Source: Prauserella isguenensis (GTDB lineage Bacteria > Actinomycetota > Actinomycetes > Mycobacteriales > Pseudonocardiaceae). From it: 64,000 bases of DNA. This document shows, one piece after another, positions 1-64,000 of this stretch. The first letter of the stretch is position 1. The number at the start of each line of letters is the position of its first letter. The translations under genes were made by a program, and so were the position numbers. The stretch spans positions 186,001 to 250,000 of the forward strand of contig NZ_JACHWU010000001.1 of the NCBI RefSeq assembly GCF_014191605.1, written 5' to 3'. The notes below the pieces were generated by a model. That model was not told the origin of the DNA. It made no database searches and was given only the letters and a program-made list of their open reading frames with translations.

Positions 1-2916
<2,916 letters not shown>

Positions 2917-2981
2917 TAGTCCGCCCCTCCGGAACGTTGCAATACGAAGAAAGTGTTACGACACATGGCTTTCCTTTGGCC

Positions 2982-3020
2982 GGCCGCGGGGCGGATCCGC
3001 ACTGGAACCGCCCCGCGGCC
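2982..3020 (-). promoter_or_regulatory. Perfect 13-bp GC-rich hairpin between rpoB and rpoC
   Basis: Arms 2982-2994 (GGCCGCGGGGCGG) and 3008-3020 are exact inverted repeats around a 13-nt loop. It begins 12 nt after the rpoB stop on the transcribed strand. No T-run follows, so it is not a standard terminator. It may be an mRNA processing or stability element, or a partial attenuator adjusting the beta/beta' ratio. The function is inferred. Confidence 0.6.
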
Positions 3021-3031
3021 ATGGCGGGCCG

Positions 3032-6000
3032 TTAACCCTGGACGATCTCGTCGGCGGACGGCGCCTCGTTGCGGGACAGGTTGATGCCGAGGTTGGCCGC
3101 GGCGCGCTCGAGGTCCTCGTCGTCGGAGTCGCGCATCTCGATGGCGGCACCGTCGCTGGAGAGCACCTCGACGTTCAGGCACAGCGACTGGAGCTCCTTC
3201 AGCAACACCTTGAAGGACTCCGGAATGCCCGGGGACGGCATGTTCTCGCCCTTGACGACGGCCTCGTAGACCTTCACGCGGCCGAGCACGTCGTCGGACT
3301 TGATGGTGAGCAGCTCCTGCAGCGTGTACGCCGCGCCGTAGGCCTGCATCGCCCAGCACTCCATCTCACCGAAGCGCTGGCCACCGAACTGTGCCTTACC
3401 GCCGAGCGGCTGCTGCGTGATCATCGAGTACGGACCCGTCGACCGCGCGTGGATCTTGTCGTCCACCATGTGGTGCAGCTTCAGCATGTACATGTAGCCG
3501 ACGGCCACCGGGTACGGGAACGGCTCGCCGGAACGGCCGTCGAGCAGCGTGGCCTTGCCGTCCTCGCCGACCATGCGCTCGCCGTCGCGGTTCGGCTTGG
3601 TCGACGACAGCAGGCCCATCAGCTCGGCCTCGCGCGCACCGTCGAACACCGGCGTCGCGGTGTTGGTACCCGGCTCGACGTCCAGCAGGTCCTCGGGCAA
3701 CTGCGACGCCCACTCCGGGGACCCTTCGACCTTCCAGCCCTGTGAGGCCAGCCAGCCGAGGTGCAGTTCCAGGATCTGCCCGATGTTCATACGACGCGGC
3801 ACACCGTGCGTGTTCAGCACGACGTCGACAGGGGTGCCGTCCGGGAGGAACGGCATGTCCTCGGTCGGCAGGATCTTGCCGACGACGCCCTTGTTGCCGT
3901 GCCGGCCGGCGAGCTTGTCGCCGTCCTGGACCTTCGACTTCTTCGCCACGTACACGCGGACGAGCTCGTTGACGCCCGGGGGCAGCTCGTCGTCCTCCTC
4001 GCGGGAGAACACGCGGATGCCGATGACCTTGCCGGTCTCGCCGTGCGGCACCTTCAGCGAGGTGTCGCGGACCTCGCGGGCCTTCTCACCGAAGATCGCG
4101 CGCAGCAGGCGCTCCTCCGGCGTCAGCTCCGTCTCGCCCTTCGGCGTGACCTTGCCGACCAGGATGTCGCCGTCGCGGACCTCGGCACCGATGCGGATGA
4201 TGCCGCGCTCGTCGAGGTCGGCCAGCACGTCCTCGGAGACGTTCGGGATGTCCCGGGTGATCTCCTCGGCACCGAGCTTGGTGTCGCGGGCGTCGATCTC
4301 GTGCTCCTCGATGTGGATCGAGGTCAGCACGTCGTCCTGGACCAGCCGCTGCGAGATGACGATGGCGTCCTCGTAGTTGTGGCCCTCCCACGGCATGACC
4401 GCCACGAGCAGGTTCTTGCCGAGCGCCATCTCGCCGTCCTCGGTGGACGGGCCGTCGGCCAGCACCTGGCCCTGCTCGACGCGGTCGCCCTCGGTGACCA
4501 CCGGGCGGTGGTTGAAGCACGTGCCCGCGTTGGTGCGGCGGAACTTGTAGAGCCCGTAGGTCTTCCGCTTCCCGTCGTCGTGCATGACGGTGATCATGTC
4601 CGCGGACAGCTCCTCGACCACACCGGCCTGCTCGGCGACGACCACGTCACCGGCGTCGACGGCCGCGGTGAGCTCGACACCCGTACCGACCAGCGGCGAC
4701 GAGGCCTGCAGCAGCGGCACCGCCTGCCGCTGCATGTTGGCACCCATGAGCGCACGGTTGGCATCGTCGTGCTCGAGGAACGGGATCATGCCGGTCGCGA
4801 CGGAGACCATCTGCCGCGGCGACACGTCCATGTAGTCGATGTCCTGCGGGTCGATCAGCTCGACCTCGCCGCCCTTACGGCGACCCAGGACACCTTCCTC
4901 GGCGAACGTCCCGTCCTCGTTCAGCGGCGCGTTGGCCTGCGCCTTGACGTAACGGTCCTCCTCGTCGGCGGTCAGGTAGTGCACCTCGTCGGTGACCCGG
5001 CCGTCGACGACCTTCCGGTACGGCGTCTCGATGAAGCCGAACGGGTTGACGCGCCCGTAGGAGCACAGCGAGCCGATCAGACCGATGTTCGGCCCCTCCG
5101 GCGTCTCGATCGGGCACATACGGCCGTAGTGGCTGGGGTGAACGTCTCGCACGTCCATGCCCGCACGCTCACGGGACAGACCGCCCGGGCCCAGCGCCGA
5201 GAGACGACGCTTGTGGGTCAGACCCGAAAGCGGGTTGTTCTGGTCCATGAACTGCGACAGCTGCGAGGTACCGAAGAACTCGCGGATCGCGGCGACGACC
5301 GGGCGGATGTTGATCAGCGTCTGCGGCGTGATCGCCTCGACGTCCTGAGTGGTCATCCGCTCGCGGACCACGCGCTCCATGCGGGACAGGCCCACGCGGA
5401 TCTGGTTCTGGATCAGCTCGCCGACCGTGCGCAGGCGACGGTTGCCGAAGTGGTCGATGTCGTCGGTCTCGACGGGCACCTCGGTCTCGCCCGGCTGCAT
5501 CGTCTCCTCGCCCGCGTGCAGGCGGACGAGGTACTCGATGGTCGTGACGATGTCTTCCTCGGTCAGCGTGCCGGTCTCGTACGGCAGGTCGATGCCGAGC
5601 TTCTTGTTGATCTTGTACCGGCCGACCTTGGCGAGGTCGTAGCGCTTGTCCTTGAAGAACAGGTTCTCCAGGAGCGTCTGCGCGCTCTCCTTCGTCGGCG
5701 GCTCACCGGGGCGCAGCTTGCGGTAGATGTCGAGCAGCGCTTCGTCGGTGCCGGCCGTCGAGTCCTTCTCGAGCGTCGCGAGCAGCGTCTCGGAGAACGA
5801 GAAACGCTCGCGGATCTGCTCGGTCGTCCAGCCGAGGGCCTTCAGCAGGACGGTGACCGGCTGGCGGCGCTTGCGGTCGATGCGCACACCGACGGTGTCG
5901 CGCTTGTCGACGTCGAACTCGAGCCACGCACCCCGACTCGGAATGATCTTGACGCTGAAGACGTCCTTGTCCGTCGACTTGTCGATGGCCTGGTCGTAGT

Positions 6001-6526
6001 AGACACCGGGCGACCGGACGAGCTGCGAGACGACGACACGCTCGGTGCCGTTGATGATGAACGTGCCCTTGTCGGTCATCACGGGGAAGTCGCCCATGAA
6101 GACCGTCTGGCTCTTGATCTCGCCGGTGTTGTTGTTGACGAACTCGGCGGTGACGAACAGCGGCGCCGCGTACGTCATGTCCTTGTCCTTGCACTCCTCG
6201 ACCGAGGCCTTCACCTCGTCGAAGCGCGGGTCGGAGAAGGAGAGGGACATCGAACCGGAGAAGTCCTCGATGGGCGAGATCTCGCCCAGAACTTCTGCGA
6301 GGCCACCGAGCGGGTTCTCGTCGCCGTCGTTGACGGCGCGTTCGAACCACGCCTCGGAACCGGTGAACCATTCGAAAGACCGGATCTGCACGTCGAGCAG
6401 GTCAGGAGTAGCCAGCGGTTCACGGATCTTCGCGAATGAGACCCGCTTCGGTGCTCCTGGAATTCCCGTTGACGAGCGCGTCGAGGTGGTCGCAGCAGTG
6501 GCCTGATTCGCGGGAGAGACTGCCAA
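3032..6526 (-). CDS. rpoB: DNA-directed RNA polymerase subunit beta
   Basis: Second-largest RNA polymerase subunit, 1164 residues from the chosen start, the normal actinobacterial length. I chose TTG at 6526 (product [12 protein letters not shown]) because GGAAGGA lies 6 nt upstream and the N-terminus matches related actinomycetes. An in-frame ATG at 6547 would add seven residues. The rifampicin pocket near residues 420-446 reads LSQFMDQNN...THKRR...SALGPGGL, the susceptible form with the usual Asp, His and Ser residues. The [10 protein letters not shown] motif follows. It is preceded by its own promoter and leader and by the mce cluster, not directly by rplL. Confidence 0.98.
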
Positions 6527-6661
6527 GATGCGTCCTTCCGGGGACATAAGCGGTTGAGCAGCCGCGTAGCGACGAGCAACACGAACTGTCAAGGGTGCGG
6601 TAGTGCCGACCATCCTAGCTACCACGAATGGGCAGCATGAAAGTGGGCAGCGCAAAGGAGC

Positions 6662-6691
6662 AGTCTAGCCCCGAAGACGGCGACTTGTCGA
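6662..6691 (-). promoter_or_regulatory. Principal promoter of rpoBC
   Basis: Read on the minus strand, TCGACA (6686-6691) is followed after 18 nt by TAGACT (6662-6667), close to the housekeeping sigma consensus of actinomycetes. Initiation near 6655 gives a leader of about 130 nt before the TTG start of rpoB. A second, weaker -10-like TAGGAT lies at 6612-6617. The stretch 6527-6911 holds no gene, only this promoter region and a small hairpin. Confidence 0.7.
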
Positions 6692-6867
6692 GGGGGCACG
6701 CCCAAGACGTGGGGCCCAGCCTCGTTCGCTCGTCTCCGGCTCGCCTCCCGCAAGGCTCGCCATTGCCTGTAAGCGTGAACCCCCGTGAGCGCTGAGTCAA
6801 GCATTCACACGCCGGATGCGCCGGGCGGAGGAGTACGAAATAGATCACGTAAGACCGACTCTGGACA

Positions 6868-6894
6868 GCCGGGCCGCCGGTATGGCAGCCCGGC
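6868..6894 (-). terminator. Weak hairpin after the mce cluster
   Basis: Seven-base arms GCCGGGC/GCCCGGC at 6868-6874 and 6888-6894, about 18 nt past the stop of the last mce-cluster gene. There is no T-tract, so any termination would be partial and Rho may be needed. Tentative. Confidence 0.3.
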
Positions 6895-6911
6895 CGTCGG
6901 AGCGGTCCGCA

Positions 6912-8084
6912 TCAGTTCCCGCCCTGGTCACCGCCGTTCTGTCCGCCCTGCTGGCCGCCGTTCTGACCGCCCTGCTGGCCGCCGCCGGGCAGCGGTGCGC
7001 CGGAGGGGTCCTGCGACTGGCCGGGCGCAGGCGCGGGCTGCTGCGCGGCGTAGGTGTCGAGGTTCGTCACCTTCCACGTGCCGCCCTGCTTCTGTGTCTC
7101 CAGCCACATCGCGGCGCCGCCCACGGCCGGCTGCTTGTCCGACGGCCGCGTGGCCGCCTGGTCGATGAACACCATGACGCGGGCGCGGTCGCCGTCGAGG
7201 TTGACGACCGCACTGCGCGCCGCGTGCACCGTCACGACGATCTTCTGATCCGGCGCGAGCCGCTTGATCTCGCCCATGAGCGCGTCGTACTTCTGCTTCA
7301 CCTCACCACCGGCGAGCAGCTCGTTCGCCGCCTTCTCGGTCTTGCCGAGGTTGTTGTGGTCGATGGAGAACAGCCGCTCGGCCGCCTTCTCCATGGCCTC
7401 CTTGGCCTCGCTCGTTCCCGGACCGTCGACCAGCGCGGCGTTCGACGTCGCCGCCCGCGCCTCACTGCCCTTGATCTGGAAGAACACCGCGGCGCCCGCC
7501 AACAGCAGGCCGACGACGAGCAGGACCGCGAGTGCTGCGTAGCCCGGCTTCCTGCGGGTCCTGCCGCTGCGACCGGGCCTGCGCACCGCGACCGCCGGCG
7601 TTCCCGGTTCCTCGGCGTCGAGCGTCTCGCCCTCGTCGAGGCTCGCAGGCTTGGCCCTGCCACCGTCCTTCGACTTACGCCGGGGCCCGGATCGCGCCCC
7701 CGTCTTCGCGGCGCCGTCGTCCGCGTCGGCCTCGGCGTCGTCTGCGTCGTCTGCGTCGTCTGCGTCGTCTGCCTTTGCGTCTGCGTCGTCTGCGTCGTCT
7801 GCCTTTGCGTCTGCGTCGGCGTCTGCGTCGTATGCTGCGGCGTCGGCCTGACGGTCGCCGACCGTGCCCGTCTCGTCCTCGGGCTCGGACGCCACCGGCC
7901 CGACACGGTCCGGCCCGCTCGCCGCGGTGCCGGTGTCTCCGGCCGCGGGCGCCTCGGCCTGCTCGGCGGACTCGGTCGTCTCCACGTCCTCGGCGGAACC
8001 CGGCTTGCGCAGACCCGCGACCTTGTGACGGCGCGTCGGCGTCGGGCGCGGCTGCGGGGTGGGCTTGCGACGGTTCGGTGGCAC
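6912..8084 (-). CDS. Mce-associated membrane protein (last gene of the mce cluster)
   Basis: A 390-residue protein: a basic, proline-rich N-terminus; a long Asp/Ala-rich low-complexity stretch at about residues 78-125; one membrane segment near 190-212 (AALAVLLVVGLLLAGAAVFF); and a C-terminal extracytoplasmic domain of the kind found in Mce-associated proteins. It ends in a Gly/Gln/Asn-rich tail with QGGQNGG repeats. The GTG start has GGAG upstream. Position at the end of the mceA-F cluster supports a role in assembling or stabilising the lipid importer at the envelope. The molecular function of this family is not settled. Confidence 0.8.
   Translation of the reverse strand: MPPNRRKPTPQPRPTPTRRHKVAGLRKPGSAEDVETTESAEQAEAPAAGDTGTAASGPDRVGPVASEPEDETGTVGDRQADAAAYDADADADAKADDADDADAKADDADDADDADDAEADADDGAAKTGARSGPRRKSKDGGRAKPASLDEGETLDAEEPGTPAVAVRRPGRSGRTRRKPGYAALAVLLVVGLLLAGAAVFFQIKGSEARAATSNAALVDGPGTSEAKEAMEKAAERLFSIDHNNLGKTEKAANELLAGGEVKQKYDALMGEIKRLAPDQKIVVTVHAARSAVVNLDGDRARVMVFIDQAATRPSDKQPAVGGAAMWLETQKQGGTWKVTNLDTYAAQQPAPAPGQSQDPSGAPLPGGGQQGGQNGGQQGGQNGGDQGGN
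7741..7830 (-). repeat. 9/12-bp microsatellite-like array inside the Mce-associated gene
   Basis: Repeats of TCTGCGTCG (9 bp) and TCTGCCTTTGCG (12 bp), with a 30-bp composite unit present twice. All units are multiples of 3, so the frame is kept, giving Ala/Asp/Lys repeats (ADD, AKADD). Length variation between strains is expected. Confidence 0.85.
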
Positions 8085-8154
8085 GGTAGGACTCCGTTCT
8101 GGGCTGCTGCGCGGTTCGTGGGCGCTGCGCGGTTCGGGTGCGCTGCGGGTGCGC

Positions 8155-8994
8155 TTACTGCTGCCCGCCGCCGGTGACGGGCACGTCGCCGATCTGCGAC
8201 ACCTTCCACGGGCCGTCCTCGCCGTCCCGCGTGAGCTGCACCTCGAGCCGCATGGTCTTCATGCCCTGCTGCTGACCGCGCTTGATGTCGGCACTCGCCG
8301 CGACGATGGCGCTGGCCTTGCCCTCACGGTCGTTGAGCTCGCTGACGGCGACGTCGTGCACGGTGGTCGTCACCTTGGACTTCGCCTTGGTGATCGCCTC
8401 CCGGTAGGTCTTCTCGGCCTGCGAGATCTGGTTCGCCAGCTCGCCGGTGGCGAGCTCCTTCTGCCTGCTGAAGTACTCGTCCAACTTCGTGTGGTCGAGT
8501 TCGGTGAAGGCCGTCACGGCCTGGCCCGCGACCCGCGTGACGTCCTGCCGCTCCGCGGCGATCTCGGCGTCGTCCCCGGTGGCGCTCACCAGCCACCACA
8601 CGCCGAACACCGCGGCCACGACCAGTCCGGCCGTGGCGAACGCGGCCGCGCCCAGCAACGCCCAGCGCGGCGGTCCCGACCGCTCGCCCCCGTCGGTGCG
8701 GTCCTCCTCAGCCGTGCCGTCGTCGGTGGTGCTGTCGTCGTCGATGGTGCTGCCGTCGTCGGAGTCGTCGGCGCCCGACTCCGCCGCATCGGCGTCCGCG
8801 CCGGCTGCGTCCGTGGCCGCGTCGGCGTCGTCGGCACCGCCGGACACCGAGTCGGACGCCGAGCCGGTGTCCGGGGACTCCGCCGGCTCCACGTTTTCCG
8901 GATCCGCCGCTCCCGGAACGCCGGTGCCGGTCGCGCCGGTGCCGTCTTCCGCGTCGCCGGTGGCGCGGGCCTTCTCCGGCTCGTCCGAACTCAT
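8155..8994 (-). CDS. Mce-associated membrane protein
   Basis: A 279-residue protein with the same plan as its downstream neighbour: an acidic disordered cytoplasmic N-terminus of about 108 residues, a single membrane helix (ALLGAAAFATAGLVVAAVFGV) and a C-terminal domain of about 140 residues with a predicted helix and sheet. It lies 54 bp after mceF on the same strand. Both proteins probably belong to the group that helps Mce complexes fold or localise, but the sequences differ enough to be paralogues rather than a recent duplication. Confidence 0.8.
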   Translation of the reverse strand: MSSDEPEKARATGDAEDGTGATGTGVPGAADPENVEPAESPDTGSASDSVSGGADDADAATDAAGADADAAESGADDSDDGSTIDDDSTTDDGTAEEDRTDGGERSGPPRWALLGAAAFATAGLVVAAVFGVWWLVSATGDDAEIAAERQDVTRVAGQAVTAFTELDHTKLDEYFSRQKELATGELANQISQAEKTYREAITKAKSKVTTTVHDVAVSELNDREGKASAIVAASADIKRGQQQGMKTMRLEVQLTRDGEDGPWKVSQIGDVPVTGGGQQ

Positions 8995-9048
8995 AACGCT
9001 CCAGGGTATTGCGGTCGTGTCAGCTTGCTGTGTGTCGTCCTGACCGGC

Positions 9049-10311
9049 TCACGGCCGGCCCAGGCCTGCGAGCTGGTCGAGGCTCGTGATGTCGAGCCCC
9101 GGGCTGCTCGCCACGCCGGGGGTGCCGCGCAGCGAGGCCAGCTCCTCCTCGTCCCGCGTCGAGTTCTCCTCCACCTGTTGCTGGCTCGGCTTGACCGGGA
9201 CACCGTGATACGGCGCGTTCTGCGAGCCACGCACGCTGATCGGGCTGCCGGCCGGCTCGGCACAGTAGGCGTCGTCCTTGGGAGGCCGCTCGGAGGTGTC
9301 GTTGCCGGGACGGTACTCGTCGGGCGAACGGTAACCCTTGGTGCATGCAGGCGGGTTGAACAGGTTCAGCGCGAGGCCGAGGTGCGCGGTGCCGTCACCG
9401 GGTGTGACCGAGTAGGCGCCGCCGGTCACCATGGGGTAGGCGATGAACATCATCTCCAGCCCGTCCTGCCGGGGGACCAGCAGATTCGACGTCGTCAACA
9501 GGTTCGCCGTGAGCGCCGACAGGCCCGGTCCGGTCTCGGCCAGCACCCGCTGCACCTGGTCGCCGACCTGCGGGGCGACGTCGACGAGCTTGCGGAGGTC
9601 GGCGTCGGAGTCCTTCAGCGTCTGCGACAGCTTGCGCAGATCGCGGCTGAACGAGCGCATCGACCCGGACAGCTCGTTCTGCGTACGCAGCACCTTCGTG
9701 CCCGAGTCGAGCAGCTCCACCGTCTGCGGCACGTGCTCGGAGGCCACCTTCGTAAAATCCCGGGTGGTGTCCATCAGCTGCTGCAGGTCGCGGCCGGTGC
9801 CGTTGAACGCGTCGTAGGACTCGTCGACGACGGTGCGCAGCGAATCGGTCGGCACCGACTTGGCCAGCGACGACAGGTCGCCGATCAGTTTCTCCGTCGG
9901 CACGGGCGTGGTCGTGTTCCGCGAGTCGATGACCGAACCGGCCTCCAGGAACGGTCCACCGGAACTCTGCGGCTGCAGGTCGACGTACTGTTCACCGACC
10001 GCGGACCGGTTCGCCACGACGGCCTTCAGATCGGCGGGCACGGGCGGCGCGTCCGCTTCGATGTCCAGTTCGGCCTCGGTGCCGTCCTCGGTCAGGCTGA
10101 GCGGACCGACCGTGCCGATGTTGTAGCCGCGGTAGGTCACCTCGGCGCCGGTGAAGATTCCGCCCGACTCGGCCAGCTGCAGCTGCACGCTGTAGCCGCC
10201 CTGGCCGAAGGTCTCCTCGACGTCGGTGAACCGCACGAGGGCGTACACGACGGCGACCACCGAGATGATCACGAACACCACGAGCTGGATCTTGGTCTTG
10301 CGCACCAGCAT
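9049..10311 (-). CDS. mceF: Mce family protein, sixth in cluster (MceF)
   Basis: A 420-residue MlaD/Mce-domain protein. An N-terminal membrane anchor (residues 8-26) is followed by the Mce domain (GGYSVQLQLAESGGIFTGAEV through about residue 115) and then a long helical region with coiled-coil character. Mce proteins form the periplasmic tunnel that carries lipids or sterols to the YrbE permease. Its start overlaps the stop of mceE by one base (TGATG), so translation is probably coupled. The subunit letter is assigned by order only. Confidence 0.9.
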   Translation of the reverse strand: MLVRKTKIQLVVFVIISVVAVVYALVRFTDVEETFGQGGYSVQLQLAESGGIFTGAEVTYRGYNIGTVGPLSLTEDGTEAELDIEADAPPVPADLKAVVANRSAVGEQYVDLQPQSSGGPFLEAGSVIDSRNTTTPVPTEKLIGDLSSLAKSVPTDSLRTVVDESYDAFNGTGRDLQQLMDTTRDFTKVASEHVPQTVELLDSGTKVLRTQNELSGSMRSFSRDLRKLSQTLKDSDADLRKLVDVAPQVGDQVQRVLAETGPGLSALTANLLTTSNLLVPRQDGLEMMFIAYPMVTGGAYSVTPGDGTAHLGLALNLFNPPACTKGYRSPDEYRPGNDTSERPPKDDAYCAEPAGSPISVRGSQNAPYHGVPVKPSQQQVEENSTRDEEELASLRGTPGVASSPGLDITSLDQLAGLGRP

Positions 10312-11525
10312 CAGTTACCGCCCCCTGACAGGCTCTCGAAGATCCCCTCGACGCCCGACGACGACTGTTGCGAGGTCCGCCCGTCCTGCCCGCCGGACTG
10401 CTGCGACCCGGACTGCCCGGACGATTCGCCCAGCGGCAGCGGCGGCGGGTTGTCACCGGTTCCCTCGCGCGGCGACGTGAGGTTGCCCGGCAGCGAGACG
10501 TCCTGGAGCGGGTTCTGCCTGCTGCGGCCGAGGTTGGCCAGCACTTCCTGCAGGTCCAGGTCCATGTCGACGTAGAGGTTGAAGTAGTCGCCCTTGGCGC
10601 CCTTCACGGCCTGGTCGGTGAACGGGTAGCTGAGCAGCAGCTCGAGCGACTTCGGCAGGTCCGAACCCGCCTCGCCGAGCTTGCGCAGCACCGGCATGAG
10701 GGACTTCAGGTTCGCGACCAGATCCTCCTGGCTCTGGTTGATGGTCCGTGTGGCGACGCCGGACACCCGGTTGAGCGCCTGCAGCATCGTCACCAGCTGG
10801 CCCCGTTGCTGCTCCAGGACCTCCAGACCGGGGCCCAGATTCTCGATGGCACCCGCGATGCGGTCCTTCTGCCCCTTCAGGCTCATCGAGAGCCGGTTCA
10901 GGCCGTCCAGCGCGCTGGTGATGTCGCCCGACTGCGCGTCGAGCGCCGACACCAGCTGGTTGGCATTGCGCAGCAGGCCCTTGATGTCCTGCTCGTTGCC
11001 GGACAGCGCCGTGTTCAGTTCCTGGGTGATGTTGTTCAGCTGTTCCACGCCACCGCCGTTGAGCAGCATCGACAGCGCGCCGAGCACTTCCTCGACCTCG
11101 ACGCTACGGTCGGTGCGCTCCACCGGGATCGTGTCGCCCTCGGCCAGTTCGGCCTCGGCCGGGTCCTGCCCCGGAGGGCTCAGCTGGACGTACTTCTCGC
11201 CGAGCAGGCTGGACTGACGCAGGTTCGCGATCGCGTTCGCCGGGAGCTCGACGTCGTTGTTGATCAGCAGCGTGACCTCGGCCGTCCACCCGTCGCGGGC
11301 CAGGCCGATCTTCTCGACCCTGCCCACCGACACCTCGTTCACCTTGACGCCGGACTGCGGCACGAGGTCGAGGACGTCGCGGAACTGAACCTTCACGCGG
11401 TACGGGTCGTCGCCCAAGTCGGCGCCACCCGGCAGTGGGAGGTCGTACACGCCGGAGAACCCGCAGCCGGACACGGCGAGCATCGCGGCGGCAGCACCCG
11501 CGGACAGCAGCTTGCGGAACTTCAC
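10311..11525 (-). CDS. mceE: Mce family lipoprotein, fifth in cluster (MceE/LprK type)
   Basis: 404 residues from the GTG at 11525, which overlaps the mceD stop (GTGA). The N-terminus is a lipoprotein signal (KFRKLLSAGAAAAMLAVSGC), with Cys in the lipobox. This is the usual lipid-anchored member of Mce operons and fits position five. The Mce domain follows (PYRVKVQFRDV, GVKVNEVSVGRVEKI), then a long helical part and a Gly/Ser/Gln-rich tail. A longer frame extending upstream lies inside mceD and is rejected because it would place the signal peptide internally. Confidence 0.92.
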   Translation of the reverse strand: MKFRKLLSAGAAAAMLAVSGCGFSGVYDLPLPGGADLGDDPYRVKVQFRDVLDLVPQSGVKVNEVSVGRVEKIGLARDGWTAEVTLLINNDVELPANAIANLRQSSLLGEKYVQLSPPGQDPAEAELAEGDTIPVERTDRSVEVEEVLGALSMLLNGGGVEQLNNITQELNTALSGNEQDIKGLLRNANQLVSALDAQSGDITSALDGLNRLSMSLKGQKDRIAGAIENLGPGLEVLEQQRGQLVTMLQALNRVSGVATRTINQSQEDLVANLKSLMPVLRKLGEAGSDLPKSLELLLSYPFTDQAVKGAKGDYFNLYVDMDLDLQEVLANLGRSRQNPLQDVSLPGNLTSPREGTGDNPPPLPLGESSGQSGSQQSGGQDGRTSQQSSSGVEGIFESLSGGGN

Positions 11526-12706
11526 TGGCCACCTCCCGAGGACAGCACCTGCTGCGTCACCGGGAGCGGCAGCGGCGGCAGCTCGCCGTTGTTCAGCGCG
11601 TGCACCGACTGCGCCAGCGACGGCAGCGGCACGTTGTTGTCCACGACGTCGGCCACGCCCTGGCACACGTTGCCGACGGCGTCGAGCGCGTCCGGTGTCT
11701 GCTTGAGCAGGTTGCACACCATCGTCGCCGGCGGTTGCGTGAGCTCGTTGAGGTTCGCCCTGGCGTCGAGGGTTCCCGACGAGGCGTTGTAGGTGTTGGC
11801 CAGGTTCGTCAGCGCGAGCGGACCGATGTCGAGCGTCTCGGCGAGGGCCCCGCGCTGTTCGACGAGCACCCGCGTGACGCTCGCCAGTTTGTCCACGTTG
11901 GACTTGAGCTTGCCCCTGTTGTTCTCGACGAAGCCCTTGACCGACGTCAGCGCCTCGCCGAGCTGTGCGACCGTCGCCGACAGGTTCTCGCGCTCACCCG
12001 ACAGGTATCCGCTGACGTCGGCGAGCTGCTGTTCGAACTTCCGCACCGTCTGGTCGCTGTTCGCCAACGTCGTGGAGAACTTCGCCAGGTTCTCGACCGT
12101 GGCGAACAGGTCGCCCGAGTTGCCGGACAACGTCCCGGCCGCCTTGCCGAGCTTGGTGATCGTGTCGTTCAGGGCCTTGCCGTTGCCGTCGAGGTTGTTC
12201 GCGGTGGTGTCGAGCAGGTCCGACAGCGAACCGTTCTTGTTGGCGCCGTTCGGGCCGAGCGATTCGGACACCCGGCTCAGGCTCTCGGCGAGCTCGTCGA
12301 CCTCGAGCGGCACCTCGGTGCGGTCCTGGCTGATCGTCGCGCCCGCGTCGAGCGTCGGGCCGCCGGTGTAGGCGGGTGCGAGCTGCACGTACCGGTCCGA
12401 CACCAGCGACGGCGCCACGATGATCGCCTTCGCATCGGCCGGGATCTGCACGTCACGGTCGTAGGTCATCTCCACGAGCACGCGCTCGCCCTGCGGCTCG
12501 ACGTTCGTGACCTCGCCCATCTCGACGCCGAGCACGCGGACGGTGTTGCCCTCGTACAGGCCGATCGCGCTCGGGAAGTACGCGCTGACCCGCTTGCTGC
12601 CCGCGTCCTTGAGCGTCCACCACAGTCCGCCCGCGACGACGAGCGCGAGCACGATGGCGATCGTGACGCCCTGGGCGAGCCGCTGACCGAATCGAGTGGT
12701 GATCAT
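11522..12706 (-). CDS. mceD: Mce family protein, fourth in cluster (MceD)
   Basis: 394 residues starting MITTRFGQRLA at an ATG that overlaps the mceC stop (ATGA). One N-terminal membrane helix, the Mce domain to about residue 120 (SAYFPSAIGLYEGNTVRVLGV), a helical middle and a proline-rich end. Part of the periplasmic lipid channel. The overlapping starts and stops across mceA-F indicate a single translationally coupled operon. Confidence 0.92.
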   Translation of the reverse strand: MITTRFGQRLAQGVTIAIVLALVVAGGLWWTLKDAGSKRVSAYFPSAIGLYEGNTVRVLGVEMGEVTNVEPQGERVLVEMTYDRDVQIPADAKAIIVAPSLVSDRYVQLAPAYTGGPTLDAGATISQDRTEVPLEVDELAESLSRVSESLGPNGANKNGSLSDLLDTTANNLDGNGKALNDTITKLGKAAGTLSGNSGDLFATVENLAKFSTTLANSDQTVRKFEQQLADVSGYLSGERENLSATVAQLGEALTSVKGFVENNRGKLKSNVDKLASVTRVLVEQRGALAETLDIGPLALTNLANTYNASSGTLDARANLNELTQPPATMVCNLLKQTPDALDAVGNVCQGVADVVDNNVPLPSLAQSVHALNNGELPPLPLPVTQQVLSSGGGQ

Positions 12707-13689
12707 TTGACGTTGCACCCCTCTTCGTTCACCGGACCGACGGACGGGAGCAGGAGGCCGCAGATGTAGTTGTCGAACCAGCGGCCGTTACCGATCGTGT
12801 TGTTGAAGACACGGACGAACGGCGCGAACTGGCGGATGCCCTCGCTCAACGATTCCTCGTTGCGCTGCAGCATGCCGGTGAGCCGGTCGAGCTTGTTCAG
12901 CACAGGGCCGATCTGCTCGTTGTTGTCGTTGACGAGGCCCTTCAACTGGGTCGACAGCTCCTGGCTGCCCTGCAGCATCGTGGTGATGGCCTGCTTGCGC
13001 CGCTGCAGTTCGCCCAGCAGCGACGACCCGTCCTCCATCAGCTTCACCAGCTGCTCGTCGCGGCCGGCGAGGGTCCCCGAGATCTGCTTCGTGTTCTGCA
13101 GCAGGTTCTTGAGCTGCTGATCGCGCTTGGAAATGGTGTCCGACAGTTTCGACAGCCCGCTCAGCGCACCGCGCACGTCGTCCGGGGTGTCGGAGAACGT
13201 CTGGGACAGCACGTCGAAGCTCTGTGCCAGCTGGTCGGTGTCGATCTCGTCCACGGTGCCGGACAGGTCGCGGAACGCCTCGAGCACGTCGTACGGGGCC
13301 GTGGTGCGCTCACGCGGGATGGTCGCCCCCGGGTCGAGCGGCTGCTCCCCCAACGGGTCGAGCGCCACGTACTTCTGCCCCAGCAACGTCTTGATCTTGA
13401 TCGTCGCCGAGGTGCGGTCGCCCAGCCAGGCGTCACGCACCTTGAACGACACGTTCACCCGGTCGCCGTCGAGCTCGACGTCGCTGACGTTGCCGACCTT
13501 CACGCCGGCCACGCGCACCTCGTCGTCGGGCTTGAGTCCGGCCGCCTCGCTGAACTCGGCCTGGTACGTCGTGCCACCGCCGATGAGTGGCAGGTCCTCG
13601 GTGTTCAGCGCCGACACGATGCCGAGCACGATCACGATGATGCCGGTGATCGCGATGGGGATCGGGTTGCGCTTCTGGAAGCTCTTCAT
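12703..13689 (-). CDS. mceC: Mce family protein, third in cluster (MceC)
   Basis: 328 residues from the ATG at 13689 (MKSFQKRNPIP), overlapping the mceB stop (ATGA). Membrane anchor at about residues 10-28, Mce domain (TTYQAEFSEAAGLKPDDEVRV), then a helical region predicted to form the needle or tunnel. The C-terminus contains the pattern NGRWFDNYICGLL, shared in variant form with MceB (GSWFNFYLCS), a typical pair feature of these subunits. Confidence 0.92.
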   Translation of the reverse strand: MKSFQKRNPIPIAITGIIVIVLGIVSALNTEDLPLIGGGTTYQAEFSEAAGLKPDDEVRVAGVKVGNVSDVELDGDRVNVSFKVRDAWLGDRTSATIKIKTLLGQKYVALDPLGEQPLDPGATIPRERTTAPYDVLEAFRDLSGTVDEIDTDQLAQSFDVLSQTFSDTPDDVRGALSGLSKLSDTISKRDQQLKNLLQNTKQISGTLAGRDEQLVKLMEDGSSLLGELQRRKQAITTMLQGSQELSTQLKGLVNDNNEQIGPVLNKLDRLTGMLQRNEESLSEGIRQFAPFVRVFNNTIGNGRWFDNYICGLLLPSVGPVNEEGCNVK

Positions 13690-14774
13690 TCGCTGGTGCA
13701 CCGCTCCCTATTGACCGGCGCGATCGGCACGTTGACGGGCTCGGACATCAGCCCCGGGATCCGGACATTGCCGCTCGCACTGCACAGGTAGAAGTTGAAC
13801 CACGAGCCGTAGTCAGCGGTCGCGGCCATCCGCTTGGCCTTCTCCGGCAGGAACTGGATGAAGTGCTCGACGACCTGCTCCTGCTCGTTGAGGTTCCCTG
13901 CCAGTTCACCGAGGGCCTTGATGTCCTGCTTCAGCGGCTCGCGGGTCTCCTTCAGCAGGCCCGCCGTGGTCTGCGCCAGCCCACCGAGCGCGTCGATCGA
14001 CTGCCCGATCGGCTCCTTGTCCTTGGCCAGCCCCGACACCAGCTTCTGCAGCCGCACGATCAGCTGGTCCAGCTGCGGCGTGCGCTCGTTGACCGTCGTC
14101 AGCACCGTGTTCAAGTTGTCGATGACCTGGCCGATCACCTGGTCCTTCTCGGCGAGCTTCGTCGTCAGCGACGCCGTGTGCGACAACAGGCTCTCGACCG
14201 TGCCGCCCTCACCCTGCAGGACCTGGATGATCTCGTACGACAGTTTGTTGACGTCGTCCGGCGACAGCGCCCGGAACAACGGTTTGAACCCGTTGAACAG
14301 CTGGTCCAGGTCCAACGCGGGTGTCGTCTGCTCCAGCGGGATCGTCTCGCCCGGCTCGAGCGTGCCCTGCGGACTCCCGCCACCCGGCTGGTTGCCACCG
14401 CCCTGGTGTGCGGCCTGCTGCACCCCGCCCTCGCCGGCCCGCTCGAGCGCGATGTAGCGCTGGCCGACGAGGTTGCGGTACTTGATCGACGCCTGCACGT
14501 TCGCGGGCAGCTCGCGGGCGGCGTCGATCTCGAACTCCACCTCGGCGAGCCTGCGGTCCACGATCTCGACGGAGCTGACCTGACCGACACGCACGCCCGC
14601 GATCCGGACGTCGTCGTTGGGGATCACCATCGTCGCGTCGGTGAAACGGGCCTTGTACGTCACGGTGTCGGACAGGTTGATGTTCGCGATGCTGACCGCG
14701 AGCACACCCGTGACCAGAACCGTGACGGCGATGAAGGCACCGAGTTTGACCAGTGGTGCGGTGAGTCCACGCAT
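13686..14774 (-). CDS. mceB: Mce family protein, second in cluster (MceB)
   Basis: 362 residues with an N-terminal membrane helix and Mce domain (VTYKARFTDATMVIPNDDVRIAG cut short here; residues 38-130). The domain carries a Gly/Gln-rich insertion (QQAAHQGGGNQPGGGSPQG) before its last strand. A helical domain and a Cys-containing GSWFNFYLCS segment near the end follow. The start overlaps the mceA stop by one base (TAATG). Expected to be a periplasmic component of the lipid importer. Confidence 0.9.
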   Translation of the reverse strand: MRGLTAPLVKLGAFIAVTVLVTGVLAVSIANINLSDTVTYKARFTDATMVIPNDDVRIAGVRVGQVSSVEIVDRRLAEVEFEIDAARELPANVQASIKYRNLVGQRYIALERAGEGGVQQAAHQGGGNQPGGGSPQGTLEPGETIPLEQTTPALDLDQLFNGFKPLFRALSPDDVNKLSYEIIQVLQGEGGTVESLLSHTASLTTKLAEKDQVIGQVIDNLNTVLTTVNERTPQLDQLIVRLQKLVSGLAKDKEPIGQSIDALGGLAQTTAGLLKETREPLKQDIKALGELAGNLNEQEQVVEHFIQFLPEKAKRMAATADYGSWFNFYLCSASGNVRIPGLMSEPVNVPIAPVNRERCTSE

Positions 14775-16150
14775 TATTCGACCGTCACCTCCGCTCCGCG
14801 GTACATCGGGGCAATGAGCAGGGCGCCCCAGCCGGGCACCTGATCGGCGTCCATGCCGAGCCGCGGCGCGGTCAGCTGCGAGATCAGCCGCAGCTCACCC
14901 GGCGAACCCGCCGGGTCGCCGCCCGCGACACCGGGAGCGGCGCCGCCGCCACCGTTGTTGTTGTAGCCGCCCGCGTTCGCCTGGTCGTCGGCCTGACTGA
15001 GGCCGTTGTTGGACGAGCGTGCAGGCGGGGGCGCCGTGCTGCCGTCCTTGACGGGCCCGTCCGGCGGGTACTGCGGGAACGGATCCGGCTTCTCGGCGAA
15101 GTCGTAGCAGCGCGGGCCACGGTGGTCGTTCCACTCCGGTTCGTCCTGCCCCGGCTTGTACGGACCGCGGTTGTTGGTGATCTCGATCGTCGCGTGCAGG
15201 CCGGGCTGGTTGGTGCCCTTGCCGAACGCCTTGTCGATCCGCGGCACCAGTTCGGCCATCTGCCCGAGGAAGCACGGGTACGACGGCGCGTACTTGGCGA
15301 GCAGCTCGGCGGTCGGCCTCGCGGTCTCGCCGAGCTGGATGAGGTTCGAGGAGTTCGCCTTCAGCCACGAGTGCAGATCCGTCGAGGCGCCCGTGATGCT
15401 CGTGTACATGTTCGACAGCGCCTGCCGCTTCTCCACGATCGTCTTGCTCGTCGTGGTGAAGTTGTCGAGCGTCTGCACCAAGTCCGGAGTGACGTCGGAG
15501 AGGTTGTGCGAGAACTTCGCCAGTTCCCGCAGGTTCTCCTGGAGCTTCGGCACGTGCGGGTTCAACTCGCCGAGGTAGCTACCGAGGTCCGACAACGTCC
15601 GGCCCAGCTGCTCACCGCGCCCCTCCAGCGCCGTCGAGATCGCGCTCAGCGTGGTCGAGAGCTTCTGCGGCTGCACCGCCTGCAGCACCGGCATCAGATC
15701 CGCGAGGGCCTGTTCGAGCTCGATGGCACTGTCGGTGCGGTCCTGCGGGATGACGTCGCCGGACCGCAGTGACGTCGACTCGGCGCCCTCCGGGATCTCC
15801 AAGTTCACGAAACGCTCGCCGAAGAGCGTCTTCGGCAGGAACCGGGCGGACACGTTCGCGGGCACGAGCTCGGCCTGCTCCGGCTCGAGGTTCAACGTCA
15901 GCTCCGTGGAACCGCCCTCGACCGGGGTGATCTCGCCGACGTGGCCGACGATCAGCCCCCGCACCTTCACGTCGGAGTTCTCGGACAGCTGGTTGCCGAT
16001 CTCGTCGGCCCGCAGCGTCACCGTGACGTACGAGCTGAACGCCTTGTTGTAGATCGCCACGCTCAGGGCCACGCCGCCGACCAACAGTCCGACGAGCAAC
16101 AGCCCCAGCAGCCTTCGACGCAGTGTCGTCCACGTCCCTGTCGCCATCAT
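14774..16150 (-). CDS. mceA: Mce family protein, first in cluster (MceA)
   Basis: 458 residues, longest of the six. A membrane anchor lies at residues 12-34, the Mce domain at about 40-140 (YVTVTLRADEIGNQLSENSD), then a long helical segment. A C-terminal region after residue 330 holds paired Cys, Pro-rich and Asn/Gly-rich stretches. The ATG at 16150 overlaps the stop of the upstream permease (ATGA). Placement directly after the two YrbE genes fits MceA. Confidence 0.92.
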   Translation of the reverse strand: MMATGTWTTLRRRLLGLLLVGLLVGGVALSVAIYNKAFSSYVTVTLRADEIGNQLSENSDVKVRGLIVGHVGEITPVEGGSTELTLNLEPEQAELVPANVSARFLPKTLFGERFVNLEIPEGAESTSLRSGDVIPQDRTDSAIELEQALADLMPVLQAVQPQKLSTTLSAISTALEGRGEQLGRTLSDLGSYLGELNPHVPKLQENLRELAKFSHNLSDVTPDLVQTLDNFTTTSKTIVEKRQALSNMYTSITGASTDLHSWLKANSSNLIQLGETARPTAELLAKYAPSYPCFLGQMAELVPRIDKAFGKGTNQPGLHATIEITNNRGPYKPGQDEPEWNDHRGPRCYDFAEKPDPFPQYPPDGPVKDGSTAPPPARSSNNGLSQADDQANAGGYNNNGGGGAAPGVAGGDPAGSPGELRLISQLTAPRLGMDADQVPGWGALLIAPMYRGAEVTVE

Positions 16151-16986
16151 CCCGCGATCCTCACCGTCGTGTCGGTTCCCCAGAGCGCGAACCCGACGAA
16201 GAAGTTGACCACCGCGACCGTGACGATCGACAACCGCACGGCCCGGCCGACGGCCACACCGACGCCCGCGGGGCCGCCGCTGGCCTTGTAGCCGTAGTAG
16301 CAGTGCGTGAGGATGATCAGGACGCTGAATATCAGCACCTTGATGAACGAATACAGCACGTCCTGCGGTGGCAGGAACATCTCGAAGTAGTGGTCGTAGG
16401 TACCCGCCGATTGGCCGTAGATGTAGATGACCACGGCCCGCGACGCCAGGTACGACGACATCAGGCCGATCACGTAGAGCGGGATGACCGCGACGAAACC
16501 GGCGATGATCCGCGTCGTGACCAGGTACGGCAGGCTCGGCACCGCCATCACCTCGAGCGCGTCGATCTCCTCGGAGATCCGCATCGCACCCAGCTGGGCG
16601 GTGAAGCCGGAGCCGACCGTCGCCGACAGCGCGAGACCGGCCACCAGCGGCGCGATCTCACGGGTGTTGAAGAACGACGTCAGGAAGCCGGTGAACGCCG
16701 ACGTCCCGATGGAGTCCAGGGCCGAGAAACCCTGCAGGCCGACGAGCACACCGGTGAACAGGGTCAGACCGACCATCACGCCGACGGTGCCGCCGATCAT
16801 CGCCAGCGACCCGGAGCCGAAGCTGACCTCGGCCAGCAGGCGCAGCACCTCCTTGAGGTACCGCCGGATCGTCCGCGGCGCCCACGCGAGGGCGCGCAGG
16901 TAGAACGACATCTGGTCGCCGAGATCGTCGAGCGTCTCGAGCGGGCGGTTCGCGATCTTTTTCGCGCGCTGGGTCACGGAGGCCAT
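16147..16986 (-). CDS. yrbEB: MlaE/YrbE-family ABC permease (second copy, YrbEB)
   Basis: 279-residue integral membrane protein of the MlaE family, the inner-membrane permease of Mce transporters. About five to six hydrophobic segments are visible. The conserved EEIDALEVM motif (near residues 138-146), which contacts the ATPase, is intact. It starts 3 nt after the other permease and overlaps mceA. It presumably pairs with the upstream YrbE to form the heterodimeric membrane core. Confidence 0.93.
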   Translation of the reverse strand: MASVTQRAKKIANRPLETLDDLGDQMSFYLRALAWAPRTIRRYLKEVLRLLAEVSFGSGSLAMIGGTVGVMVGLTLFTGVLVGLQGFSALDSIGTSAFTGFLTSFFNTREIAPLVAGLALSATVGSGFTAQLGAMRISEEIDALEVMAVPSLPYLVTTRIIAGFVAVIPLYVIGLMSSYLASRAVVIYIYGQSAGTYDHYFEMFLPPQDVLYSFIKVLIFSVLIILTHCYYGYKASGGPAGVGVAVGRAVRLSIVTVAVVNFFVGFALWGTDTTVRIAG

Positions 16987-16989
16987 CGG

Positions 16990-17778
16990 TCAGCCCAACT
17001 TCGGCGGGACGAGCTGCAGGTAGATCAGCGTCACGACGACGTTGACCACGAACAGCAGCAGGAACGTGATGACGACGGACTGGTTCACCGCGTCGCCGAC
17101 GCCCTTCGGCCCGGGCGGCGGGTTCAGCCCCCGGTAGGAGGCGACGACGGCGGCGAGGAACCCGAAGATGAGCGCCTTGATCTCGCCGACCCACAGGTCG
17201 GGCAGCTGCGCCAGGGCCGAGAAGCTCGCCAGGTACGCACCCGGTGTGCCGCCCTGGAGCACGACGTTGAAGAAGTAGCCGCCCAACACACCGATGACGC
17301 TGACCATGCCGTTGAGCAGCACGGCGACGAGCATGCACGCCAGCACCCGCGGCACGATGAGGCGCTGCACCGCGGAGACGCCCAGCACCTCCATGGCGTC
17401 GATCTCCTCGCGAATGGTGCGGGCGCCGATGTCGGCGCAGATCGCCGACCCGCCCGCACCGGCGACGAGCAACGCCGTCACCAGCGGTGCGGCCTGCTGC
17501 ACGGTCGCGAGCACGCTGCCGGCACCGGTGTAGGACTCGGCACCCAGCTGGCTCGCGAGCGACCCGAACTGCAGCGAGATGATCGCGCCGAACGGGATCG
17601 CCACGAGAGCCGTCGGCAGGATCGTGACGCTGGCGATGAACCAGGCCTGCTGGATGAACTCGCGCAGCTGGAACGGGCGCTGGAAGAGACCCCGGGCGAT
17701 GTCGAGGCCGAGGGCGAACAGCTTGCCCGTCTCGCGCAGCATCCCGAGGCCGGGGACGGTGGCCGGCCGTGAGCTCAT
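16990..17778 (-). CDS. yrbEA: MlaE/YrbE-family ABC permease (first copy, YrbEA)
   Basis: 262-residue MlaE-family permease starting MSSRPATVPGL at an ATG that overlaps the mceG stop (ATGA). It carries the coupling motif REEIDAMEVLGV at about residues 132-143 and several hydrophobic segments (VTILPTALVAIPFGAIISL; LLLFVVNVVVTLIYL). The pair of permeases ahead of six Mce genes is the canonical actinobacterial arrangement. Confidence 0.93.
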   Translation of the reverse strand: MSSRPATVPGLGMLRETGKLFALGLDIARGLFQRPFQLREFIQQAWFIASVTILPTALVAIPFGAIISLQFGSLASQLGAESYTGAGSVLATVQQAAPLVTALLVAGAGGSAICADIGARTIREEIDAMEVLGVSAVQRLIVPRVLACMLVAVLLNGMVSVIGVLGGYFFNVVLQGGTPGAYLASFSALAQLPDLWVGEIKALIFGFLAAVVASYRGLNPPPGPKGVGDAVNQSVVITFLLLFVVNVVVTLIYLQLVPPKLG

Positions 17779-18926
17779 GCGCCGCCTCGCCGCGGTCGCA
17801 GCGGCTGGGTCGGCGCCGACTGCTCGCCGCTCGGCCATGCGGGCGAGCCGGGCAGGTCGGCGACATCGCCCGCGGGCAGGTTGCCGTGGACCTGCGTCCG
17901 GCCGCCCGCTGTGACGGCGGGTTCCGGAATGCCGTAGTGCCTGCGCTCCTCGGGCGTCAGCGAGGCGATGATGCCTTCCCGAGCCGGCTCGGGAAGGGTG
18001 TGGAGCACCTGCACCACGCGGTCCTTGCGGCGGATCGCGCCCTGCCGCTCCGGCAGGCCGGGTGTGGGCTGCAACTGCGGCACGATGCCGCGCACGTCCT
18101 CGGTCGACCCGTCGTGGTGGCCCGCGTCGGCCTGCTCCTGCTCGAGCGCCATCTGCGCCGAGTCCTTCTCCTCGCTCATGCCGATAGGACCGAGCCTGCG
18201 GCCGTTGAGGAACTGCTCGACGACCGGTTCGTCGGAGGTCAGCAGGACCTCGCGCGGGCCGAACATGACGAGTTCCTTGCGGAACAGCATGCCGATGTTG
18301 TCCGGCACCGTGCGGGCGAGGTTGATGTTGTGCGTGACGATCAGGATCGTCGCGTCGATCTGCGCGTTCAGGTCGATCAGCAGCTGCGACAGGTACGCCG
18401 TACGCACCGGGTCCAGACCCGAGTCCGGTTCGTCGCAGAGGATGATCTCGGGATCGAGCACCAGCGCGCGGGCCAGACCGGCCCGCTTGCGCATACCGCC
18501 GGAGATCTCGCCGGGCAGCTTGTCCTCGGCGCCGGACAGACCGGTCAGCTCGAGCTTCTCGAGCACGATCCTGCGGACCTCGGTCTCCGACTTCTTCGTG
18601 TGCTCGCGCAGCGGGAACGCCACGTTGTCGTAGAGGTTCATCGACCCGAACAGCGCACCGTCCTGGAACAGTACACCGAACAGCTTGCGCGTCTCGTAGA
18701 GCTTGCGCTCCGAACAGCGCACGATGTCGGTGCCGTTGATCTCGCACTTGCCCTTGTCGGGCTTGAGGAGACCGATCATCGACTTGAGGAACACCGACTT
18801 GCCGGTACCCGACGGGCCGAGCATCACCGACACTTCCCCCGGCGGCAGGTTCAGCGTCACGTCACGCCAGATGGCCTGCTTGCCGAAGGACTTGGTCAAG
18901 CCCTCGATGACCACCTCGGCACCCAT
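17775..18926 (-). CDS. mceG: Mce transporter ATPase (MceG/Mkl type)
   Basis: 383 residues from the ATG at 18926, chosen because GGGAGGG sits 6-7 nt upstream and the product begins MGAEVVIEGLTKSFG. An in-frame ATG at 19028 would add 34 residues. ABC ATPase motifs are intact: Walker A GPSGTGKS (about 37-44), signature ISGGMRKRAGLARAL, Walker B IILCDEPDSGLDP. A C-terminal extension of about 130 residues after the ATPase fold is typical of MceG rather than MlaF. In mycobacteria the equivalent gene (mkl) also lies between rplL and rpoB, unlinked to most mce operons; here it heads a complete one. Confidence 0.93.
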   Translation of the reverse strand: MGAEVVIEGLTKSFGKQAIWRDVTLNLPPGEVSVMLGPSGTGKSVFLKSMIGLLKPDKGKCEINGTDIVRCSERKLYETRKLFGVLFQDGALFGSMNLYDNVAFPLREHTKKSETEVRRIVLEKLELTGLSGAEDKLPGEISGGMRKRAGLARALVLDPEIILCDEPDSGLDPVRTAYLSQLLIDLNAQIDATILIVTHNINLARTVPDNIGMLFRKELVMFGPREVLLTSDEPVVEQFLNGRRLGPIGMSEEKDSAQMALEQEQADAGHHDGSTEDVRGIVPQLQPTPGLPERQGAIRRKDRVVQVLHTLPEPAREGIIASLTPEERRHYGIPEPAVTAGGRTQVHGNLPAGDVADLPGSPAWPSGEQSAPTQPLRPRRGGA

Positions 18927-19294
18927 CGCACCCTCCCGGAGCGGTTCCGCGGCCGCGGCCGATGCGCCACCCGGTTCCGGTGGCGTACACCCGGCGGTGC
19001 CCACCTCCGCGGAGGTGCCGACCGCCATGTCCGCAGCGTCTTCCTTCTACGAGCAACGACCGAAGCCCGCGTAAGTTACTCACTGGTTCACACTCGGATC
19101 GCGCGCTCGGAGTAATCCCCGACACAGACCGTGTGATGTGGATGTGCAAGGTAACCCACGACGCACTCGCGGAACGAACAGCACTCCCACGAATGTGATG
19201 AATGGACACGCGGCGTGCGTACCGGTGCTCGTTTTCCGCTGCATTCTTCCGACATACGAAAACGTGCGCCGGCGATAACGGCCCCGGACACGAA
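18927..19294. other. Intergenic region between rplL terminator and mceG
   Basis: No gene supported here. It should hold the promoter of the mce operon on the minus strand. I see a -10-like TAACTT ending near 19074 but no convincing -35, so no promoter is called. The base composition is less GC-rich than its surroundings. Confidence 0.4.
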
Positions 19295-19332
19295 AAAGCG
19301 GGCGGACACCCCGTGGGATGTCCGCCCGCTTT
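19295..19332. terminator. Intrinsic terminator of rplJL
   Basis: Perfect 14-bp arms (AAAGCGGGCGGACA and its complement, 19295-19308/19319-19332) with a 10-nt loop. On the minus strand the stem is followed by TTTTTCG, a classical Rho-independent terminator 33 nt after the rplL stop. It separates the ribosomal operon from the mce operon. Confidence 0.9.
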
Positions 19333-19364
19333 CGCCGTAATCGAAAACGCCGTGAGGCGTCAGA

Positions 19365-19757
19365 TCACTTGAGCGAGACCTTGCCGCCGGCCTCCTCGAG
19401 CTTGGCCTTGGCGGCCTCGGCGGCCTCCTTGTCGACCTTCTCGAGCAGCGGCTTCGGGACGCCCTCGACGAGCTCCTTGGCCTCCTTCAGGCCGAGACCG
19501 GAGATGACCTCGCGGACGACCTTGATGACCTGGATCTTCTTGTCGCCGGCGTCCTCGAGGACGACGTCGAACTCGTCCTGCTCCTCCTCGGCGGCGGCAC
19601 CGGCGTCGGCACCCGGAGCGGCGGCCACGACCTGGGCGGCCGGGGCGGCGGCCGTGACGTCGAAGGTCTCCTCGAACTTCGTCACGAACTCGGACAGCTC
19701 AAGCAGCGTCAGCTCCTTGAAGGCGTCGAGCAGTTCGTCCGTGCTCATCTTCGCCAT
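19365..19757 (-). CDS. rplL: 50S ribosomal protein L7/L12
   Basis: 130 residues starting [20 protein letters not shown]. The N-terminal dimerisation helices, an Ala/Gly-rich hinge ([16 protein letters not shown]) and the C-terminal factor-binding domain ([21 protein letters not shown]) are complete. GGAAGGAA precedes the start. Forms the ribosomal stalk with L10, whose gene is just upstream. Confidence 0.98.
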
Positions 19758-19806
19758 GGTGGCGTTCCTTCCTTGCTTGCGACTCTGGAGTCGGTGGGTT
19801 TGTCGG

Positions 19807-20352
19807 TCAGCTCTCGGCGTCGGACGCGGAGCCGGAATCGGACTTCTGCTTGTCCTCGAGCGCGGCGGCGGCGCGGGCCATCTTCGACAGCGGCGCCTGG
19901 AACAGCGACGCGGCCTCGGACAGCTTGGCCTTGAACGCACCCGCGGCCTTGGACAGCAGGACATCGCGGCTCTCGAGGTCGGCGAGCTGGTTGATCTCGC
20001 TGACGCTCATCGTGCGGCCATCCATGTAGCCGCCCTTGATGACAAGCGCGTTGTTGTCCTTCGCGAAGTTCTTCAGTGCCTTCGCGGCCTCGACCGGCTC
20101 GCCCTCGATGAAGGCGATCGCCGTCGGACCGATGAAGAGCTCGTTGAGCTCCTCGACACCCGCCTCTTCGGCGGCACGCTTGGTGAGCGTGTTCTTCGCG
20201 ACCCGGTACTTCACGGTGGAGCCGAGAGCGCGGCGCAGCTGACCCAGCTGGGACACGGAGAGGCCGGAGTACTCGGTGATGACCGTGGCCGAGCTGTTGC
20301 GGAAGGACTCCGCAATCTCGGCGACCGCCTCCACCTTTTCGGGCTTCGCCAT
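19807..20352 (-). CDS. rplJ: 50S ribosomal protein L10
   Basis: 181 residues ([15 protein letters not shown]), with GGAGG before the ATG. L10 anchors the L7/L12 dimers on the ribosome. The C-terminus carries an acidic tail ([10 protein letters not shown]). The gene is 49 nt ahead of rplL. Upstream lies a structured leader consistent with autoregulation by the L10-(L7/L12) complex. Confidence 0.97.
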
Positions 20353-20593
20353 GGTCGCCTCCTCTCTTGGCTGGTGACCACTGAGCTTGCCCGCGACTAC
20401 CCTGGAAACGACGAAACGCCCCGGCGCGCGCGGCAGAATCCAGCGCAGCAGGCTCGGGGCGTCGATACACACGGGTGCCCGTGTGGCGATCCTCGTTCCT
20501 CCCTGCGCGGGTCGCCGCCCGTTCGGCGGACCTTCGTTCCCGAGGTAGCCCCGGGAAGACCAGCGGTCTTCGGTAGAACCGCCGTCGACTATA
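20353..20593 (-). promoter_or_regulatory. rplJ promoter and L10-type autoregulatory leader
   Basis: On the minus strand a -10 box TATAGT (20588-20593) precedes about 230 nt of untranslated leader. Near its 5' end the leader reads GTTCTACCGAAGACCGCTGG, resembling the L10-binding leader known upstream of rplJ in bacteria. A perfect 8-bp stem CACACGGG/CCCGTGTG lies at 20468-20485, and complementary GCCCCG/CGGGGC blocks further down could form a second stem. The leader identity is by resemblance, position and length; no covariance test was run. Confidence 0.65.
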
Positions 20594-20672
20594 CGCCCAC
20601 GTCCCGCCTCCCCCGACACCCGGGTCGGCACACGGCTCCCGCGTGCGGAGCGTGAGCAGGCATCATGGGCGC

Positions 20673-21887
20673 GTGACGGAACAGCGAACCGATCCGGCGG
20701 GCGGCGAACCGGACCGGCCCGGCGAGTCCCCCGACGCCCCGCACCCGCCGGGAGCCACGTCCACCGGCCCCGGGAGTACAGGGGATCCGGCAGATGCGGC
20801 CGCGGGTTCCCTCGGTACGGACTCTCACGCCGGCGGGTCCCCTGCCGATGGTGGCCGGTCCGGCGTCGCCGGTGCAGGCCTCCCCGGCGACGCGACGCCG
20901 TCCGGCGACGTGACCCCGTCCGGTGGTGCGGACCCGACCGGTGCGGACCCGACGCCGCCGTCCGGTACTGAGATCCAGCCCGCGGCCGCCGCGACGCCGG
21001 ATCCGGCCGGTCCCGTCGACGAGGAGCAGTTGCGGCAGTTCCGCCAGTTCCAGCAGTTCCAGGAGTTCCAGGAGTTCCTCAAGTTCCAGGAGGCCCAGCA
21101 GGGCGGACACGGGCAGGGCGGCGCGGTCGTCCCCGGCACGCCTCCGGCCCAGTACCCGCCTGCTCCGTACCCGGGCTCGCAGGTCACGGCCGCGCCGGCC
21201 GGTGGCCACGCGGCACCGCTGCCCGCGGCGGCGCCCGACCGGCTCCCCGAACCCACACAGCGGCCGCGGCGGCGACCCCCGCGATGGCTGACCTGGCTCG
21301 GCAAGAAGCTCCTCGGCTGGCTCGTCGCGTTCCTGCTGCTGGCGCTCGCCGCGACGTGGGCCTACAACCACTTCTTCGGCACCGCTGACAGTGACCAGAC
21401 CACCGAGGAGTACGCGCGCGGGGGCGGCGGTTCGTACCACGCCACCGAACTGCTGGCCGACACTCCGTACGCGGCGGTGCGCTCGGTCTACGACGCGATC
21501 GCGCAGGCGGACCCGGACACCGGCCTGCCGGACGCCGACAAGGCGTGCGGCCGGTTCGACGAGGCCACCCAGCAGCGCTTCGCCGACAACGTCGGTTCCG
21601 CCGATTGCCGCGAGGCCGTGAATGCGCTGCACGAACAGGTCACCCACGTCAACGACTACGCCGAGTCCGTCTATCCGCGCGGCTACCTGCCCACGTCGAC
21701 GACCGAGCGGATCGATTCCTGTTCGTTCACGATCAGCGGCGGCCCCGCACTCGGCGTGTTCACCGTGGAGAAGGTGGAACACGACCAGTGGCTGATCACC
21801 GGGCATGCAGCCGGGCCGGAGACGTGCCCCGGACAGGCGCCGTCGCGGCAGCAGCCGTCCGGCCCTGCGCAGCAGCCGGGCAACTGA
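20673..21887 (+). CDS. Conserved-type membrane protein of unknown function
   Basis: About 404 residues from the GTG at 20673 (product begins [13 protein letters not shown]); an ATG 30 nt upstream is possible. The first 240 residues are Pro/Gly/Ala-rich and disordered, with a striking Gln/Phe/Glu stretch ([17 protein letters not shown], about residues 120-136). A single membrane helix ([19 protein letters not shown]) and a C-terminal extracytoplasmic domain of about 150 residues with four Cys follow. The C-terminal domain resembles the NTF2-like domains of actinobacterial envelope proteins, but I do not recognise a family. It is divergent from rplJ and convergent with rplA. Confidence 0.75.
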
Positions 21888-21928
21888 GCGTTCCCCGCCC
21901 GCGCCCGGCCGGATCCGCCGACGAACGA

Positions 21929-21969
21929 AAGCGGGGCGGCCCACCCGCGATGGGTGAACCGCCCCGCTT
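21929..21969. terminator. Bidirectional terminator between convergent genes
   Basis: Eleven-base outer arms AAGCGGGGCGG/CCGCCCCGCTT with a nested CACCC/GGGTG stem. It lies between the plus-strand membrane protein gene and rplA. The A and T residues at its ends give a short U-rich tail in both directions. Confidence 0.8.
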
Positions 21970-22018
21970 CGACGCTGTGTGTCTCTGACGCTCAGGCGTC
22001 TGTGCGTTCGGTGACGCC

Positions 22019-22741
22019 TCAGGCGTTCGCGTCCTCCGCGAGGAGGTCGCGCGTACGCGTCGGGTCGACCGGGATGCCCGGGCCCATGGTCGTCGTGAAG
22101 GTGACCTTCTTGACGTAGCGGCCCTTGGCGGCGGACGGCTTCGCACGCAGCACCTCGTCGAGGGCCGCGGCGTAGTTCTCGACCAGCTTGTCGGTGTCGA
22201 ACGACGCCTTGCCGATGACCAGGTGCAGGTTCGACTGCTTGTCGACGCGGAAGCTGACCTTACCGCCCTTGATCTCCGTGACGGCCTTCGTGACGTCGGG
22301 CGTCACCGTGCCCGTCTTCGGGTTCGGCATCAGGCCACGCGGGCCCAGCACGCGGGCCACGCGGCCCACCTTCGCCATCTGGTCCGGGGTCGCGATCGCG
22401 GCATCGAACTCGAGCCAGCCACCCTGGATGCGCTCGATCAGATCGTCGGAACCGACCACGTCGGCACCAGCGGCCTCGGCCTCTGCGGCCTTGTCACCGG
22501 TGGCGAAAACAGCGACGCGGACGGTTTTACCCGTGCCGTGCGGCAGGTTCACGGTGCCGCGGACCATCTGGTCTGCCTTGCGGGGGTCGACGCCGAGCCG
22601 CATCGCGACCTCGACCGTGGCGTCCAGCGTGTTCTTGCCGGACGTCTCCTTGGCCAGCTTCACCGCGTCGAGCGGGGCGTACAGCCGGGTCTGGTCCACG
22701 AGCTCGGCGGCCTGACGGTAGGCCTTGCTGCGCTTGGTCAT
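22019..22741 (-). CDS. rplA: 50S ribosomal protein L1
   Basis: 240 residues ([16 protein letters not shown]), full length for L1, with the characteristic [15 protein letters not shown] motif around residues 134-148. L1 binds 23S rRNA at the mobile stalk and in many bacteria represses its own operon. It is 91 bp after rplK; that gap contains a 7-bp hairpin GGGCCAG/CTGGCCC at 22780-22796 whose role is unknown. Confidence 0.98.
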
Positions 22742-22832
22742 GCTCTGTCCTTACATGCGAAATGGATCAGTTGTGGTGCGGGCCAGCGCCTGGCCCTTCC
22801 ACGGCGCGCCTCGGGTGTGAGGCGATCGAGAC

Positions 22833-23267
22833 TCAGTCGACGACGGTCAGGCCCATCGACCGGGCGGTGCCGGCGATGATCTTGGCCGCCTGGTCTTCGT
22901 CGTAGGCGTTGAGGTCGGTCTTCTTGGTTTCGGCGATCTCGCGGACCTGGTCCATCGTGACCTTGCCGACCTTGTTCTTGTGCGGCTCGCCGCTGCCCTT
23001 GTCGACGCCCGCTGCCTTCAGCAGCAGCTTGGCTGCCGGCGGCGTCTTGAGCTTGAAGTCGAACGAACGGTCCTCGAACACGGAGATCTCGACCGGCACG
23101 ACGTTGCCACGCTGGTTCTCCGTGGCCGCGTTGTACGCCTTGCAGAACTCCATGATGTTGACGCCGTGCTGACCGAGCGCGGGGCCGACCGGGGGCGCCG
23201 GGTTCGCGGCACCCGCCTGGATCTGCAGCTTGATGATCGCTGCAAGCTTCTTCTTCTTGGGTGGCAT
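22833..23267 (-). CDS. rplK: 50S ribosomal protein L11
   Basis: 144 residues ([19 protein letters not shown]), with the conserved [17 protein letters not shown] segment that binds the GTPase-associated 23S rRNA. Full length. Part of the secE-nusG-rplK-rplA run. Confidence 0.98.
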
Positions 23268-23356
23268 TTCCGTTTCCTAGTTCAGCGTTGCTCTCCCCAC
23301 GCACCTGCCGTGGCGCGGGGGCCTTCCGGCGTGCTCCCGACCCGCGGGAGCGGCCG

Positions 23357-24256
23357 TCAGATCTTGGAGACCTGGTTGAACGACAGCTCGACCGGCGTCT
23401 CGCGGCCGAAGATCGAAACCAGGACCTTCAACTTCTGGCCGCCGGCGTCGACCTCGCTGATCGTCGCGGGCAGCGTCGCGAACGGGCCGTCCATGACGGT
23501 GACCGATTCGCCGACCTCGAAGTCGACCTGCACCGCGGAGGTGGACGACGACGCCGCGGCCTGCGTGTCCGGCGCTGCGGACTCGCCCTTCGCGGCCTTC
23601 GCCGGCGCCTCCTTCTCGACCTGCGGCGCGAGGAACTTCAGCACCTCGTCCAGCGTGATCGGCGACGGCCGCGACGTGGCACCGACGAATCCCGTCACAC
23701 CGGGCGTGTTGCGCACGGCACCCCAGGACTCGTCCGTGAGCTCCATGCGGACCAGGATGTAGCCGGGCAGGACCTTGCGGTTGACCTGCTTACGCTGGCC
23801 GTTCTTGATCTCGGTGACCTCTTCGGTCGGCACCTCGATCTGGAAGATGTAGTCCTCGACGTCCAGCGTCTGCCGCCGGGTCTCGAGGTTGTTCTTCACG
23901 CGGTTCTCGTAACCGGCGTACGAGTGCACGACGTACCACTCGCCGGGCAGCGACTTCAGCTCGGCGCGCAGCTGGGCCACCGGGTCGTCCGGCTCGGTGG
24001 CGTCGGCGTTCTGGTCGCTCGCGTCGGCGTTCTGGTCGGTGGCGTCGTCGGCCGCCGTCTCACCGTCGTCGTCGGCGCTCTCGGCGTCGGCCTCACCGGC
24101 GGACTCGTCAGCACCGGCCGTCTCGGCGGTGCCGGCCTCCGCGTGCTCGTCGACCTCTGCAGTCTCGGCGGCCGGCGTAGGCGTGTCGGCGGCCTCGGCC
24201 GGGTCCACGTCGGTGGCCGCGAGCACCTGCTCGTCTGAGCCGTTCTCGGAGGTCAC
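23357..24256 (-). CDS. nusG: Transcription termination/antitermination protein NusG
   Basis: 299 residues from the GTG at 24256 ([10 protein letters not shown]), with GAGG upstream. The core NGN domain begins at about residue 103 ([20 protein letters not shown]) and the KOW domain ([15 protein letters not shown]) is near the end. Two actinobacterial features are pronounced: an acidic Ala/Asp/Glu-rich N-terminal extension of about 95 residues, and an Ala-rich insertion of about 40 residues between NGN and KOW. NusG links RNA polymerase to Rho or the ribosome. The gene lies 81 bp after secE. Confidence 0.97.
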
Positions 24257-24337
24257 TTTCCGTCCTCTCAGTTGATCGCGTGTGTCGTCACGGGCGCGGC
24301 GATCCGCTCCCGCCACCCGCGAGGCCTGGCCAAGGCG

Positions 24338-24772
24338 CTAGTTGCCGAATACGAAGTCGACTCCCTCGAGGAAGACGAAGTCGAGCAAGTAGACCAGGGC
24401 GATCATGAAGGCCACGAACACCAGCACCACGCCGGTGTAGGTGATCATCTGCTTGCGGGTCGGCCAGATCACCTTCCGCAGCTCGCCCCAGACCTCGCGA
24501 AGGAACCGCACGATCCGGGCGAAGAGCGAATGCTTCTCGGTCTTCTCTTTTGTCGTGCCGCTCCGCTTCGGCGTGGGCCGGTCCTTGCCGGCGGTGGTGC
24601 CCTTGCCGGGACCGGTGCCCGCCTTCCCCTGGGGAGCGGACTTGCCCGCCTTGGCGTCACTGCCCGTGCCGGAGGCAGCGGCGCGCCGCTCGCGGCGAGC
24701 GGCGGCGGTGTTCGGACGGGGGGCGGAGCTCTTCTGCTCCTTCCCCGGGTCCTTCTCGCCGTCCTCGCTCAC
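24338..24772 (-). CDS. secE: Preprotein translocase subunit SecE
   Basis: 144 residues with a GTG start preceded by GAGGAG. A long basic, disordered N-terminus (about 80 residues) leads to the SecE core: an amphipathic helix (REVWGELRKVIWPTRKQM) and one membrane helix (GVVLVFVAFMIALVYLLDFVF). Clamps SecY in the translocon. Its place between tRNA-Trp and nusG is conserved in actinobacteria. Confidence 0.96.
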   Translation of the reverse strand: MSEDGEKDPGKEQKSSAPRPNTAAARRERRAAASGTGSDAKAGKSAPQGKAGTGPGKGTTAGKDRPTPKRSGTTKEKTEKHSLFARIVRFLREVWGELRKVIWPTRKQMITYTGVVLVFVAFMIALVYLLDFVFLEGVDFVFGN

Positions 24773-24806
24773 GAGCCACTCCTCTGCCTAACCTGACACA
24801 TCAACG

Positions 24807-24879
24807 CAGGGGCGACAGGACTCGAACCTGCGACCTGCGGTTTTGGAGACCGCTGCTCTACCAACTGAGCTACACCCCT
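24807..24879 (-). tRNA. tRNA-Trp (anticodon CCA)
   Basis: 73 nt, cloverleaf foldable. The acceptor AGGGGTG pairs with CGCCCCT, with a GTAGCTCAGTTGGTAGAGC D-arm, an anticodon loop CTCCAAA and a GGTTCGAGTCC T-arm. The 3' CCA is not encoded. Confidence 0.97.
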
Positions 24880-24959
24880 TCGAACGTTCACGCAGTTCAT
24901 GCCTCCATCCGATCGCGGACAGAAGGGCAGGAGCAACCGTCGAACGTTCCAAGTGCAGT

Positions 24960-24990
24960 AGTCTACGGCAAGGCCGATCGCGCTCTGCAA
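24960..24990 (-). promoter_or_regulatory. Promoter of tRNA-Trp/secE
   Basis: Minus strand -10 TAGACT (24960-24965), with a weak -35 TTGCAG (24985-24990) at 19-nt spacing. Initiation would fall about 75 nt before the tRNA. Confidence 0.5.
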
Positions 24991-25078
24991 CCGAGGCCCG
25001 TTTCCCGTCGACCACCACCGCCGCACCCGCTTCGGCCCAGGTGACACGGCCCCGGCGGGCGCGTGGAAAACTGTAGTC

Positions 25079-26311
25079 ATGGCCACACCTGGAACGACAC
25101 CCGCCCGCCCCCGCTCCCGAGTGTCCGCGCGGATCGCGGGCATCACACCGTCCGCGACGCTCGCGGTGGACGCGAAGGCGAAGGCCCTCAAGGCGGAGGG
25201 CCGCCCGGTGATCGGGTTCGGCGCGGGGCAGCCGGACTTCCCCACGCCCGACTACATCGTCGAGGCCGCGGCGAAGGCCACACGCGAGCGGGTCAACCAC
25301 GGTTACACCGCCGCAGGCGGCCTGCCGGAGCTGCGCGAGGCGATCGCGGAGAAGACGCTGCGCGACTCCGACTTCCGCTGCGACCCCTCCCAGGTGCTCG
25401 TGACCAACGGCGGCAAGCAGGCCGTGTACTCGGCCTTCGCGACGTTGCTCGACCCCGGCGACGAGGTGCTGCTGCCGGCCCCCTACTGGACGACCTACCC
25501 CGAGTCGATCACGCTCGCCGGCGGCGTCCCGGTGCAGGTCACCGCCGACGAGACGACCGGCTATCTCGTGACGGTCGAACAGCTCGAGGCCGCGTGCACC
25601 GAGAACACGAAGGTGCTGCTGTTCAACTCGCCGTCCAACCCGACCGGCGCCGTCTACTCGCGCGAGCAGGTCGAGGCCATCGGCAAGTGGGCGCTCGAGC
25701 ACGGCATCTGGGTGATCACCGACGAGATCTACGAGCACCTCGTCTACGACGGTGTCACCGCCGCGTCGATGCCCGCCGTCGTACCGGAGCTCGCCGACCG
25801 GACGCTGATCCTCAACGGCGTCGCCAAGACCTACTCGATGACCGGCTGGCGCGTCGGCTGGATCATCGGCCCCGACGACGTCGTCAAGGCCGCGTCCAGC
25901 TTCCAGTCACACCTGTGCGGCAACGTCTCCAACGTCGCCCAGCGTGCCGCCGAGGCCGCGGTCGCGGGTCCGCTGGACGCCGTGCACGCCATGCGTGAGG
26001 CGTTCGACGCGCGGCGCAAGAAGATCGTCTCGCTGCTGTCGGACATCCCCGGCGTCGAATGCCCGACACCCGAGGGCGCGTTCTACGCCTACCCGTCCGT
26101 GAAGGCGCTGCTCGGCAAGGAGATCCGCGGCGAGCGGCCCGGGGACACGGTCGCGCTGGCCGACCTGATCCTGCGCGAGGCCGAGGTCGCGGTCGTGCCC
26201 GGCGAGGCGTTCGGCACGCCCGGCTACTTCCGCTTCTCCTACGCCCTCGCCGAGGACGACCTCGTCGAAGGCGTGAACCGCGTGGGCAACCTCCTCGCCG
26301 AGGCGAAGTAA
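25079..26311 (+). CDS. aspC: Class I/II pyridoxal-phosphate aminotransferase, probable aspartate aminotransferase
   Basis: 410 residues, full length. Transfers an amino group between aspartate (or a related amino acid) and 2-oxoglutarate, in the cytosol. Family motifs are visible: [12 protein letters not shown] near the N-terminus, [13 protein letters not shown] (Asn binding PLP), YEHLVYDG, and the catalytic Lys in [16 protein letters not shown]. The position next to tRNA-Trp/secE, on the opposite strand, is an insertion relative to the mycobacterial gene order. Substrate preference is by family only. A strong terminator follows. Confidence 0.9.
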
Positions 26312-26350
26312 CCAGCACCCCTCGGCCGGGCGCGACCCGGCGGAACCTCC

Positions 26351-26390
26351 CGAAACGGCCCCTCGGAACCCACTCCGAGGGGCCGTTTCG
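26351..26390 (+). terminator. Intrinsic terminator of the aminotransferase gene
   Basis: Perfect 17-bp arms CGAAACGGCCCCTCGGA and its complement (26351-26367/26374-26390) around a 6-nt loop, 39 nt after the stop. The 3' arm ends in TTTCG. Confidence 0.9.
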
Positions 26391-26473
26391 CATGTCCTGC
26401 ACCCACCCCGCACCTCATCGACGCACCGCACTTCAGCGGGACGGCACGTCCAGACACCACTCGAGAACCTTGT

Positions 26474-26496
26474 TTGTTCTAGTATAGTTAGAACAA
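26474..26496 (+). promoter_or_regulatory. Palindromic operator overlapping a leaderless promoter
   Basis: Perfect 8-bp arms TTGTTCTA/TAGAACAA separated by GTATAGT. The spacer contains the -10 hexamer TATAGT (26483-26488), and the last base of the right arm is the A of the GntR start codon. A repressor bound here would cover both the promoter and the first base of the message. Autoregulation by the adjacent GntR protein is the obvious inference. Confidence 0.8.
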
Positions 26497-26846
26497 TGTT
26501 GATTCGGATCGATCCGGCGTCCCAGGCGCCGCTGTTCGAGCAGGTCGCCGCGTCGGTGCGGCGTGCCCTGTCCGACGGCGAGCTCGCCAAGGGTCACCAG
26601 CTGCCGCCCGCGCGGGAGGTGGCGACGTCGCTCGACATCAACGTGCACACCGTGCTTCGCGCCTACGGCCTGCTACGCGACGAGGGGCTGATCGAGCTGC
26701 GCCGCAGGCGCGGCGCGGTCGTCACCGGCGCCGCCGACACGCGCGCACGCCTGAACACCCTGGCCGGAGAGCTCGCCGACGAGGCACGTCGGGTGGGGGT
26801 CGACCTGGACGAGCTCACGGAGATCGTGAAGGAGAAGTTCGCATGA
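26496..26846 (+). CDS. GntR-family transcriptional regulator (YtrA subfamily)
   Basis: 116 residues: a winged-helix DNA-binding domain (QLPPAREVATSLDINVHTVLRAY; LLRDEGLIELRRRRGAVV) with only a short helical C-terminal tail, which is the YtrA type. The start ATG is 7 nt after the -10 box, so the message is probably leaderless. The gene overlaps the next by ATGA. YtrA regulators usually repress an operon encoding membrane or ABC transport proteins that includes themselves; here the partner is a single membrane protein. Confidence 0.88.
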   Translation: MLIRIDPASQAPLFEQVAASVRRALSDGELAKGHQLPPAREVATSLDINVHTVLRAYGLLRDEGLIELRRRRGAVVTGAADTRARLNTLAGELADEARRVGVDLDELTEIVKEKFA

Positions 26847-27802
26847 AGACCACGAGGCTCGCACTGGCCGCGGGCGCGGTTCCACTCACGGCGCTCGGCG
26901 GTGCCTGGGCGTTACAGGGTGCCTGGTCGGCCCGGCTGCCTGAGGTGGTGGCGGTCCACTGGGGTACGAGCGGTCCCGACCGGTCGTCGACACTGTCGAC
27001 GCTGACCGGCGTGACCCTCGGCATCGGTGCGGCGCTGACGCTGGTGACGCTGGTGGCGGTGCTCGCCTCGCGGGCCCGGGGGTCGGCCGTGCCGCGCAGC
27101 GCGGTCGGGTTCACGGCGGGGATGGCGGCACTGCCCGCGGGGGTTCTCGTGGGGTCGATGTACGCCGCACTGGACACGACGTCGTGGCGCGAGGCGGGCT
27201 CGGCCTGGTCGGCGGTGGTGTGGGCACTGGGGTTGAGCGTCGTGGCGGGTGCGATCGCGGCGCTCGTCGCGGGGCGGACCGAACGGCGGGCGTCCCCGGA
27301 ACCACGTGACCTGCCGTCGGCGGGTCTGCAACCCGGCGAACGGGCGACGTGGATCGGCGGCGGCACCAACTACCCGATGACCTTCGGCGGCCTCGCCGTC
27401 GCCTGCGGGTACGGGCTGTTGCAGGTGTCGCTCCCCGACTTCGACGTCATGCCGTTCGCACTGGTGGTGCTCGTCGTCGTGCTGGCGATGGCGGCGACCT
27501 GCCGGGTGCGGGTCCGCGTCGATGCCGACGGGGTGGCGCTGTCACTCGGGCTGTTCGGCTTCCCGCACCGCACGCTGACGTTCGACGAGATCGCCTCCGC
27601 CGACACCGAGCAGATGACGATGTGGAGCGCCGGCGGATACGGCCTGCGCCGAGGTGTCGGCTACACGGCGTTCAAGGTGCGCGCGGGTGAGGCGCTCGCG
27701 GTCACGCTGACGTCGGGACACGTCGTCAAGGCCACGGTCGACCACGCCGACCGGGCGGCGGGCCTCGTCAACGACCTGGTCGCCGCGCGGCAGAGCGCCT
27801 GA
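26843..27802 (+). CDS. DUF1648-domain membrane protein
   Basis: 319 residues. The N-terminal part carries the DUF1648 signature (LPEVVAVHWGTSGPD) followed by several hydrophobic segments; a second half begins with a further pair of membrane helices and a soluble PH-like C-terminus (VRVDADGVALSLGLFG). It is translationally coupled to the GntR gene. DUF1648 proteins frequently pair with small GntR or ArsR regulators and are thought to act in envelope stress or antimicrobial-peptide response. The exact role is unknown. Confidence 0.8.
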   Translation: MKTTRLALAAGAVPLTALGGAWALQGAWSARLPEVVAVHWGTSGPDRSSTLSTLTGVTLGIGAALTLVTLVAVLASRARGSAVPRSAVGFTAGMAALPAGVLVGSMYAALDTTSWREAGSAWSAVVWALGLSVVAGAIAALVAGRTERRASPEPRDLPSAGLQPGERATWIGGGTNYPMTFGGLAVACGYGLLQVSLPDFDVMPFALVVLVVVLAMAATCRVRVRVDADGVALSLGLFGFPHRTLTFDEIASADTEQMTMWSAGGYGLRRGVGYTAFKVRAGEALAVTLTSGHVVKATVDHADRAAGLVNDLVAARQSA

Positions 27803-27807
27803 CGCGG

Positions 27808-28206
27808 CTACGCCCGCACGACCGCCTGGGCCTTGCCGAGGACGGTTCTCCCGTCGAACTTGGCCGTGACGTCGATGCGGGCGGTGCCGTCGTCGCGGAC
27901 CTCGCCGACCTTGGCCGTGAACTCGACCAGCGCACCCTCGTCGTCGTCCGGCACGACGACCGGGCGGGTGAACCGCACGCCGTACTCGACGACGCGGCCG
28001 GGGTCACCGAGCCAGTCGGTGACGACGCGTCCGCCGAGCGCCATGGTCAGCATGCCGTGGGCGATGACGTTCGGCAGTCCGACCTCGGTGGCGAAGCGTT
28101 CGTTCCAGTGGATCGGGTTGAAGTCCAGCGAGGCGCCCGCGTAGCGGACCAGCTGCTCGCGGGTGACGTGCACGGACAGGCCGGGCAGTTCGTCTCCGAC
28201 GTTCAC
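27808..28206 (-). CDS. hadB: (3R)-hydroxyacyl-ACP dehydratase subunit, MaoC family (HadB-like)
   Basis: 132 residues from a GTG overlapping the hadA stop (GTGA). A hot-dog fold MaoC dehydratase with the hydratase-2 motif (YAGASLDFNPIHWNERFA), which includes the catalytic Asp and His. Forms a heterodimer with HadA, in which this subunit supplies catalysis, in fatty-acid elongation of the FAS-II type. In mycobacteria hadABC lies at this same spot between rpmG and tRNA-Trp; no hadC is present here. Confidence 0.9.
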   Translation of the reverse strand: MNVGDELPGLSVHVTREQLVRYAGASLDFNPIHWNERFATEVGLPNVIAHGMLTMALGGRVVTDWLGDPGRVVEYGVRFTRPVVVPDDDEGALVEFTAKVGEVRDDGTARIDVTAKFDGRTVLGKAQAVVRA

Positions 28207-28652
28207 GACCGCTCCCCCCTGACGACGAGCTGGGCGTAGGTGGTGCACACGGGCTGGCCGCCGTCGGTGGCGACGTCGGCGTGGACGCTGAGGAAGTCGT
28301 TGCCCGCACGCACGAAGACGTCGTCGATGTGCACCGTCACCTGCAGCCGGTCGCCGGCGCACGCCGGCCGGTGGTGCACGAACTTCTGGTCGCCGTGGAC
28401 CATGCGGTCGTAGTCCAGGCCGAGGTCCGGGTCCTCGGCGACCGCGTTGATGGCGCGGATGTTGATGATCGTCAGGAAGGTGGGCGGCGCGATCACGTCC
28501 GCGTACCCGGCACCCTTGGCGGCCTCGATGTCGCGGTAGAGCGGGTTGTCGTCGCCGATGGCGTCGGCGAACTCGGCGATCTTGGCGCGGCCGACCTCGT
28601 AGGTCGTTTCGGGCGGATACGTGCGCCCGACGAATGACGGATCCAAAGGCAC
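28203..28652 (-). CDS. hadA: (3R)-hydroxyacyl-ACP dehydratase subunit, MaoC N-terminal type (HadA-like)
   Basis: 149 residues from the GTG at 28652 (product VPLDPSFVGRTYPP). MaoC-like N-terminal domain with YEVGRAKIAEFADAIGDDNPLY and a PPTFLT motif. It lacks the catalytic Asp/His pair, consistent with the substrate-binding partner of HadB. The start lies 7 nt after a TAGAGT -10 box, so translation is probably leaderless. Whether this organism makes mycolic acids cannot be judged here, and the pair may serve other long-chain acyl elongation. Confidence 0.9.
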   Translation of the reverse strand: MPLDPSFVGRTYPPETTYEVGRAKIAEFADAIGDDNPLYRDIEAAKGAGYADVIAPPTFLTIINIRAINAVAEDPDLGLDYDRMVHGDQKFVHHRPACAGDRLQVTVHIDDVFVRAGNDFLSVHADVATDGGQPVCTTYAQLVVRGERS

Positions 28653-28659
28653 GGCGCAG

Positions 28660-28665
28660 ACTCTA
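28660..28665 (-). promoter_or_regulatory. -10 box for leaderless hadAB transcript
   Basis: TAGAGT on the minus strand, 7 nt before the GTG start of hadA. No clear -35 hexamer. Confidence 0.45.
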
Positions 28666-28724
28666 CCGGCCGGAGAATGTTTCACCCACTGGACTGAACC
28701 GGCAGGCCGACCCTGCCGACGAAT

Positions 28725-28781
28725 CCGCCCCCAGTGGCACCTTGGGCGCAGTGAGCGCAGCCGAGGTGCCACTGGGGGCGG
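28725..28781. terminator. Long inverted repeat between protease gene and hadA
   Basis: Perfect 18-bp arms CCGCCCCCAGTGGCACCT and its complement (28725-28742/28764-28781) around a 21-nt loop that itself contains GCGC...GCGC. It sits 14 nt past the protease stop and 73 nt before hadA, with no T-run. Probably terminates or protects the protease mRNA. Confidence 0.7.
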
Positions 28782-28794
28782 CAGGGAGCGTTCG

Positions 28795-29895
28795 TCAGTT
28801 CAGGGACATGCCGTAGGCCGACAGGGCTTCGGTGACGGGCTGGAAGTAGGAGCTGCCACCGCCCATACCGGACGTGATGCCGACGCCGGTGCTGCCGGAG
28901 AACAGGCAGCCGCCGGAGTCGCCGGAGTCGACCGCCGCGGACGTCTGGATCAACCCGTCGACGGCGCCTTCGGCGTAGTTGACGGTGACGTCGACGGCCT
29001 CGACCGTGCCGCAGGTCAGCTGCGTCGTGGAGCCGCTCTTGCAGATGTCCTGGCCGACGGTGGCGTCGGAGGCGGATGTGATGGCCTGCGTGCTGCCGTT
29101 CCACAGCGTGACGGCGCCGGGTGCGCTGCCGGTGTCGTTGCGGATCAGGCCGTAGTCGTTGCCGGGGAAGCTGGCGTCGACCGAGGGGCCGACGTTCCAC
29201 TCGGCGACACCCGCGGTGCAGTGGCCGGCGTCGAGGATGTAGTCCTGCGAGCCGTCGTTGACGTTGAAGCCCGCAGAGCAGCGGCTGCCGCCACCGGTGA
29301 TGGCTTCGCCGTTGTAGATGCTCTTCTGCATGCCGCCTGCGACGTGCTCGACGCGCACCGCGTCACCCAGCTTCGCGGCCGCGGCGGTGAGCTTGCCCGC
29401 GGCGCTGTCGGCCGCCTTCTCGCCGATGGTCAGCACCAGCTGGTTCTCGGCGGGGTCGAGGCCGAGCGAGGTGTGCGGCACGGCGGGCAGCGCTTCGAGC
29501 TCGGCGCGGGCGGCATCCAGCTGTTCGGTGGTGCGCTCGGCGAGCTCGGCGGTGACGCCCGCGGCTTCGGCCTTGTCGGCGGCCGCCTGCGTGGCGACGG
29601 TGACGACCGGGTTCCCCTTGGCGTCGAGGTGTTCGCCCACCAGGTCGCCGGCGATGGCGGAGCGGACGTCGTCGAGCGTGTCGACGCTCTGCTGCTGGCG
29701 TTGCAGCAGCTCGGCGGCGGCCGTCTCACCGAGGCCGCGCTCACTCGTCAGGGTGGAGATCGCCTTGTCGGCGACGACGTCCGAGTAGCCCTCGATACTC
29801 GGGACGGATGCGGAGGCGGCTGCGGCCGGGGCGAACAACCCCAAGGCCAGCGCACCCGCGGCGGCGGCGATGACGCTCTTGCGCGACATGTTCAT
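28795..29895 (-). CDS. Secreted S1-family serine protease (streptogrisin / alpha-lytic type) with pro-domain
   Basis: 366 residues: signal peptide (1-31), a helical alpha-lytic-type pro-region (to about 190) and a chymotrypsin-fold protease. The catalytic triad is visible: His in LDAGHC (about 225), Asp in GNDYGLI (about 247) and Ser in GDSGGCLF (about 327). Cys pairs flank the His and Ser loops, as in streptogrisins. Expected to be exported as a zymogen folded by its pro-region. A nearby second ATG (29889) is an alternative start. The gene interrupts the rpmG-hadA order known from mycobacteria, suggesting a later insertion. Confidence 0.94.
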   Translation of the reverse strand: MNMSRKSVIAAAAGALALGLFAPAAAASASVPSIEGYSDVVADKAISTLTSERGLGETAAAELLQRQQQSVDTLDDVRSAIAGDLVGEHLDAKGNPVVTVATQAAADKAEAAGVTAELAERTTEQLDAARAELEALPAVPHTSLGLDPAENQLVLTIGEKAADSAAGKLTAAAAKLGDAVRVEHVAGGMQKSIYNGEAITGGGSRCSAGFNVNDGSQDYILDAGHCTAGVAEWNVGPSVDASFPGNDYGLIRNDTGSAPGAVTLWNGSTQAITSASDATVGQDICKSGSTTQLTCGTVEAVDVTVNYAEGAVDGLIQTSAAVDSGDSGGCLFSGSTGVGITSGMGGGSSYFQPVTEALSAYGMSLN

Positions 29896-30078
29896 ACCGG
29901 CAACTCACTTTCCCGCAGGGTTGGGATGTGTCACGCGACAGTGTGAGTTGACAAGGAGTCCCCGGGTAGGTCCTTTCGAAGGGACCTTTCTCACCGGTGC
30001 CGGTTTTGCTCAGAAAATGACAAACGTCCACAAGCGGTGTGTTCACGTGACGAACCGCCATCGGATCTCGGGCACAAA

Positions 30079-30111
30079 GAACCGCCCTCGCCGGTACGGC
30101 GAGGGCGGTTC
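30079..30111. terminator. Terminator of rpmG
   Basis: Perfect 15-bp arms GAACCGCCCTCGCCG and its complement with a GTA loop, 30 nt after the rpmG stop. Both orientations can form the stem. Confidence 0.85.
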
Positions 30112-30140
30112 GAAGCGGTGTGGACCCGGAGGCCGTTGGG

Positions 30141-30308
30141 TCAGCGGGTCTCCTTGTGGGCACGGTGCGTGCCGCACTTGGGGCAGAACTTCTTCATCTC
30201 AAGACGGTCCGGGTTGTTGCGCCGGTTCTTCTTGGTGATGTAGTTGCGGTCCTTGCACTCCTCGCACGCGAGGGTGATCTTCGGGCGAACGTCGGTGGAA
30301 GAAGCCAC
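30141..30308 (-). CDS. rpmG: 50S ribosomal protein L33, zinc-binding form
   Basis: 55 residues from a GTG with GAGGAAAG upstream (product [10 protein letters not shown]). Two CxxC pairs (CEEC, CPKC) mark the zinc-containing L33 paralogue. Follows tRNA-Thr and tRNA-Met, as in mycobacteria. Confidence 0.96.
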
Positions 30309-30362
30309 GGTCTTTCCTCTTTCAACGATGAGTGGGCCACCGCCGTGGCCGTGTAGTCCGAG

Positions 30363-30436
30363 TAGCGGGGGCGGGACTTGAACCCGCGACACCACGATTA
30401 TGAGCCGTGTGCTCTAACCACCTGAGCTACCCCGCC
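30363..30436 (-). tRNA. tRNA-Met (elongator, anticodon CAT)
   Basis: 74 nt. Acceptor GGCGGGG/CCCCGCT (one G-T pair), anticodon loop CTCATAA, T-arm GGTTCAAGTCC. The 1-72 pair is present, unlike initiator tRNA. CCA not encoded. Confidence 0.95.
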
Positions 30437-30543
30437 CTGCCAACCCCAACCTAGCCCAAACCCAGCCGAATCGGACGCTCCTGTGGCGTGCCCCGCACGA
30501 GAACCGCACCACAAACCTGTCCGCCTGCTTCAGATCCGGGGGT

Positions 30544-30588
30544 CCGGGGGCAGAACCCCCGGGTCGGGTGTGGGGGCTACGCCCCCAC
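30544..30588. repeat. Two GC-rich hairpins between tRNA-Thr and tRNA-Met
   Basis: CCGGGGG/CCCCCGG at 30544-30562 and GTGGGGGC-TAC-GCCCCCAC at 30570-30588. Similar hairpins are widespread between actinomycete genes. The 211-nt gap between the two tRNAs holds no coding sequence that I can support. Confidence 0.6.
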
Positions 30589-30647
30589 GAGTGATCGACG
30601 AGCGATCCAGGCCGACGCAGTGCGTCGGCAGACCTCTCCCGATCGCG

Positions 30648-30719
30648 AGCCCCTTAACGGGTTCGAACCGTTGACCTTCTCCTTACCATGGAGACGCTCT
30701 GCCACTGAGCTAAAGGGGC
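30648..30719 (-). tRNA. tRNA-Thr (anticodon GGT)
   Basis: 72 nt. Acceptor GCCCCTT/AAGGGGC, anticodon loop ATGGTAA inside a TCTCC/GGAGA stem, T-arm GGTTCGAACCC. CCA not encoded. Confidence 0.96.
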
Positions 30720-30739
30720 GTGCTCAACGAGCCTCGAAT

Positions 30740-30745
30740 AGAGTA
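30740..30745 (-). promoter_or_regulatory. -10 box of the tRNA-Thr/tRNA-Met/rpmG transcript
   Basis: TACTCT on the minus strand, about 21 nt before the mature tRNA. The -35 is weak. Confidence 0.4.
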
Positions 30746-30826
30746 CCCGAGGACCGCGGGCGCGCGAACACGGGGGTGGCACTCCCCCGCGCCCGGCCGC
30801 GAAACCTCACGTCAGCAGCGGCCCAG

Positions 30827-30874
30827 TGCCCGTCGACGTCACTGCCCCTCGACGTCACTACCCCTCGGCGTCAC
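30827..30874. repeat. Three 16-bp tandem repeats
   Basis: TGCCCGTCGACGTCAC followed by two near copies (30843-30858, 30859-30874) with 1-3 changes. Intergenic, between tRNA-Thr and the end of the EAL-domain gene. Confidence 0.8.
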
Positions 30875-30894
30875 CCAGCAGGATCCGTCGACCT

Positions 30895-33666
30895 TCAGGT
30901 CAGCAGCGTCAGCACCGTCTCGTCGCGGTTGCCCGCCGAACGGGCCGTGCGGGCCAGCAGCCACGCCTCGAGCCGGTCCTCGGCCAGTGGCCGCGAGATG
31001 AGGTAACCCTGCGCGACGTCACATCCCATGGCTTCGAGCTGGTCGCGGGACGAGTCGTCCTCCACGCCCTCGGCGACGACGGACAGTCCGAGCGAGTGGC
31101 CGAGTTCGACGATGGAGCGCACGACGGCGAGGTCGCCGAGATCGGTGCTCATGCCGAACACGAAGCTCTTGTCGATCTTCACCTGGTCGACGGGCAGTCG
31201 GCGCAGGTAGGCCAGCGACGAGTACCCGGTGCCGAAGTCGTCGACGGCGAGTTCGATGCCGAGGTCGTGCAGTTCGCCCAGGATCGGCAGGGCCCGCTGC
31301 GGGTCGGCCATGACGGCGGACTCGGTGATCTCGAAGGTCAGCAGCCGCGCGGGGACGCCGTGGCGGGCCAGGGCGTCGGCGACCTGCTCGGCGAAGTCCT
31401 CGTCGGCGAGGCTGCGCACGGAGAGGTTGACCGCGACCGACATCTCCAGGCCCTCGTCGAGCCAGCGCCGCACCCGGTCGAGCGCCTGGTCGAGCACGAA
31501 CGACGTGAGAGCCCCGACCAGCCCGGTCGCCTCGACGGCGGGCACGAACTCATCGGGGTTGACCCGGCCGAACTCGGGATGCACCCAGCGCACGAGGGCT
31601 TCGACGCCGACGACGTTCTTGTCCGGCAACGACACCTTCGGCTGGTAGTGGACGCTGACCTGCCCGTCCTCCAGAGCCTGCCGGAACTGAGTGACCAGCT
31701 GGAACCGGCGGAGGAAGATCTGGCCCATGCTGGGGACGTAGCCGCGGACCTCCTCACCTCCGCGGGTGGCGCGCACGGCGACGTCGGCACGCTGCAGGAG
31801 CGCGTCGACGTCGGGCGGGTCGCCGTCGTCGCCGAGCACGTTGGTGCAGGCATAGCCGACCATGGCGTTGGCTTCGACGCTGAGCTTCTCGACCGGGTAG
31901 GGATCGGACGCCTCGGCGCGCACACGTTCGGCGACGGCGTGCGTCTCGTCGGCGGTGCGGTCGAGCAGCAGCGCCGCGAAGGACGCGCCTTCGAGGCGGG
32001 CGAGCGGCACCTCGGGGCCGAGCACGTCGCGGATCCGCCTGCCCGCGGCGACGACCATGCGGTCGGCCCAGGCGTAGCCGAGCGCGTCGCTGACCGTGGA
32101 GTACAGGTCGAGGTCGACGCGCAGGACGACGGCCCCGACATGCGGGTTGGCCTGCGAGAGCGCACAGGAGTCGCCGGTGCGTTCCGCGAGCGGTTCGGCG
32201 GCGATCTGGCGGAATCCCGGCCGGTTGAGCAGTCCGGTGAGCGGATCGTGGTACGCGTCGTGGCGCAGCGTGGCCAGCAGTCGCCGGTTGTCGAGCGCGG
32301 TGGCGAGATGGCTGGCCATCGTGCCGAGGAGCTGCACGTCGTACTTGCCGAAGCCCCGCCAGCGCGACAGCCGGTCGTGCGCCTCGACGAGACCGAGGAG
32401 CTGGTTGCCGCTGCGCAGCGGCACGACGAGGGCTTCCTGGGCACCACGCGCACCGAGAGCGGCCCTGACGGCGACGTTGCCGTCGGTGAGGCGGAAGTGC
32501 CGCACGTTGGCGCCGGGCAGCCGCAACAGCGGGTCGTCGGGGCGGAGCTGTTCGTCGGGCAACTCGCCGCCGACGACGAGGACGTGCATGGGCTCGTCGG
32601 GTTCGAGGCGCAGCCGCAGCACGACGCGCCCCGCGGCGAGCTGGTCCTTGATGCGCTCGGCGATGCTGTGCCACTCGTCGAGGTCCAGGCCTGTTTCCAG
32701 CTCGCCGGCCTTGCCGGCGGGCTGGGCGGCGACCTGGTGGTCGGAACGGGCGACCATCAGGCTGACGTCGAACAGCGCCTCCATGTCGCGCTGTTCGCGG
32801 AGCAGGTCGGAGTAGGCCCAGTACAGCGCGACGAGGCCGATGCTGACGGCGACGACGATCGGCCACGCGCCGGGCGTGCCCTCGATGACGAGGTAGCCGG
32901 TCAGGCCTGCGGAGGCGTTGACGAAGCCGACGACGAGGATGCGCGCGGCGAGCCGGACGACGGTGCCGATCTGCATGCGCCGCCGCAGCACGCGCACCGC
33001 GGCCATCGCCAGGATCGTGCTCGCCAGCGGCGCGGCGAGGGTGCCCGCGAGCGCGGCGGGCCAGGGCATGCCGCCGGGTTGGCCGAGCGCCGCCGCGACG
33101 ACTCCCGCGACGGCGAAGGCACTGGTGACCTCGATGAGGAACGCGCCCGCGTTGTACAGCACGCGCCCGGTGACGCGGCGCGCGAGCAGGGTCGTCACAC
33201 CCGCGACGACGTGCGCGGCCAGCACCACCTCGAACGGCGCGACGAAGAAGCCTATGACCAGCGGTATCTCGGTGAAGGAGATCGTCCAGGAGATGCCGCT
33301 GCGCACGTCGACGTTGACGCCGAGCTGTTCGGCCGCCAGGAACGACACGGCCAGCAGCGGGCCGATCCACCACAGGTGCACCGAGCCCTCGAACGGCCGC
33401 CACTGGGCGACGGAGACGGCACCGAGCACGCCGACGGCGAGCACGAACGCGGTGTAGAGACGGAACCGGAACTCGTCGCCGCGCGTCGCAGTAGCGGTCG
33501 CCGAAGTTTCGGAACGGGGGTTCTCACCGTGATCGGGCGGCTCCGCCGAGCCCGGCCCTTCGACAACGCCGGATCGGTCCATGGAGCCCGGTTCGCCTGC
33601 GGCGGGTCCGGCGGACTCGCCTGCCTGCGCGCTCGACCCCGCGGGCGCGCGGCGTGCCTGGCTCAT
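30895..33666 (-). CDS. Membrane-bound cyclic di-GMP phosphodiesterase with degenerate GGDEF domain
   Basis: 923 residues from the ATG at 33666 (MSQARRAPAG; AAGG upstream). Order: disordered N-terminus, about 8 membrane segments (residues 70-310), a GAF-like sensor region, a GGDEF domain and a C-terminal EAL domain. The GGDEF active-site loop reads LEGASF instead of GGDEF, so cyclase activity is unlikely. The EAL domain keeps its signature (VEALVRW), Asn of VNLS, Glu of EITES, DDFGTGYSS, VKIDKSF and EGVE. Predicted c-di-GMP hydrolase with a membrane sensor; the GGDEF remnant may bind GTP. Confidence 0.92.
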   Translation of the reverse strand: MSQARRAPAGSSAQAGESAGPAAGEPGSMDRSGVVEGPGSAEPPDHGENPRSETSATATATRGDEFRFRLYTAFVLAVGVLGAVSVAQWRPFEGSVHLWWIGPLLAVSFLAAEQLGVNVDVRSGISWTISFTEIPLVIGFFVAPFEVVLAAHVVAGVTTLLARRVTGRVLYNAGAFLIEVTSAFAVAGVVAAALGQPGGMPWPAALAGTLAAPLASTILAMAAVRVLRRRMQIGTVVRLAARILVVGFVNASAGLTGYLVIEGTPGAWPIVVAVSIGLVALYWAYSDLLREQRDMEALFDVSLMVARSDHQVAAQPAGKAGELETGLDLDEWHSIAERIKDQLAAGRVVLRLRLEPDEPMHVLVVGGELPDEQLRPDDPLLRLPGANVRHFRLTDGNVAVRAALGARGAQEALVVPLRSGNQLLGLVEAHDRLSRWRGFGKYDVQLLGTMASHLATALDNRRLLATLRHDAYHDPLTGLLNRPGFRQIAAEPLAERTGDSCALSQANPHVGAVVLRVDLDLYSTVSDALGYAWADRMVVAAGRRIRDVLGPEVPLARLEGASFAALLLDRTADETHAVAERVRAEASDPYPVEKLSVEANAMVGYACTNVLGDDGDPPDVDALLQRADVAVRATRGGEEVRGYVPSMGQIFLRRFQLVTQFRQALEDGQVSVHYQPKVSLPDKNVVGVEALVRWVHPEFGRVNPDEFVPAVEATGLVGALTSFVLDQALDRVRRWLDEGLEMSVAVNLSVRSLADEDFAEQVADALARHGVPARLLTFEITESAVMADPQRALPILGELHDLGIELAVDDFGTGYSSLAYLRRLPVDQVKIDKSFVFGMSTDLGDLAVVRSIVELGHSLGLSVVAEGVEDDSSRDQLEAMGCDVAQGYLISRPLAEDRLEAWLLARTARSAGNRDETVLTLLT

Positions 33667-33789
33667 GCCACCTTCCCCTTCCGTAACCATCGCGCGGGTC
33701 ACTCGTCGGCCGTAGGCCCCGGCGCGGACCGGTAACTGCCCGCGAACGAGGCATAAACCGTACCCCGCACGACGGACAAAGCATCTGAT

Positions 33790-33808
33790 TTGACCACCGT
33801 CAGGTCAA
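33790..33808. promoter_or_regulatory. Inverted repeat upstream of the EAL gene
   Basis: TTGACC/GGTCAA arms around 7 nt, in the 320-nt divergent gap between the EAL gene and the GNAT gene. A candidate operator. The rest of the gap (33667-33986) is comparatively A/T-rich and holds no gene that I can support. Confidence 0.4.
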
Positions 33809-33986
33809 CTCGCCGTGAGCCCGACATGAACGTAAGGCTTCGTTAACCGCATGCGAGTGATACCGCATCGCAGTCGATCGCGGCCAGTAGCAGTCGGCAG
33901 TCACTCATTGGATGTCATGATGAGCACTCGGTGAGATACGCCATAGCCGACGGTCGATCACATCGATGCCGACAGCGAGGTGGGAC

Positions 33987-35006
33987 ATGCAGGCGCAGGG
34001 GACCCGCGACTCCCGAACCGGTCGCGACCCGAAGCACGACAGTGGGGCCAGATCCGACCGCGGGAGCGCCGACCGCGACACCGCCGTCCTCGATGCGTAC
34101 GCCGAACGGATGGCGGCCGAGGACGCGATGCTCCCCACGTTCACGAACCCGTCCGCGTCCGCGTCGGCCGTGCTGCGCACCCGCGACGGCGTGGCGTTCG
34201 CGGGCCGGTCCGCGGTCGCCCCCGGCTCGATGGGCTCGCTGTGGCGCCCGCTGGTCGAGTACCGCCTGGACCTGCGGGTGGCGGGAAGCGACCCGGCCGC
34301 AGCCGTTGACGGTCTGCTGTGCCGCTGGGAGGACCAGCTCGCGGAGGCCGTCTCCTACGACGAGGGCTACGGGTGGGACTGCGCCGCCGTGGTCACGCGT
34401 CCGAGCAGGGACACGTCGGGGGCGACGGCGTTGCTGCGCCGCGGCTTCACCGCCACCCGGGTGCTCGCGGTGCGGCCGGCCAATCGGCTCGGCTCGGGCC
34501 CGCCCGCCGTCCCGGGCGTGCGCATCCGCGAGGCCGTCGAGAACGACCTTCCGACCCTGACGAGGATGCGTGCCGAACTGCACGCCTACGACGCGCAGTT
34601 CGGCGTCGTCACCCCGCGCGCGGATGCACTCGAGCGGCTCACCGAGGACGCCCGCGCCCAGCTCGCGGCCGACACGCCGGTACCGCAACTGTGGGTGGCC
34701 GAGCTGTACGGCAGGCCGCTCGGATTCCTCGAGGTCGAACTGCCGCCGCGGGCGAACTGGGTCGGCGGCTACGTCAACGCGGAGCGGGTCGGTTACCTGG
34801 CGTCGTTGCACGTCGCCGAGGAAGCGCGCAGCAGCGGTGTCGGGTCCGCCCTCGTCGCCCACGCGCACCAGCTGTTCGACTCCGAGGACATCGAGGCCGT
34901 GCTGCTCCACCACGCGCTGGAGAGCCCGCGGTCGACGCCGTTCTGGTACGCCCACGGCTACCGTCCGCTCTGGACGTCCTGGTACCGGCGCCCCGCCGTG
35001 GGCTGA
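33987..35006 (+). CDS. GNAT-family N-acetyltransferase
   Basis: 339 residues from the ATG at 33987, chosen because GAGGTGGG precedes it; an ATG 21 nt upstream is possible. The C-terminal half (from about residue 175, VRIREAVENDLPTLTRMRAE) is a GNAT domain with the acetyl-CoA loop region ASLHVAEEARSSGVGSALV. The N-terminal half looks like a degenerate second acetyltransferase-type domain. Substrate unknown. The stop codon lies in the first of three 15-bp tandem repeats, and the frame stays open for 85 codons beyond it. Confidence 0.85.
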   Translation: MQAQGTRDSRTGRDPKHDSGARSDRGSADRDTAVLDAYAERMAAEDAMLPTFTNPSASASAVLRTRDGVAFAGRSAVAPGSMGSLWRPLVEYRLDLRVAGSDPAAAVDGLLCRWEDQLAEAVSYDEGYGWDCAAVVTRPSRDTSGATALLRRGFTATRVLAVRPANRLGSGPPAVPGVRIREAVENDLPTLTRMRAELHAYDAQFGVVTPRADALERLTEDARAQLAADTPVPQLWVAELYGRPLGFLEVELPPRANWVGGYVNAERVGYLASLHVAEEARSSGVGSALVAHAHQLFDSEDIEAVLLHHALESPRSTPFWYAHGYRPLWTSWYRRPAVG

Positions 35007-35040
35007 CCGGCCGTGGGCCGACCGGCCGTAGGCCGACCGG
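34996..35040. repeat. Three 15-bp tandem repeats across the GNAT stop codon
   Basis: CCGTGGGCTGACCGG, CCGTGGGCCGACCGG, CCGTAGGCCGACCGG. The TGA stop exists only because the first copy has T where the others have C (CGA). Confidence 0.85.
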
Positions 35041-35130
35041 CCGCGCGTCCACTCGGTCGGAGCTCACCGACGCTCCGATGTCTTGCAGATGCCTTGCACC
35101 CGGCACCGCGTGTCCTGCACTCGAGCAACC

Positions 35131-35214
35131 GTGTTGCGCTCTCCGGGGCCCGTGTTGCGCTCTCCGGTGCCCGTGTCGTGGTCTCCGGGGGCGGTGTTGC
35201 GGTCTCCGGGGCGC
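35131..35214 (+). repeat. 21-bp GTGTTGC repeat cluster A (4 units)
   Basis: Cores start at 35131, 35152, 35173 (degenerate) and 35194, exactly 21 bp apart. Each unit reads about GTGTTGCGCTCTCCGGGGCC. In sense orientation, 125 bp downstream of the GNAT stop and in frame with it. The 350-nt gap 35007-35356 also holds an 8-bp triplication GTGACGAA at 35250-35273. Confidence 0.9.
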
Positions 35215-35356
35215 TGCACGTGGTCCACCACAGCCGTGGAGCCGTGGCGGTGACGAAGTGACGAAGTGACGAAGTGCTGCGATCACGGCCGCGCGCCCCT
35301 ACGGTCAACGGGGGACCGTCCCCGCCGCAGGTGAACATGCTGGTGGAGGTGCCACC

Positions 35357-37156
35357 GTGACCACGCACTCGGTTACGCCCCCGACCGATGTGACGCCGAC
35401 TCGGATCTCCGGCAACGAGCCGCCGCCGCGTAGGCGCGGGCTGCGCATGCTCAGCCTCGCGCGGACGACGGACCACAAGGTCGTCGGCATGATGTACATG
35501 GCCACGTCGTTGGCGTTCTTCATGATCGGCGGCCTGATGGCGCTGCTCATGCGCGGCGAACTGGCGCGGCCGGGTCAGCAGTTCCTGTCGCCGGAACAGT
35601 ACAACCAGCTGTTCACGATGCACGGCACGATCATGCTCCTGCTGTACGCGACTCCGGTGGTGTTCGCGTTCGCCAACCTCGTGCTTCCGCTGCAGATCGG
35701 CTCCCCCGACGTGGCGTTCCCCCGGTTGAACGCGTTCTCGTACTGGCTGTTCCTGTTCGGCGGGCTGATGGTGTTGAGCTCGCTCGTCAACCCCGCGGGC
35801 GCCGCGGACTTCGGCTGGACTGCCTACGCCCCGTTGTCGCGCGCCCAGTTCTCCGTGGGCGTCGGCGGCGACCTGTGGATCATGGGACTGGTCGTGTCCG
35901 GTCTGGGCACGATCCTCGGCGCGGTCAACATGATCACGACGATCGTGTGCCTGCGCGCGCCCGGCATGACGATGTGGCGGATGTCCCTGTTCACCTGGAA
36001 CATCCTGTTCACGAGCGTCCTGGTGCTCGCGGCGTTCCCGATCCTGACCGCGGCGCTGCTCGGCTTGTTCGCCGACCGGGTGTTCGGAGCGCACGTGTTC
36101 GACCCCGAGAACGGCGGCGCGATCCTGTACCAGCACCTCTTCTGGTTCTTCGGCCATCCCGAGGTGTACATCGTGGCCCTGCCGTTCTTCGGCATCGTCA
36201 CCGAGATCATCCCCGTGTTCAGCAGGAAACCGCTGTTCGGCTACCGGCTGATGGTGCTGGCGACGATCGGCATCACGGCGTTGTCGTTCGCCGTGTGGGC
36301 GCACCACATGTTCGCCACCGGTGCGGTGCTGTTGCCGTTCTTCTCCTTCCTCACGTTCGCGATCGCCGTGCCGACGGGCATCAAGTTCTTCAACTGGATC
36401 GGCACGATGTGGAAGGGCCGCATCACGTTCGAATCGCCGATGCTGTGGTCGTTGGGCTTCATGGTGACGTTCCTGCTCGGCGGGCTCACCGGCGTGCTGC
36501 TCGCCGCACCTCCGGCCAACTTCCACGTGCACGACAGCTACTTCGTCGTCGCCCACTTCCACTACGTGCTGTTCGGGACGATCGTGTTCGCCACGTTCGC
36601 GGGGATCTACTTCTGGTTCCCGAAGTTCACCGGCCGGATGATGGACGAGAAGCTGGCCAAGCTGCACTTCTGGCTGACGTTCGTCGGCTTCCACACGACG
36701 TTCCTCGTGCAGCACTGGCTCGGCTCGGAGGGCATGCCGCGTCGCTATGTCGACTACCTGCCCAGCGACGGGTTCACCGCGCTCAACACCGTCTCGACCA
36801 TCGGCGCGTTCGTCCTCGGAGCGTCGATGTTGCCGTTCGTGTGGAACCTGATGCGCAGCTGGCGGTTCGGTGATCCCATCAAGGCCGACGACCCGTGGGG
36901 CCACGGCAACTCCCTCGAGTGGGCCACCACGTCCCCGCCGCCGCGGCACAACTTCCTCGAGCTGCCGCGCATCCGGTCCGAGCGGCCCGCGTTCGAGCTG
37001 CACTATCCGCACATGACCGAGCGGATGCACGCCGAGGGCCACATCACGTTCACCGGCAAGGCCAAACCGCACGGCGGCCCGCCGCAGCCGGCGTCGAAAC
37101 AGGCGACCGACGGACTGACGCCCGATTCGCAGGGACGGGATAAACCACCCGAGTGA
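35357..37156 (+). CDS. ctaD: Cytochrome c oxidase subunit I (aa3 type)
   Basis: 599 residues with a GTG start after GGAGGTGCCACC. The haem-copper core of the terminal oxidase, with about 12 membrane helices. Ligands are visible: His 89 in MHGTIM (haem a), the His-Tyr cross-link motif GHPEVY (about 265), the CuB pair HHMF (about 316) and HFHYVL (about 398). The extra C-terminal tail with charged residues is typical of actinobacteria. The other oxidase subunits are not adjacent, as is common for ctaD in this phylum. Confidence 0.97.
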
Positions 37157-37271
37157 GGGAGGCGGCGCGGGCGGTCACACGGTCACCCGGTGCCGGTGGC
37201 GCACGGCCGGCCGCGGACGGCGTCCCCTCGGCCACGGTCGGCCGTCGGAGGTGCGTGTCAGACTCGGGGGC

Positions 37272-37757
37272 GTGAGTGAACGGCTGCAACGCGACAGGGA
37301 CTCGGACGGCAAGGCACGCAACGCGCGTCCGCGCGACGGCCTCGGCAGGCCGTTGCCGTACGGCTCGCCGGGCGTGGAACGCGCCCCCGAGGGTGTGGAA
37401 CGCACGCCGGACGCAACGGTTGCCGAGGCGCAGCAGCTGCTCGACGACGGCAAGCCGTTCCACGCCCACGAGGTGTTCGAGGACGCGTGGAAGTCGGGGC
37501 CGGACGCCGAGCGCGGGCTGTGGCGCGGGTTGGCACAGCTGGCCGTCGGACTGACGCATGCGGCGCGCGGCAACTTCACCGGCGCCGCGTCGCTGCTCAC
37601 CCGCGGCGCCGAGTCCATCGAACCGTTCTCCGGAGAGGCTCCCCACGGCATCGACGTGGCCGGATTGTGCGACTGGGCCGCGACGCTCGCCTCCGGCATG
37701 CCCGCCCGCACCGAACCGCCCGACGCCTCGACGGTCGCCCCACGCCTGCGCCCCTGA
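37272..37757 (+). CDS. DUF309-family protein
   Basis: 161 residues from the GTG at 37272 (product VSERLQRDRDSD); a start 21 nt earlier is possible. The DUF309 motif FHAHEVFEDAWK (about residues 66-77) and the helical GLWRGLAQLAVGLTHAARGN segment are clear. The His/Glu pattern suggests a metal site. Function unknown. It is 115 bp after ctaD and followed at once by a repeat cluster. Confidence 0.8.
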   Translation: MSERLQRDRDSDGKARNARPRDGLGRPLPYGSPGVERAPEGVERTPDATVAEAQQLLDDGKPFHAHEVFEDAWKSGPDAERGLWRGLAQLAVGLTHAARGNFTGAASLLTRGAESIEPFSGEAPHGIDVAGLCDWAATLASGMPARTEPPDASTVAPRLRP

Positions 37758-37769
37758 CCGCCGGCCGCC

Positions 37770-37875
37770 GTGTTGCGGGTTCCCGGGCCCGTGTTGCGGA
37801 TTCCGGGTCCCGTGTTGCGGATCCCCGGGACCGTGTTGCGGATCCCCGGGTCGCGTGTTGCGGGTTCCGGGTCGC
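37770..37875 (+). repeat. 21-bp GTGTTGC repeat cluster B (5 units)
   Basis: Cores at 37770, 37791, 37812, 37833 and 37855 (periods 21, 21, 21, 22). Consensus unit GTGTTGCGGATCCCCGGGAC. It begins 13 bp after the DUF309 stop, in sense orientation, between two convergent genes. Confidence 0.93.
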
Positions 37876-37905
37876 AGGCAGTGCGGCCGACCCGGCGTGC
37901 ATCTG

Positions 37906-38610
37906 TCAGGCCACGAGGCGCTGACGCAGCGCGGTGATGTCCGCGTCGTCGACGCCGCCGGCGCGCAGCAGGACTTCGACGTCGAGGGCGGCGTGCACGT
38001 CGAGGAACGACTTCCGCGGCGTCGTGCCGTGCCGGGCGAGCAGGTCGAGGATCTTCGGCTCGTCGTCCGGCCTGCCTAGCCGTGTCCACAACGGACGGAG
38101 GCGTGCGCGGCTGAGTTCGTAGTCGTCGGCGATCGCGGCACCGGGCACGCCGGCGAGGCTCAGCAGGACCAGCACCAGCAGGCCGGTGCGATCACGTCCG
38201 CTCGCGCAGTGCACGAGGACCCCACCCGGCCGGGCGTTCGCGACGGCGCGCACGGCGGTGACGACCAGGTCGGGGCGCTTGTCGAGCTGGTCGCGGTAGT
38301 ACAGCGGCGTGGCGTGCAGTCCGGTTTCGGCGTAATAGGTCCAGAAATCGTCGCCGACGGGGTCGAGCGGCGCATGCACGACGTCGATCCCCTCACCCGC
38401 ATGAGCGCCGGTCCGTTCGTCGTCGTTGCGCAGGTCGACGATGGTCCGCACGCCGTGCTCCCGGACAGCTCGCCAACCGGCCTCGGTCCACAGCCGCGGC
38501 TCCTCCGACCGCACGACGACGCCCCAACGGACTGCACGGCCGTCGGCTGTCGGCAGGCCGCCGAGATCGCGTGCGTTGTAGCTGCCTTCCCACCCCAGAT
38601 CTCGTCCCAT
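37906..38610 (-). CDS. Protein-tyrosine phosphatase (Y_phosphatase3 / MptpB-like)
   Basis: 234 residues starting MGRDLGWEGSYNARDLGG, the usual NxRDLGG beginning of this family. The catalytic P-loop HCASGRDRTG (Cys nucleophile and Arg) lies at about residues 136-145. A DDERTG segment and C-terminal helices follow. Probably cytosolic or secreted without a classical signal; the mycobacterial relative PtpB is a secreted tyrosine/lipid phosphatase. The upstream frame is open but consists of repeat sequence, so the ATG at 38610 is preferred. Confidence 0.9.
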   Translation of the reverse strand: MGRDLGWEGSYNARDLGGLPTADGRAVRWGVVVRSEEPRLWTEAGWRAVREHGVRTIVDLRNDDERTGAHAGEGIDVVHAPLDPVGDDFWTYYAETGLHATPLYYRDQLDKRPDLVVTAVRAVANARPGGVLVHCASGRDRTGLLVLVLLSLAGVPGAAIADDYELSRARLRPLWTRLGRPDDEPKILDLLARHGTTPRKSFLDVHAALDVEVLLRAGGVDDADITALRQRLVA

Positions 38611-38650
38611 ACGCGATGGACGCGTCGGCCGGCGCACACGTTGCACGCCG

Positions 38651-38713
38651 GCCGACGCGTGGTCGCAACACGAACCCCGGAACCCGCAACACGCGCCCCC
38701 GAACCCGCAACAC
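38651..38713 (-). repeat. 21-bp GTGTTGC repeat cluster C (3 units)
   Basis: Cores (as GCAACAC on the plus strand) at 38665, 38686 and 38707, exactly 21 bp apart. Reads in sense with, and 38 bp downstream of, the formaldehyde dehydrogenase gene; also immediately upstream of the phosphatase start. Confidence 0.9.
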
Positions 38714-38750
38714 GGGGGTTCCTGCGGGACGCGACGTGACGGTCCGTCTC

Positions 38751-39968
38751 TCAGGCCGCGGGGGCCATGCCGTGCGGGTCGATGACGAACTTGCGGGCCA
38801 CTCCGCTGTCGAATTCCTGGTATCCCTGCGGCGCATCGTCGAGCGAGATCGTCGTGGCGTTCACGGCCTTGGCGATGTCGGCCCTGCCGCTGAGGATCAT
38901 GTTCATCAGTTGGCGGTTGTACTTCTTCACCGGGCACTGGCCGGTGGTCATCGAGTGCGATTTCGCCCAGCCCAGCCCGATGCGCACGCCGAGCTGGCCG
39001 ACCTTGGCGTTCTCGTCGGCCGCGCCCGGGTCGCCGGTCACGTACAGCCCCGGGATGCCGAGTGACGCACCCGCCCTCGCGACGCTCATGACGTCGTTGA
39101 GCACGGTCGCCGGTTGTTCGCCCGCGTCCTTGCCGTGGCCGCGGGCCTCGAAGCCGACGGCGTCGACGGCGGCGTCCACTTCGGGTTCACCGGTGATCTG
39201 CTCGATCATGTCGGCCAACTTCGCGTCGGACCGCAGGTCGACCGTCTCGCAGCCGAAGCTTCGTGCCTGTTCGAGTCGCTCCGGGATCATGTCGCCGACG
39301 ATCACCGCCGACGCGCCGAGCAACTGTGCGGCGTGCGCGGCCGCCAACCCGACGGGCCCCGCTCCCGCGATGTAGGCGGTCGAGCCGGTGGTGACGCCCG
39401 CGGTGTAGGCGCCGTGATATCCGGTCGGGAAAATATCGGACAACATGGTCAGGTCGAGAATCTTTTCGAGCGCCTGATCACGGTCCGGGAATTTGAGCAG
39501 GTTGAAATCCGCGAACGGCACCATGACGTATTCCGCCTGACCGCCGATCCACCCGCCCATGTCGACGTACCCGTAGGCGGCACCAGGGCGAGCCGGATTC
39601 ACGTTGAGGCAGATTCCGGTCTTTCCCTCGTTGCACATCCGGCAACGGCCGCAGGCGATGTTGAACGGGACGGAGCAGATGTCTCCCTCCCGGACGAACA
39701 GCACGTCGTCGCCGGCTTCCACGACTTCGCCGGTGATCTCGTGACCGAGCGTCTGCCCGACCGGAGCCGTGGTGCGGCCGCGCACCATGTGCTGGTCGCT
39801 GCCGCAGATGTTGGTGGTGACGATCCGCAGAATCGCCGCGTGCGGCGCCTTTTTCTTGATTCCGATCCCGTCGACGACGGGACCCGGCAGTTCCAGTTTC
39901 GGGTAGTCGACGGATTCCACCGCGACCTCACCCGGACTCTTGTACACGACGACGCGATTGTCCGGCAT
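38751..39968 (-). CDS. fdhA: Glutathione-independent formaldehyde dehydrogenase (zinc alcohol dehydrogenase family)
   Basis: 405 residues, close to the Pseudomonas enzyme length. Oxidises formaldehyde to formate with tightly bound NAD, without added thiol. Catalytic zinc ligands Cys in NICGSD and His/Glu in GHEITG are present. The structural zinc loop CGRCRMCNEGKTGIC and the nucleotide-binding AGAGPVGLAAA follow. AAAGGGG precedes the ATG. A second, mycothiol-dependent formaldehyde enzyme lies 13 kb away. Related family members act on other alcohols or aldehydes, so the substrate is probable rather than certain. Confidence 0.88.
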   Translation of the reverse strand: MPDNRVVVYKSPGEVAVESVDYPKLELPGPVVDGIGIKKKAPHAAILRIVTTNICGSDQHMVRGRTTAPVGQTLGHEITGEVVEAGDDVLFVREGDICSVPFNIACGRCRMCNEGKTGICLNVNPARPGAAYGYVDMGGWIGGQAEYVMVPFADFNLLKFPDRDQALEKILDLTMLSDIFPTGYHGAYTAGVTTGSTAYIAGAGPVGLAAAHAAQLLGASAVIVGDMIPERLEQARSFGCETVDLRSDAKLADMIEQITGEPEVDAAVDAVGFEARGHGKDAGEQPATVLNDVMSVARAGASLGIPGLYVTGDPGAADENAKVGQLGVRIGLGWAKSHSMTTGQCPVKKYNRQLMNMILSGRADIAKAVNATTISLDDAPQGYQEFDSGVARKFVIDPHGMAPAA

Positions 39969-40164
39969 TGCGAAAACCCCTTTGTCTACTCACCGGGAAG
40001 GTGCGCGTATGCGCATAAATCAACCTAGCCGCGCACTCCGGTGATCACCACTCGGCGACCGGCCGCCCCCGCGGTGCACGAGAACAGCCCACGCGAGGCG
40101 GCACAGTCGCTCGGTGGCGCGGCCGTGCGGGGTGGGGCCGGGCGGCAGGTGGGCCGCGCGCCGG

Positions 40165-41058
40165 TCACGAGAAGCGTTGCTCCAGTTCGCCGATCTCGGG
40201 CAGTCCGATGAGGTCGGTGAACTCGCCGAAGGACGGCAGCTCGCCGAGTGCGGACGTCGGCGTGCCCTCGGCCTTCACCGTGGCGAGGAGTGACCGCATG
40301 CCGACGGTGGCCGCGAGCAGCGTGCCGATCGGGAAGATCACCAGCGAGAAGCCGAGTTCGCCGATGCGTTCGAGCGACAACGGCGGTGTGCGCCCGCCTT
40401 CGGCCCAGTTGAACACCAGCGGTGCGACGCCGCGGAGCTCGCGCGCCACGGTCTCGATGCCCTCCTCGCTGGTGGGTGCCTCGACGAACAGTACGTCGGC
40501 ACCCGCGTCGGCGTAGGCACGGGCGCGGGCGATGGCGTCGTCCAGTCCATGCACGGCGGCGGCGTCGGTGCGGGCGATGAGCACGAAGTCGGGGTCGCGC
40601 CGCGCCTCGGCGGCCGCGCGGATCTTGCCCGCCATCTCGTCGGTGGGGATGACCGCCTTGCCGGACATGTGCCCGCACTTCTTCGGCATGACCTGGTCTT
40701 CGAGGTGGACCCCCGCGACGCCGGCCTGTTCGTAGGCGCGCACGGTGCGCACGACGTTGATGGCGTTGCCGTAGCCGGTGTCGGCGTCGGCGATCACCGG
40801 GACGTCGACGGCGGACACGATGCGCGTGGCATTGTCGACCATCTCGGCGCCGGAGAGCAGGCCGACGTCGGGCCTGCCGATCAGTGACGCGGTCGTGCCG
40901 AACCCCGTCATGTACACAATGTCGAATCCGGCCTGTTCGACGAGCCGGGCGGACAGCGCGTCGTAGGCACCCGGCGCCACGGCCGGTCCGCCCGTCGACA
41001 ACAGGTCGCGCAACCGCTTGCGAGGTGGTGTGTCCACGGTGCCGAGCAGTTCTCCCAC
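40165..41058 (-). CDS. Isocitrate lyase / PEP mutase superfamily protein
   Basis: 297 residues from a GTG with GGGAGG 7 nt upstream. TIM-barrel lyase of the methylisocitrate lyase / carboxyphosphonoenolpyruvate mutase group. Magnesium-binding DADTGYGN (about 91-98), EDQ, and the catalytic-loop sequence PKKCGHMSGK (about 126-135) are intact. The Cys in the loop points to carbon-carbon lyase activity (2-methylisocitrate or a similar 2-hydroxy diacid) rather than phosphonate chemistry. Divergent from an FCD-type regulator, which probably controls it. Confidence 0.85.
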   Translation of the reverse strand: MGELLGTVDTPPRKRLRDLLSTGGPAVAPGAYDALSARLVEQAGFDIVYMTGFGTTASLIGRPDVGLLSGAEMVDNATRIVSAVDVPVIADADTGYGNAINVVRTVRAYEQAGVAGVHLEDQVMPKKCGHMSGKAVIPTDEMAGKIRAAAEARRDPDFVLIARTDAAAVHGLDDAIARARAYADAGADVLFVEAPTSEEGIETVARELRGVAPLVFNWAEGGRTPPLSLERIGELGFSLVIFPIGTLLAATVGMRSLLATVKAEGTPTSALGELPSFGEFTDLIGLPEIGELEQRFS

Positions 41059-41132
41059 GGCTAGCCTCCCTATGACGGCCCACCGGCCGGACGTCGTCCA
41101 CGCCCGCCACTACCGGAACGCCTCCGACCGAG

Positions 41133-41146
41133 GATTGCACACAATC
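41133..41146. promoter_or_regulatory. Candidate GntR/FCD operator
   Basis: Inverted repeat GATTG-CACA-CAATC in the 134-bp divergent gap between the lyase gene and the FCD regulator gene. FCD regulators commonly bind short palindromes with a TTGT/ACAA flavour. Inferred only. Confidence 0.35.
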
Positions 41147-41192
41147 GACCGCCAACGGCCACGAACCAGTGATCACCACCCGAGGGGACCGC

Positions 41193-41870
41193 ATGACCGA
41201 ACCGTCGACGTCGACCACCCGCACGGTCGACGCGCTGCGCGAGCTGATCCTCCGAGGCGAGCTGCAACCCGGTGAACGCCTGGCCGAGGTCGACCTCGCA
41301 ACGCGTCTCGGCGTAAGCCGCACCCCGGTGCGCAGTGCACTGACGCAGCTCGCCAGCGAAGGGCTCGTCGACATCGCCCCGAACCGCGGCGCCCGCGTGG
41401 TGACCTGGACGGTGCAGGAGCTCGAGGACATCTTCGACCTGCGGACCACGTTGGAGCCGCGGGCGGCGGCACTCGCGGCCGCCAACGCGACGGCGGACGA
41501 CGCGGCGGAGCTGGCGGACCTGGCCGACCGCATGGTCGAGGTCGGCTCCCCCGGCCCCCGGCAGGATCTCGACGCGCTGGCGGAGCTCAACCGGCGGTTC
41601 CACGACCGGCTGTCGACGTTGGCGGACAATTCGGCGCTGGCCAGCGCCCTGTCCGGGGCCGTGCACGCGCCGATCGTGCTCCGCAACTTCCACGCCTACG
41701 ACGTCGCATCGCTGCGCCGCAGCCTCGCCCACCACGTGGAGATCGTCGCCGCGATCCGCGCACGTGATGCGGTGTGGGCGGAGGCAGTCATGACCGCGCA
41801 CATGCGAAACGCTCGAGCGGTCATGGTCGCCGCCGCGGGGGCCACCGGACCCGCCCCGGGAGGGCCGTGA
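41193..41870 (+). CDS. GntR-family regulator with FCD ligand-binding domain
   Basis: 225 residues from the ATG at 41193 (GAGGGGACC upstream). N-terminal winged helix (RLAEVDLATRLGVSRTPVRSAL) and a C-terminal all-helical FCD domain with metal/carboxylate-binding residues (Asp in FDLRTTLE, His in NRRFHDRL, His pair in LAHHVEIV, His near the end). Such proteins sense organic acids and usually control the divergent catabolic gene, here the lyase. Confidence 0.9.
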   Translation: MTEPSTSTTRTVDALRELILRGELQPGERLAEVDLATRLGVSRTPVRSALTQLASEGLVDIAPNRGARVVTWTVQELEDIFDLRTTLEPRAAALAAANATADDAAELADLADRMVEVGSPGPRQDLDALAELNRRFHDRLSTLADNSALASALSGAVHAPIVLRNFHAYDVASLRRSLAHHVEIVAAIRARDAVWAEAVMTAHMRNARAVMVAAAGATGPAPGGP

Positions 41871-41895
41871 CCACCGCATTGCGGGGTTTCACAGC

Positions 41896-43098
41896 TCAGA
41901 CCAGCTTCTTGCGCACCGCGCGCCACGTGAGCCCACCGGACGTGCCGAGGAGCACGGCGGTCACGAGGAACACCCCGCCCACACCGGCGACACCGGCGAT
42001 GGCGCCCGCACCGAGCGGGACGAGCACCTGGCCGAGGCGGTTACCGGTCAGGCGCAGCGACAGGGCGGACGCGCGGCTGCGTTCGGTCACCAGGCTCACG
42101 ACCCAGCTCATCGTCAACGGTTGGCCCACACCCCAGAGGAAACCGACGATCACGAGGAACCCGCCGATGACGACCGGGTGCGGAACGACGGGGATGAGGG
42201 CCATCGGCACGGCCGAGCACAGCGTCGCGGCGAGCAGCATCCACCGCCGGTGCACCTTCCGCAGCAGGGCGGGCAGAAAGGAGCGGGAGACGATGGCGGC
42301 GCCGGTGCGCATCATCAGCAGCACGGTGACGGTCAGTACGCCGAAGCCGTGCTGGTGGCCGAGCACGGGCAGGAACGCGGCGAGCACGTCCATCGACGTC
42401 AACACGACGAGGCTGCTGAACATGGCGGCACGCATGCCGGGTGTGCGCAGCATGGTCGGCACCGACTGAGCTTCGCCGTGCTGCCCGGCGCGCGCCGCCG
42501 CGGAACCGACGACCGGCATCAGCAGGGTCGACGGCACGGCCAGTACGGCGAGTCCCGCGAGCGCCAGCAGTCCCGGGGTGGTCGCGACACCGCCCGGCCC
42601 GCTGCCGGCCGAGGTGACGAGTCCGGCGACGGGCAGGCCGGCCGTCTGCCCGATGGACGTGGCGAGCGCCCAGCCCGCGAACCGGCGGTCGAGCTGGTCG
42701 GACGCCGACAGCAGCGGGATGAACCCCTGCCCGGCGACGGTCACGAGAATCTGCGCGAAACCGAGGAGCACGTTGCCGATCGCGAGTACGACGAGGTCAC
42801 CGCTGACGGCGATCACCAGGAGCGCGCCGACGGTCAGGAACACTCCCGCCCGCAGCATGCCCGCCGGATGACCGTTGTCGACCGCGCGCCCGACCGGTAC
42901 CGCCACGATCAGTGGCAGGAGCGAGAACAACGCCGTGATCACGCCGAGGGCCACCCCGTGCCCGCCCAGCTCGAGGACCCGGTACGAGACGAGCATGCGG
43001 GCCGCGTTGTAAGCGGCCTGGGTCAGCAGCGTGCCCGCCCACAGGTGCGGGTACCACCGCGTCGTACGGCCGGGCCTGCTCGACTCCGCGCCGCTCAC
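41896..43098 (-). CDS. Major facilitator superfamily transporter
   Basis: 400 residues, about 12 membrane segments, with loop motifs VGRAVDNGHP (motif A variant) and RAVRKKLV at the end. The GTG start overlaps the stop of a short decayed frame (GTGA) and has no good ribosome binding site of its own, so it may once have been coupled to the lost gene. The substrate cannot be predicted. Tail-to-tail with the FCD regulator (25 bp apart). Confidence 0.85.
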   Translation of the reverse strand: MSGAESSRPGRTTRWYPHLWAGTLLTQAAYNAARMLVSYRVLELGGHGVALGVITALFSLLPLIVAVPVGRAVDNGHPAGMLRAGVFLTVGALLVIAVSGDLVVLAIGNVLLGFAQILVTVAGQGFIPLLSASDQLDRRFAGWALATSIGQTAGLPVAGLVTSAGSGPGGVATTPGLLALAGLAVLAVPSTLLMPVVGSAAARAGQHGEAQSVPTMLRTPGMRAAMFSSLVVLTSMDVLAAFLPVLGHQHGFGVLTVTVLLMMRTGAAIVSRSFLPALLRKVHRRWMLLAATLCSAVPMALIPVVPHPVVIGGFLVIVGFLWGVGQPLTMSWVVSLVTERSRASALSLRLTGNRLGQVLVPLGAGAIAGVAGVGGVFLVTAVLLGTSGGLTWRAVRKKLV

Positions 43099-43190
43099 CC
43101 GGCCGACTCGGGACCAGCGACCCGCACCGCCGCGGTCCCGCGCATCACGGTCCGATAGGCGTCGCCCTGCCGAAGAGTGTCCGGTGTCAT
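43095..43190 (-). pseudogene. Remnant of a flavin-reductase-like gene start
   Basis: A 31-codon frame (MTPDTLRQGDAYRTVMRGTA...) ending on the start of the MFS gene. The stretch AYRTVMRGTAAV resembles the N-terminus of flavin reductase domain proteins, whose family length is 150 or more, so almost all of it is missing. It overlaps the stop of another frame by ATGA. Resemblance is weak because it is so short. Confidence 0.35.
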
Positions 43191-43286
43191 CGAGGCCCCC
43201 TGCTCATGATCGTGTCGACCACACGGCGGCCCCAGTATGCGGCGATGCGGTCCGCGGCAGCGGCGCCGGGCCCGCAGACCCGACGC
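43187..43286 (-). pseudogene. C-terminal remnant of an unidentified gene
   Basis: The open frame ending DRIAAYWGRRVVDTIMSRGPR has coding-like composition and is coupled (ATGA) to the short flavin-reductase-like frame. No start is available outside the LysR gene. It looks like the tail of a deleted gene. Family unknown. Confidence 0.3.
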
Positions 43287-44144
43287 TCAGCCGAACGATG
43301 CGAGGAAGGCGTCCCTGGCGTCCGACGCCGTGTGCTGCGGCCACAGCGCGTGCAGCGGAACGCGGGCCTCGGGCACCAGCTCCACCACCCGCACGCCGCC
43401 ACCGGCCGCGGGGCCGGGTGCGGCGGTGACGAACGCGACTCCGCCGGTACCCGCCACGGCGGTGACGGGCGGCGTGCCCTGAATGGGGTTCCGCCGGGTG
43501 CGAGGCTCGAAGCCCGCGCCGCGGCACAGGCCGACGAGCAGGTCGGTGTATCCGGAGCGGCCCGGTTCGCCCCAGACGACGATCTCCTGGTCGGCGAGGT
43601 CGGAGAGCTGCACCCGGGTACGGGAGGCCAACGGGTGGCCCTCGGCCACGGCCACGTGGAGGCGCTGTCGCACGACGACCGTGCGGGCCAGGCCACGCGC
43701 GGGCGGCATCGCACGGCACAGCCCGAGGTCCAGCTCCCCGGAGAGCAGCTCACGGGTCAGCTCGTCCGGATACCGCTGGTTGACCCTCGTGTCGTGGCCG
43801 GTGGTGGGCAGCAGCGCTGTCACCTCGTCGCCCGTCACCGCGGGTGTGTGCCCGATGCGCAGCGTCTCGCGTTCCCCTCGGCCGATGCGCCGTGCGCGCT
43901 GCACGGCCGAGTGCGCGACGCCGTGGAGCACGCGCGCATCGGCCACGAGGACCTCCCCCGCCGGCAGCATCGTCACCCCGGAGGGCCCGCGTGCCAGCAG
44001 GTCGACGCCGACCTGCCGTTCCAGGGCACGGATCGATGTGGACAGTGCCTGCTGCGACAGGTGCAGCCGGGCGGCCGCGCGCGTGAAGCTGCCCTCCTCG
44101 GCCACGGCGACCAGATGGTCGAGTTTGTAGAGATCCAGCCCCAC
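43287..44144 (-). CDS. LysR-family transcriptional regulator
   Basis: 285 residues from the GTG at 44144 (product VGLDLYKLDHLVAVAEEGSF), with GAAGGG upstream. N-terminal helix-turn-helix (SFTRAAARLHLSQQALSTSIRALE) and a periplasmic-binding-protein-like effector domain. Directly downstream of the SDR gene on the same strand, with an 18-nt gap. The target is unknown; the SDR gene or the partly deleted operon beside it are candidates. Confidence 0.9.
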   Translation of the reverse strand: MGLDLYKLDHLVAVAEEGSFTRAAARLHLSQQALSTSIRALERQVGVDLLARGPSGVTMLPAGEVLVADARVLHGVAHSAVQRARRIGRGERETLRIGHTPAVTGDEVTALLPTTGHDTRVNQRYPDELTRELLSGELDLGLCRAMPPARGLARTVVVRQRLHVAVAEGHPLASRTRVQLSDLADQEIVVWGEPGRSGYTDLLVGLCRGAGFEPRTRRNPIQGTPPVTAVAGTGGVAFVTAAPGPAAGGGVRVVELVPEARVPLHALWPQHTASDARDAFLASFG

Positions 44145-44161
44145 GCGTCGGCCCTTCGCGA

Positions 44162-44917
44162 TCAGCGGGTGGTGTAGCCACCGTTCGGGAACATCGTCTG
44201 CCCAGTGAACCACCAGCCGTCCGTGGCCAGGAACAGGATGATCGGGACGATGTCCTCGATGCGGGTGAGCTGGTCGCCCATCGCCTGCGATTTGTGGAAC
44301 TCGACCCGCTCGGGCGTCTCCTGCGGGTAGAAGAACGGCGTGTCCATCGGTCCCGGAGCGACGACGTTGACGGAGATGCCGCGGTCGGCGAACTCCTTCG
44401 CCGCGGCACGGGTGAAGTGCTCCAGCGGAGCCTTGCCGCCCGCGTAGGTCGAGTATCCGTCGGTGAAGGCGGCGAGCAGCGAGGTCCCGAGGCTGATGAT
44501 CTTGCCGTTGTCGGCGAGCCTGCGGCCCGCCTCCTGGATGAAGAAGTACCCCGCCTTGGCGTTGACGGCGAACATGCGGTCGTACTCGTCCTCCGTGGTC
44601 TCCAGGATCGGCTTGCGCAGCACCATGCCCGTGGTGTTGACGGCCACGTCGACCCGCCCGTAGCTGTCCACAGCAGCGTCGAACAGCGCTCGCACGTCCG
44701 CCACGCGCGTGAGATCACCCTGCGCGGTCACGGCTTCGCCGCCCGCCGACGTCACCGCGTCGACGGTCTTCTCGGCGTCGGGGGCGGAGGCATCGCCGTG
44801 GTAGTGGACGACGACCTTCGCCCCCAGCTCGCCGAGGCGCGTGGCGAGCAGCCCGCCCAGGTTCTTGCCGCCGCCGCCGATGACGACCACCTTGTCGCGC
44901 AGATCCGTTTCGGCCAT
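44162..44917 (-). CDS. Short-chain dehydrogenase/reductase
   Basis: 251 residues. Rossmann fold with an atypical nucleotide motif GGGGKNLGG (usual TGxxxGIG) and NTTG in place of NNAG. The active-site YxxxK is present as YAGGK (about residues 160-164), with the Ser in LGTSLL about 14 residues earlier. These variants occur in a subgroup of SDR oxidoreductases. Substrate unknown. GAGGGAG precedes the ATG. Confidence 0.88.
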   Translation of the reverse strand: MAETDLRDKVVVIGGGGKNLGGLLATRLGELGAKVVVHYHGDASAPDAEKTVDAVTSAGGEAVTAQGDLTRVADVRALFDAAVDSYGRVDVAVNTTGMVLRKPILETTEDEYDRMFAVNAKAGYFFIQEAGRRLADNGKIISLGTSLLAAFTDGYSTYAGGKAPLEHFTRAAAKEFADRGISVNVVAPGPMDTPFFYPQETPERVEFHKSQAMGDQLTRIEDIVPIILFLATDGWWFTGQTMFPNGGYTTR

Positions 44918-45030
44918 GGTCGTGACTCCCTCGCGTCGATGTGTCCGATGTCGCCACCGACGCTAGGGGCGCCGCGCTCACCAGGGGAAACACACGATTC
45001 GAGTGGGGTCACAACCACCGCGGATACCTG

Positions 45031-46533
45031 TCAGCCCGGCTGCGGCTGCGCCGTCGCCTCCTCCCGTTCCGGTTCGGCGTGGGGCCGGGTGAGCAGCGAA
45101 CCGACGACGCAGATCACGGCGTTCAACGCGAGGCCCAGCAGGCCGAACGGAATGCCCACCGGCTGCTCGAGGTCCAGCACCGTGCACACGCCCGCGAACA
45201 CCGCACCGGCGAGCATGCCCCAGAACACCGGGCCCGCGGCGAGCCGGCGCCAGTACAGCCCGAGGACGAACGCGGGCGCGATCTGCACCAGCAGTTCGAA
45301 CTTCAGCACGAAGATCGCATACAGCGTGCCGGGCGGGTTCCACGCGATCAGCAACAGCACGGCGACGATCACGACGCTGGACACCTTGCCGATCAGCAGT
45401 TGCCGCTTCTCCGATGCCGACCGTCCGAGATACCTCCCGTACAGGTCGCGCGAGAAGATCGACGAGAACGCCAGCAGCGCCGAGTCCGCCGTGGACACGA
45501 TGGCGGCGACGATGCCTCCGAACATCAGCACCATGACGGCGTAGAAGAACGGGCCGATGGCGGCGACACTGTTGGCGACGAGCCCGACGAGCTGCTCCGA
45601 TTCCGATTCGGACAGTCCCGGATACAGCTCCGTGCCGACGATGCCGACACAGAACACGACGCCCGTGGTCACCAGCGGCATCCACGCCATGATCGCCAAC
45701 GAGCGTTTGAGCGTCCGCTCACTGCGGGCGGCGTAGACGCGCTGGATCGCGTGCGGGTACACCGATGCGCCGAACCCGATGAGCAGCATCATCGCGACCC
45801 AGTTCACCGACACCTCGGCCGGCGGCACGGCGACCTTCTCCGGCTCCTCGCGCAGCATGTCCCCGACCACGTCGCCGAGGTCGCCGCCGACGAGGTACAG
45901 CGACCCGCCCAGCAGCACGCTCACGCCGATCAGCAGCGCGATGCCCTGCATGACGTCGGTCAGCGCGACGGCACGCATACCGCCGAGCCACGAGTAGACG
46001 AGCATGACCAGGACGAACGCGATCACGCCGAGCTGGTACGGCACCGTGTTGCCCGTCAGCCCCGAGATCGCGTGCCCCATCGCGACGAGCTGTTCGAGCA
46101 GGTAGTTCGCCAGGCCCCAGAGCATGAGGATCACGACCAGCACCGACACGGGCGTCGAGGCGAACCGGTGACGTACCCAGTCCGTCGGCGTGATGAAGCC
46201 TTCGCGCTTGGCGATCGTGTACAGCCGGGGCGCGAACAGCAGGTATCCCACGATGACGGCGGTCATGAATCCGACGGACTGCCACCACGGGAAGCCGGTG
46301 CGATACGCGGTGGGCGCGTAGCCGACGACCGAGTTGCCGCTGTACTGCGTGGCATAGAGCGTGAAGAACAGGGCGACGAAGCCGAGGCCACCGCCCGCGA
46401 TGTAGTAGCCCTTCGCGGTGTGCCGGGTACCGGGGTTCCGCCGTCCGGCGACGTAGCCGATGACCAGCATCATCAGCGCGTAGAAGCCGAGCACGAGCAC
46501 GCCGCTGGTGCCGCCGAAGATCAGGTCGTTCAC
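45031..46533 (-). CDS. Sodium:solute symporter family transporter
   Basis: 500 residues from the GTG at 46533, overlapping the upstream gene (GTGA), with GGAGG upstream. About 13 membrane helices; characteristic SSS segments (YSGNSVVGYAPTAYRTG; SVYPHAIQRVYAARSER; VSTADSALLAFSS, which includes the sodium-site Ser). Probably imports an organic acid, amino acid or vitamin with sodium. The close coupling to a small membrane protein is typical of this group. Confidence 0.92.
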   Translation of the reverse strand: MNDLIFGGTSGVLVLGFYALMMLVIGYVAGRRNPGTRHTAKGYYIAGGGLGFVALFFTLYATQYSGNSVVGYAPTAYRTGFPWWQSVGFMTAVIVGYLLFAPRLYTIAKREGFITPTDWVRHRFASTPVSVLVVILMLWGLANYLLEQLVAMGHAISGLTGNTVPYQLGVIAFVLVMLVYSWLGGMRAVALTDVMQGIALLIGVSVLLGGSLYLVGGDLGDVVGDMLREEPEKVAVPPAEVSVNWVAMMLLIGFGASVYPHAIQRVYAARSERTLKRSLAIMAWMPLVTTGVVFCVGIVGTELYPGLSESESEQLVGLVANSVAAIGPFFYAVMVLMFGGIVAAIVSTADSALLAFSSIFSRDLYGRYLGRSASEKRQLLIGKVSSVVIVAVLLLIAWNPPGTLYAIFVLKFELLVQIAPAFVLGLYWRRLAAGPVFWGMLAGAVFAGVCTVLDLEQPVGIPFGLLGLALNAVICVVGSLLTRPHAEPEREEATAQPQPG

Positions 46534-46904
46534 GAGCGGCCCTCCTCGGTGCGCGGACCGGCAGAGCTGCCGCCGTCGGATTCGCTGCCGCCGTCGGGTT
46601 GGCTGCCCCCGTCGGGCCCGCCGCCGTCGGGCCGGGCTGCGGCCTCGGCGGCCCTGCGCTCCTCCTCGGGTTCGTCGAGGTTCCAGCGCCGCAGGCATGC
46701 CCACGAGGCGACACCGGAGAACGCGAGGGTCGCGGCGACGGACACGGGGAACCAGTACGGGACGCCGAACACCAGCGGTGCGGCGTCACCCGGCGGGAGA
46801 TACCACGGCGCCATGACCAGGATGAGCGCCACGAACGCCACCCAGAGCCACGGACTGCGGATGGGTTCGGAGATCGGGCGTGACGAGGATCGGCGTTGAC
46901 CCAT
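46530..46904 (-). CDS. Small two-helix membrane partner of the symporter (DUF3311/YhdT-like)
   Basis: 124 residues from the ATG at 46904 (GAGGAG upstream). Two hydrophobic segments (LWVAFVALILVMAPWYL; FPVSVAATLAFSGVASWACL) with the FGVPYWFPV linker seen in small proteins encoded beside sodium symporters. A Gly/Asp/Ser-rich tail follows. Translationally coupled to the symporter. Confidence 0.75.
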   Translation of the reverse strand: MGQRRSSSRPISEPIRSPWLWVAFVALILVMAPWYLPPGDAAPLVFGVPYWFPVSVAATLAFSGVASWACLRRWNLDEPEEERRAAEAAARPDGGGPDGGSQPDGGSESDGGSSAGPRTEEGRS

Positions 46905-46975
46905 GCGGCAGCTCCTCGGTGAGCCGGTGATCGCACCTTCCACCCGGCCGCGGAGTGATCACCCCACGGCTCAGG

Positions 46976-47060
46976 TTGTATGCAAAGTAGCCGCACGTCG
47001 ACGCCCGCACAACAGCAGGGGGCAAAATCGAAGGGATCCCGGACACGGCTCTGTATACAA
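46976..47060. promoter_or_regulatory. Two facing TTGTATRCA motifs upstream of the symporter operon
   Basis: TTGTATGCAA at 46976-46985 and CTGTATACAA (reverse TTGTATACAG) at 47051-47060, both palindrome-like, 8/10 identical, 66 bp apart. They resemble sites bound by GntR-type repressors and stand out in GC-rich DNA. A possible DNA-loop operator for the symporter pair. Confidence 0.45.
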
Positions 47061-47095
47061 CGACCGGCGTCGGCTCGACGGTTCCGCGGCCGGCG

Positions 47096-48214
47096 TCAGC
47101 CTCCGCGAGGCGCCTGCGGCGGAACTGCGGAGAACACCTCGGTGACGGGCCCCGTGCCGCGGTCCGAGCCGGCGTCGGCGAGTTCCGCGCCCACGCGCAG
47201 GTCGGCGAGCGTCGCGTTCGGGCCGACGGTCTGCACGCACGGCGCCGCGGGCGCGGTCGTCACGGTGTAATTGCCGGGCGCGACCGCGCCGAACCGGTAG
47301 CGGCCGCCGTCGTCGGTGACGGTCGAACTGACCACCGCGCCGTCGGCACCTCGCAGCAACAACCGCACGCCGGACAGCGGCCAGCCACCGGACGTGACGA
47401 CGCCTGTGAGCGCCCCGCGCAGTTCGAGTTCCAGGTCGACATCGGTGACCGGACCCTCGTCGAGCGTCACGACGGTCGCGACCGGGTCGGCCAACGGCGC
47501 CGCGACCACGAGCGTGATCTGCGGAGCGTCGACGCCCCCGAGGTGATACGCACCGTCCTCTCCGGACACCGTGCTGGTGATGACCTCACCCGCCGCGCCG
47601 ATGGCCGTGACGGTGGCGCCGGGGATCGGCCTGCCCGCAATGCGTTCCCGTATCGTGCCGCCGACCCCGGCTGTCGGTTCGAGCGTGATGTCGAGGCGCG
47701 ACGGCATCGGCCCCGGGGGCACCACCGTCGCTTGTGGACGATAACCGGCGCGGGCGAACACCAGCACGTAGCTGCCGGGTTCGAGGCCGGAGACGCGGAA
47801 CACGCCGCTCGCGTCCGTGGCCGCCCGCGCGCACTGCGACCCGGTGCGGTCGGTCACCGTCACGGTGACGTCCGCCAGCGGGCGGTTGCCGCCCTGCACG
47901 ACGCCGGACAGCACCGTCGTCGGTTGCTGCCCGCCCAGCGCCCGAGCACGCATCCCGCGCAGCCCGCTGATGCTGGCGAAGTCGCGGACCGTGCCGTCTG
48001 CCGCCGGGTCACCGCCTGCGTCCCGTTCGCCGCGGGCATGCGCAACGCTCGAGCCGTTGAGCCCGGAACCGTTGAGCCCGGCACCGTTGACGCTCGAGCC
48101 GTTGGCGCTCGAACCGTTGACCCCGGCACCGTTGGCGCCGACGGCACCGGCGCCGAAGCCGTTCGGCGCGGGCTCTTCCTGCGGCCACTGCGGGGATTCG
48201 CCAGGCGTGGTCAC
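47096..48214 (-). CDS. Carboxypeptidase-regulatory-like repeat protein
   Basis: 372 residues from a GTG overlapping the upstream stop (GTGA). N-terminal low-complexity Asn/Gly/Ser repeats (NGSSVNGAGLNGSG), then three beta-sandwich CarboxypepD_reg-like domains (for example LSGVVQGGNRPLADVTVTV; TIRERIAGRPIPGATVT; LTGVVTSGGWPLSGVRLLL), each with the G.Y.l..l.pG.Y pattern. No signal peptide or catalytic motif is visible. Role unknown; such domains usually bind ligands or scaffold surface proteins. Confidence 0.8.
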   Translation of the reverse strand: MTTPGESPQWPQEEPAPNGFGAGAVGANGAGVNGSSANGSSVNGAGLNGSGLNGSSVAHARGERDAGGDPAADGTVRDFASISGLRGMRARALGGQQPTTVLSGVVQGGNRPLADVTVTVTDRTGSQCARAATDASGVFRVSGLEPGSYVLVFARAGYRPQATVVPPGPMPSRLDITLEPTAGVGGTIRERIAGRPIPGATVTAIGAAGEVITSTVSGEDGAYHLGGVDAPQITLVVAAPLADPVATVVTLDEGPVTDVDLELELRGALTGVVTSGGWPLSGVRLLLRGADGAVVSSTVTDDGGRYRFGAVAPGNYTVTTAPAAPCVQTVGPNATLADLRVGAELADAGSDRGTGPVTEVFSAVPPQAPRGG

Positions 48215-48744
48215 CGGAGATCCTTCCTCGGGAACGCGGGCAACGCGATGTCGTGCCGCTGGTCGCCCGCGCGGACGACGACCTCCTCGTGCACCGCGGG
48301 GTGTTCTACCGCGACGAGGGTGAGAGGTTCCGTGGGCAGCCCGTCGAGCACATAGCCACCGTCCTCGCTCACGGCGCTGGCCACGACGGCGCCGTTGCGA
48401 CGGTGGGCGGTGACGGTGGTGACCGCGGGCAGTGTCTGACCAGCGGGCGGCGTCTGACCGGCGGGCGGTGCTCCCCCGGAATCGGCGCGGAGCACGCGTC
48501 CGCGCACTGTGCGGGTAGGCACCTGGCCGTAATCGGGCGAGGGAGCTCCGGGCGACGGCACTGCGCGCGACGGCACTCCGGACGGCGGCCCGGGCGCGGC
48601 ATCGCCTCCAGCGTGGCCACCGTGCGCCGCCGCGGGAGGGAACGAAGAGGGGGCGGAGCCACCCGCTTCGGCGGGGGCAGCGTCGGGCGGGGCCTCGGGC
48701 TGACGCGCCTCGGCCGCGGCGGAGCGCCGCTTCCACAACCTCAC
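48211..48744 (-). CDS. Carboxypeptidase-regulatory-like single-domain protein
   Basis: 177 residues from the GTG at 48744 (product VRLWKRRSAAAEARQ), with GGAGG 5 nt upstream. The N-terminal 85 residues are Ala/Pro-rich; the C-terminal 85 form one CarboxypepD_reg-like domain (TVRGRVLRADSGGAP; SEDGGYVLDGLPTEPLTLV). Overlaps the larger three-domain protein, suggesting they act together. Function unknown. Confidence 0.75.
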   Translation of the reverse strand: MRLWKRRSAAAEARQPEAPPDAAPAEAGGSAPSSFPPAAAHGGHAGGDAAPGPPSGVPSRAVPSPGAPSPDYGQVPTRTVRGRVLRADSGGAPPAGQTPPAGQTLPAVTTVTAHRRNGAVVASAVSEDGGYVLDGLPTEPLTLVAVEHPAVHEEVVVRAGDQRHDIALPAFPRKDLR

Positions 48745-49278
48745 AGGTTCCTCCACAGGTCGTCCCGGGTTACGGGGCAACACGCCGGACCGGACGTGCC
48801 GGGGCGCGAACGCGGACAGGCCCGGACACCCGCCCACCCGGCCTGCAACATGCAGTAATTCGTCCGGATGAGTGACGCGAGTACCGGTGTTTACCACCTC
48901 TGCAGCACCTAAAGCAACTGCTTGACACCGGGTGCACACACTCCGGAGCCACCCGTCGCAGCCTGGCGGAAGTGCGCGCTCACCTGCCGATATCGCACCG
49001 ACCTGGACGGACGGGCGCGCTGCACCGGGACGACACCGTTCCGACCCGAAGGAGTTACACGCGCCGACGTCGCGCTACGCACAGTCAAAAGAACGGATTC
49101 GGACACAACTGAGCTACCCACACAGGGCGATATGCCGGACTGCCGGGTCACGATTCGTAACACAACTCGTTGACCAGGAGTAATGTGGTTCAGGGTGGCG
49201 TTCGAGTCGGTACGCGTCCGGCGAGCGGGCGCCGGACGGCAGTGGGGACGAAGGGGCCACGGTGACGAAGGGGCCACG
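48745..49278. other. Divergent intergenic region
   Basis: 534 nt between the regulatory-like pair and the TetR gene. Relatively A/T-rich near 48880-48920 and 49080-49180. It contains TTGACA near 48921 without a matching -10, and AGGAGTAATG at 49177-49185, which gives a possible longer TetR start (MWFRVAFESV). No additional gene is supported. Confidence 0.4.
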
Positions 49279-49285
49279 GTGACGA
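49246..49285 (+). repeat. 17-bp tandem duplication at the TetR start
   Basis: (G/T)GACGAAGGGGCCACGG at 49246-49262 and 49263-49279 plus a partial third copy. Each copy contains a Shine-Dalgarno-like AAGGGG, and each copy's end supplies a GTG (49262, 49279). The period is not a multiple of 3, so only one GTG is in frame. Confidence 0.8.
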
Positions 49286-49947
49286 TAGTGACGACGTCGG
49301 ATGGAGCGACCGGGCGATCGGTGCAGCCACCAGCCACCGGGTCGACACGCGAGATCATCCTCGGCACGGCGGAGCGACTGTTCGCCGAACACGGGGTCTA
49401 CAACGTGTCGAACCGGCAGATCAGTGAAACAGCAGGGCAGGGCAACAACGCGGCCGTCCATTACCACTTCGGCACGAAGAACGACCTGATCACCGCGCTG
49501 GTCGAACGGCACCAGGACGCGCTCGCGCGCAGACGTGCCGACCACGTCGCCCGGGTCGGCGACGATCCGGGGCTGCGGGACTGGGTGGCGTGCTTCGTGC
49601 TGCCGGTGACCGACCACCTGGCGGCGCTGGGCAGGCCGACCTGGTTCGCGCGGTTCAACGCGCAGCTGGTGACCGATCCGACGCTGCACCCGATCCTCGA
49701 GGAACGGTTCCGTGCCGATCCGGCCATGGCGACGGTGCTCGAGGGGCTCCATCGGTGTGTGGCCGAGTTGCCGCCCGAGGTGCGGGCCGAACGTGCCACC
49801 ATCACCGGGCACCTGATGATGCACATGGCCGCGGACCGCGAGCGCGCACTGGCGCAGGACGTGCCGACGACGCGGGAGACCTGGCGGGACGCTGCGAACG
49901 GCCTCATCGACGCGATCGTCGGGCTCTGGCAGGCACCCGTCAGCTGA
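49279..49947 (+). CDS. TetR-family transcriptional regulator
   Basis: 222 residues from the GTG at 49279 (product VTIVTTSDGATGRS). N-terminal helix-turn-helix (REIILGTAERLFAEHGVYNVSNRQI; AAVHYHFGTKNDLI) and a helical ligand domain. An upstream ATG (49183) would add 32 Arg-rich residues and is judged less likely. Its target is not evident. Confidence 0.88.
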   Translation: MTIVTTSDGATGRSVQPPATGSTREIILGTAERLFAEHGVYNVSNRQISETAGQGNNAAVHYHFGTKNDLITALVERHQDALARRRADHVARVGDDPGLRDWVACFVLPVTDHLAALGRPTWFARFNAQLVTDPTLHPILEERFRADPAMATVLEGLHRCVAELPPEVRAERATITGHLMMHMAADRERALAQDVPTTRETWRDAANGLIDAIVGLWQAPVS

Positions 49948-49998
49948 CCGGCCCCGCCGGAGCCGCCCCGGGCCGTGCCACTACCCACCGGGGTGCCG

Positions 49999-50370
49999 TC
50001 ACATCCACTTCACGCCGTCGCGCTCGTGTTCGCGGATGCGGTGGGTCATCATGCGGCGGAGCAGATCCTCGGGGATCGCCTGCGGGTGGGCGATCTTCAC
50101 CGAGCCCTTGCCGGGGTTGTAGTCGCCGAGTTCGGTGTCGAACGCTTCGCGGGTGCTGGGCGTGAAGACGACGCTGATGTGCTTCCAATGGCCCGCGAGC
50201 ACGAACAGGATCGTGCCGGAGGCGTGGACCCACGCGGGGTTGCCCCACTTGATCGCCTCGACCGCGTCGGGAGCGGCATCCCGGGCGAGATCGCGCACCG
50301 CCCCGAGCCGCTCACGCACAGGGGATGCGAACCGGTCGAGGTATTCGTCGACGTCCTGCGGGCGTGCCAT
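49999..50370 (-). CDS. DUF1801-domain protein
   Basis: 123 residues (MARPQDVDEYLDRFASPVRE). YdhG/DUF1801 fold with the KWGNPAWVHASGTILFV segment. Often annotated as an iron chaperone-like protein by distant similarity to frataxin-type folds; real function unknown. Convergent with TetR. Confidence 0.85.
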   Translation of the reverse strand: MARPQDVDEYLDRFASPVRERLGAVRDLARDAAPDAVEAIKWGNPAWVHASGTILFVLAGHWKHISVVFTPSTREAFDTELGDYNPGKGSVKIAHPQAIPEDLLRRMMTHRIREHERDGVKWM

Positions 50371-50465
50371 CAGCCGAGCGTACGACGCCCGGCCCACGAC
50401 GGGAACTAGCTGTGAATCAGCCCGGCCGGGTGCGGCTCCAGCCCACCGCGGAGACGGCCGCAGAC

Positions 50466-50506
50466 GACCGGAGGCGCGCCCCACGTCGCAGGGTGCGCCT
50501 CCGGTC
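50466..50506. terminator. Terminator of the mscR operon
   Basis: Perfect 12-bp arms GACCGGAGGCGC/GCGCCTCCGGTC around 17 nt, 18 nt past the stop of the metallo-beta-lactamase-fold gene on the minus strand. No T-run. Confidence 0.7.
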
Positions 50507-50523
50507 GAGTGGCCGACGGCCGC

Positions 50524-51150
50524 TCAGTGGCCGCGCGCGATCCACTCCTCGAGGTGCGGCGCCTCGTCGCCGATCTTGGTGGAGTCGCCGTGGCCGGTGC
50601 GGACCTGCGTCTCCCCCGGCAGGGTCAGCAGCGTCGTGCGGATCGACTCGATGATCGTGTCGAAGCTCGAATAGGACCGTCCGGTCGCGCCGGGCCCACC
50701 GTTGAACATGGTGTCGCCGGTGAACACGACGCCGAGTTCGGGCGCGTACAGGCAGGACGACCCCGGCGAGTGCCCGGGGGTCTGCAGCACGCGCAGGTCG
50801 ACTCCGCCCGCGGACAGCTGCTGACCGTCCTCGAGCTCCAGGTCGGGCGTGCGGTCGGGCCATGTCATGTCCCAGAGCACGCGTTCGGCCGGGTTGAGCA
50901 TGATGGGCGCGTCGAACCGGTCGGCGAGCGCGGGTGCCTGGTTGACGTGGTCGTCGTGGGCATGGGTGCACACGATGGCCTTGACACGGCGGTCGCCGAC
51001 CGCCGCGGCGATGGCGCTCGCGTCGTGGGCGGCGTCGATGACGAAGACTTCGCGCTCGTCGCCGACGATCCACACGTTGTTGTCGACGTCGAAGCTGCCG
51101 CCGTCGAGGTTGAAGGTGCCGGACGTGACGACGTGGTCGATCGGTGCCAT
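50524..51150 (-). CDS. Metallo-beta-lactamase-fold hydrolase (mscR partner)
   Basis: 208 residues. The zinc motif THAHDDH (about 62-68), a later His in TPGHSPGSS, Asp in FTGDTMF and His in RTGHGD are all present. The gene follows mscR with a one-base overlap (TGATG), as in mycobacteria (Rv2259/Rv2260). Likely role: hydrolysis of the S-formylmycothiol or related thioester produced by MscR, by analogy with glyoxalase-II-like enzymes; not proven. Confidence 0.9.
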   Translation of the reverse strand: MAPIDHVVTSGTFNLDGGSFDVDNNVWIVGDEREVFVIDAAHDASAIAAAVGDRRVKAIVCTHAHDDHVNQAPALADRFDAPIMLNPAERVLWDMTWPDRTPDLELEDGQQLSAGGVDLRVLQTPGHSPGSSCLYAPELGVVFTGDTMFNGGPGATGRSYSSFDTIIESIRTTLLTLPGETQVRTGHGDSTKIGDEAPHLEEWIARGH

Positions 51151-52238
51151 CAGAGGACCACCACCGAACGCAGCACGTCGCCGGAGTGCATCTTGTCGAA
51201 CGCGGACTCCACCTCGTCGAGGGCGATGGTCTCGGTGACGAACTTGTCGAGCGGGAACCGGCCCTGCATGTAGAGGTCTACGTACATCGGGAAGTCGCGG
51301 GAGGGCAGGCAGTCGCCGTACCAGGACGACTTGAGTGCCCCGCCGCGGGCGAAGTAGTCGATCAGTGGGATCTCCGGTGCGTTCAGATCGGGCGTGGGGA
51401 CACCGACGAGGACGACGGTGCCCGCGAGGTCACGGGCGTAGAAAGCCTGCTTGTAGGTCTCGGGGCGGCCGACGGCTTCGACGACCACGTCGGCACCGTT
51501 GCCGCCGGTGACCGAGCGGATGAACTCCACGGGGTCCTGTTCGCGCGCGTTGCACGTGTGAGTGGCGCCGAACTGCTTGGCCCAGTCGAGCTTCCTGGGG
51601 TCGGTGTCGACGGCGACGATCGTGGTGGCGCCTGCGAGGGCGGCTCCGGCGATCGAGGCGTCACCGACGCCGCCGCAGCCGATGACGGCCACGGAGTCAC
51701 CGCGTCCGACCTGGCCGGTGTTGACGGCGGCGCCGAGGCCCGCCATGACACCGCAGCCGAGGAGGCCTGCCACCTGCGCGGGCACGTTCGGGTCGACCTT
51801 GGTGCACTGACCGGAGTGGACGAGGGTCTTCTCGATGAACGCGCCGATGCCGAGGGCGGGCGACAGTTCGGTGCCGTCGGTGAGCGTCATCGCCTGTGCC
51901 GCGTTGTGGGTGTCGAAACACAGGTGCGGCTTGCCCTTCTTGCAGGCGCGGCAGACACCGCAGACGGCGCGCCAGTTGAGCACGACGTAGTCACCCGGCT
52001 CCAAGTCGACGACGCCGTCACCGACGGATTCGACGACGCCCGCGGCCTCGTGGCCGAGCAGGAACGGGAACTCGTCGTTGATGCCGCCTTCGCGGTAGTG
52101 CAGGTCGGTGTGGCAGACGCCGCAGGCCTGGATCTTCACCACGGCCTCACCGGGGCCCGGATCGGGGACCACGACGGTCTCGACGGTCACGGGCTTGCCC
52201 TGCTCTCGGGCGACGACCCCTCTGACGTTCTGTGACAT
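51150..52238 (-). CDS. mscR: S-nitrosomycothiol reductase / mycothiol-dependent formaldehyde dehydrogenase
   Basis: 362 residues, zinc-dependent class III alcohol dehydrogenase type. Catalytic zinc Cys in CGVCHTD and His/Glu in LGHEAAG, structural zinc [15 protein letters not shown], and NAD motif IGCGGVGDA are present. The overall pattern ([28 protein letters not shown]) is that of MscR. It oxidises the formaldehyde adduct of mycothiol and reduces S-nitrosomycothiol, protecting against formaldehyde and nitric oxide. Its presence implies that the organism makes mycothiol. GAAAGGA precedes the ATG. Confidence 0.95.
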
Positions 52239-52746
52239 GAGGGTAGTCCTTTCGTATGCGTCGGGTGCAGCCGATTGTCGACGGCGGGCGCCCAGATTGG
52301 CAGATCTCGGGCCGGTTGCGGAGCAACGAAACGTAGGAATTCGTGCATTCGTCGGACGCGCCCCCACGCGCGGCTTCCGGCGGCGCCTCGCGGACAACCG
52401 CGCAGCACGGAAACCCTGTCGTAACGGGAAAGTAGGCGGCCTGGGATGGGCGGCGCGACTCGGTGGACGAGCGGCGCGGGTTGGTGAACAGGCGGCTCCG
52501 GGACCGCGGGTCGGGCCGCTGCGCGGAGTCCACGAAGCGGGGGTCGCGGCGCGGGTTGCGAGCCGGTGGAAGCGCGTCGGATGTCAGGTTGATGTTCGTC
52601 ACGCCTGGGCCTCCGGCGTGCCGTCGCGACGGAAGATCATCTCGGTGGTCCCGAGCGGACGTGTTCGTGAGCGGGGTCGTGATTCGCGTGCGCGACCACC
52701 GCTGTCGTCGGCCGATACCCCGTGACCACATGAAGGGCACCACGAG
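52239..52746. other. Intergenic region between mscR and the nuclease gene
   Basis: 508 nt. Should contain promoters for both divergent genes; no convincing -35/-10 pair is visible. A minus-strand frame from a GTG near 52602 ([17 protein letters not shown]) is open but Arg/Pro-rich and unrecognised, so it is not called. Confidence 0.35.
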
Positions 52747-53379
52747 ATGGATACGCGCACCCGCACAGCCGCCGCCGCGCTGACGTTGCTCGCCGCGCTG
52801 GGCGCCACCGGCTGCGGGTTGGTCGACCTCGACGCCGCGGGTTCGTCGACGTCGTCGGCTTCTGTGTCGGCGGCACCGGCCGAGCTGTCGGAGTTGACCG
52901 TGGCGCCGGAGGACACCGGCGCTCCGTACGACCGGGACGACTGGCCGCACTGGACGTATCTCGGCGACGGGTGCGACACCCGCGACCGCACGCTCAAGGA
53001 CCAGGGCGAGAACGTCGAGGTCGGCAACGACTGCGACCTGTCGGGAACATGGCGGAGCGTCTACGACGGCGAGACGGTCACCGACCCGTCCGATCTGGAC
53101 GTGGATCACTTCGTGCCGCTGGCCGAGGTGGCCCGCTCGGGCAGCCGGGAGTGGAGCGAGGCCGAGCGCGAGGCCTACGCCAACGATCCCGACGTGCTCG
53201 TGGCCGTCACCGCGGGCTCGAACCGTTCGAAGGGTGATCAGGACCCGGCGAGCTGGCTGCCCGAGCGCGACCGGTGCGGCTACGTCACCCGCTGGGTGTC
53301 GATCAAGCAGCGCTACGAGCTGACCGTCGACCGCGCCGAGGCCGAAGCCATCCGCGGGGTCCTGCGCCACTGCCGCTGA
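52747..53379 (+). CDS. Secreted lipoprotein with HNH-type nuclease domain (DUF1524)
   Basis: 210 residues. Lipoprotein signal with lipobox LGATGC, a Ser/Ala-rich linker, then a DUF1524/GmrSD C-terminal-type HNH domain: DVDHFVPLAE (metal-binding Asp/His), AGSNRSKGDQDPASWLP, and a C-terminal Cys pair. Such proteins are common surface or extracellular DNases of actinomycetes. Expected outside the membrane, acting on DNA. Confidence 0.88.
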   Translation: MDTRTRTAAAALTLLAALGATGCGLVDLDAAGSSTSSASVSAAPAELSELTVAPEDTGAPYDRDDWPHWTYLGDGCDTRDRTLKDQGENVEVGNDCDLSGTWRSVYDGETVTDPSDLDVDHFVPLAEVARSGSREWSEAEREAYANDPDVLVAVTAGSNRSKGDQDPASWLPERDRCGYVTRWVSIKQRYELTVDRAEAEAIRGVLRHCR

Positions 53380-53392
53380 CGCGGGCGAGCCG

Positions 53393-53875
53393 CTACGTGG
53401 TGAACGCGTCGCGGCCCGCCTGCCCGCGCCACGGTTCGAGTTCGGCGCGTTGCCGCTCCGCGCGGGCGATGAGCTCGTCGAAGTCGATGTCGGGCGGCCG
53501 GGAGCCGAGGTCGGCCAGGTCACGCAGCGTCGTCCACAGCTGTTTCTTGCCCCGGATGCCCATCACGAGGATCTCCAGCTCGGCGAACCGGCTGAGGGGC
53601 GAGTACGACCGCAGTCTGCCGTTCGGTTTGAGCCGTCCGACGCGCTCGGCGGCCACGGCGAGGCCGGTCTTCACCGGGTTGGTGCGTACGCCGAGCTGCT
53701 CCATGATCGCGCGGAAGGTGTCGACGTCCTCGGCGATGCCCTGCGCCACCCGCGTGAGGGCCTCGCCGTACTCGGTGCCGTGGTTGCTGTGCGCCGAGCG
53801 GCGTGCCAGCTCGCGCCACAGCGTGCCCAGCGCGAGTTGGTCGTTCAGATAGATCGCCAGCAGACGGTTCACCAC
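53393..53875 (-). CDS. Conserved-type protein of unknown function
   Basis: 160 residues, mainly helical (MVNRLLAIYLNDQLALGTLWRELARR...), with a ferritin-like helical pattern but no clear metal ligands. The sequence LRSYSPLSRFAELEILVMGI is distinctive. Six bases after the DUF2231 gene, so probably co-transcribed. I do not recognise the family. Confidence 0.75.
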   Translation of the reverse strand: MVNRLLAIYLNDQLALGTLWRELARRSAHSNHGTEYGEALTRVAQGIAEDVDTFRAIMEQLGVRTNPVKTGLAVAAERVGRLKPNGRLRSYSPLSRFAELEILVMGIRGKKQLWTTLRDLADLGSRPPDIDFDELIARAERQRAELEPWRGQAGRDAFTT

Positions 53876-53881
53876 TGAGCG

Positions 53882-54448
53882 CTACCCGCCCTGCCCGAGT
53901 CGCACTCCTGCCGGCTCCGGTGCGGGTTGCGTCGCCGTCTGCTGCCAGCGGCCGACGCCGGCTCCCAGCGCGTACGACAGGTGACCGCCGAGCGCGCCGC
54001 CCGCGGCGAGCACCGCCAGTCCCGCGCACGCCCTGGCGCGGCTCGCCGACCGGTTCCGGCACGTCACGGCACGCAGGTAGAGGCCCGCGGCGACGGCGTT
54101 GGCTCCGGCGTGGAGGAGGGCCACCCGCCGCTGGGTGGGCTCCAGCCGGGAGAAGTCGGCCAGTCCGGTCACGACCGTGGGCGGGGTGGCGGCGAGTCCG
54201 ATGGCCATGAGCCGACGGGCGGCGACTGGTTGGTCGAAACCGATGTCGAGCACGGAGGAACAGGTCCACGCCCCGATCGGCACGGCCACCAGCAACGGGT
54301 GCACCGGGTGGCCGAGCCAGGCCCCGCGAAGGAACCGGTCGAGACCACCGCGGCCGAGCACGCGCCGCACCGAGCGTTGGACGGTGGCCGCCGGTCCGTC
54401 CACGGCACGCAGCGACTCGCTCGATTCCAGGATCCGACGTACGAACAT
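53882..54448 (-). CDS. DUF2231-family membrane protein
   Basis: 188 residues (MFVRRILESSESLRAVDGPA). About four membrane segments with the family hallmark GHPVHPLLVAVPIGAW near residues 46-61, whose His residues may bind haem or metal. Function unknown; members are often near Rieske-type or cytochrome genes. Confidence 0.82.
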   Translation of the reverse strand: MFVRRILESSESLRAVDGPAATVQRSVRRVLGRGGLDRFLRGAWLGHPVHPLLVAVPIGAWTCSSVLDIGFDQPVAARRLMAIGLAATPPTVVTGLADFSRLEPTQRRVALLHAGANAVAAGLYLRAVTCRNRSASRARACAGLAVLAAGGALGGHLSYALGAGVGRWQQTATQPAPEPAGVRLGQGG

Positions 54449-54477
54449 GACGGCCGGGTACCCGCCGGTCGACGTGC

Positions 54478-54882
54478 TCAGTCGTGCGCTACCAACGGCT
54501 TCGCCAGGTACAACGCCGTTTCCCCTGCCGCGTCGCCGTCGTAGAGCGTCCGATCGAGCCCGACGATGTCGAACCCCATCGCTCGATATGCGTGCACCGC
54601 GGGAGTGTTCGTGTTCTGCGTCTCCAGGCAGACGTGCCGGGCGCCGTTCCGCAGGACGCGGTTCGTCACGTGGTGGAGCAAGGCGCGGGCGGCCCCGCGG
54701 CCTCGGTGAGCACACGATCGACGTACAGGTGCCACAGCGCCTGGCGGCGATTCCAGCGCGAGAAACCGGTCGCGGCGAAGCCGATGACACGTCCGTCCTC
54801 ACACGCGACGAACCCCTCGGTCCACGCACGGTCGGTACTGGTCACGTCGGCGAGGAACTCGTGGTCCTTGTCTCGGCGGCGT
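54478..54882 (-). pseudogene. GNAT acetyltransferase, N-truncated and frameshifted
   Basis: Two frames together give the GNAT core: first WTEGFVACEDGRVIGFAATG...LWHLYVDR, then, after one missing base near 54710, HRGRGAARALLHHV...CLETQNTNTPAVHAYRAMGF to the stop. The acetyl-CoA loop RGRGAA lies just after the break. The N-terminal 20-30 residues are absent, and the sequence runs directly into the end of the formylglycine-generating-enzyme-like gene. Confidence 0.8.
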
Positions 54883-55678
54883 CGTTGAACGTGGACGGCG
54901 TGCAGCGCTCGAACGGTGTCGTCCAGGAACCACCCTTGAGCTCGTGGCGACCGGGCTTGGACTCGGTCGCGCACCACTCCCACGTGTTGCCGCACAGGTC
55001 GTAGACGCCGTACGGGCTGATTCCGGTCTGGTAGCAGTCCACGGCCGTGGTCTCGCCGACGCCGTTCTCCCGGACGTTGCACTTGGCCGGCGTGGTCTGG
55101 TCACCCCAGGGGTAGACGGTCCCCCGCGTGCCGCGCGCTGCCTTCTCCCACTGCTGACTCGTCGGCAGGGACTTGCCCGCCCACTCGGCGTAGGCCGCCG
55201 CGTCTCGCCAGGTCACGAACACCACCGGGTGGTCATCGAGGCCGGGCGGGAACTTGCCGTCTTCCCAGCGCTGCGGCGCCTCGCGGCCGGTCGCTTCGAG
55301 GAAGCGGGCGTACTGGGCGTTCGTCACCGGATAGACGTCGATGTAGTAAGCCGGAATCCACACGGGCTCGTTGCTCGGCCCGGACATGAAGACGCTGCCC
55401 TCGACCTTGACCATCGTGCTGGCGTCGTTCGGGTGGCGGACCTTCGACTCGCCGATCATGGGTGGCTGCTCGGCGGCAGCCTCGGCAGGCACGAGCGAGT
55501 CCTGCGTCAGGAACGAGAACCGTGCCTGCGCGTCGGGGTCTGCCCTGGTCAGACAGGTATCAAGAGCCGCCTGGTTCACCGGCCGCGGCGTAGCGTTCTC
55601 GCCGCCTGCCTCCCACTTCGAGATCACGCGCTCGCTGACGCCGGGGAGAACCATATCGGTCCGTAACCGGGCGATCAC
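54842..55678 (-). CDS. Formylglycine-generating-enzyme-like (SUMF1) protein with partial XRE-type N-terminus, C-truncated
   Basis: 278 residues from a GTG overlapping the aminotransferase stop (GTGA). Residues 1-60 match the end of a helix-turn-helix regulator (VSERVISKWEAGG...PRPVNQAALDT), but the first helices are missing. The rest is a SUMF1/FGE domain (PVTNAQYARFLEATG; PVVFVTWRDAAAYAEWAGKSLPT; GVYDLCGNTWEW). The domain stops at FERCTPSTFNDAAE, where family members continue for about 20 residues to a GFRC-type end; here the frame runs into the GNAT remnant. Probably not fully functional. Confidence 0.75.
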   Translation of the reverse strand: MIARLRTDMVLPGVSERVISKWEAGGENATPRPVNQAALDTCLTRADPDAQARFSFLTQDSLVPAEAAAEQPPMIGESKVRHPNDASTMVKVEGSVFMSGPSNEPVWIPAYYIDVYPVTNAQYARFLEATGREAPQRWEDGKFPPGLDDHPVVFVTWRDAAAYAEWAGKSLPTSQQWEKAARGTRGTVYPWGDQTTPAKCNVRENGVGETTAVDCYQTGISPYGVYDLCGNTWEWCATESKPGRHELKGGSWTTPFERCTPSTFNDAAETRTTSSSPT

Positions 55679-56454
55679 ACAGTTTCGGCAGGAATCCCCT
55701 CGTAGACGTCGCGGAGCTGCTGCAGCATCGTGTGCCCGGTCGGCCACTCCGTCGCGTCGATGGCGGCCACGGGCCGGATGCCGGTGGCCGCGTTCGTCGC
55801 GAAGGCCGCTTCCATCGACGGCAGGTCCGACAACGTCAGCGACTCGGTCGAGACGGGCCCCTCGAGTGCCTGGTTGATCAGGGTCATCGTCGTTCCCGGC
55901 AGCCACTCGGACCGCGGCCAGATGACTTGGCCGTCGCGGATGAACCCGACGTTCGAGGTCGCGATCTCCGAGATCGTGCCGTCGGGGTTCAGGAAGAGAA
56001 CGTCGTCGTAGCCCTCGCGCTGCGCCTGGCGCCGCTGGTGCATCGCGCCGAACAGGCCGATGTGCTTCACCGCGGGCAGTTCGCGCCGGTAGGACGCGGC
56101 CTGCAGGCGCCACGGCGCCGGCTCGGCCAACGACGCCTCACGCGTGGTCACGAGCACCTGCGGCTGGGCATCCTCGCCGACCGTGCCCAGGCCCATCTCC
56201 GGGTCGTAGACCGTGACGCGAACGGTCACCGGCCGGTCGAGGCCCTGCAGCGCGTGGCGGACGTACTCGCGCACTCGCTCGGTGTCGAGTTCGGCGCCGA
56301 AGAGCTTTCGGCAGTCCCGCTTCAGACGCTGCAAGTGCAGTGAGAGGCCGCGCACGCCGCCGTCGCTGACGAGCATCGACGTGAAGTGTCCGTAGTTGAT
56401 GAGCGCGAGGGCCTTGACCTGCTCAATCGTCGCGGCGACGCCGTTCAGTTCCAT
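55675..56454 (-). CDS. Class IV pyridoxal-phosphate aminotransferase-like protein
   Basis: 259 residues (MELNGVAATIEQVKALAL). Branched-chain aminotransferase / aminodeoxychorismate lyase fold, with the PLP Lys in LPAVKHIGLF (about residue 136) and the typical SEIATSNVGFI and LPGTTMTLI motifs. Substrate unknown. Coupled to the SUMF1-like gene. Confidence 0.85.
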   Translation of the reverse strand: MELNGVAATIEQVKALALINYGHFTSMLVSDGGVRGLSLHLQRLKRDCRKLFGAELDTERVREYVRHALQGLDRPVTVRVTVYDPEMGLGTVGEDAQPQVLVTTREASLAEPAPWRLQAASYRRELPAVKHIGLFGAMHQRRQAQREGYDDVLFLNPDGTISEIATSNVGFIRDGQVIWPRSEWLPGTTMTLINQALEGPVSTESLTLSDLPSMEAAFATNAATGIRPVAAIDATEWPTGHTMLQQLRDVYEGIPAETV

Positions 56455-56810
56455 GCCCACAGACTCCCACCGCGACCACCGGCCGATGGGGGCCCTGGGA
56501 TCCCCAGAAGACATCGACGATGATCGGAAAAAGCGAAGGCGGACGAATACCGCTCATTCATTGATTCCTACGGCGTTGATGTCACGACATGGAACGGATA
56601 CCCGATACTCGCCGACTAAAAGGGAGGTCCGGTTGGCGCGCTTCCGTGCACAGGCCCTTCACCGACCGACAAGCGCGCAGCTCGCTCAGCCGCGCCTGCA
56701 CCGTGACCTTTATCGACCGTCGCGTCAGGGGTTACCGCCGTCGTCGCAGCGACGTCCGGCGAGTGAACGCGAGCCTGAGAGCCCGCGCGGATAGAGGGCA
56801 CAGCACCGGT
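56455..56810. other. Intergenic region with atypical composition
   Basis: About 350 nt without a supported gene. It is notably less GC-rich at 56515-56640 (for example GGAAAAAGCGAAGG, TCATTCATTGATTCC), unlike the neighbouring DNA, fitting acquired sequence. Confidence 0.4.
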
Positions 56811-56839
56811 CTGGAAGGCCAGGTTGCCGCTGCTAGTAT
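56811..56839 (+). promoter_or_regulatory. Promoter for leaderless leader-peptide transcript
   Basis: -10 TAGTAT at 56834-56839 and a weak -35 CTGGAA at 56811-56816, spacing 17. The ATG of the leader peptide begins 7 nt after the -10, the distance expected for a leaderless message. Confidence 0.55.
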
Positions 56840-56846
56840 TTCCAGC

Positions 56847-56903
56847 ATGTCAGCCGCTTCGTGCTCGGCCGCTTTCGCGGCAGTGACCAGGACGTCCCGC
56901 TAG
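56847..56903 (+). CDS. 18-residue leader peptide upstream of MFS drug exporter
   Basis: ATG TCA GCC ... CGC TAG encodes MSAASCSAAFAAVTRTSR. Promoter spacing suggests a leaderless start. The last six codons form the left arm of a perfect stem and the TAG stop is in its loop, so a ribosome translating or stalled here would change the RNA structure ahead of the exporter gene. This is the layout of attenuation-controlled resistance genes in actinobacteria. Too short for database-style recognition; called on architecture. Confidence 0.65.
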   Translation: MSAASCSAAFAAVTRTSR

Positions 56904-56923
56904 CGGCGGGACGTCCTGGTCAC
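56883..56923 (+). promoter_or_regulatory. Attenuator stem-loop overlapping the leader peptide
   Basis: Arms 56883-56900 and 56906-56923 are exact 18-bp complements (GTGACCAGGACGTCCCGC) with loop TAGCG. Downstream, GCAATAC (56925-56931) and GTATTGC (56978-56984) can pair. A second element, TGCTCGAA/TTCGGAGCA (about 56987-57008), can occlude a GGAG near the exporter start. No U-run follows the first stem, so control may be translational or Rho-linked as much as by intrinsic termination. Confidence 0.65.
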
Positions 56924-57019
56924 AGCAATACCTCGCCTGGGAACGTCCAGTCGCTTCGTGATCCATCCGGAGCGGCCGTATTGCGCTGCTCGAAACTTTT
57001 CGGAGCAACGGAGCAATAG

Positions 57020-58438
57020 ATGCTGTCAGGCATTGCCTCTTCTACCCGCGGGCGCAGTCCCGCCCCTGTACGCGCATGGCTCGTGCTGTGCACGATGTCC
57101 ATGCTGCAGTTCTTCATCGCGGTCGACGTGACCGTGGTCAACATCGCACTGCCCTCGATCGGCGCAGACCTCGGAGTCCAGGGCCATTCATTGACCTGGG
57201 TTGTGGTCGGCTACACCATCACCGGCGGCGGACTGCTGATGCTCGGCGGGCGGCTCGGAGACCTGCTCGGCCGCCGCCGCACCCTCTTGGTCGGCACGAC
57301 TCTCTTCGGCGCGGCTTCCCTGCTGGCGGGTCTGGCCCAATCCTTTCCGATCCTGGTCGTCGCGCGCCTGCTCCAGGGAGCCGGCGAGGCCGTCGCGCTA
57401 CCGGCGGCGATGGCGACCATCGTGTTGCTCTTCCCTGAGGGCCCACGCCGGTCGCGCGCACTGAGCGTGTGGGCCGCCGTGGCCAGCTGCGGCCTGGTCC
57501 TTGGATTCGCCCTATCGGGGATCATCACCGCCCACCTGGGCTGGCGCTGGATCTTTCTGATCTCGGTACCGTTCATCCTGGTCGTGATCGTGGCCGCGCT
57601 CGTCCTGGTCCCGGCAGACCGGTCCGCGTCTCGTGAGCGGGCCCGAGTGGACCTTCCGGGCGCGCTCCTGCTGACGGTGTGCCCGTTGCTGTTCGTCTAC
57701 GCCGCGATCGAGGCGGGCGAGCCTGCGACCAATCCGTGGGTGAGCGTGGCGGCGCTGGTCGGCGCGGTGCTGGCCGCTGTCGGGTTCGTGCAGGTCGAGT
57801 CGAGGTCGCCGGACCCGCTGGTCCCGATGACGTTCTTCGCGGACCGCGCTCGACTGCGGGCGAACCTGACGACGATGCTGCTCAGTGGGGCGCTGTCGAC
57901 CTCGTTCCTGCTGTTCACCTTCTACCTGCAGGACAGGCTCGGTATGGGGCCCCTGGGAGCAGGCCTGACGATGCTGCCCCTGGCCGTGGCGCTGATCTCT
58001 GCATCGGTGCTCGTGCCCCGACTGCTGGGACGCTGGGGCGCACGCGCGTGCGTGCTGGTCGGGCACGCGGCTGCTGCCGGCGCGATGGCTGTGATCGCGC
58101 TCGTGGCCACTCTGGGCGGAGGGGTGGCATGGCTGCTCCCGGCGATGCTGCTGATCGCAGCGGGCATGGGTTTCGGAATCGTGGGGCTGCAGTACATCGC
58201 GGTCAGCGGGACCACTGACCAGGACGCCGGGATCGCCTCCGGCGTCCAGCGAGCAGCAGACCAGCTCGGCGGAGCAGCCGGCGTGGCCATCTACATCGGT
58301 CTCGGGTTCGCGCCGGCCCTGCACGCCGGAGACCCGTTCGTGATCGCTACGGTGCTCGCCGTCATCGGGCTGATCGCCGGTGCCGTGGTCATCTCGCGCT
58401 CGCCGTCCACCGCGGCGGGACAGCCGCAAGCCGGGTAG
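57020..58438 (+). CDS. DHA2-family MFS multidrug exporter
   Basis: 472 residues with about 14 membrane helices. Family motifs: D1 AVDVTVVNIALP (about 34-45), motif A GGRLGDLLGRRR (about 76-87), and motif C-like GFALSGIITAHLGWRWIF. The ATG (MLSGIASSTRG) follows two GGAG sequences. Proton-driven efflux of a drug is expected. The inducing drug is probably a ribosome-targeting antibiotic if the upstream attenuator works as inferred. Sits in an island next to an integrase remnant. Confidence 0.92.
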   Translation: MLSGIASSTRGRSPAPVRAWLVLCTMSMLQFFIAVDVTVVNIALPSIGADLGVQGHSLTWVVVGYTITGGGLLMLGGRLGDLLGRRRTLLVGTTLFGAASLLAGLAQSFPILVVARLLQGAGEAVALPAAMATIVLLFPEGPRRSRALSVWAAVASCGLVLGFALSGIITAHLGWRWIFLISVPFILVVIVAALVLVPADRSASRERARVDLPGALLLTVCPLLFVYAAIEAGEPATNPWVSVAALVGAVLAAVGFVQVESRSPDPLVPMTFFADRARLRANLTTMLLSGALSTSFLLFTFYLQDRLGMGPLGAGLTMLPLAVALISASVLVPRLLGRWGARACVLVGHAAAAGAMAVIALVATLGGGVAWLLPAMLLIAAGMGFGIVGLQYIAVSGTTDQDAGIASGVQRAADQLGGAAGVAIYIGLGFAPALHAGDPFVIATVLAVIGLIAGAVVISRSPSTAAGQPQAG

Positions 58439-58456
58439 CCGAGCAGGCTGCCGCGC

Positions 58457-58486
58457 CCACACGGCTGCGGCGCGGCAGCCGTGTGG
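58457..58486 (+). terminator. Terminator of the MFS exporter gene
   Basis: Perfect 12-bp arms CCACACGGCTGC/GCAGCCGTGTGG with a 6-nt loop, 18 nt after the stop. It abuts the integrase remnant. Confidence 0.7.
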
Positions 58487-58630
58487 CTGGCGGCCGGAGT
58501 GCCTCCGACGAAAGTGGCCGAGTGGGCCGGCCACAGCGTCGGCGTGCTGCTGCGCATCCACGCCAAGTGCATCGACGGCGGTGAGCAAGCCGACCGTGAG
58601 CGCGTCGAACGCGGACTACGCGGCTGGTAG
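58478..58630 (+). pseudogene. C-terminal remnant of a tyrosine recombinase (integrase)
   Basis: The frame reads AVWLAAGVPPTKVAEWAGHS then VGVLLRIHAKCIDGGEQ to TAG. This matches the end of actinomycete tyrosine integrases (usual WLNAGVP..QVAEWAGHSV.VLLRVYAKCIDG). The conserved GHS is kept, but the position of the catalytic Tyr (RVYAK) is His (RIHAK). About 300 N-terminal residues are absent. It lies just beyond the 3' end of tRNA-Tyr, the typical integration target. Confidence 0.85.
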
Positions 58631-58704
58631 CCGTGGGGACGCATTGGGGACAGCCAGCCGGGCCGGATCGGACCGGATCGAGCCGGAGACAGCCGGACAA
58701 CATG

Positions 58705-58748
58705 AGAACGCCCCGGTGACCTGTCGTTCCAGGTCACCGGGGCGTTCT
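58705..58748. terminator. Terminator after tRNA-Tyr
   Basis: Perfect 18-bp arms AGAACGCCCCGGTGACCT and its complement with an 8-nt loop, 9 nt past the 3' end of the tRNA on the minus strand. Can work in either direction. Confidence 0.85.
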
Positions 58749-58756
58749 TCCATGTG

Positions 58757-58838
58757 TGGCGGGTGAGGGATTCGAACCCCCGAAGGCAGTGCCGGCTGAT
58801 TTACAGTCAGCTCCCTTTGGCCGCTCGGGCAACCCGCC
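58757..58838 (-). tRNA. tRNA-Tyr (anticodon GTA)
   Basis: 82 nt with a class II long variable arm. Acceptor GGCGGGT/ACCCGCC, anticodon loop CTGTAAA, T-arm GGTTCGAATCC. CCA not encoded. Its 3' end borders the integrase-scarred island. Confidence 0.95.
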
Positions 58839-58915
58839 GGGTGCCGGCTCCGTGTCCGGCAAGATGACAGCGTACCGCCCGCGGCGGGCGCACCCGCAGG
58901 CGGGTACCCGGTGAC

Positions 58916-58921
58916 TAGGCT
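58916..58921 (+). promoter_or_regulatory. -10 box upstream of yajQ
   Basis: TAGGCT, about 84 nt before the yajQ start. No clear -35. Confidence 0.4.
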
Positions 58922-59004
58922 TACCTGTTGTGGCCGCGTCGGCGGCCGCGTTCCCGAGACACTCCGAACCAGACAGCGAGAACAGACAGCGAGGTGCTTC
59001 AGGC

Positions 59005-59496
59005 GTGGCGGATCCGTCGTTCGACGTGGTGAGCAAGGTCGACCGTCAAGAGGTGGACAACGCGGTGAACCAGGCGGCCAAGGAGCTGTCGACACGGTTC
59101 GACTTCCGGGGCACGGGCGCGTCGGTGGCGTGGTCGGGTGACAACGCCGTCGTGGTGGAGGCCGAGACCGAGGAGCGGGTGAAGGCCGCGGTCGACGTCT
59201 TCAAGGAGAAGCTTGTCAAGCGTGGCGTGTCGATGAAGGCGTTCGATGCGGGCGAGCCTGCGGTGTCGGGCAAGACCTACAAGGTGTCGGGTTCGATCGT
59301 CGAGGGCATCGACCAGGACAAGGCGAAGCAGATCTCGAAGTACATCCGGGACGAGGGTCCGAAGGGTGTGCAGGCACAGATCCAGGGCGATCAGCTGCGC
59401 GTGTCGGGCAAGAAGAAGGACCATCTGCAGGACGTGATCACACTGTTGAAGGAGAAGGACTTCGGCATCGCGCTGCAGTTCATGAACTACCGGTGA
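59005..59496 (+). CDS. yajQ: YajQ-family nucleotide-binding protein
   Basis: 163 residues from the GTG at 59005 (product [17 protein letters not shown]), with GAGGTG upstream. The family's N- and C-terminal signatures are intact ([18 protein letters not shown]). YajQ proteins bind nucleotides; some bind cyclic di-GMP and act as effectors. An EAL phosphodiesterase is encoded in the same window, but no direct link is shown. Confidence 0.96.
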
Positions 59497-59562
59497 CGTC
59501 GTCGCCGGTAGTGACGGAACTCGGTCGCCGTCGGAGACCGGGCTCTCCGTGCACGTGACACC

Positions 59563-59583
59563 GTGTTGCGGGCCACCGCGGAC
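59563..59583 (+). repeat. Single 21-bp GTGTTGC unit (locus E)
   Basis: GTGTTGCGGGCCACCGCGGAC, in sense orientation 67 bp downstream of yajQ. A solitary copy of the element that is tandem elsewhere. The rest of 59497-59775 has no supported gene. Confidence 0.6.
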
Positions 59584-59775
59584 CGCACCGACGGCGGCTG
59601 TCAGGTCTTCTTCGACACCGGGCCGTCCCGCTAGCCGGTACCCTGATCCCCCGGAAGGCTGAGCCGGAACGCCGTCACCGAATCGGCGGCGCGGTGACGG
59701 CGGGTCGGTGCCGGTGCGCGACGCGGCGAGGCGGTCGACGACCCGACCGGGCGGAATCGGCATGAAGGGCGGGCG

Positions 59776-60657
59776 ATGAAGGGCATCGTGCTGGCGGGCG
59801 GCAGCGGAACGCGGCTGCACCCGATCACGCAGGCCGTGTCGAAGCAGCTCCTGCCCGTCTACGACAAGCCGATGATCTATTACCCGATCTCGGTGCTGAT
59901 GCTCGCGGGCATCCGCGAGATCTTGATCATCTCCACGCCCTCGGACCTGCCGAACTTCCAGCGTCTCCTCGGCGACGGCAGCCAGTTCGGCATCGAACTC
60001 GCCTACGCAGAACAGGCCGCGCCGAACGGCCTGGCCGAGGCGTTCGTCATCGGCGCGGACTTCGTCGCGGGTGACGACGTGGCACTGATCCTCGGCGACA
60101 ACATCTTCTACGGCCAGGGCTTCTCGCGCACCCTGCAGGCCGAGGTCGCGGACCTCGACGGCTGCGTACTGTTCGGCTACCCGGTCAAGGATCCGCAGCG
60201 TTACGGCGTCGGCGAGATCGCCCCGGACGGCACGCTGCTGTCCATCGAGGAGAAGCCCGCGGTGCCGCGGTCGAACAAGGCGATCACGGGGCTGTACCTC
60301 TACGACAACCAGGTCGTCGACATCGCCCGTGGGCTGAAACCCTCGGCGCGCGGCGAACTCGAGATCACCGACGTCAACCTGACGTACCTGCGCGAAGGCC
60401 GTGCCCGACTGGTCGAGTTCTCCCGCGGGTTCGCCTGGCTGGACACCGGTACGCACGACTCGCTGCTCGAGGCGGGCCAGTTCGTGCAGGTGCTGGAACA
60501 CCGCACCGGAGTGCGCATCGCCTGCCTCGAAGAGGTCGCGCTGCGGATGGGCTACATCGACGCCGACGAGTGCCACCGGCTCGGCGCCAAGCTCGCCAAG
60601 AGCGGCTACGGCGACTACGTCATGGACATCGCGAAGGCGGCGGGCGCCACCGGCTGA
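59776..60657 (+). CDS. rmlA: Glucose-1-phosphate thymidylyltransferase
   Basis: 293 residues. Makes dTDP-glucose, the first step to dTDP-rhamnose. N-terminal nucleotide-binding signature [16 protein letters not shown], then [26 protein letters not shown] (catalytic Asp) and the EEKP motif. Full length, with AAGGGCGGG before the ATG. The other rml genes are not adjacent here. Confidence 0.97.
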
Positions 60658-60671
60658 GCCGGCCCCTCCCC

Positions 60672-60713
60672 CGTGTCCTGAGCGCAGGACACCGGGTCTG
60701 CACTCAGGACACG
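60672..60713. terminator. Bidirectional terminator between rmlA and htpX
   Basis: Arms CGTGTCCTGAGCGCAG (60672-60687) and CTGCACTCAGGACACG (60698-60713) pair over 15 of 16 positions. The left arm can instead pair with the loop (GTGTCCTG/CAGGACAC). Confidence 0.75.
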
Positions 60714-60723
60714 CGGCGATGGC

Positions 60724-60814
60724 GCTACACGGCTCCCGCGAAACGCAACACGGCCCCTGGGATCCGCAACACGGCCCCCGGAATCCGCAACACGCGCGCC
60801 GGAGGGTGCAACAC
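60724..60814 (-). repeat. 21-bp GTGTTGC repeat cluster D (5 units)
   Basis: Plus-strand GCAACAC cores at 60724 (one mismatch), 60745, 60766, 60787 and 60808, exactly 21 bp apart. Sense with htpX, beginning 17 bp after its stop. Confidence 0.92.
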
Positions 60815-60830
60815 GGCGCGCTCAGGCGGG

Positions 60831-61691
60831 TCAGAGCCCGCGGCGGGCCATGTCCTCCAGTCGACGGATGCGGTCGTCGATCGGCGGGTGACTGGAGAAC
60901 AGCTTCGACATCCGCTCACCGGGGCGGAACGGGTTCGCGATCATGAGGTGCGACTGCGACACGAGCTTCGGTTCGGGGGCCAGCGGTGCGGCGCTCGTGC
61001 CCCGTTCCAGCTTCCGCAACGCCGACGCCAGTGCCAGCGGATCGCCCGTCAGTTCGGCGCCCGACGTGTCCGCCTGGTACTCGCGCGACCGACTCACGCT
61101 CATCTTGATGATCCCGGCGGCGACCGGCCCGAGCAGCGCCAACAGCAGCATGCCGATCGGGTTGCCGCCCTCACGGTTCCCGCCGAACATGCCCGCGAAC
61201 ATCGCCATGTTGGCCAGGAAACTGACCACGCTGGCGAGCGCACCCGCCACCGACGAGATGAGGATGTCGCGGTTGTAGACATGCGCGAGTTCGTGGCCGA
61301 GGACGGCCCGCAGCTCGCGTTCGTCGAGGATCTCCAGGATGCCCGTGGTGCAGCACACGGCGGCGTTACGGGGATTGCGCCCGGTGGCGAACGCGTTGGG
61401 CGCCCGGGTGGGGCTGACGTACAGCCGCGGCATCGGCTGTCGCGCCGACGTCGCCAGCTCCCGCACGATGCGATACATCGCGGGCTGCTGCGCCTGCGAC
61501 ACCGGCTGGGCGCGCATGGCCTTCAACGCCAGTTTGTCGGAGTTGAAGTAGGCGTAGCCGTTCATGGCCAGGGCGATCACCAACCCGATGATCAGCGCGC
61601 CCCTGCCGAACATGCCGCTGATGCCGATGATCAGCGCGCTCATGAGACCCAGCAGCAACGCCGTCTTGAGACCGTTGTGGTGCCTGTGCAC
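60831..61691 (-). CDS. htpX: Membrane zinc metalloprotease HtpX
   Basis: 286 residues from a GTG with GGAGG upstream (product [13 protein letters not shown]). Two N-terminal membrane helices, the zinc motif HELAH (about 132-136), two further helices, and the third ligand Glu in SREYQAD (about 205). The C-terminal [15 protein letters not shown] is typical. Degrades misfolded membrane proteins at the cytoplasmic membrane. Confidence 0.96.
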
Positions 61692-61880
61692 CGGCTCACC
61701 CTCCTCCCGGTTCCGCGGGCGGGAACATCCCGTGCGTGCCGCCACCGCAGTGGCCTGCACCCGGTCCAACGCTCGAAGGCGCGGCGAAGTTCCACGTCAG
61801 CGACGTGCGAGTCTACTTCGGACGAGGTAACGGGGCGTATATCACACCGCCGCGGCGCCGATGTTCGCCTCGTCGTACAG

Positions 61881-61899
61881 TAGAGTTCGGCGCACCGAA
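61881..61899 (+). promoter_or_regulatory. -10 box and small palindrome ahead of the metal ABC operon
   Basis: TAGAGT at 61881-61886, immediately followed by TTCGG-CGCA-CCGAA (61886-61899). A repressor site overlapping the transcription start is plausible for a metal-responsive operon, but the palindrome does not match a DtxR/MntR box that I know. Confidence 0.4.
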
Positions 61900-61914
61900 A
61901 TCCGAGGGTGGAGC

Positions 61915-62931
61915 ATGAACGACACTGGTGACGGCCGTATCGCCGCCGCAGGGGCCGATACGCATCACCGGCACGCACAGCGGCGCAGGCGGGCCCGGCG
62001 CCGCGATCGTCGCGCGCTCGTGGCCCTTTGTGTGGTGTTCGTCCTGGCGATCTCCGGCGCCGTCGGCTACGCCCTCCAACCGGCGGGCACGGACAACGCG
62101 AAGCTACGGCTCGTCACCACCACGACGTTCCTCGACGACACCGTGCGCCAGATCGGCGGCGACGACGTCGAGACGGTGCGGCTGATGGGCCCCGGCGTCG
62201 ATCCGCACCTGTACCAGGCCAAGGCGGGCGACCTGCGCGAGATGCGCCGTGCCGACGGGGTGATCGCCGTCGGGCTCTACCTCGAGGGTTCGCTGCAGCA
62301 GACCCTCGACGAGGTGGGACGCACGAAGCCGGTGCTGCTGGCCGGCGAGGCGGTACCGACCGAGGAGCTGCTCAGCCCGCCCGCGGGCTCGGCCCCAGAG
62401 GAGGAGCACGACCCGCACATCTGGCACGACCCGGCGCTGTGGACCCGCGTCGTCGACGCCGTGGCCGCTCACCTCGCCGAACTCGATCCGGACCACGCCA
62501 CCGACTACCACCGCCGCGCAGCCGCCTACAACGACGAGATCCGCGCCACGGCCGAGCAGGTGGAGCGCACCGTCGACCGCATCCCCCCGGGCCGGCGCAC
62601 GCTCGTCACCTCGCACGATGCGTTCCGCTACTTCGGCGACGCGTTCGGCATGGACGTCGTCGCCATCCAGGGCATCTCGACGCAGCAGGAGGCGACGACG
62701 GCCGACGTCGCCCGCGTGGCCGAGCTGCTCGCCAGTGAGGACCTGCCCGCGGTGTTCCTCGAGACGAGCGTGTCCCGGCAGACGGTCGACTCGATGATCG
62801 CGGCGGCCCGGCACCGCGGCGGGGACGTACGGGTCGGCGGTGAGCTGCACTCCGATTCCACCGGCGCCGACGGCAGCTACCTGGGCATGCTGCGTGCGAA
62901 CGCGGCAACCCTTGCGGAGGGCCTGGCATGA
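61915..62931 (+). CDS. Manganese/zinc-type ABC transporter substrate-binding protein
   Basis: 338 residues from the ATG at 61915 (GAGGGTGGAGC upstream). A His/Arg-rich cytoplasmic N-terminus and one membrane anchor (ALVALCVVFVLAISGAVGYAL) precede a cluster A-I binding protein. Likely metal ligands: His in DPHLYQ, His in DPHIWHD, Glu in FLETSVS and Asp in HSDSTG. The Asp in the fourth position, as in PsaA/MntC/TroA types, favours manganese (or iron) over zinc. No His-rich loop of the ZnuA type is seen. Confidence 0.9.
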   Translation: MNDTGDGRIAAAGADTHHRHAQRRRRARRRDRRALVALCVVFVLAISGAVGYALQPAGTDNAKLRLVTTTTFLDDTVRQIGGDDVETVRLMGPGVDPHLYQAKAGDLREMRRADGVIAVGLYLEGSLQQTLDEVGRTKPVLLAGEAVPTEELLSPPAGSAPEEEHDPHIWHDPALWTRVVDAVAAHLAELDPDHATDYHRRAAAYNDEIRATAEQVERTVDRIPPGRRTLVTSHDAFRYFGDAFGMDVVAIQGISTQQEATTADVARVAELLASEDLPAVFLETSVSRQTVDSMIAAARHRGGDVRVGGELHSDSTGADGSYLGMLRANAATLAEGLA

Positions 62932-63821
62932 CCGCCGACGCACGTTTCCCCGCGGAGGCGGACAACGACACCGCCGACGCACGCTTCCCCGCGGAGGCGG
63001 AGGAGCGCACCGCCGACGCACGCTTCCCCGCGGAGGCGGCACATGACACCGCCGACGCATCCGATACACGTTTCCACTCGGAGGCTCCGGATATGACCGA
63101 ACCCGCGCTGCGACTGGAGGGCATGAGTGCCTCGTACGGCGGCAGGCCCGTGTTGACCGGTGTCGACGTCGAGATCCCTGCGGGTGTGCTGAGTGCGGTC
63201 GTCGGGCCGAACGGTGCTGGCAAGTCGACGATGGTGAAGGCGGCGCTGGGGCTGGTGCCGTCGGTACGTGGCACGGTGCGGTGGTTGGGACGGCCGTTGC
63301 GGCGGGTGCGTAAGCGGGTGGCGTACGTCCCGCAGTCGGACGCCGTGGCGAAGGACTTCCCCATCACGGCCGTGCAGGTCGTCGAGATGGGCCGGTACCC
63401 GCACCGCGGCTGGCTGCGCAGGCTGACGGCGGAGGACGACGAGTGCGTGGCGGCCGCGATGCAGCAGGTCGGGGTCACGGAGCTGGCGGACCGGCCGATC
63501 GACGAGCTCTCCGGTGGGCAGCGCCAGCGGGTGTTCCTGGCGCGGGCGCTCGCGCAGCGCGCGGATCTGATCGTGCTGGACGAGCCGTTCACTGCCGTCG
63601 ACGCGCGCACCGAGGCGGCGTTGCTGGAGATCCTCACGGGGCTGTGCCGTGACGGTGTGTCCGTCATCGCCGTGCATCACGACCTGCGCGACGTGCGGGA
63701 CCGGTTCGATCACGCGGTGTTGCTGGCGGGCACGGTCGTCGCCGCGGGGGCACCCGCCGATGTGCTCACGCCGGAGCACCTCGAGCGCGCCTACGGTATG
63801 GCGCCGTTGGCCGCGCGGTGA
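62928..63821 (+). CDS. Manganese/zinc-type ABC transporter ATP-binding protein
   Basis: 297 residues from the ATG that overlaps the upstream stop (ATGA). The ATPase core begins about residue 56 (MTEPALRLEGMSASYGG). Walker A GPNGAGKST (about 97), signature ELSGGQRQR, Walker B LIVLDEPF and the H-loop VHHDL are intact. The first 55 residues consist of three 13-residue repeats. An internal ATG at 63094 with GGAGG 8 nt upstream would give a normal-length protein and is a serious alternative start. Confidence 0.92.
   Translation: MTADARFPAEADNDTADARFPAEAEERTADARFPAEAAHDTADASDTRFHSEAPDMTEPALRLEGMSASYGGRPVLTGVDVEIPAGVLSAVVGPNGAGKSTMVKAALGLVPSVRGTVRWLGRPLRRVRKRVAYVPQSDAVAKDFPITAVQVVEMGRYPHRGWLRRLTAEDDECVAAAMQQVGVTELADRPIDELSGGQRQRVFLARALAQRADLIVLDEPFTAVDARTEAALLEILTGLCRDGVSVIAVHHDLRDVRDRFDHAVLLAGTVVAAGAPADVLTPEHLERAYGMAPLAAR
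62931..63047 (+). repeat. Three 39-bp tandem repeats at the 5' end of the ATPase gene
   Basis: Units 62931-62969, 62970-63008 and 63009-63047 begin ACCGCCGACGCACG and encode TADARFPAEADND, TADARFPAEAEER and TADARFPAEAAHD. A diverged fourth copy follows. Each unit contains GCGGAGGCGG, which resembles a ribosome binding site. Confidence 0.9.
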
Positions 63822-64000
63822 GCGCGATGGTGACCGGGGCACTGTCCGTCGATGCGGTGCGGTCCGGGGCGGCGCAGGCTTCGTCGCCTGCGGCATCGCG
63901 GGCCGGCACGGTGCAGGCCTGGCCGCTCGGCGACCTGCTGGACGCCCTGCCACTGTCCTATCCGGACGCGGTGGTCGTCGTCGGCACGGCGGTCGTCGGC
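63818..64000 (+). CDS. N-terminus of the next operon gene (probable permease, cut by window edge)
   Basis: The GTG overlaps the ATPase stop (GTGA); 61 codons are visible (product VSAMVTGALSVDAVRSGAA...), open to the end. No family motif yet. Position predicts the ABC-3 type membrane permease of the metal transporter, but the visible residues do not show its usual beginning. Confidence 0.5.
   Translation, partial: MSAMVTGALSVDAVRSGAAQASSPAASRAGTVQAWPLGDLLDALPLSYPDAVVVVGTAVVG

Follow-up and report, generated by a model that had tools for sequence, protein, structure and literature searches.

Oriented arrays of a 21-bp direct repeat behind genes of Prauserella isguenensis as candidate transcript-end elements

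Tandem arrays of a 21-bp direct repeat are dispersed in the genome of Prauserella isguenensis, where sense arrays mostly start immediately after the stop codon of a gene, or after a strong hairpin if one lies there. Throughout the genus, arrays with two to six or more repeats mostly face incoming RNA polymerase. It is tentatively proposed, with somewhat less than an even chance of being right, that these arrays are polar transcript-end elements which stop the polymerase, and whose size varies by local duplication. In this regard, the array may be an unrecognised transcription stop, or a back-up stop signal, in Prauserella and some of its actinomycete relatives; the ending of transcripts in GC-rich actinomycetes is, to our knowledge, only partly understood.

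The window (the whole stretch of 64,000 nucleotides that was analysed) contains 25 copies of the repeat core, GTGTTGC, where 8.6 are expected, and none of 100 shuffles reached 25. The initial annotation had counted about 18 copies in five loci, which agrees with the 16 of the 25 exact copies that fall there plus two degenerate units (GTGTCGTGG at 35173 and GTGTAGC at 60724, minus strand), but the copy assigned to yajQ does not seem to belong with the others. This single weak unit (59561..59581, plus strand) scores 12.8 bits, the reversed 1.65 Mb control yields 11 sites above 12 bits, and GTGTTGC is absent from the 240-260 nt behind yajQ in each of six relatives; for these reasons it is probably a chance match outside the array system. 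The remaining four loci hold arrays that all read in the sense of the preceding gene, as originally reported, the genes being identified by gene calls and Pfam. The first array, of four units (35129..35212, plus strand), lies 122 nt behind the stop at 35006 of a GNAT acetyltransferase gene (33966..35006, plus strand), with no strong hairpin found between the two, and its counterpart in Prauserella aidingensis has two units. The second, of five units (37768..37873, plus strand), begins 10 nt behind the stop at 37757 of the gene of a DUF309 protein (37272..37757, plus strand) and contains the one 22-bp interval in a spacing that is otherwise 21 bp; the initial annotation likewise had a single such interval. 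The third comprises three units (38653..38715, minus strand), the last of them degenerate outside the core, and is placed 35 nt behind the stop at 38751 of a zinc-binding dehydrogenase gene (38751..39968, minus strand; initially called fdhA), and the fourth comprises four units (60733..60816, minus strand), 14 nt behind the stop at 60831 of htpX, which encodes an HtpX-like M48 peptidase (60831..61769, minus strand). A second unit type, GTGTYCTGC, is also present in the window and had been overlooked. One single unit of this type, beginning with GTGTCCTGCACTCG (35108..35128, plus strand), stands 21 bp before the first array and in phase with it, and in the gap that separates htpX from rfbA, past the htpX array, inverted GTGTCCTG units (60672..60713) form a hairpin.

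Genome-wide, 206 adjacent GTGTTGC pairs were found at a spacing of about 21 bp, compared with none in a reversed control, and 60 arrays of two to six units were collected in 1.65 Mb of the Prauserella genome. The consensus of the main unit is CCGTGTTGCGGATTCCGGGGC, with nine G and six C, which is not its own reverse complement, and 152 of 161 intervals measure exactly 21 bp, a fixed period that would also survive from tandem duplication alone. Identity reaches 79% between neighbouring units and 73% between units from different arrays. The idea that the arrays are not the product of recent simple slippage is right only in part, as 16 of the 161 adjacent pairs are identical at no fewer than 20 of 21 positions, versus 1.2% of between-array pairs. 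Since neighbouring units are more similar than distant ones, local duplication of units is ongoing.

With respect to the genes, 49 of the 60 arrays of P. isguenensis lie sense behind a gene, the exceptions being six antisense arrays, three in divergent gaps (one of which follows a tRNA) and two inside called genes, which depart from the noncoding placement. The claim that the element is always downstream and sense therefore fails at the scale of the genome. A scan free of strand and position bias had been named as grounds to abandon the idea; the scan of 1.65 Mb did not lead to this, since such a bias is present there and in relatives, in spite of the exceptions. A further array was seen by eye behind an SRP RNA. 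Convergent gaps, which represent 163 of the 900 gaps longer than 60 bp, harbour 34 of the 58 intergenic arrays, and divergent gaps (248 of the 900) hold three, leaving 55 of the 58 between convergent or codirectional genes. Such enrichment in convergent gaps with nearly empty divergent ones, together with a period of two helical turns, would suit a topological insulator. In this reading, which follows a proposal made for BIMEs, gyrase or a nucleoid protein on the arrays takes up supercoils between genes that converge, and polarity is secondary. By itself, however, this quite unlikely explanation does not account for a start close to a stop or hairpin that is seen for sense but not for antisense arrays. 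In four sets, in which orthologous arrays of different species were kept and events are not independent, the start of 82 of 97 sense arrays falls 0-40 nt downstream of a stop, or of a hairpin with 12 or more pairs, versus 38.4 expected by random placement, whereas antisense arrays show this in 4 of 16 cases versus 3.7 expected. Each sense array was scored in this test against the nearest called stop, using home-made gene calls, and arrays from the named loci in G254, G255 and G256 were counted once. With orthologous sites kept, codirectional gaps contain 45 sense versus 17 antisense arrays (p 0.0005), about a quarter of the codirectional arrays being antisense, and in convergent gaps the array's own stop is the nearer one for 42 of 56 arrays (p 0.0002).

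A downstream hairpin accompanies 6 of 37 near-stop arrays in convergent gaps versus 59 of 126 array-free gaps, and 2 of 26 versus 83 of 450 in codirectional gaps, which is not significant. With a weaker hairpin criterion, the codirectional gaps give 2 of 17 near-stop arrays versus 171 of 446 array-free gaps (p 0.04), and the convergent ones 13 of 26 versus 73 of 125, not significant. In the proposed mechanism the array would stop the polymerase, as the main stop where the end has no hairpin and as a back-up where it lies behind one, and polymerase would thereby be kept out of the adjacent, often convergent, gene. The likeliest agent would be a putative protein on the repeated core in double-stranded DNA with two-turn spacing, possibly binding one face of the DNA as the period led the initial annotation to suggest. 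Once bound, such a protein would block polymerase from one side and form a natural roadblock; as a second choice, the sequence itself might pause the polymerase. Whether they act in this way or are selfish repeats, the arrays could serve as compact gene-insulating parts in actinomycetes.

Comparison with other genomes shows that position and orientation of the arrays are kept in P. aidingensis, with core differences at 14 of 366 positions (3.8%) against 293 of 1217 (24%) in flanking intergenic DNA. On the other hand, P. isguenensis lacks the equivalent of 10 of the 27 arrays compared from P. aidingensis, and therefore no single array is indispensable. At the DUF309 site, five of seven Prauserella species, P. 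isguenensis included, carry sense arrays, one has the array reversed and one lacks it; the htpX site has sense arrays in four of six relatives too. Other lineages have different units with a period of 21 or 22 bp (22 bp in other genera), the lineage cores being GTGTTGC, GTGTYCTGC, GTGTCGTGC and GTGTCAGCA. In G259, whose unit is GTGTCAGCA, all 11 scored arrays keep the placement rule (5.9 expected), and just 3 of 11 arrays of the 22-bp units of other genera follow it. A unit and its factor that change together would give rise to different cores per lineage, within arrays that would evolve like a minisatellite, growing and shrinking via local duplication. A dispersed oriented element of this kind, which takes the place of terminator hairpins or comes after them, and which combines a near-constant core with a sequence shifting among lineages, is a candidate for a new stop mechanism that lends itself to direct testing. 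The extension of this idea to the Pseudonocardiaceae as a hairpin-independent, sequence-specific and polar termination, in which a rapidly evolving, lineage-specific factor reads tandem DNA arrays that replace or back up intrinsic terminators at many transcript ends, those of RNA genes included, is on balance doubtful.

The main rival explanation is a selfish or neutral repeat, seeded and expanded where it does little damage, with 3′ ends as a safe harbour. Whole arrays are gained or lost between sister species, the greater similarity of neighbouring units points to local duplication, the two arrays within called genes vary by whole units, and each genome is dominated by one unit type. That the arrays have such an origin is possible but rather unlikely, and the same holds for the accompanying idea that the sense bias has no functional basis and arises from the way in which units insert or are copied, for instance through a preference for terminator hairpins or transcript ends as targets. 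Two findings argue against it: change in the core is six times lower than in the flanking intergenic DNA, and antisense arrays stay at random expectation for the placement rule. Moreover, BLAST searches with the low-complexity filter on matched no plasmid or phage as a carrier or source of arrays, the REP-type transposase domain PF01797 is missing from P. isguenensis and four of six relatives, and ten array-free sites display neither a fixed-end insertion nor a target duplication. A selfish origin would imply a non-palindromic class of 3′-end repeats whose placement tracks transcript ends, and either this reading or polymerase stopping predicts a measurable signal at many genomic sites, with 206 adjacent pairs here.

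The initial annotation had also considered that the repeats of 3′ regions might act as RNA, which is now less supported. A 3′ UTR element, whose structure or sites for RNA-binding proteins would set mRNA stability or 3′ ends, is consistent with the sense bias and the proximity to stop codons, and nested hairpins can be folded from adjacent units. Suggestive as these fold pictures are, the pairing test found no covariation, with a pairing of adjacent units of 0.822 versus 0.827 in shuffled unit pairs and an intra-unit pairing that barely exceeds shuffles (39 of 300 reach the observed level). Fold z-scores are those of ordinary downstream regions (-1.14 for arrays vs -1.11), with -0.69 and -1.19 for other unit types, so that RNA structure was discarded as the main explanation on the strength of both tests. 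Over the arrays of the window and of 18 loci, Rfam 15 gave no gathering-score match (tRNAs and one guanidine-III riboswitch were matched elsewhere), and 21 of the 97 sense arrays lie beyond a strong terminator-like hairpin, a point that most transcripts should not reach. Altogether, we regard an RNA element as improbable.

Other candidates were rejected. A coding repeat (21 nt making seven codons) does not agree with stop distances that lack a fixed frame, nor with the 22 bp of other genera. Replication-oriented sites were dismissed since the sites of the two strands, 45 on plus and 45 on minus with 30 single units among them all, interleave along 1.65 Mb, which makes orientation independent of the replichore. 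Rho utilisation sites are C-rich, the opposite of a consensus with more G than C, and a G-quadruplex would have to form from a single G run per 21 nt, in which three of four positions are about 80% G. Intrinsic polymerase pausing, whose consensus is G-11/-10, T-3 G-2 Y-1 G+1, is kept as a sub-hypothesis: the TG[C/T]G of the main unit, where position 6 is nearly always C or T, matches it, and the GTGTCAGCA unit does not.

A literature search, with most subscription journals outside its coverage, found no description of a 21-bp array element. Among comparable systems, the MIRU repeats of mycobacteria are likewise tandem, variable in copy number, intergenic and oriented with neighbour genes, but have units of about 50-100 bp and lie within operons, whereas array units of 21-22 bp stand at transcript ends, more than half of the arrays being between convergent genes. 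Roadblock-type terminators are exemplified by the Sal-box arrays of rDNA. In those of the Rap1p type (PMC10310618), a protein occupies sites of fixed orientation after a transcription unit and halts polymerase that comes from one direction, in addition to other routes of termination; by analogy, the arrays are, with exceptions, oriented sites at transcription-unit ends, but they are bacterial and occur at many genes, and their blocking protein is putative. Intrinsic terminators and hairpin clusters also sit just behind stop codons (PMC8355165), but the arrays have no conserved hairpin and occupy places that either lack a hairpin or immediately follow one. A G+C-rich hairpin formed by the array itself was not detected, pairing being that of shuffled units and folds those of control regions. 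REP/BIME elements (PMC3733652) are dispersed, multicopy and mostly extragenic, lie between convergent or unidirectional genes, frequently less than 20 bp from a stop, and are occasionally intragenic; the REP unit is palindromic, measures 20-40 bp, carries GTAG or CGTC at its end and is linked to RAYT transposases. The arrays share the dispersed, multicopy and mostly extragenic character, the nearness to stops and the occasional intragenic position, with 55 of 58 intergenic arrays behind convergent or codirectional genes. They differ from REPs in having direct, non-palindromic units oriented with the gene, and P. isguenensis has no RAYT transposase, PF01797 being present in two of seven Prauserella species. 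Finally, the TAACTGA direct repeats of Beggiatoaceae (PMC4679880) are also short, repeated two to six times and found at many intergenic sites in one genome, but their 7-bp unit mostly lies just upstream of start codons, whereas the 21-bp unit of the arrays follows stops and 3 of 58 intergenic arrays occupy divergent gaps.

The window holds four arrays of three to five direct repeats each, with the core GTGTTGC and a 21-bp period from which only one interval, of 22 bp, departs. Five loci had been counted in the initial annotation, four of which are these true arrays, whereas the yajQ locus contains one weak unit that is absent from the relatives read and was dropped. As had been proposed, all four arrays are sense to the gene whose stop precedes them. 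The neighbour genes correspond by Pfam to GNAT, DUF309, tyrosine phosphatase, zinc-binding dehydrogenase, DUF520 (YajQ), nucleotidyl transferase (RfbA-like) and M48 peptidase (HtpX-like), and sense arrays are found behind the DUF309 gene in five of seven Prauserella species and behind htpX in five of seven.

Position and strand were assessed for arrays of at least two units, with genes called by a home-made program (in P. isguenensis 1473 genes, 85% coding). Of the 60 arrays in 1.65 Mb of the P. isguenensis genome, 34 lie between convergent genes, codirectional gaps hold 15 in sense and 6 in antisense, divergent gaps hold 3 (one of them sense, ~73 nt behind a tRNA), and 2 are intragenic. At 50 loci from five named Prauserella species, the 62 arrays were 30 convergent, 18 sense, 6 antisense, 5 divergent and 3 at locus edges, and 400 kb of P. 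aidingensis gave 8, 10, 6 and 3 in the first four classes and 2 intragenic. Two other sets were made of stretches picked for holding a pair of units: 20 from other genera, with 23 arrays (9 convergent, 10 sense, 4 antisense, 0 divergent), and ten from G259, a Prauserella species with a different unit, with 15 arrays (7, 5, 1 and 2, respectively). Within codirectional gaps, sense arrays outnumber antisense ones by 15 to 6 in P. isguenensis alone (p 0.08) and by 45 to 17 once duplicates are removed from the four genus sets (p 0.0005). The idea that the element is always downstream and sense was wrong in its "always", since antisense, divergent and intragenic arrays exist, but the bias in strand and position holds. 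The window covers 186001-250000 of contig NZ_JACHWU010000001.1, here C1. Just beyond its right edge, two arrays within called genes (C1 252693-252777 and 301853-301937; one sense, one antisense) appear by eye as in-frame seven-residue repeats in linkers; their counterparts in P. aidingensis are longer by one and two units.

Because sense arrays distant from a stop were often found behind strong hairpins, the four genus sets were tested for a rule by which an array starts 0-40 nt behind either the stop codon or a strong hairpin (at least 12 Watson-Crick pairs) following it. From 158 arrays, 6 duplicates were removed and 39 excluded (divergent gap, intragenic, locus edge, gene-call overlap or gap above 700 bp), so that 97 sense and 16 antisense arrays remained, and the random expectation was obtained by excising each array and re-placing it at every position. 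The start lay within 40 nt of the stop in 63 of the 97 sense arrays; among the other 34, a hairpin of at least 12 pairs separated stop and array in 21, and in 20 of these 21 the array began 0-40 nt behind it. The rule was obeyed by 82 of 97 sense arrays against 38.4 expected (36/40 against 19.3 in P. isguenensis alone), and by 4 of 16 antisense arrays against 3.7. One P. aidingensis array counted as breaking the rule, at 200 nt from its called gene, sits behind what reads by eye as the SRP RNA and its terminator. The G259 unit followed the rule in 11 of 11 scored arrays (5.9 expected), four of the 15 being unscored, including one in sense orientation whose distance to the called stop is 423 nt; in other genera it was followed by 10 of 19 (8.2 expected), with 7/8 in genus g20 and 3/11 for the 22-bp unit. 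A downstream hairpin accompanied 6 of 37 near-stop arrays in convergent gaps versus 59 of 126 array-free gaps, and 2 of 26 versus 83 of 450 in codirectional gaps (not significant), in a comparison not fully even, as array-free gaps were searched whole and in P. isguenensis only. When the hairpin criterion was relaxed, no difference remained in convergent gaps (13/26 versus 73/125) and the codirectional one was significant (2/17 versus 171/446).

Pairing between neighbouring units did not exceed that of shuffled unit pairs and within units it barely did, fold z-scores of 49 arrays equalled those of 80 other downstream regions, and Rfam searches of the window and 18 loci matched no array. Moreover, arrays behind hairpins would mostly go untranscribed. 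Altogether, this favours arrays that act on DNA or on the polymerase during elongation.

Along the segment syntenic with P. aidingensis (181.7-415 kb), all 12 P. isguenensis arrays have a same-facing counterpart; over the two contigs compared, 16 of 27 P. aidingensis arrays match 15 P. isguenensis arrays, 10 have no match and 1 is unplaceable. Sites that bear an array in a relative and none in P. isguenensis show gain or loss. Unit numbers differ between P. isguenensis and P. aidingensis (2 to 5, 4 to 7), and units next to each other resemble one another more than units from separate arrays do, which indicates local duplication. In 15 aligned pairs, differing sites amount to 14/366 in the core, a figure that somewhat favours intact cores as only pairs with both arrays detected could enter and the alignment program tends towards core-matching registers, to 52/307 in TTCCGG and to 110/411 in the rest of the unit, with 293/1217 in flanking intergenic and 92/712 in flanking coding DNA.

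The P. isguenensis genome (4.95 Mb) carries 206 GTGTTGC pairs with 13-15 bases between them and none of the reversed pattern; five of the other six species carry 93 to 481, and G259 none. At least one pair is present in 186 of 390 family genomes, and outside Prauserella none holds more than 7. Many of the family-wide matches, among those listed, are one common sequence, GTGTTGCCGCCGGCGTAGTTGGTGTTGC with its close variants, present in one copy per genome across several genera; it resembles a conserved coding motif and is background for the pair count. The triple repeat also appears, among the matches listed, as single occurrences in unrelated organisms. A weight matrix from 1.65 Mb (consensus CCGTGTTGCGGATTCCGGGGC) found 223 sites above 14 bits versus 2 in reversed sequence. 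In 1.65 Mb a second unit, GTGTYCTGC with RYTCGG after it, has 46 copies between called genes and 50 within them; of the former, 35 are sense behind a gene (first gene caller), and several directly keep the phase of GTGTTGC units. Of 390 family genomes, 18 carry pairs of GTGTYSTGCRYTC, in 6 of 46 genera (0 for the reversed control); among the pairs listed, the period is mostly 21 bp (genera g1, g20 and g28) or 22 bp (g8, g11 and g15). Among 394 genomes of the class, a single match occurred in one genome besides P. isguenensis. In G259 a third unit, commonly CGTGTCAGCACCCCACGTCGC, forms 163 pairs, whereas the other six Prauserella species have none. All unit types share CGTGT, then GC after one to three bases. 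The element thus belongs to part of the Pseudonocardiaceae and has a lineage-specific sequence.

The arrays combine a placement preference, an orientation bias, a slowly changing core and recurrence with different units. They would halt the polymerase, either as the principal stop or in reserve, and the most likely agent is a putative protein that binds them and works from one side. The main competing explanation is a repeat, selfish or neutral, whose distribution tracks the ends of transcripts. For arrays that stop polymerase, the closest working analogy may be oriented roadblocks such as the Sal boxes of rDNA and Rap1p, the latter as presented in PMC10310618. REP elements, as described in PMC3733652, resemble the arrays in 3′-end location and closeness to stops, but they are palindromes tied to RAYT enzymes, whereas the array unit lacks a palindrome and the P. 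isguenensis genome a RAYT enzyme. Intrinsic terminators, Rfam families and TAACTGA repeats did not fit as the identity of the arrays, and no description of the element was among the papers listed by a full-text literature search.

At many gene ends of C1, GCCCCCAAGGTGCC and its complement are enriched 3′ of stops on both strands, and this second 3′-end word resembles the stem of an intrinsic terminator that is common in the genome. Multi-copy DUF222 (HNH, 13E12-like) genes, located in P. isguenensis at C1 450789-452181, 532165-533584 and 1580557-1581904, adjoin arrays, perhaps by chance, in four named loci (L130, L163, L173 and L209), and L138 has an array where P. isguenensis has a DUF222 gene. 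A guanidine-III riboswitch (C1 356138-356202) lies near the array site 355476. The window also contains a 15-bp tandem repeat directly 3′ of the GNAT stop (34995-35043) and an 8-bp one (GTGACGAA, 35250-35276) 3′ of the GNAT-side array, both unrelated to the 21-bp unit, and a 39-bp one of 3.3 copies (62931-63059) 3′ of the end of an ORF resembling a zinc-transporter metal-binding lipoprotein.
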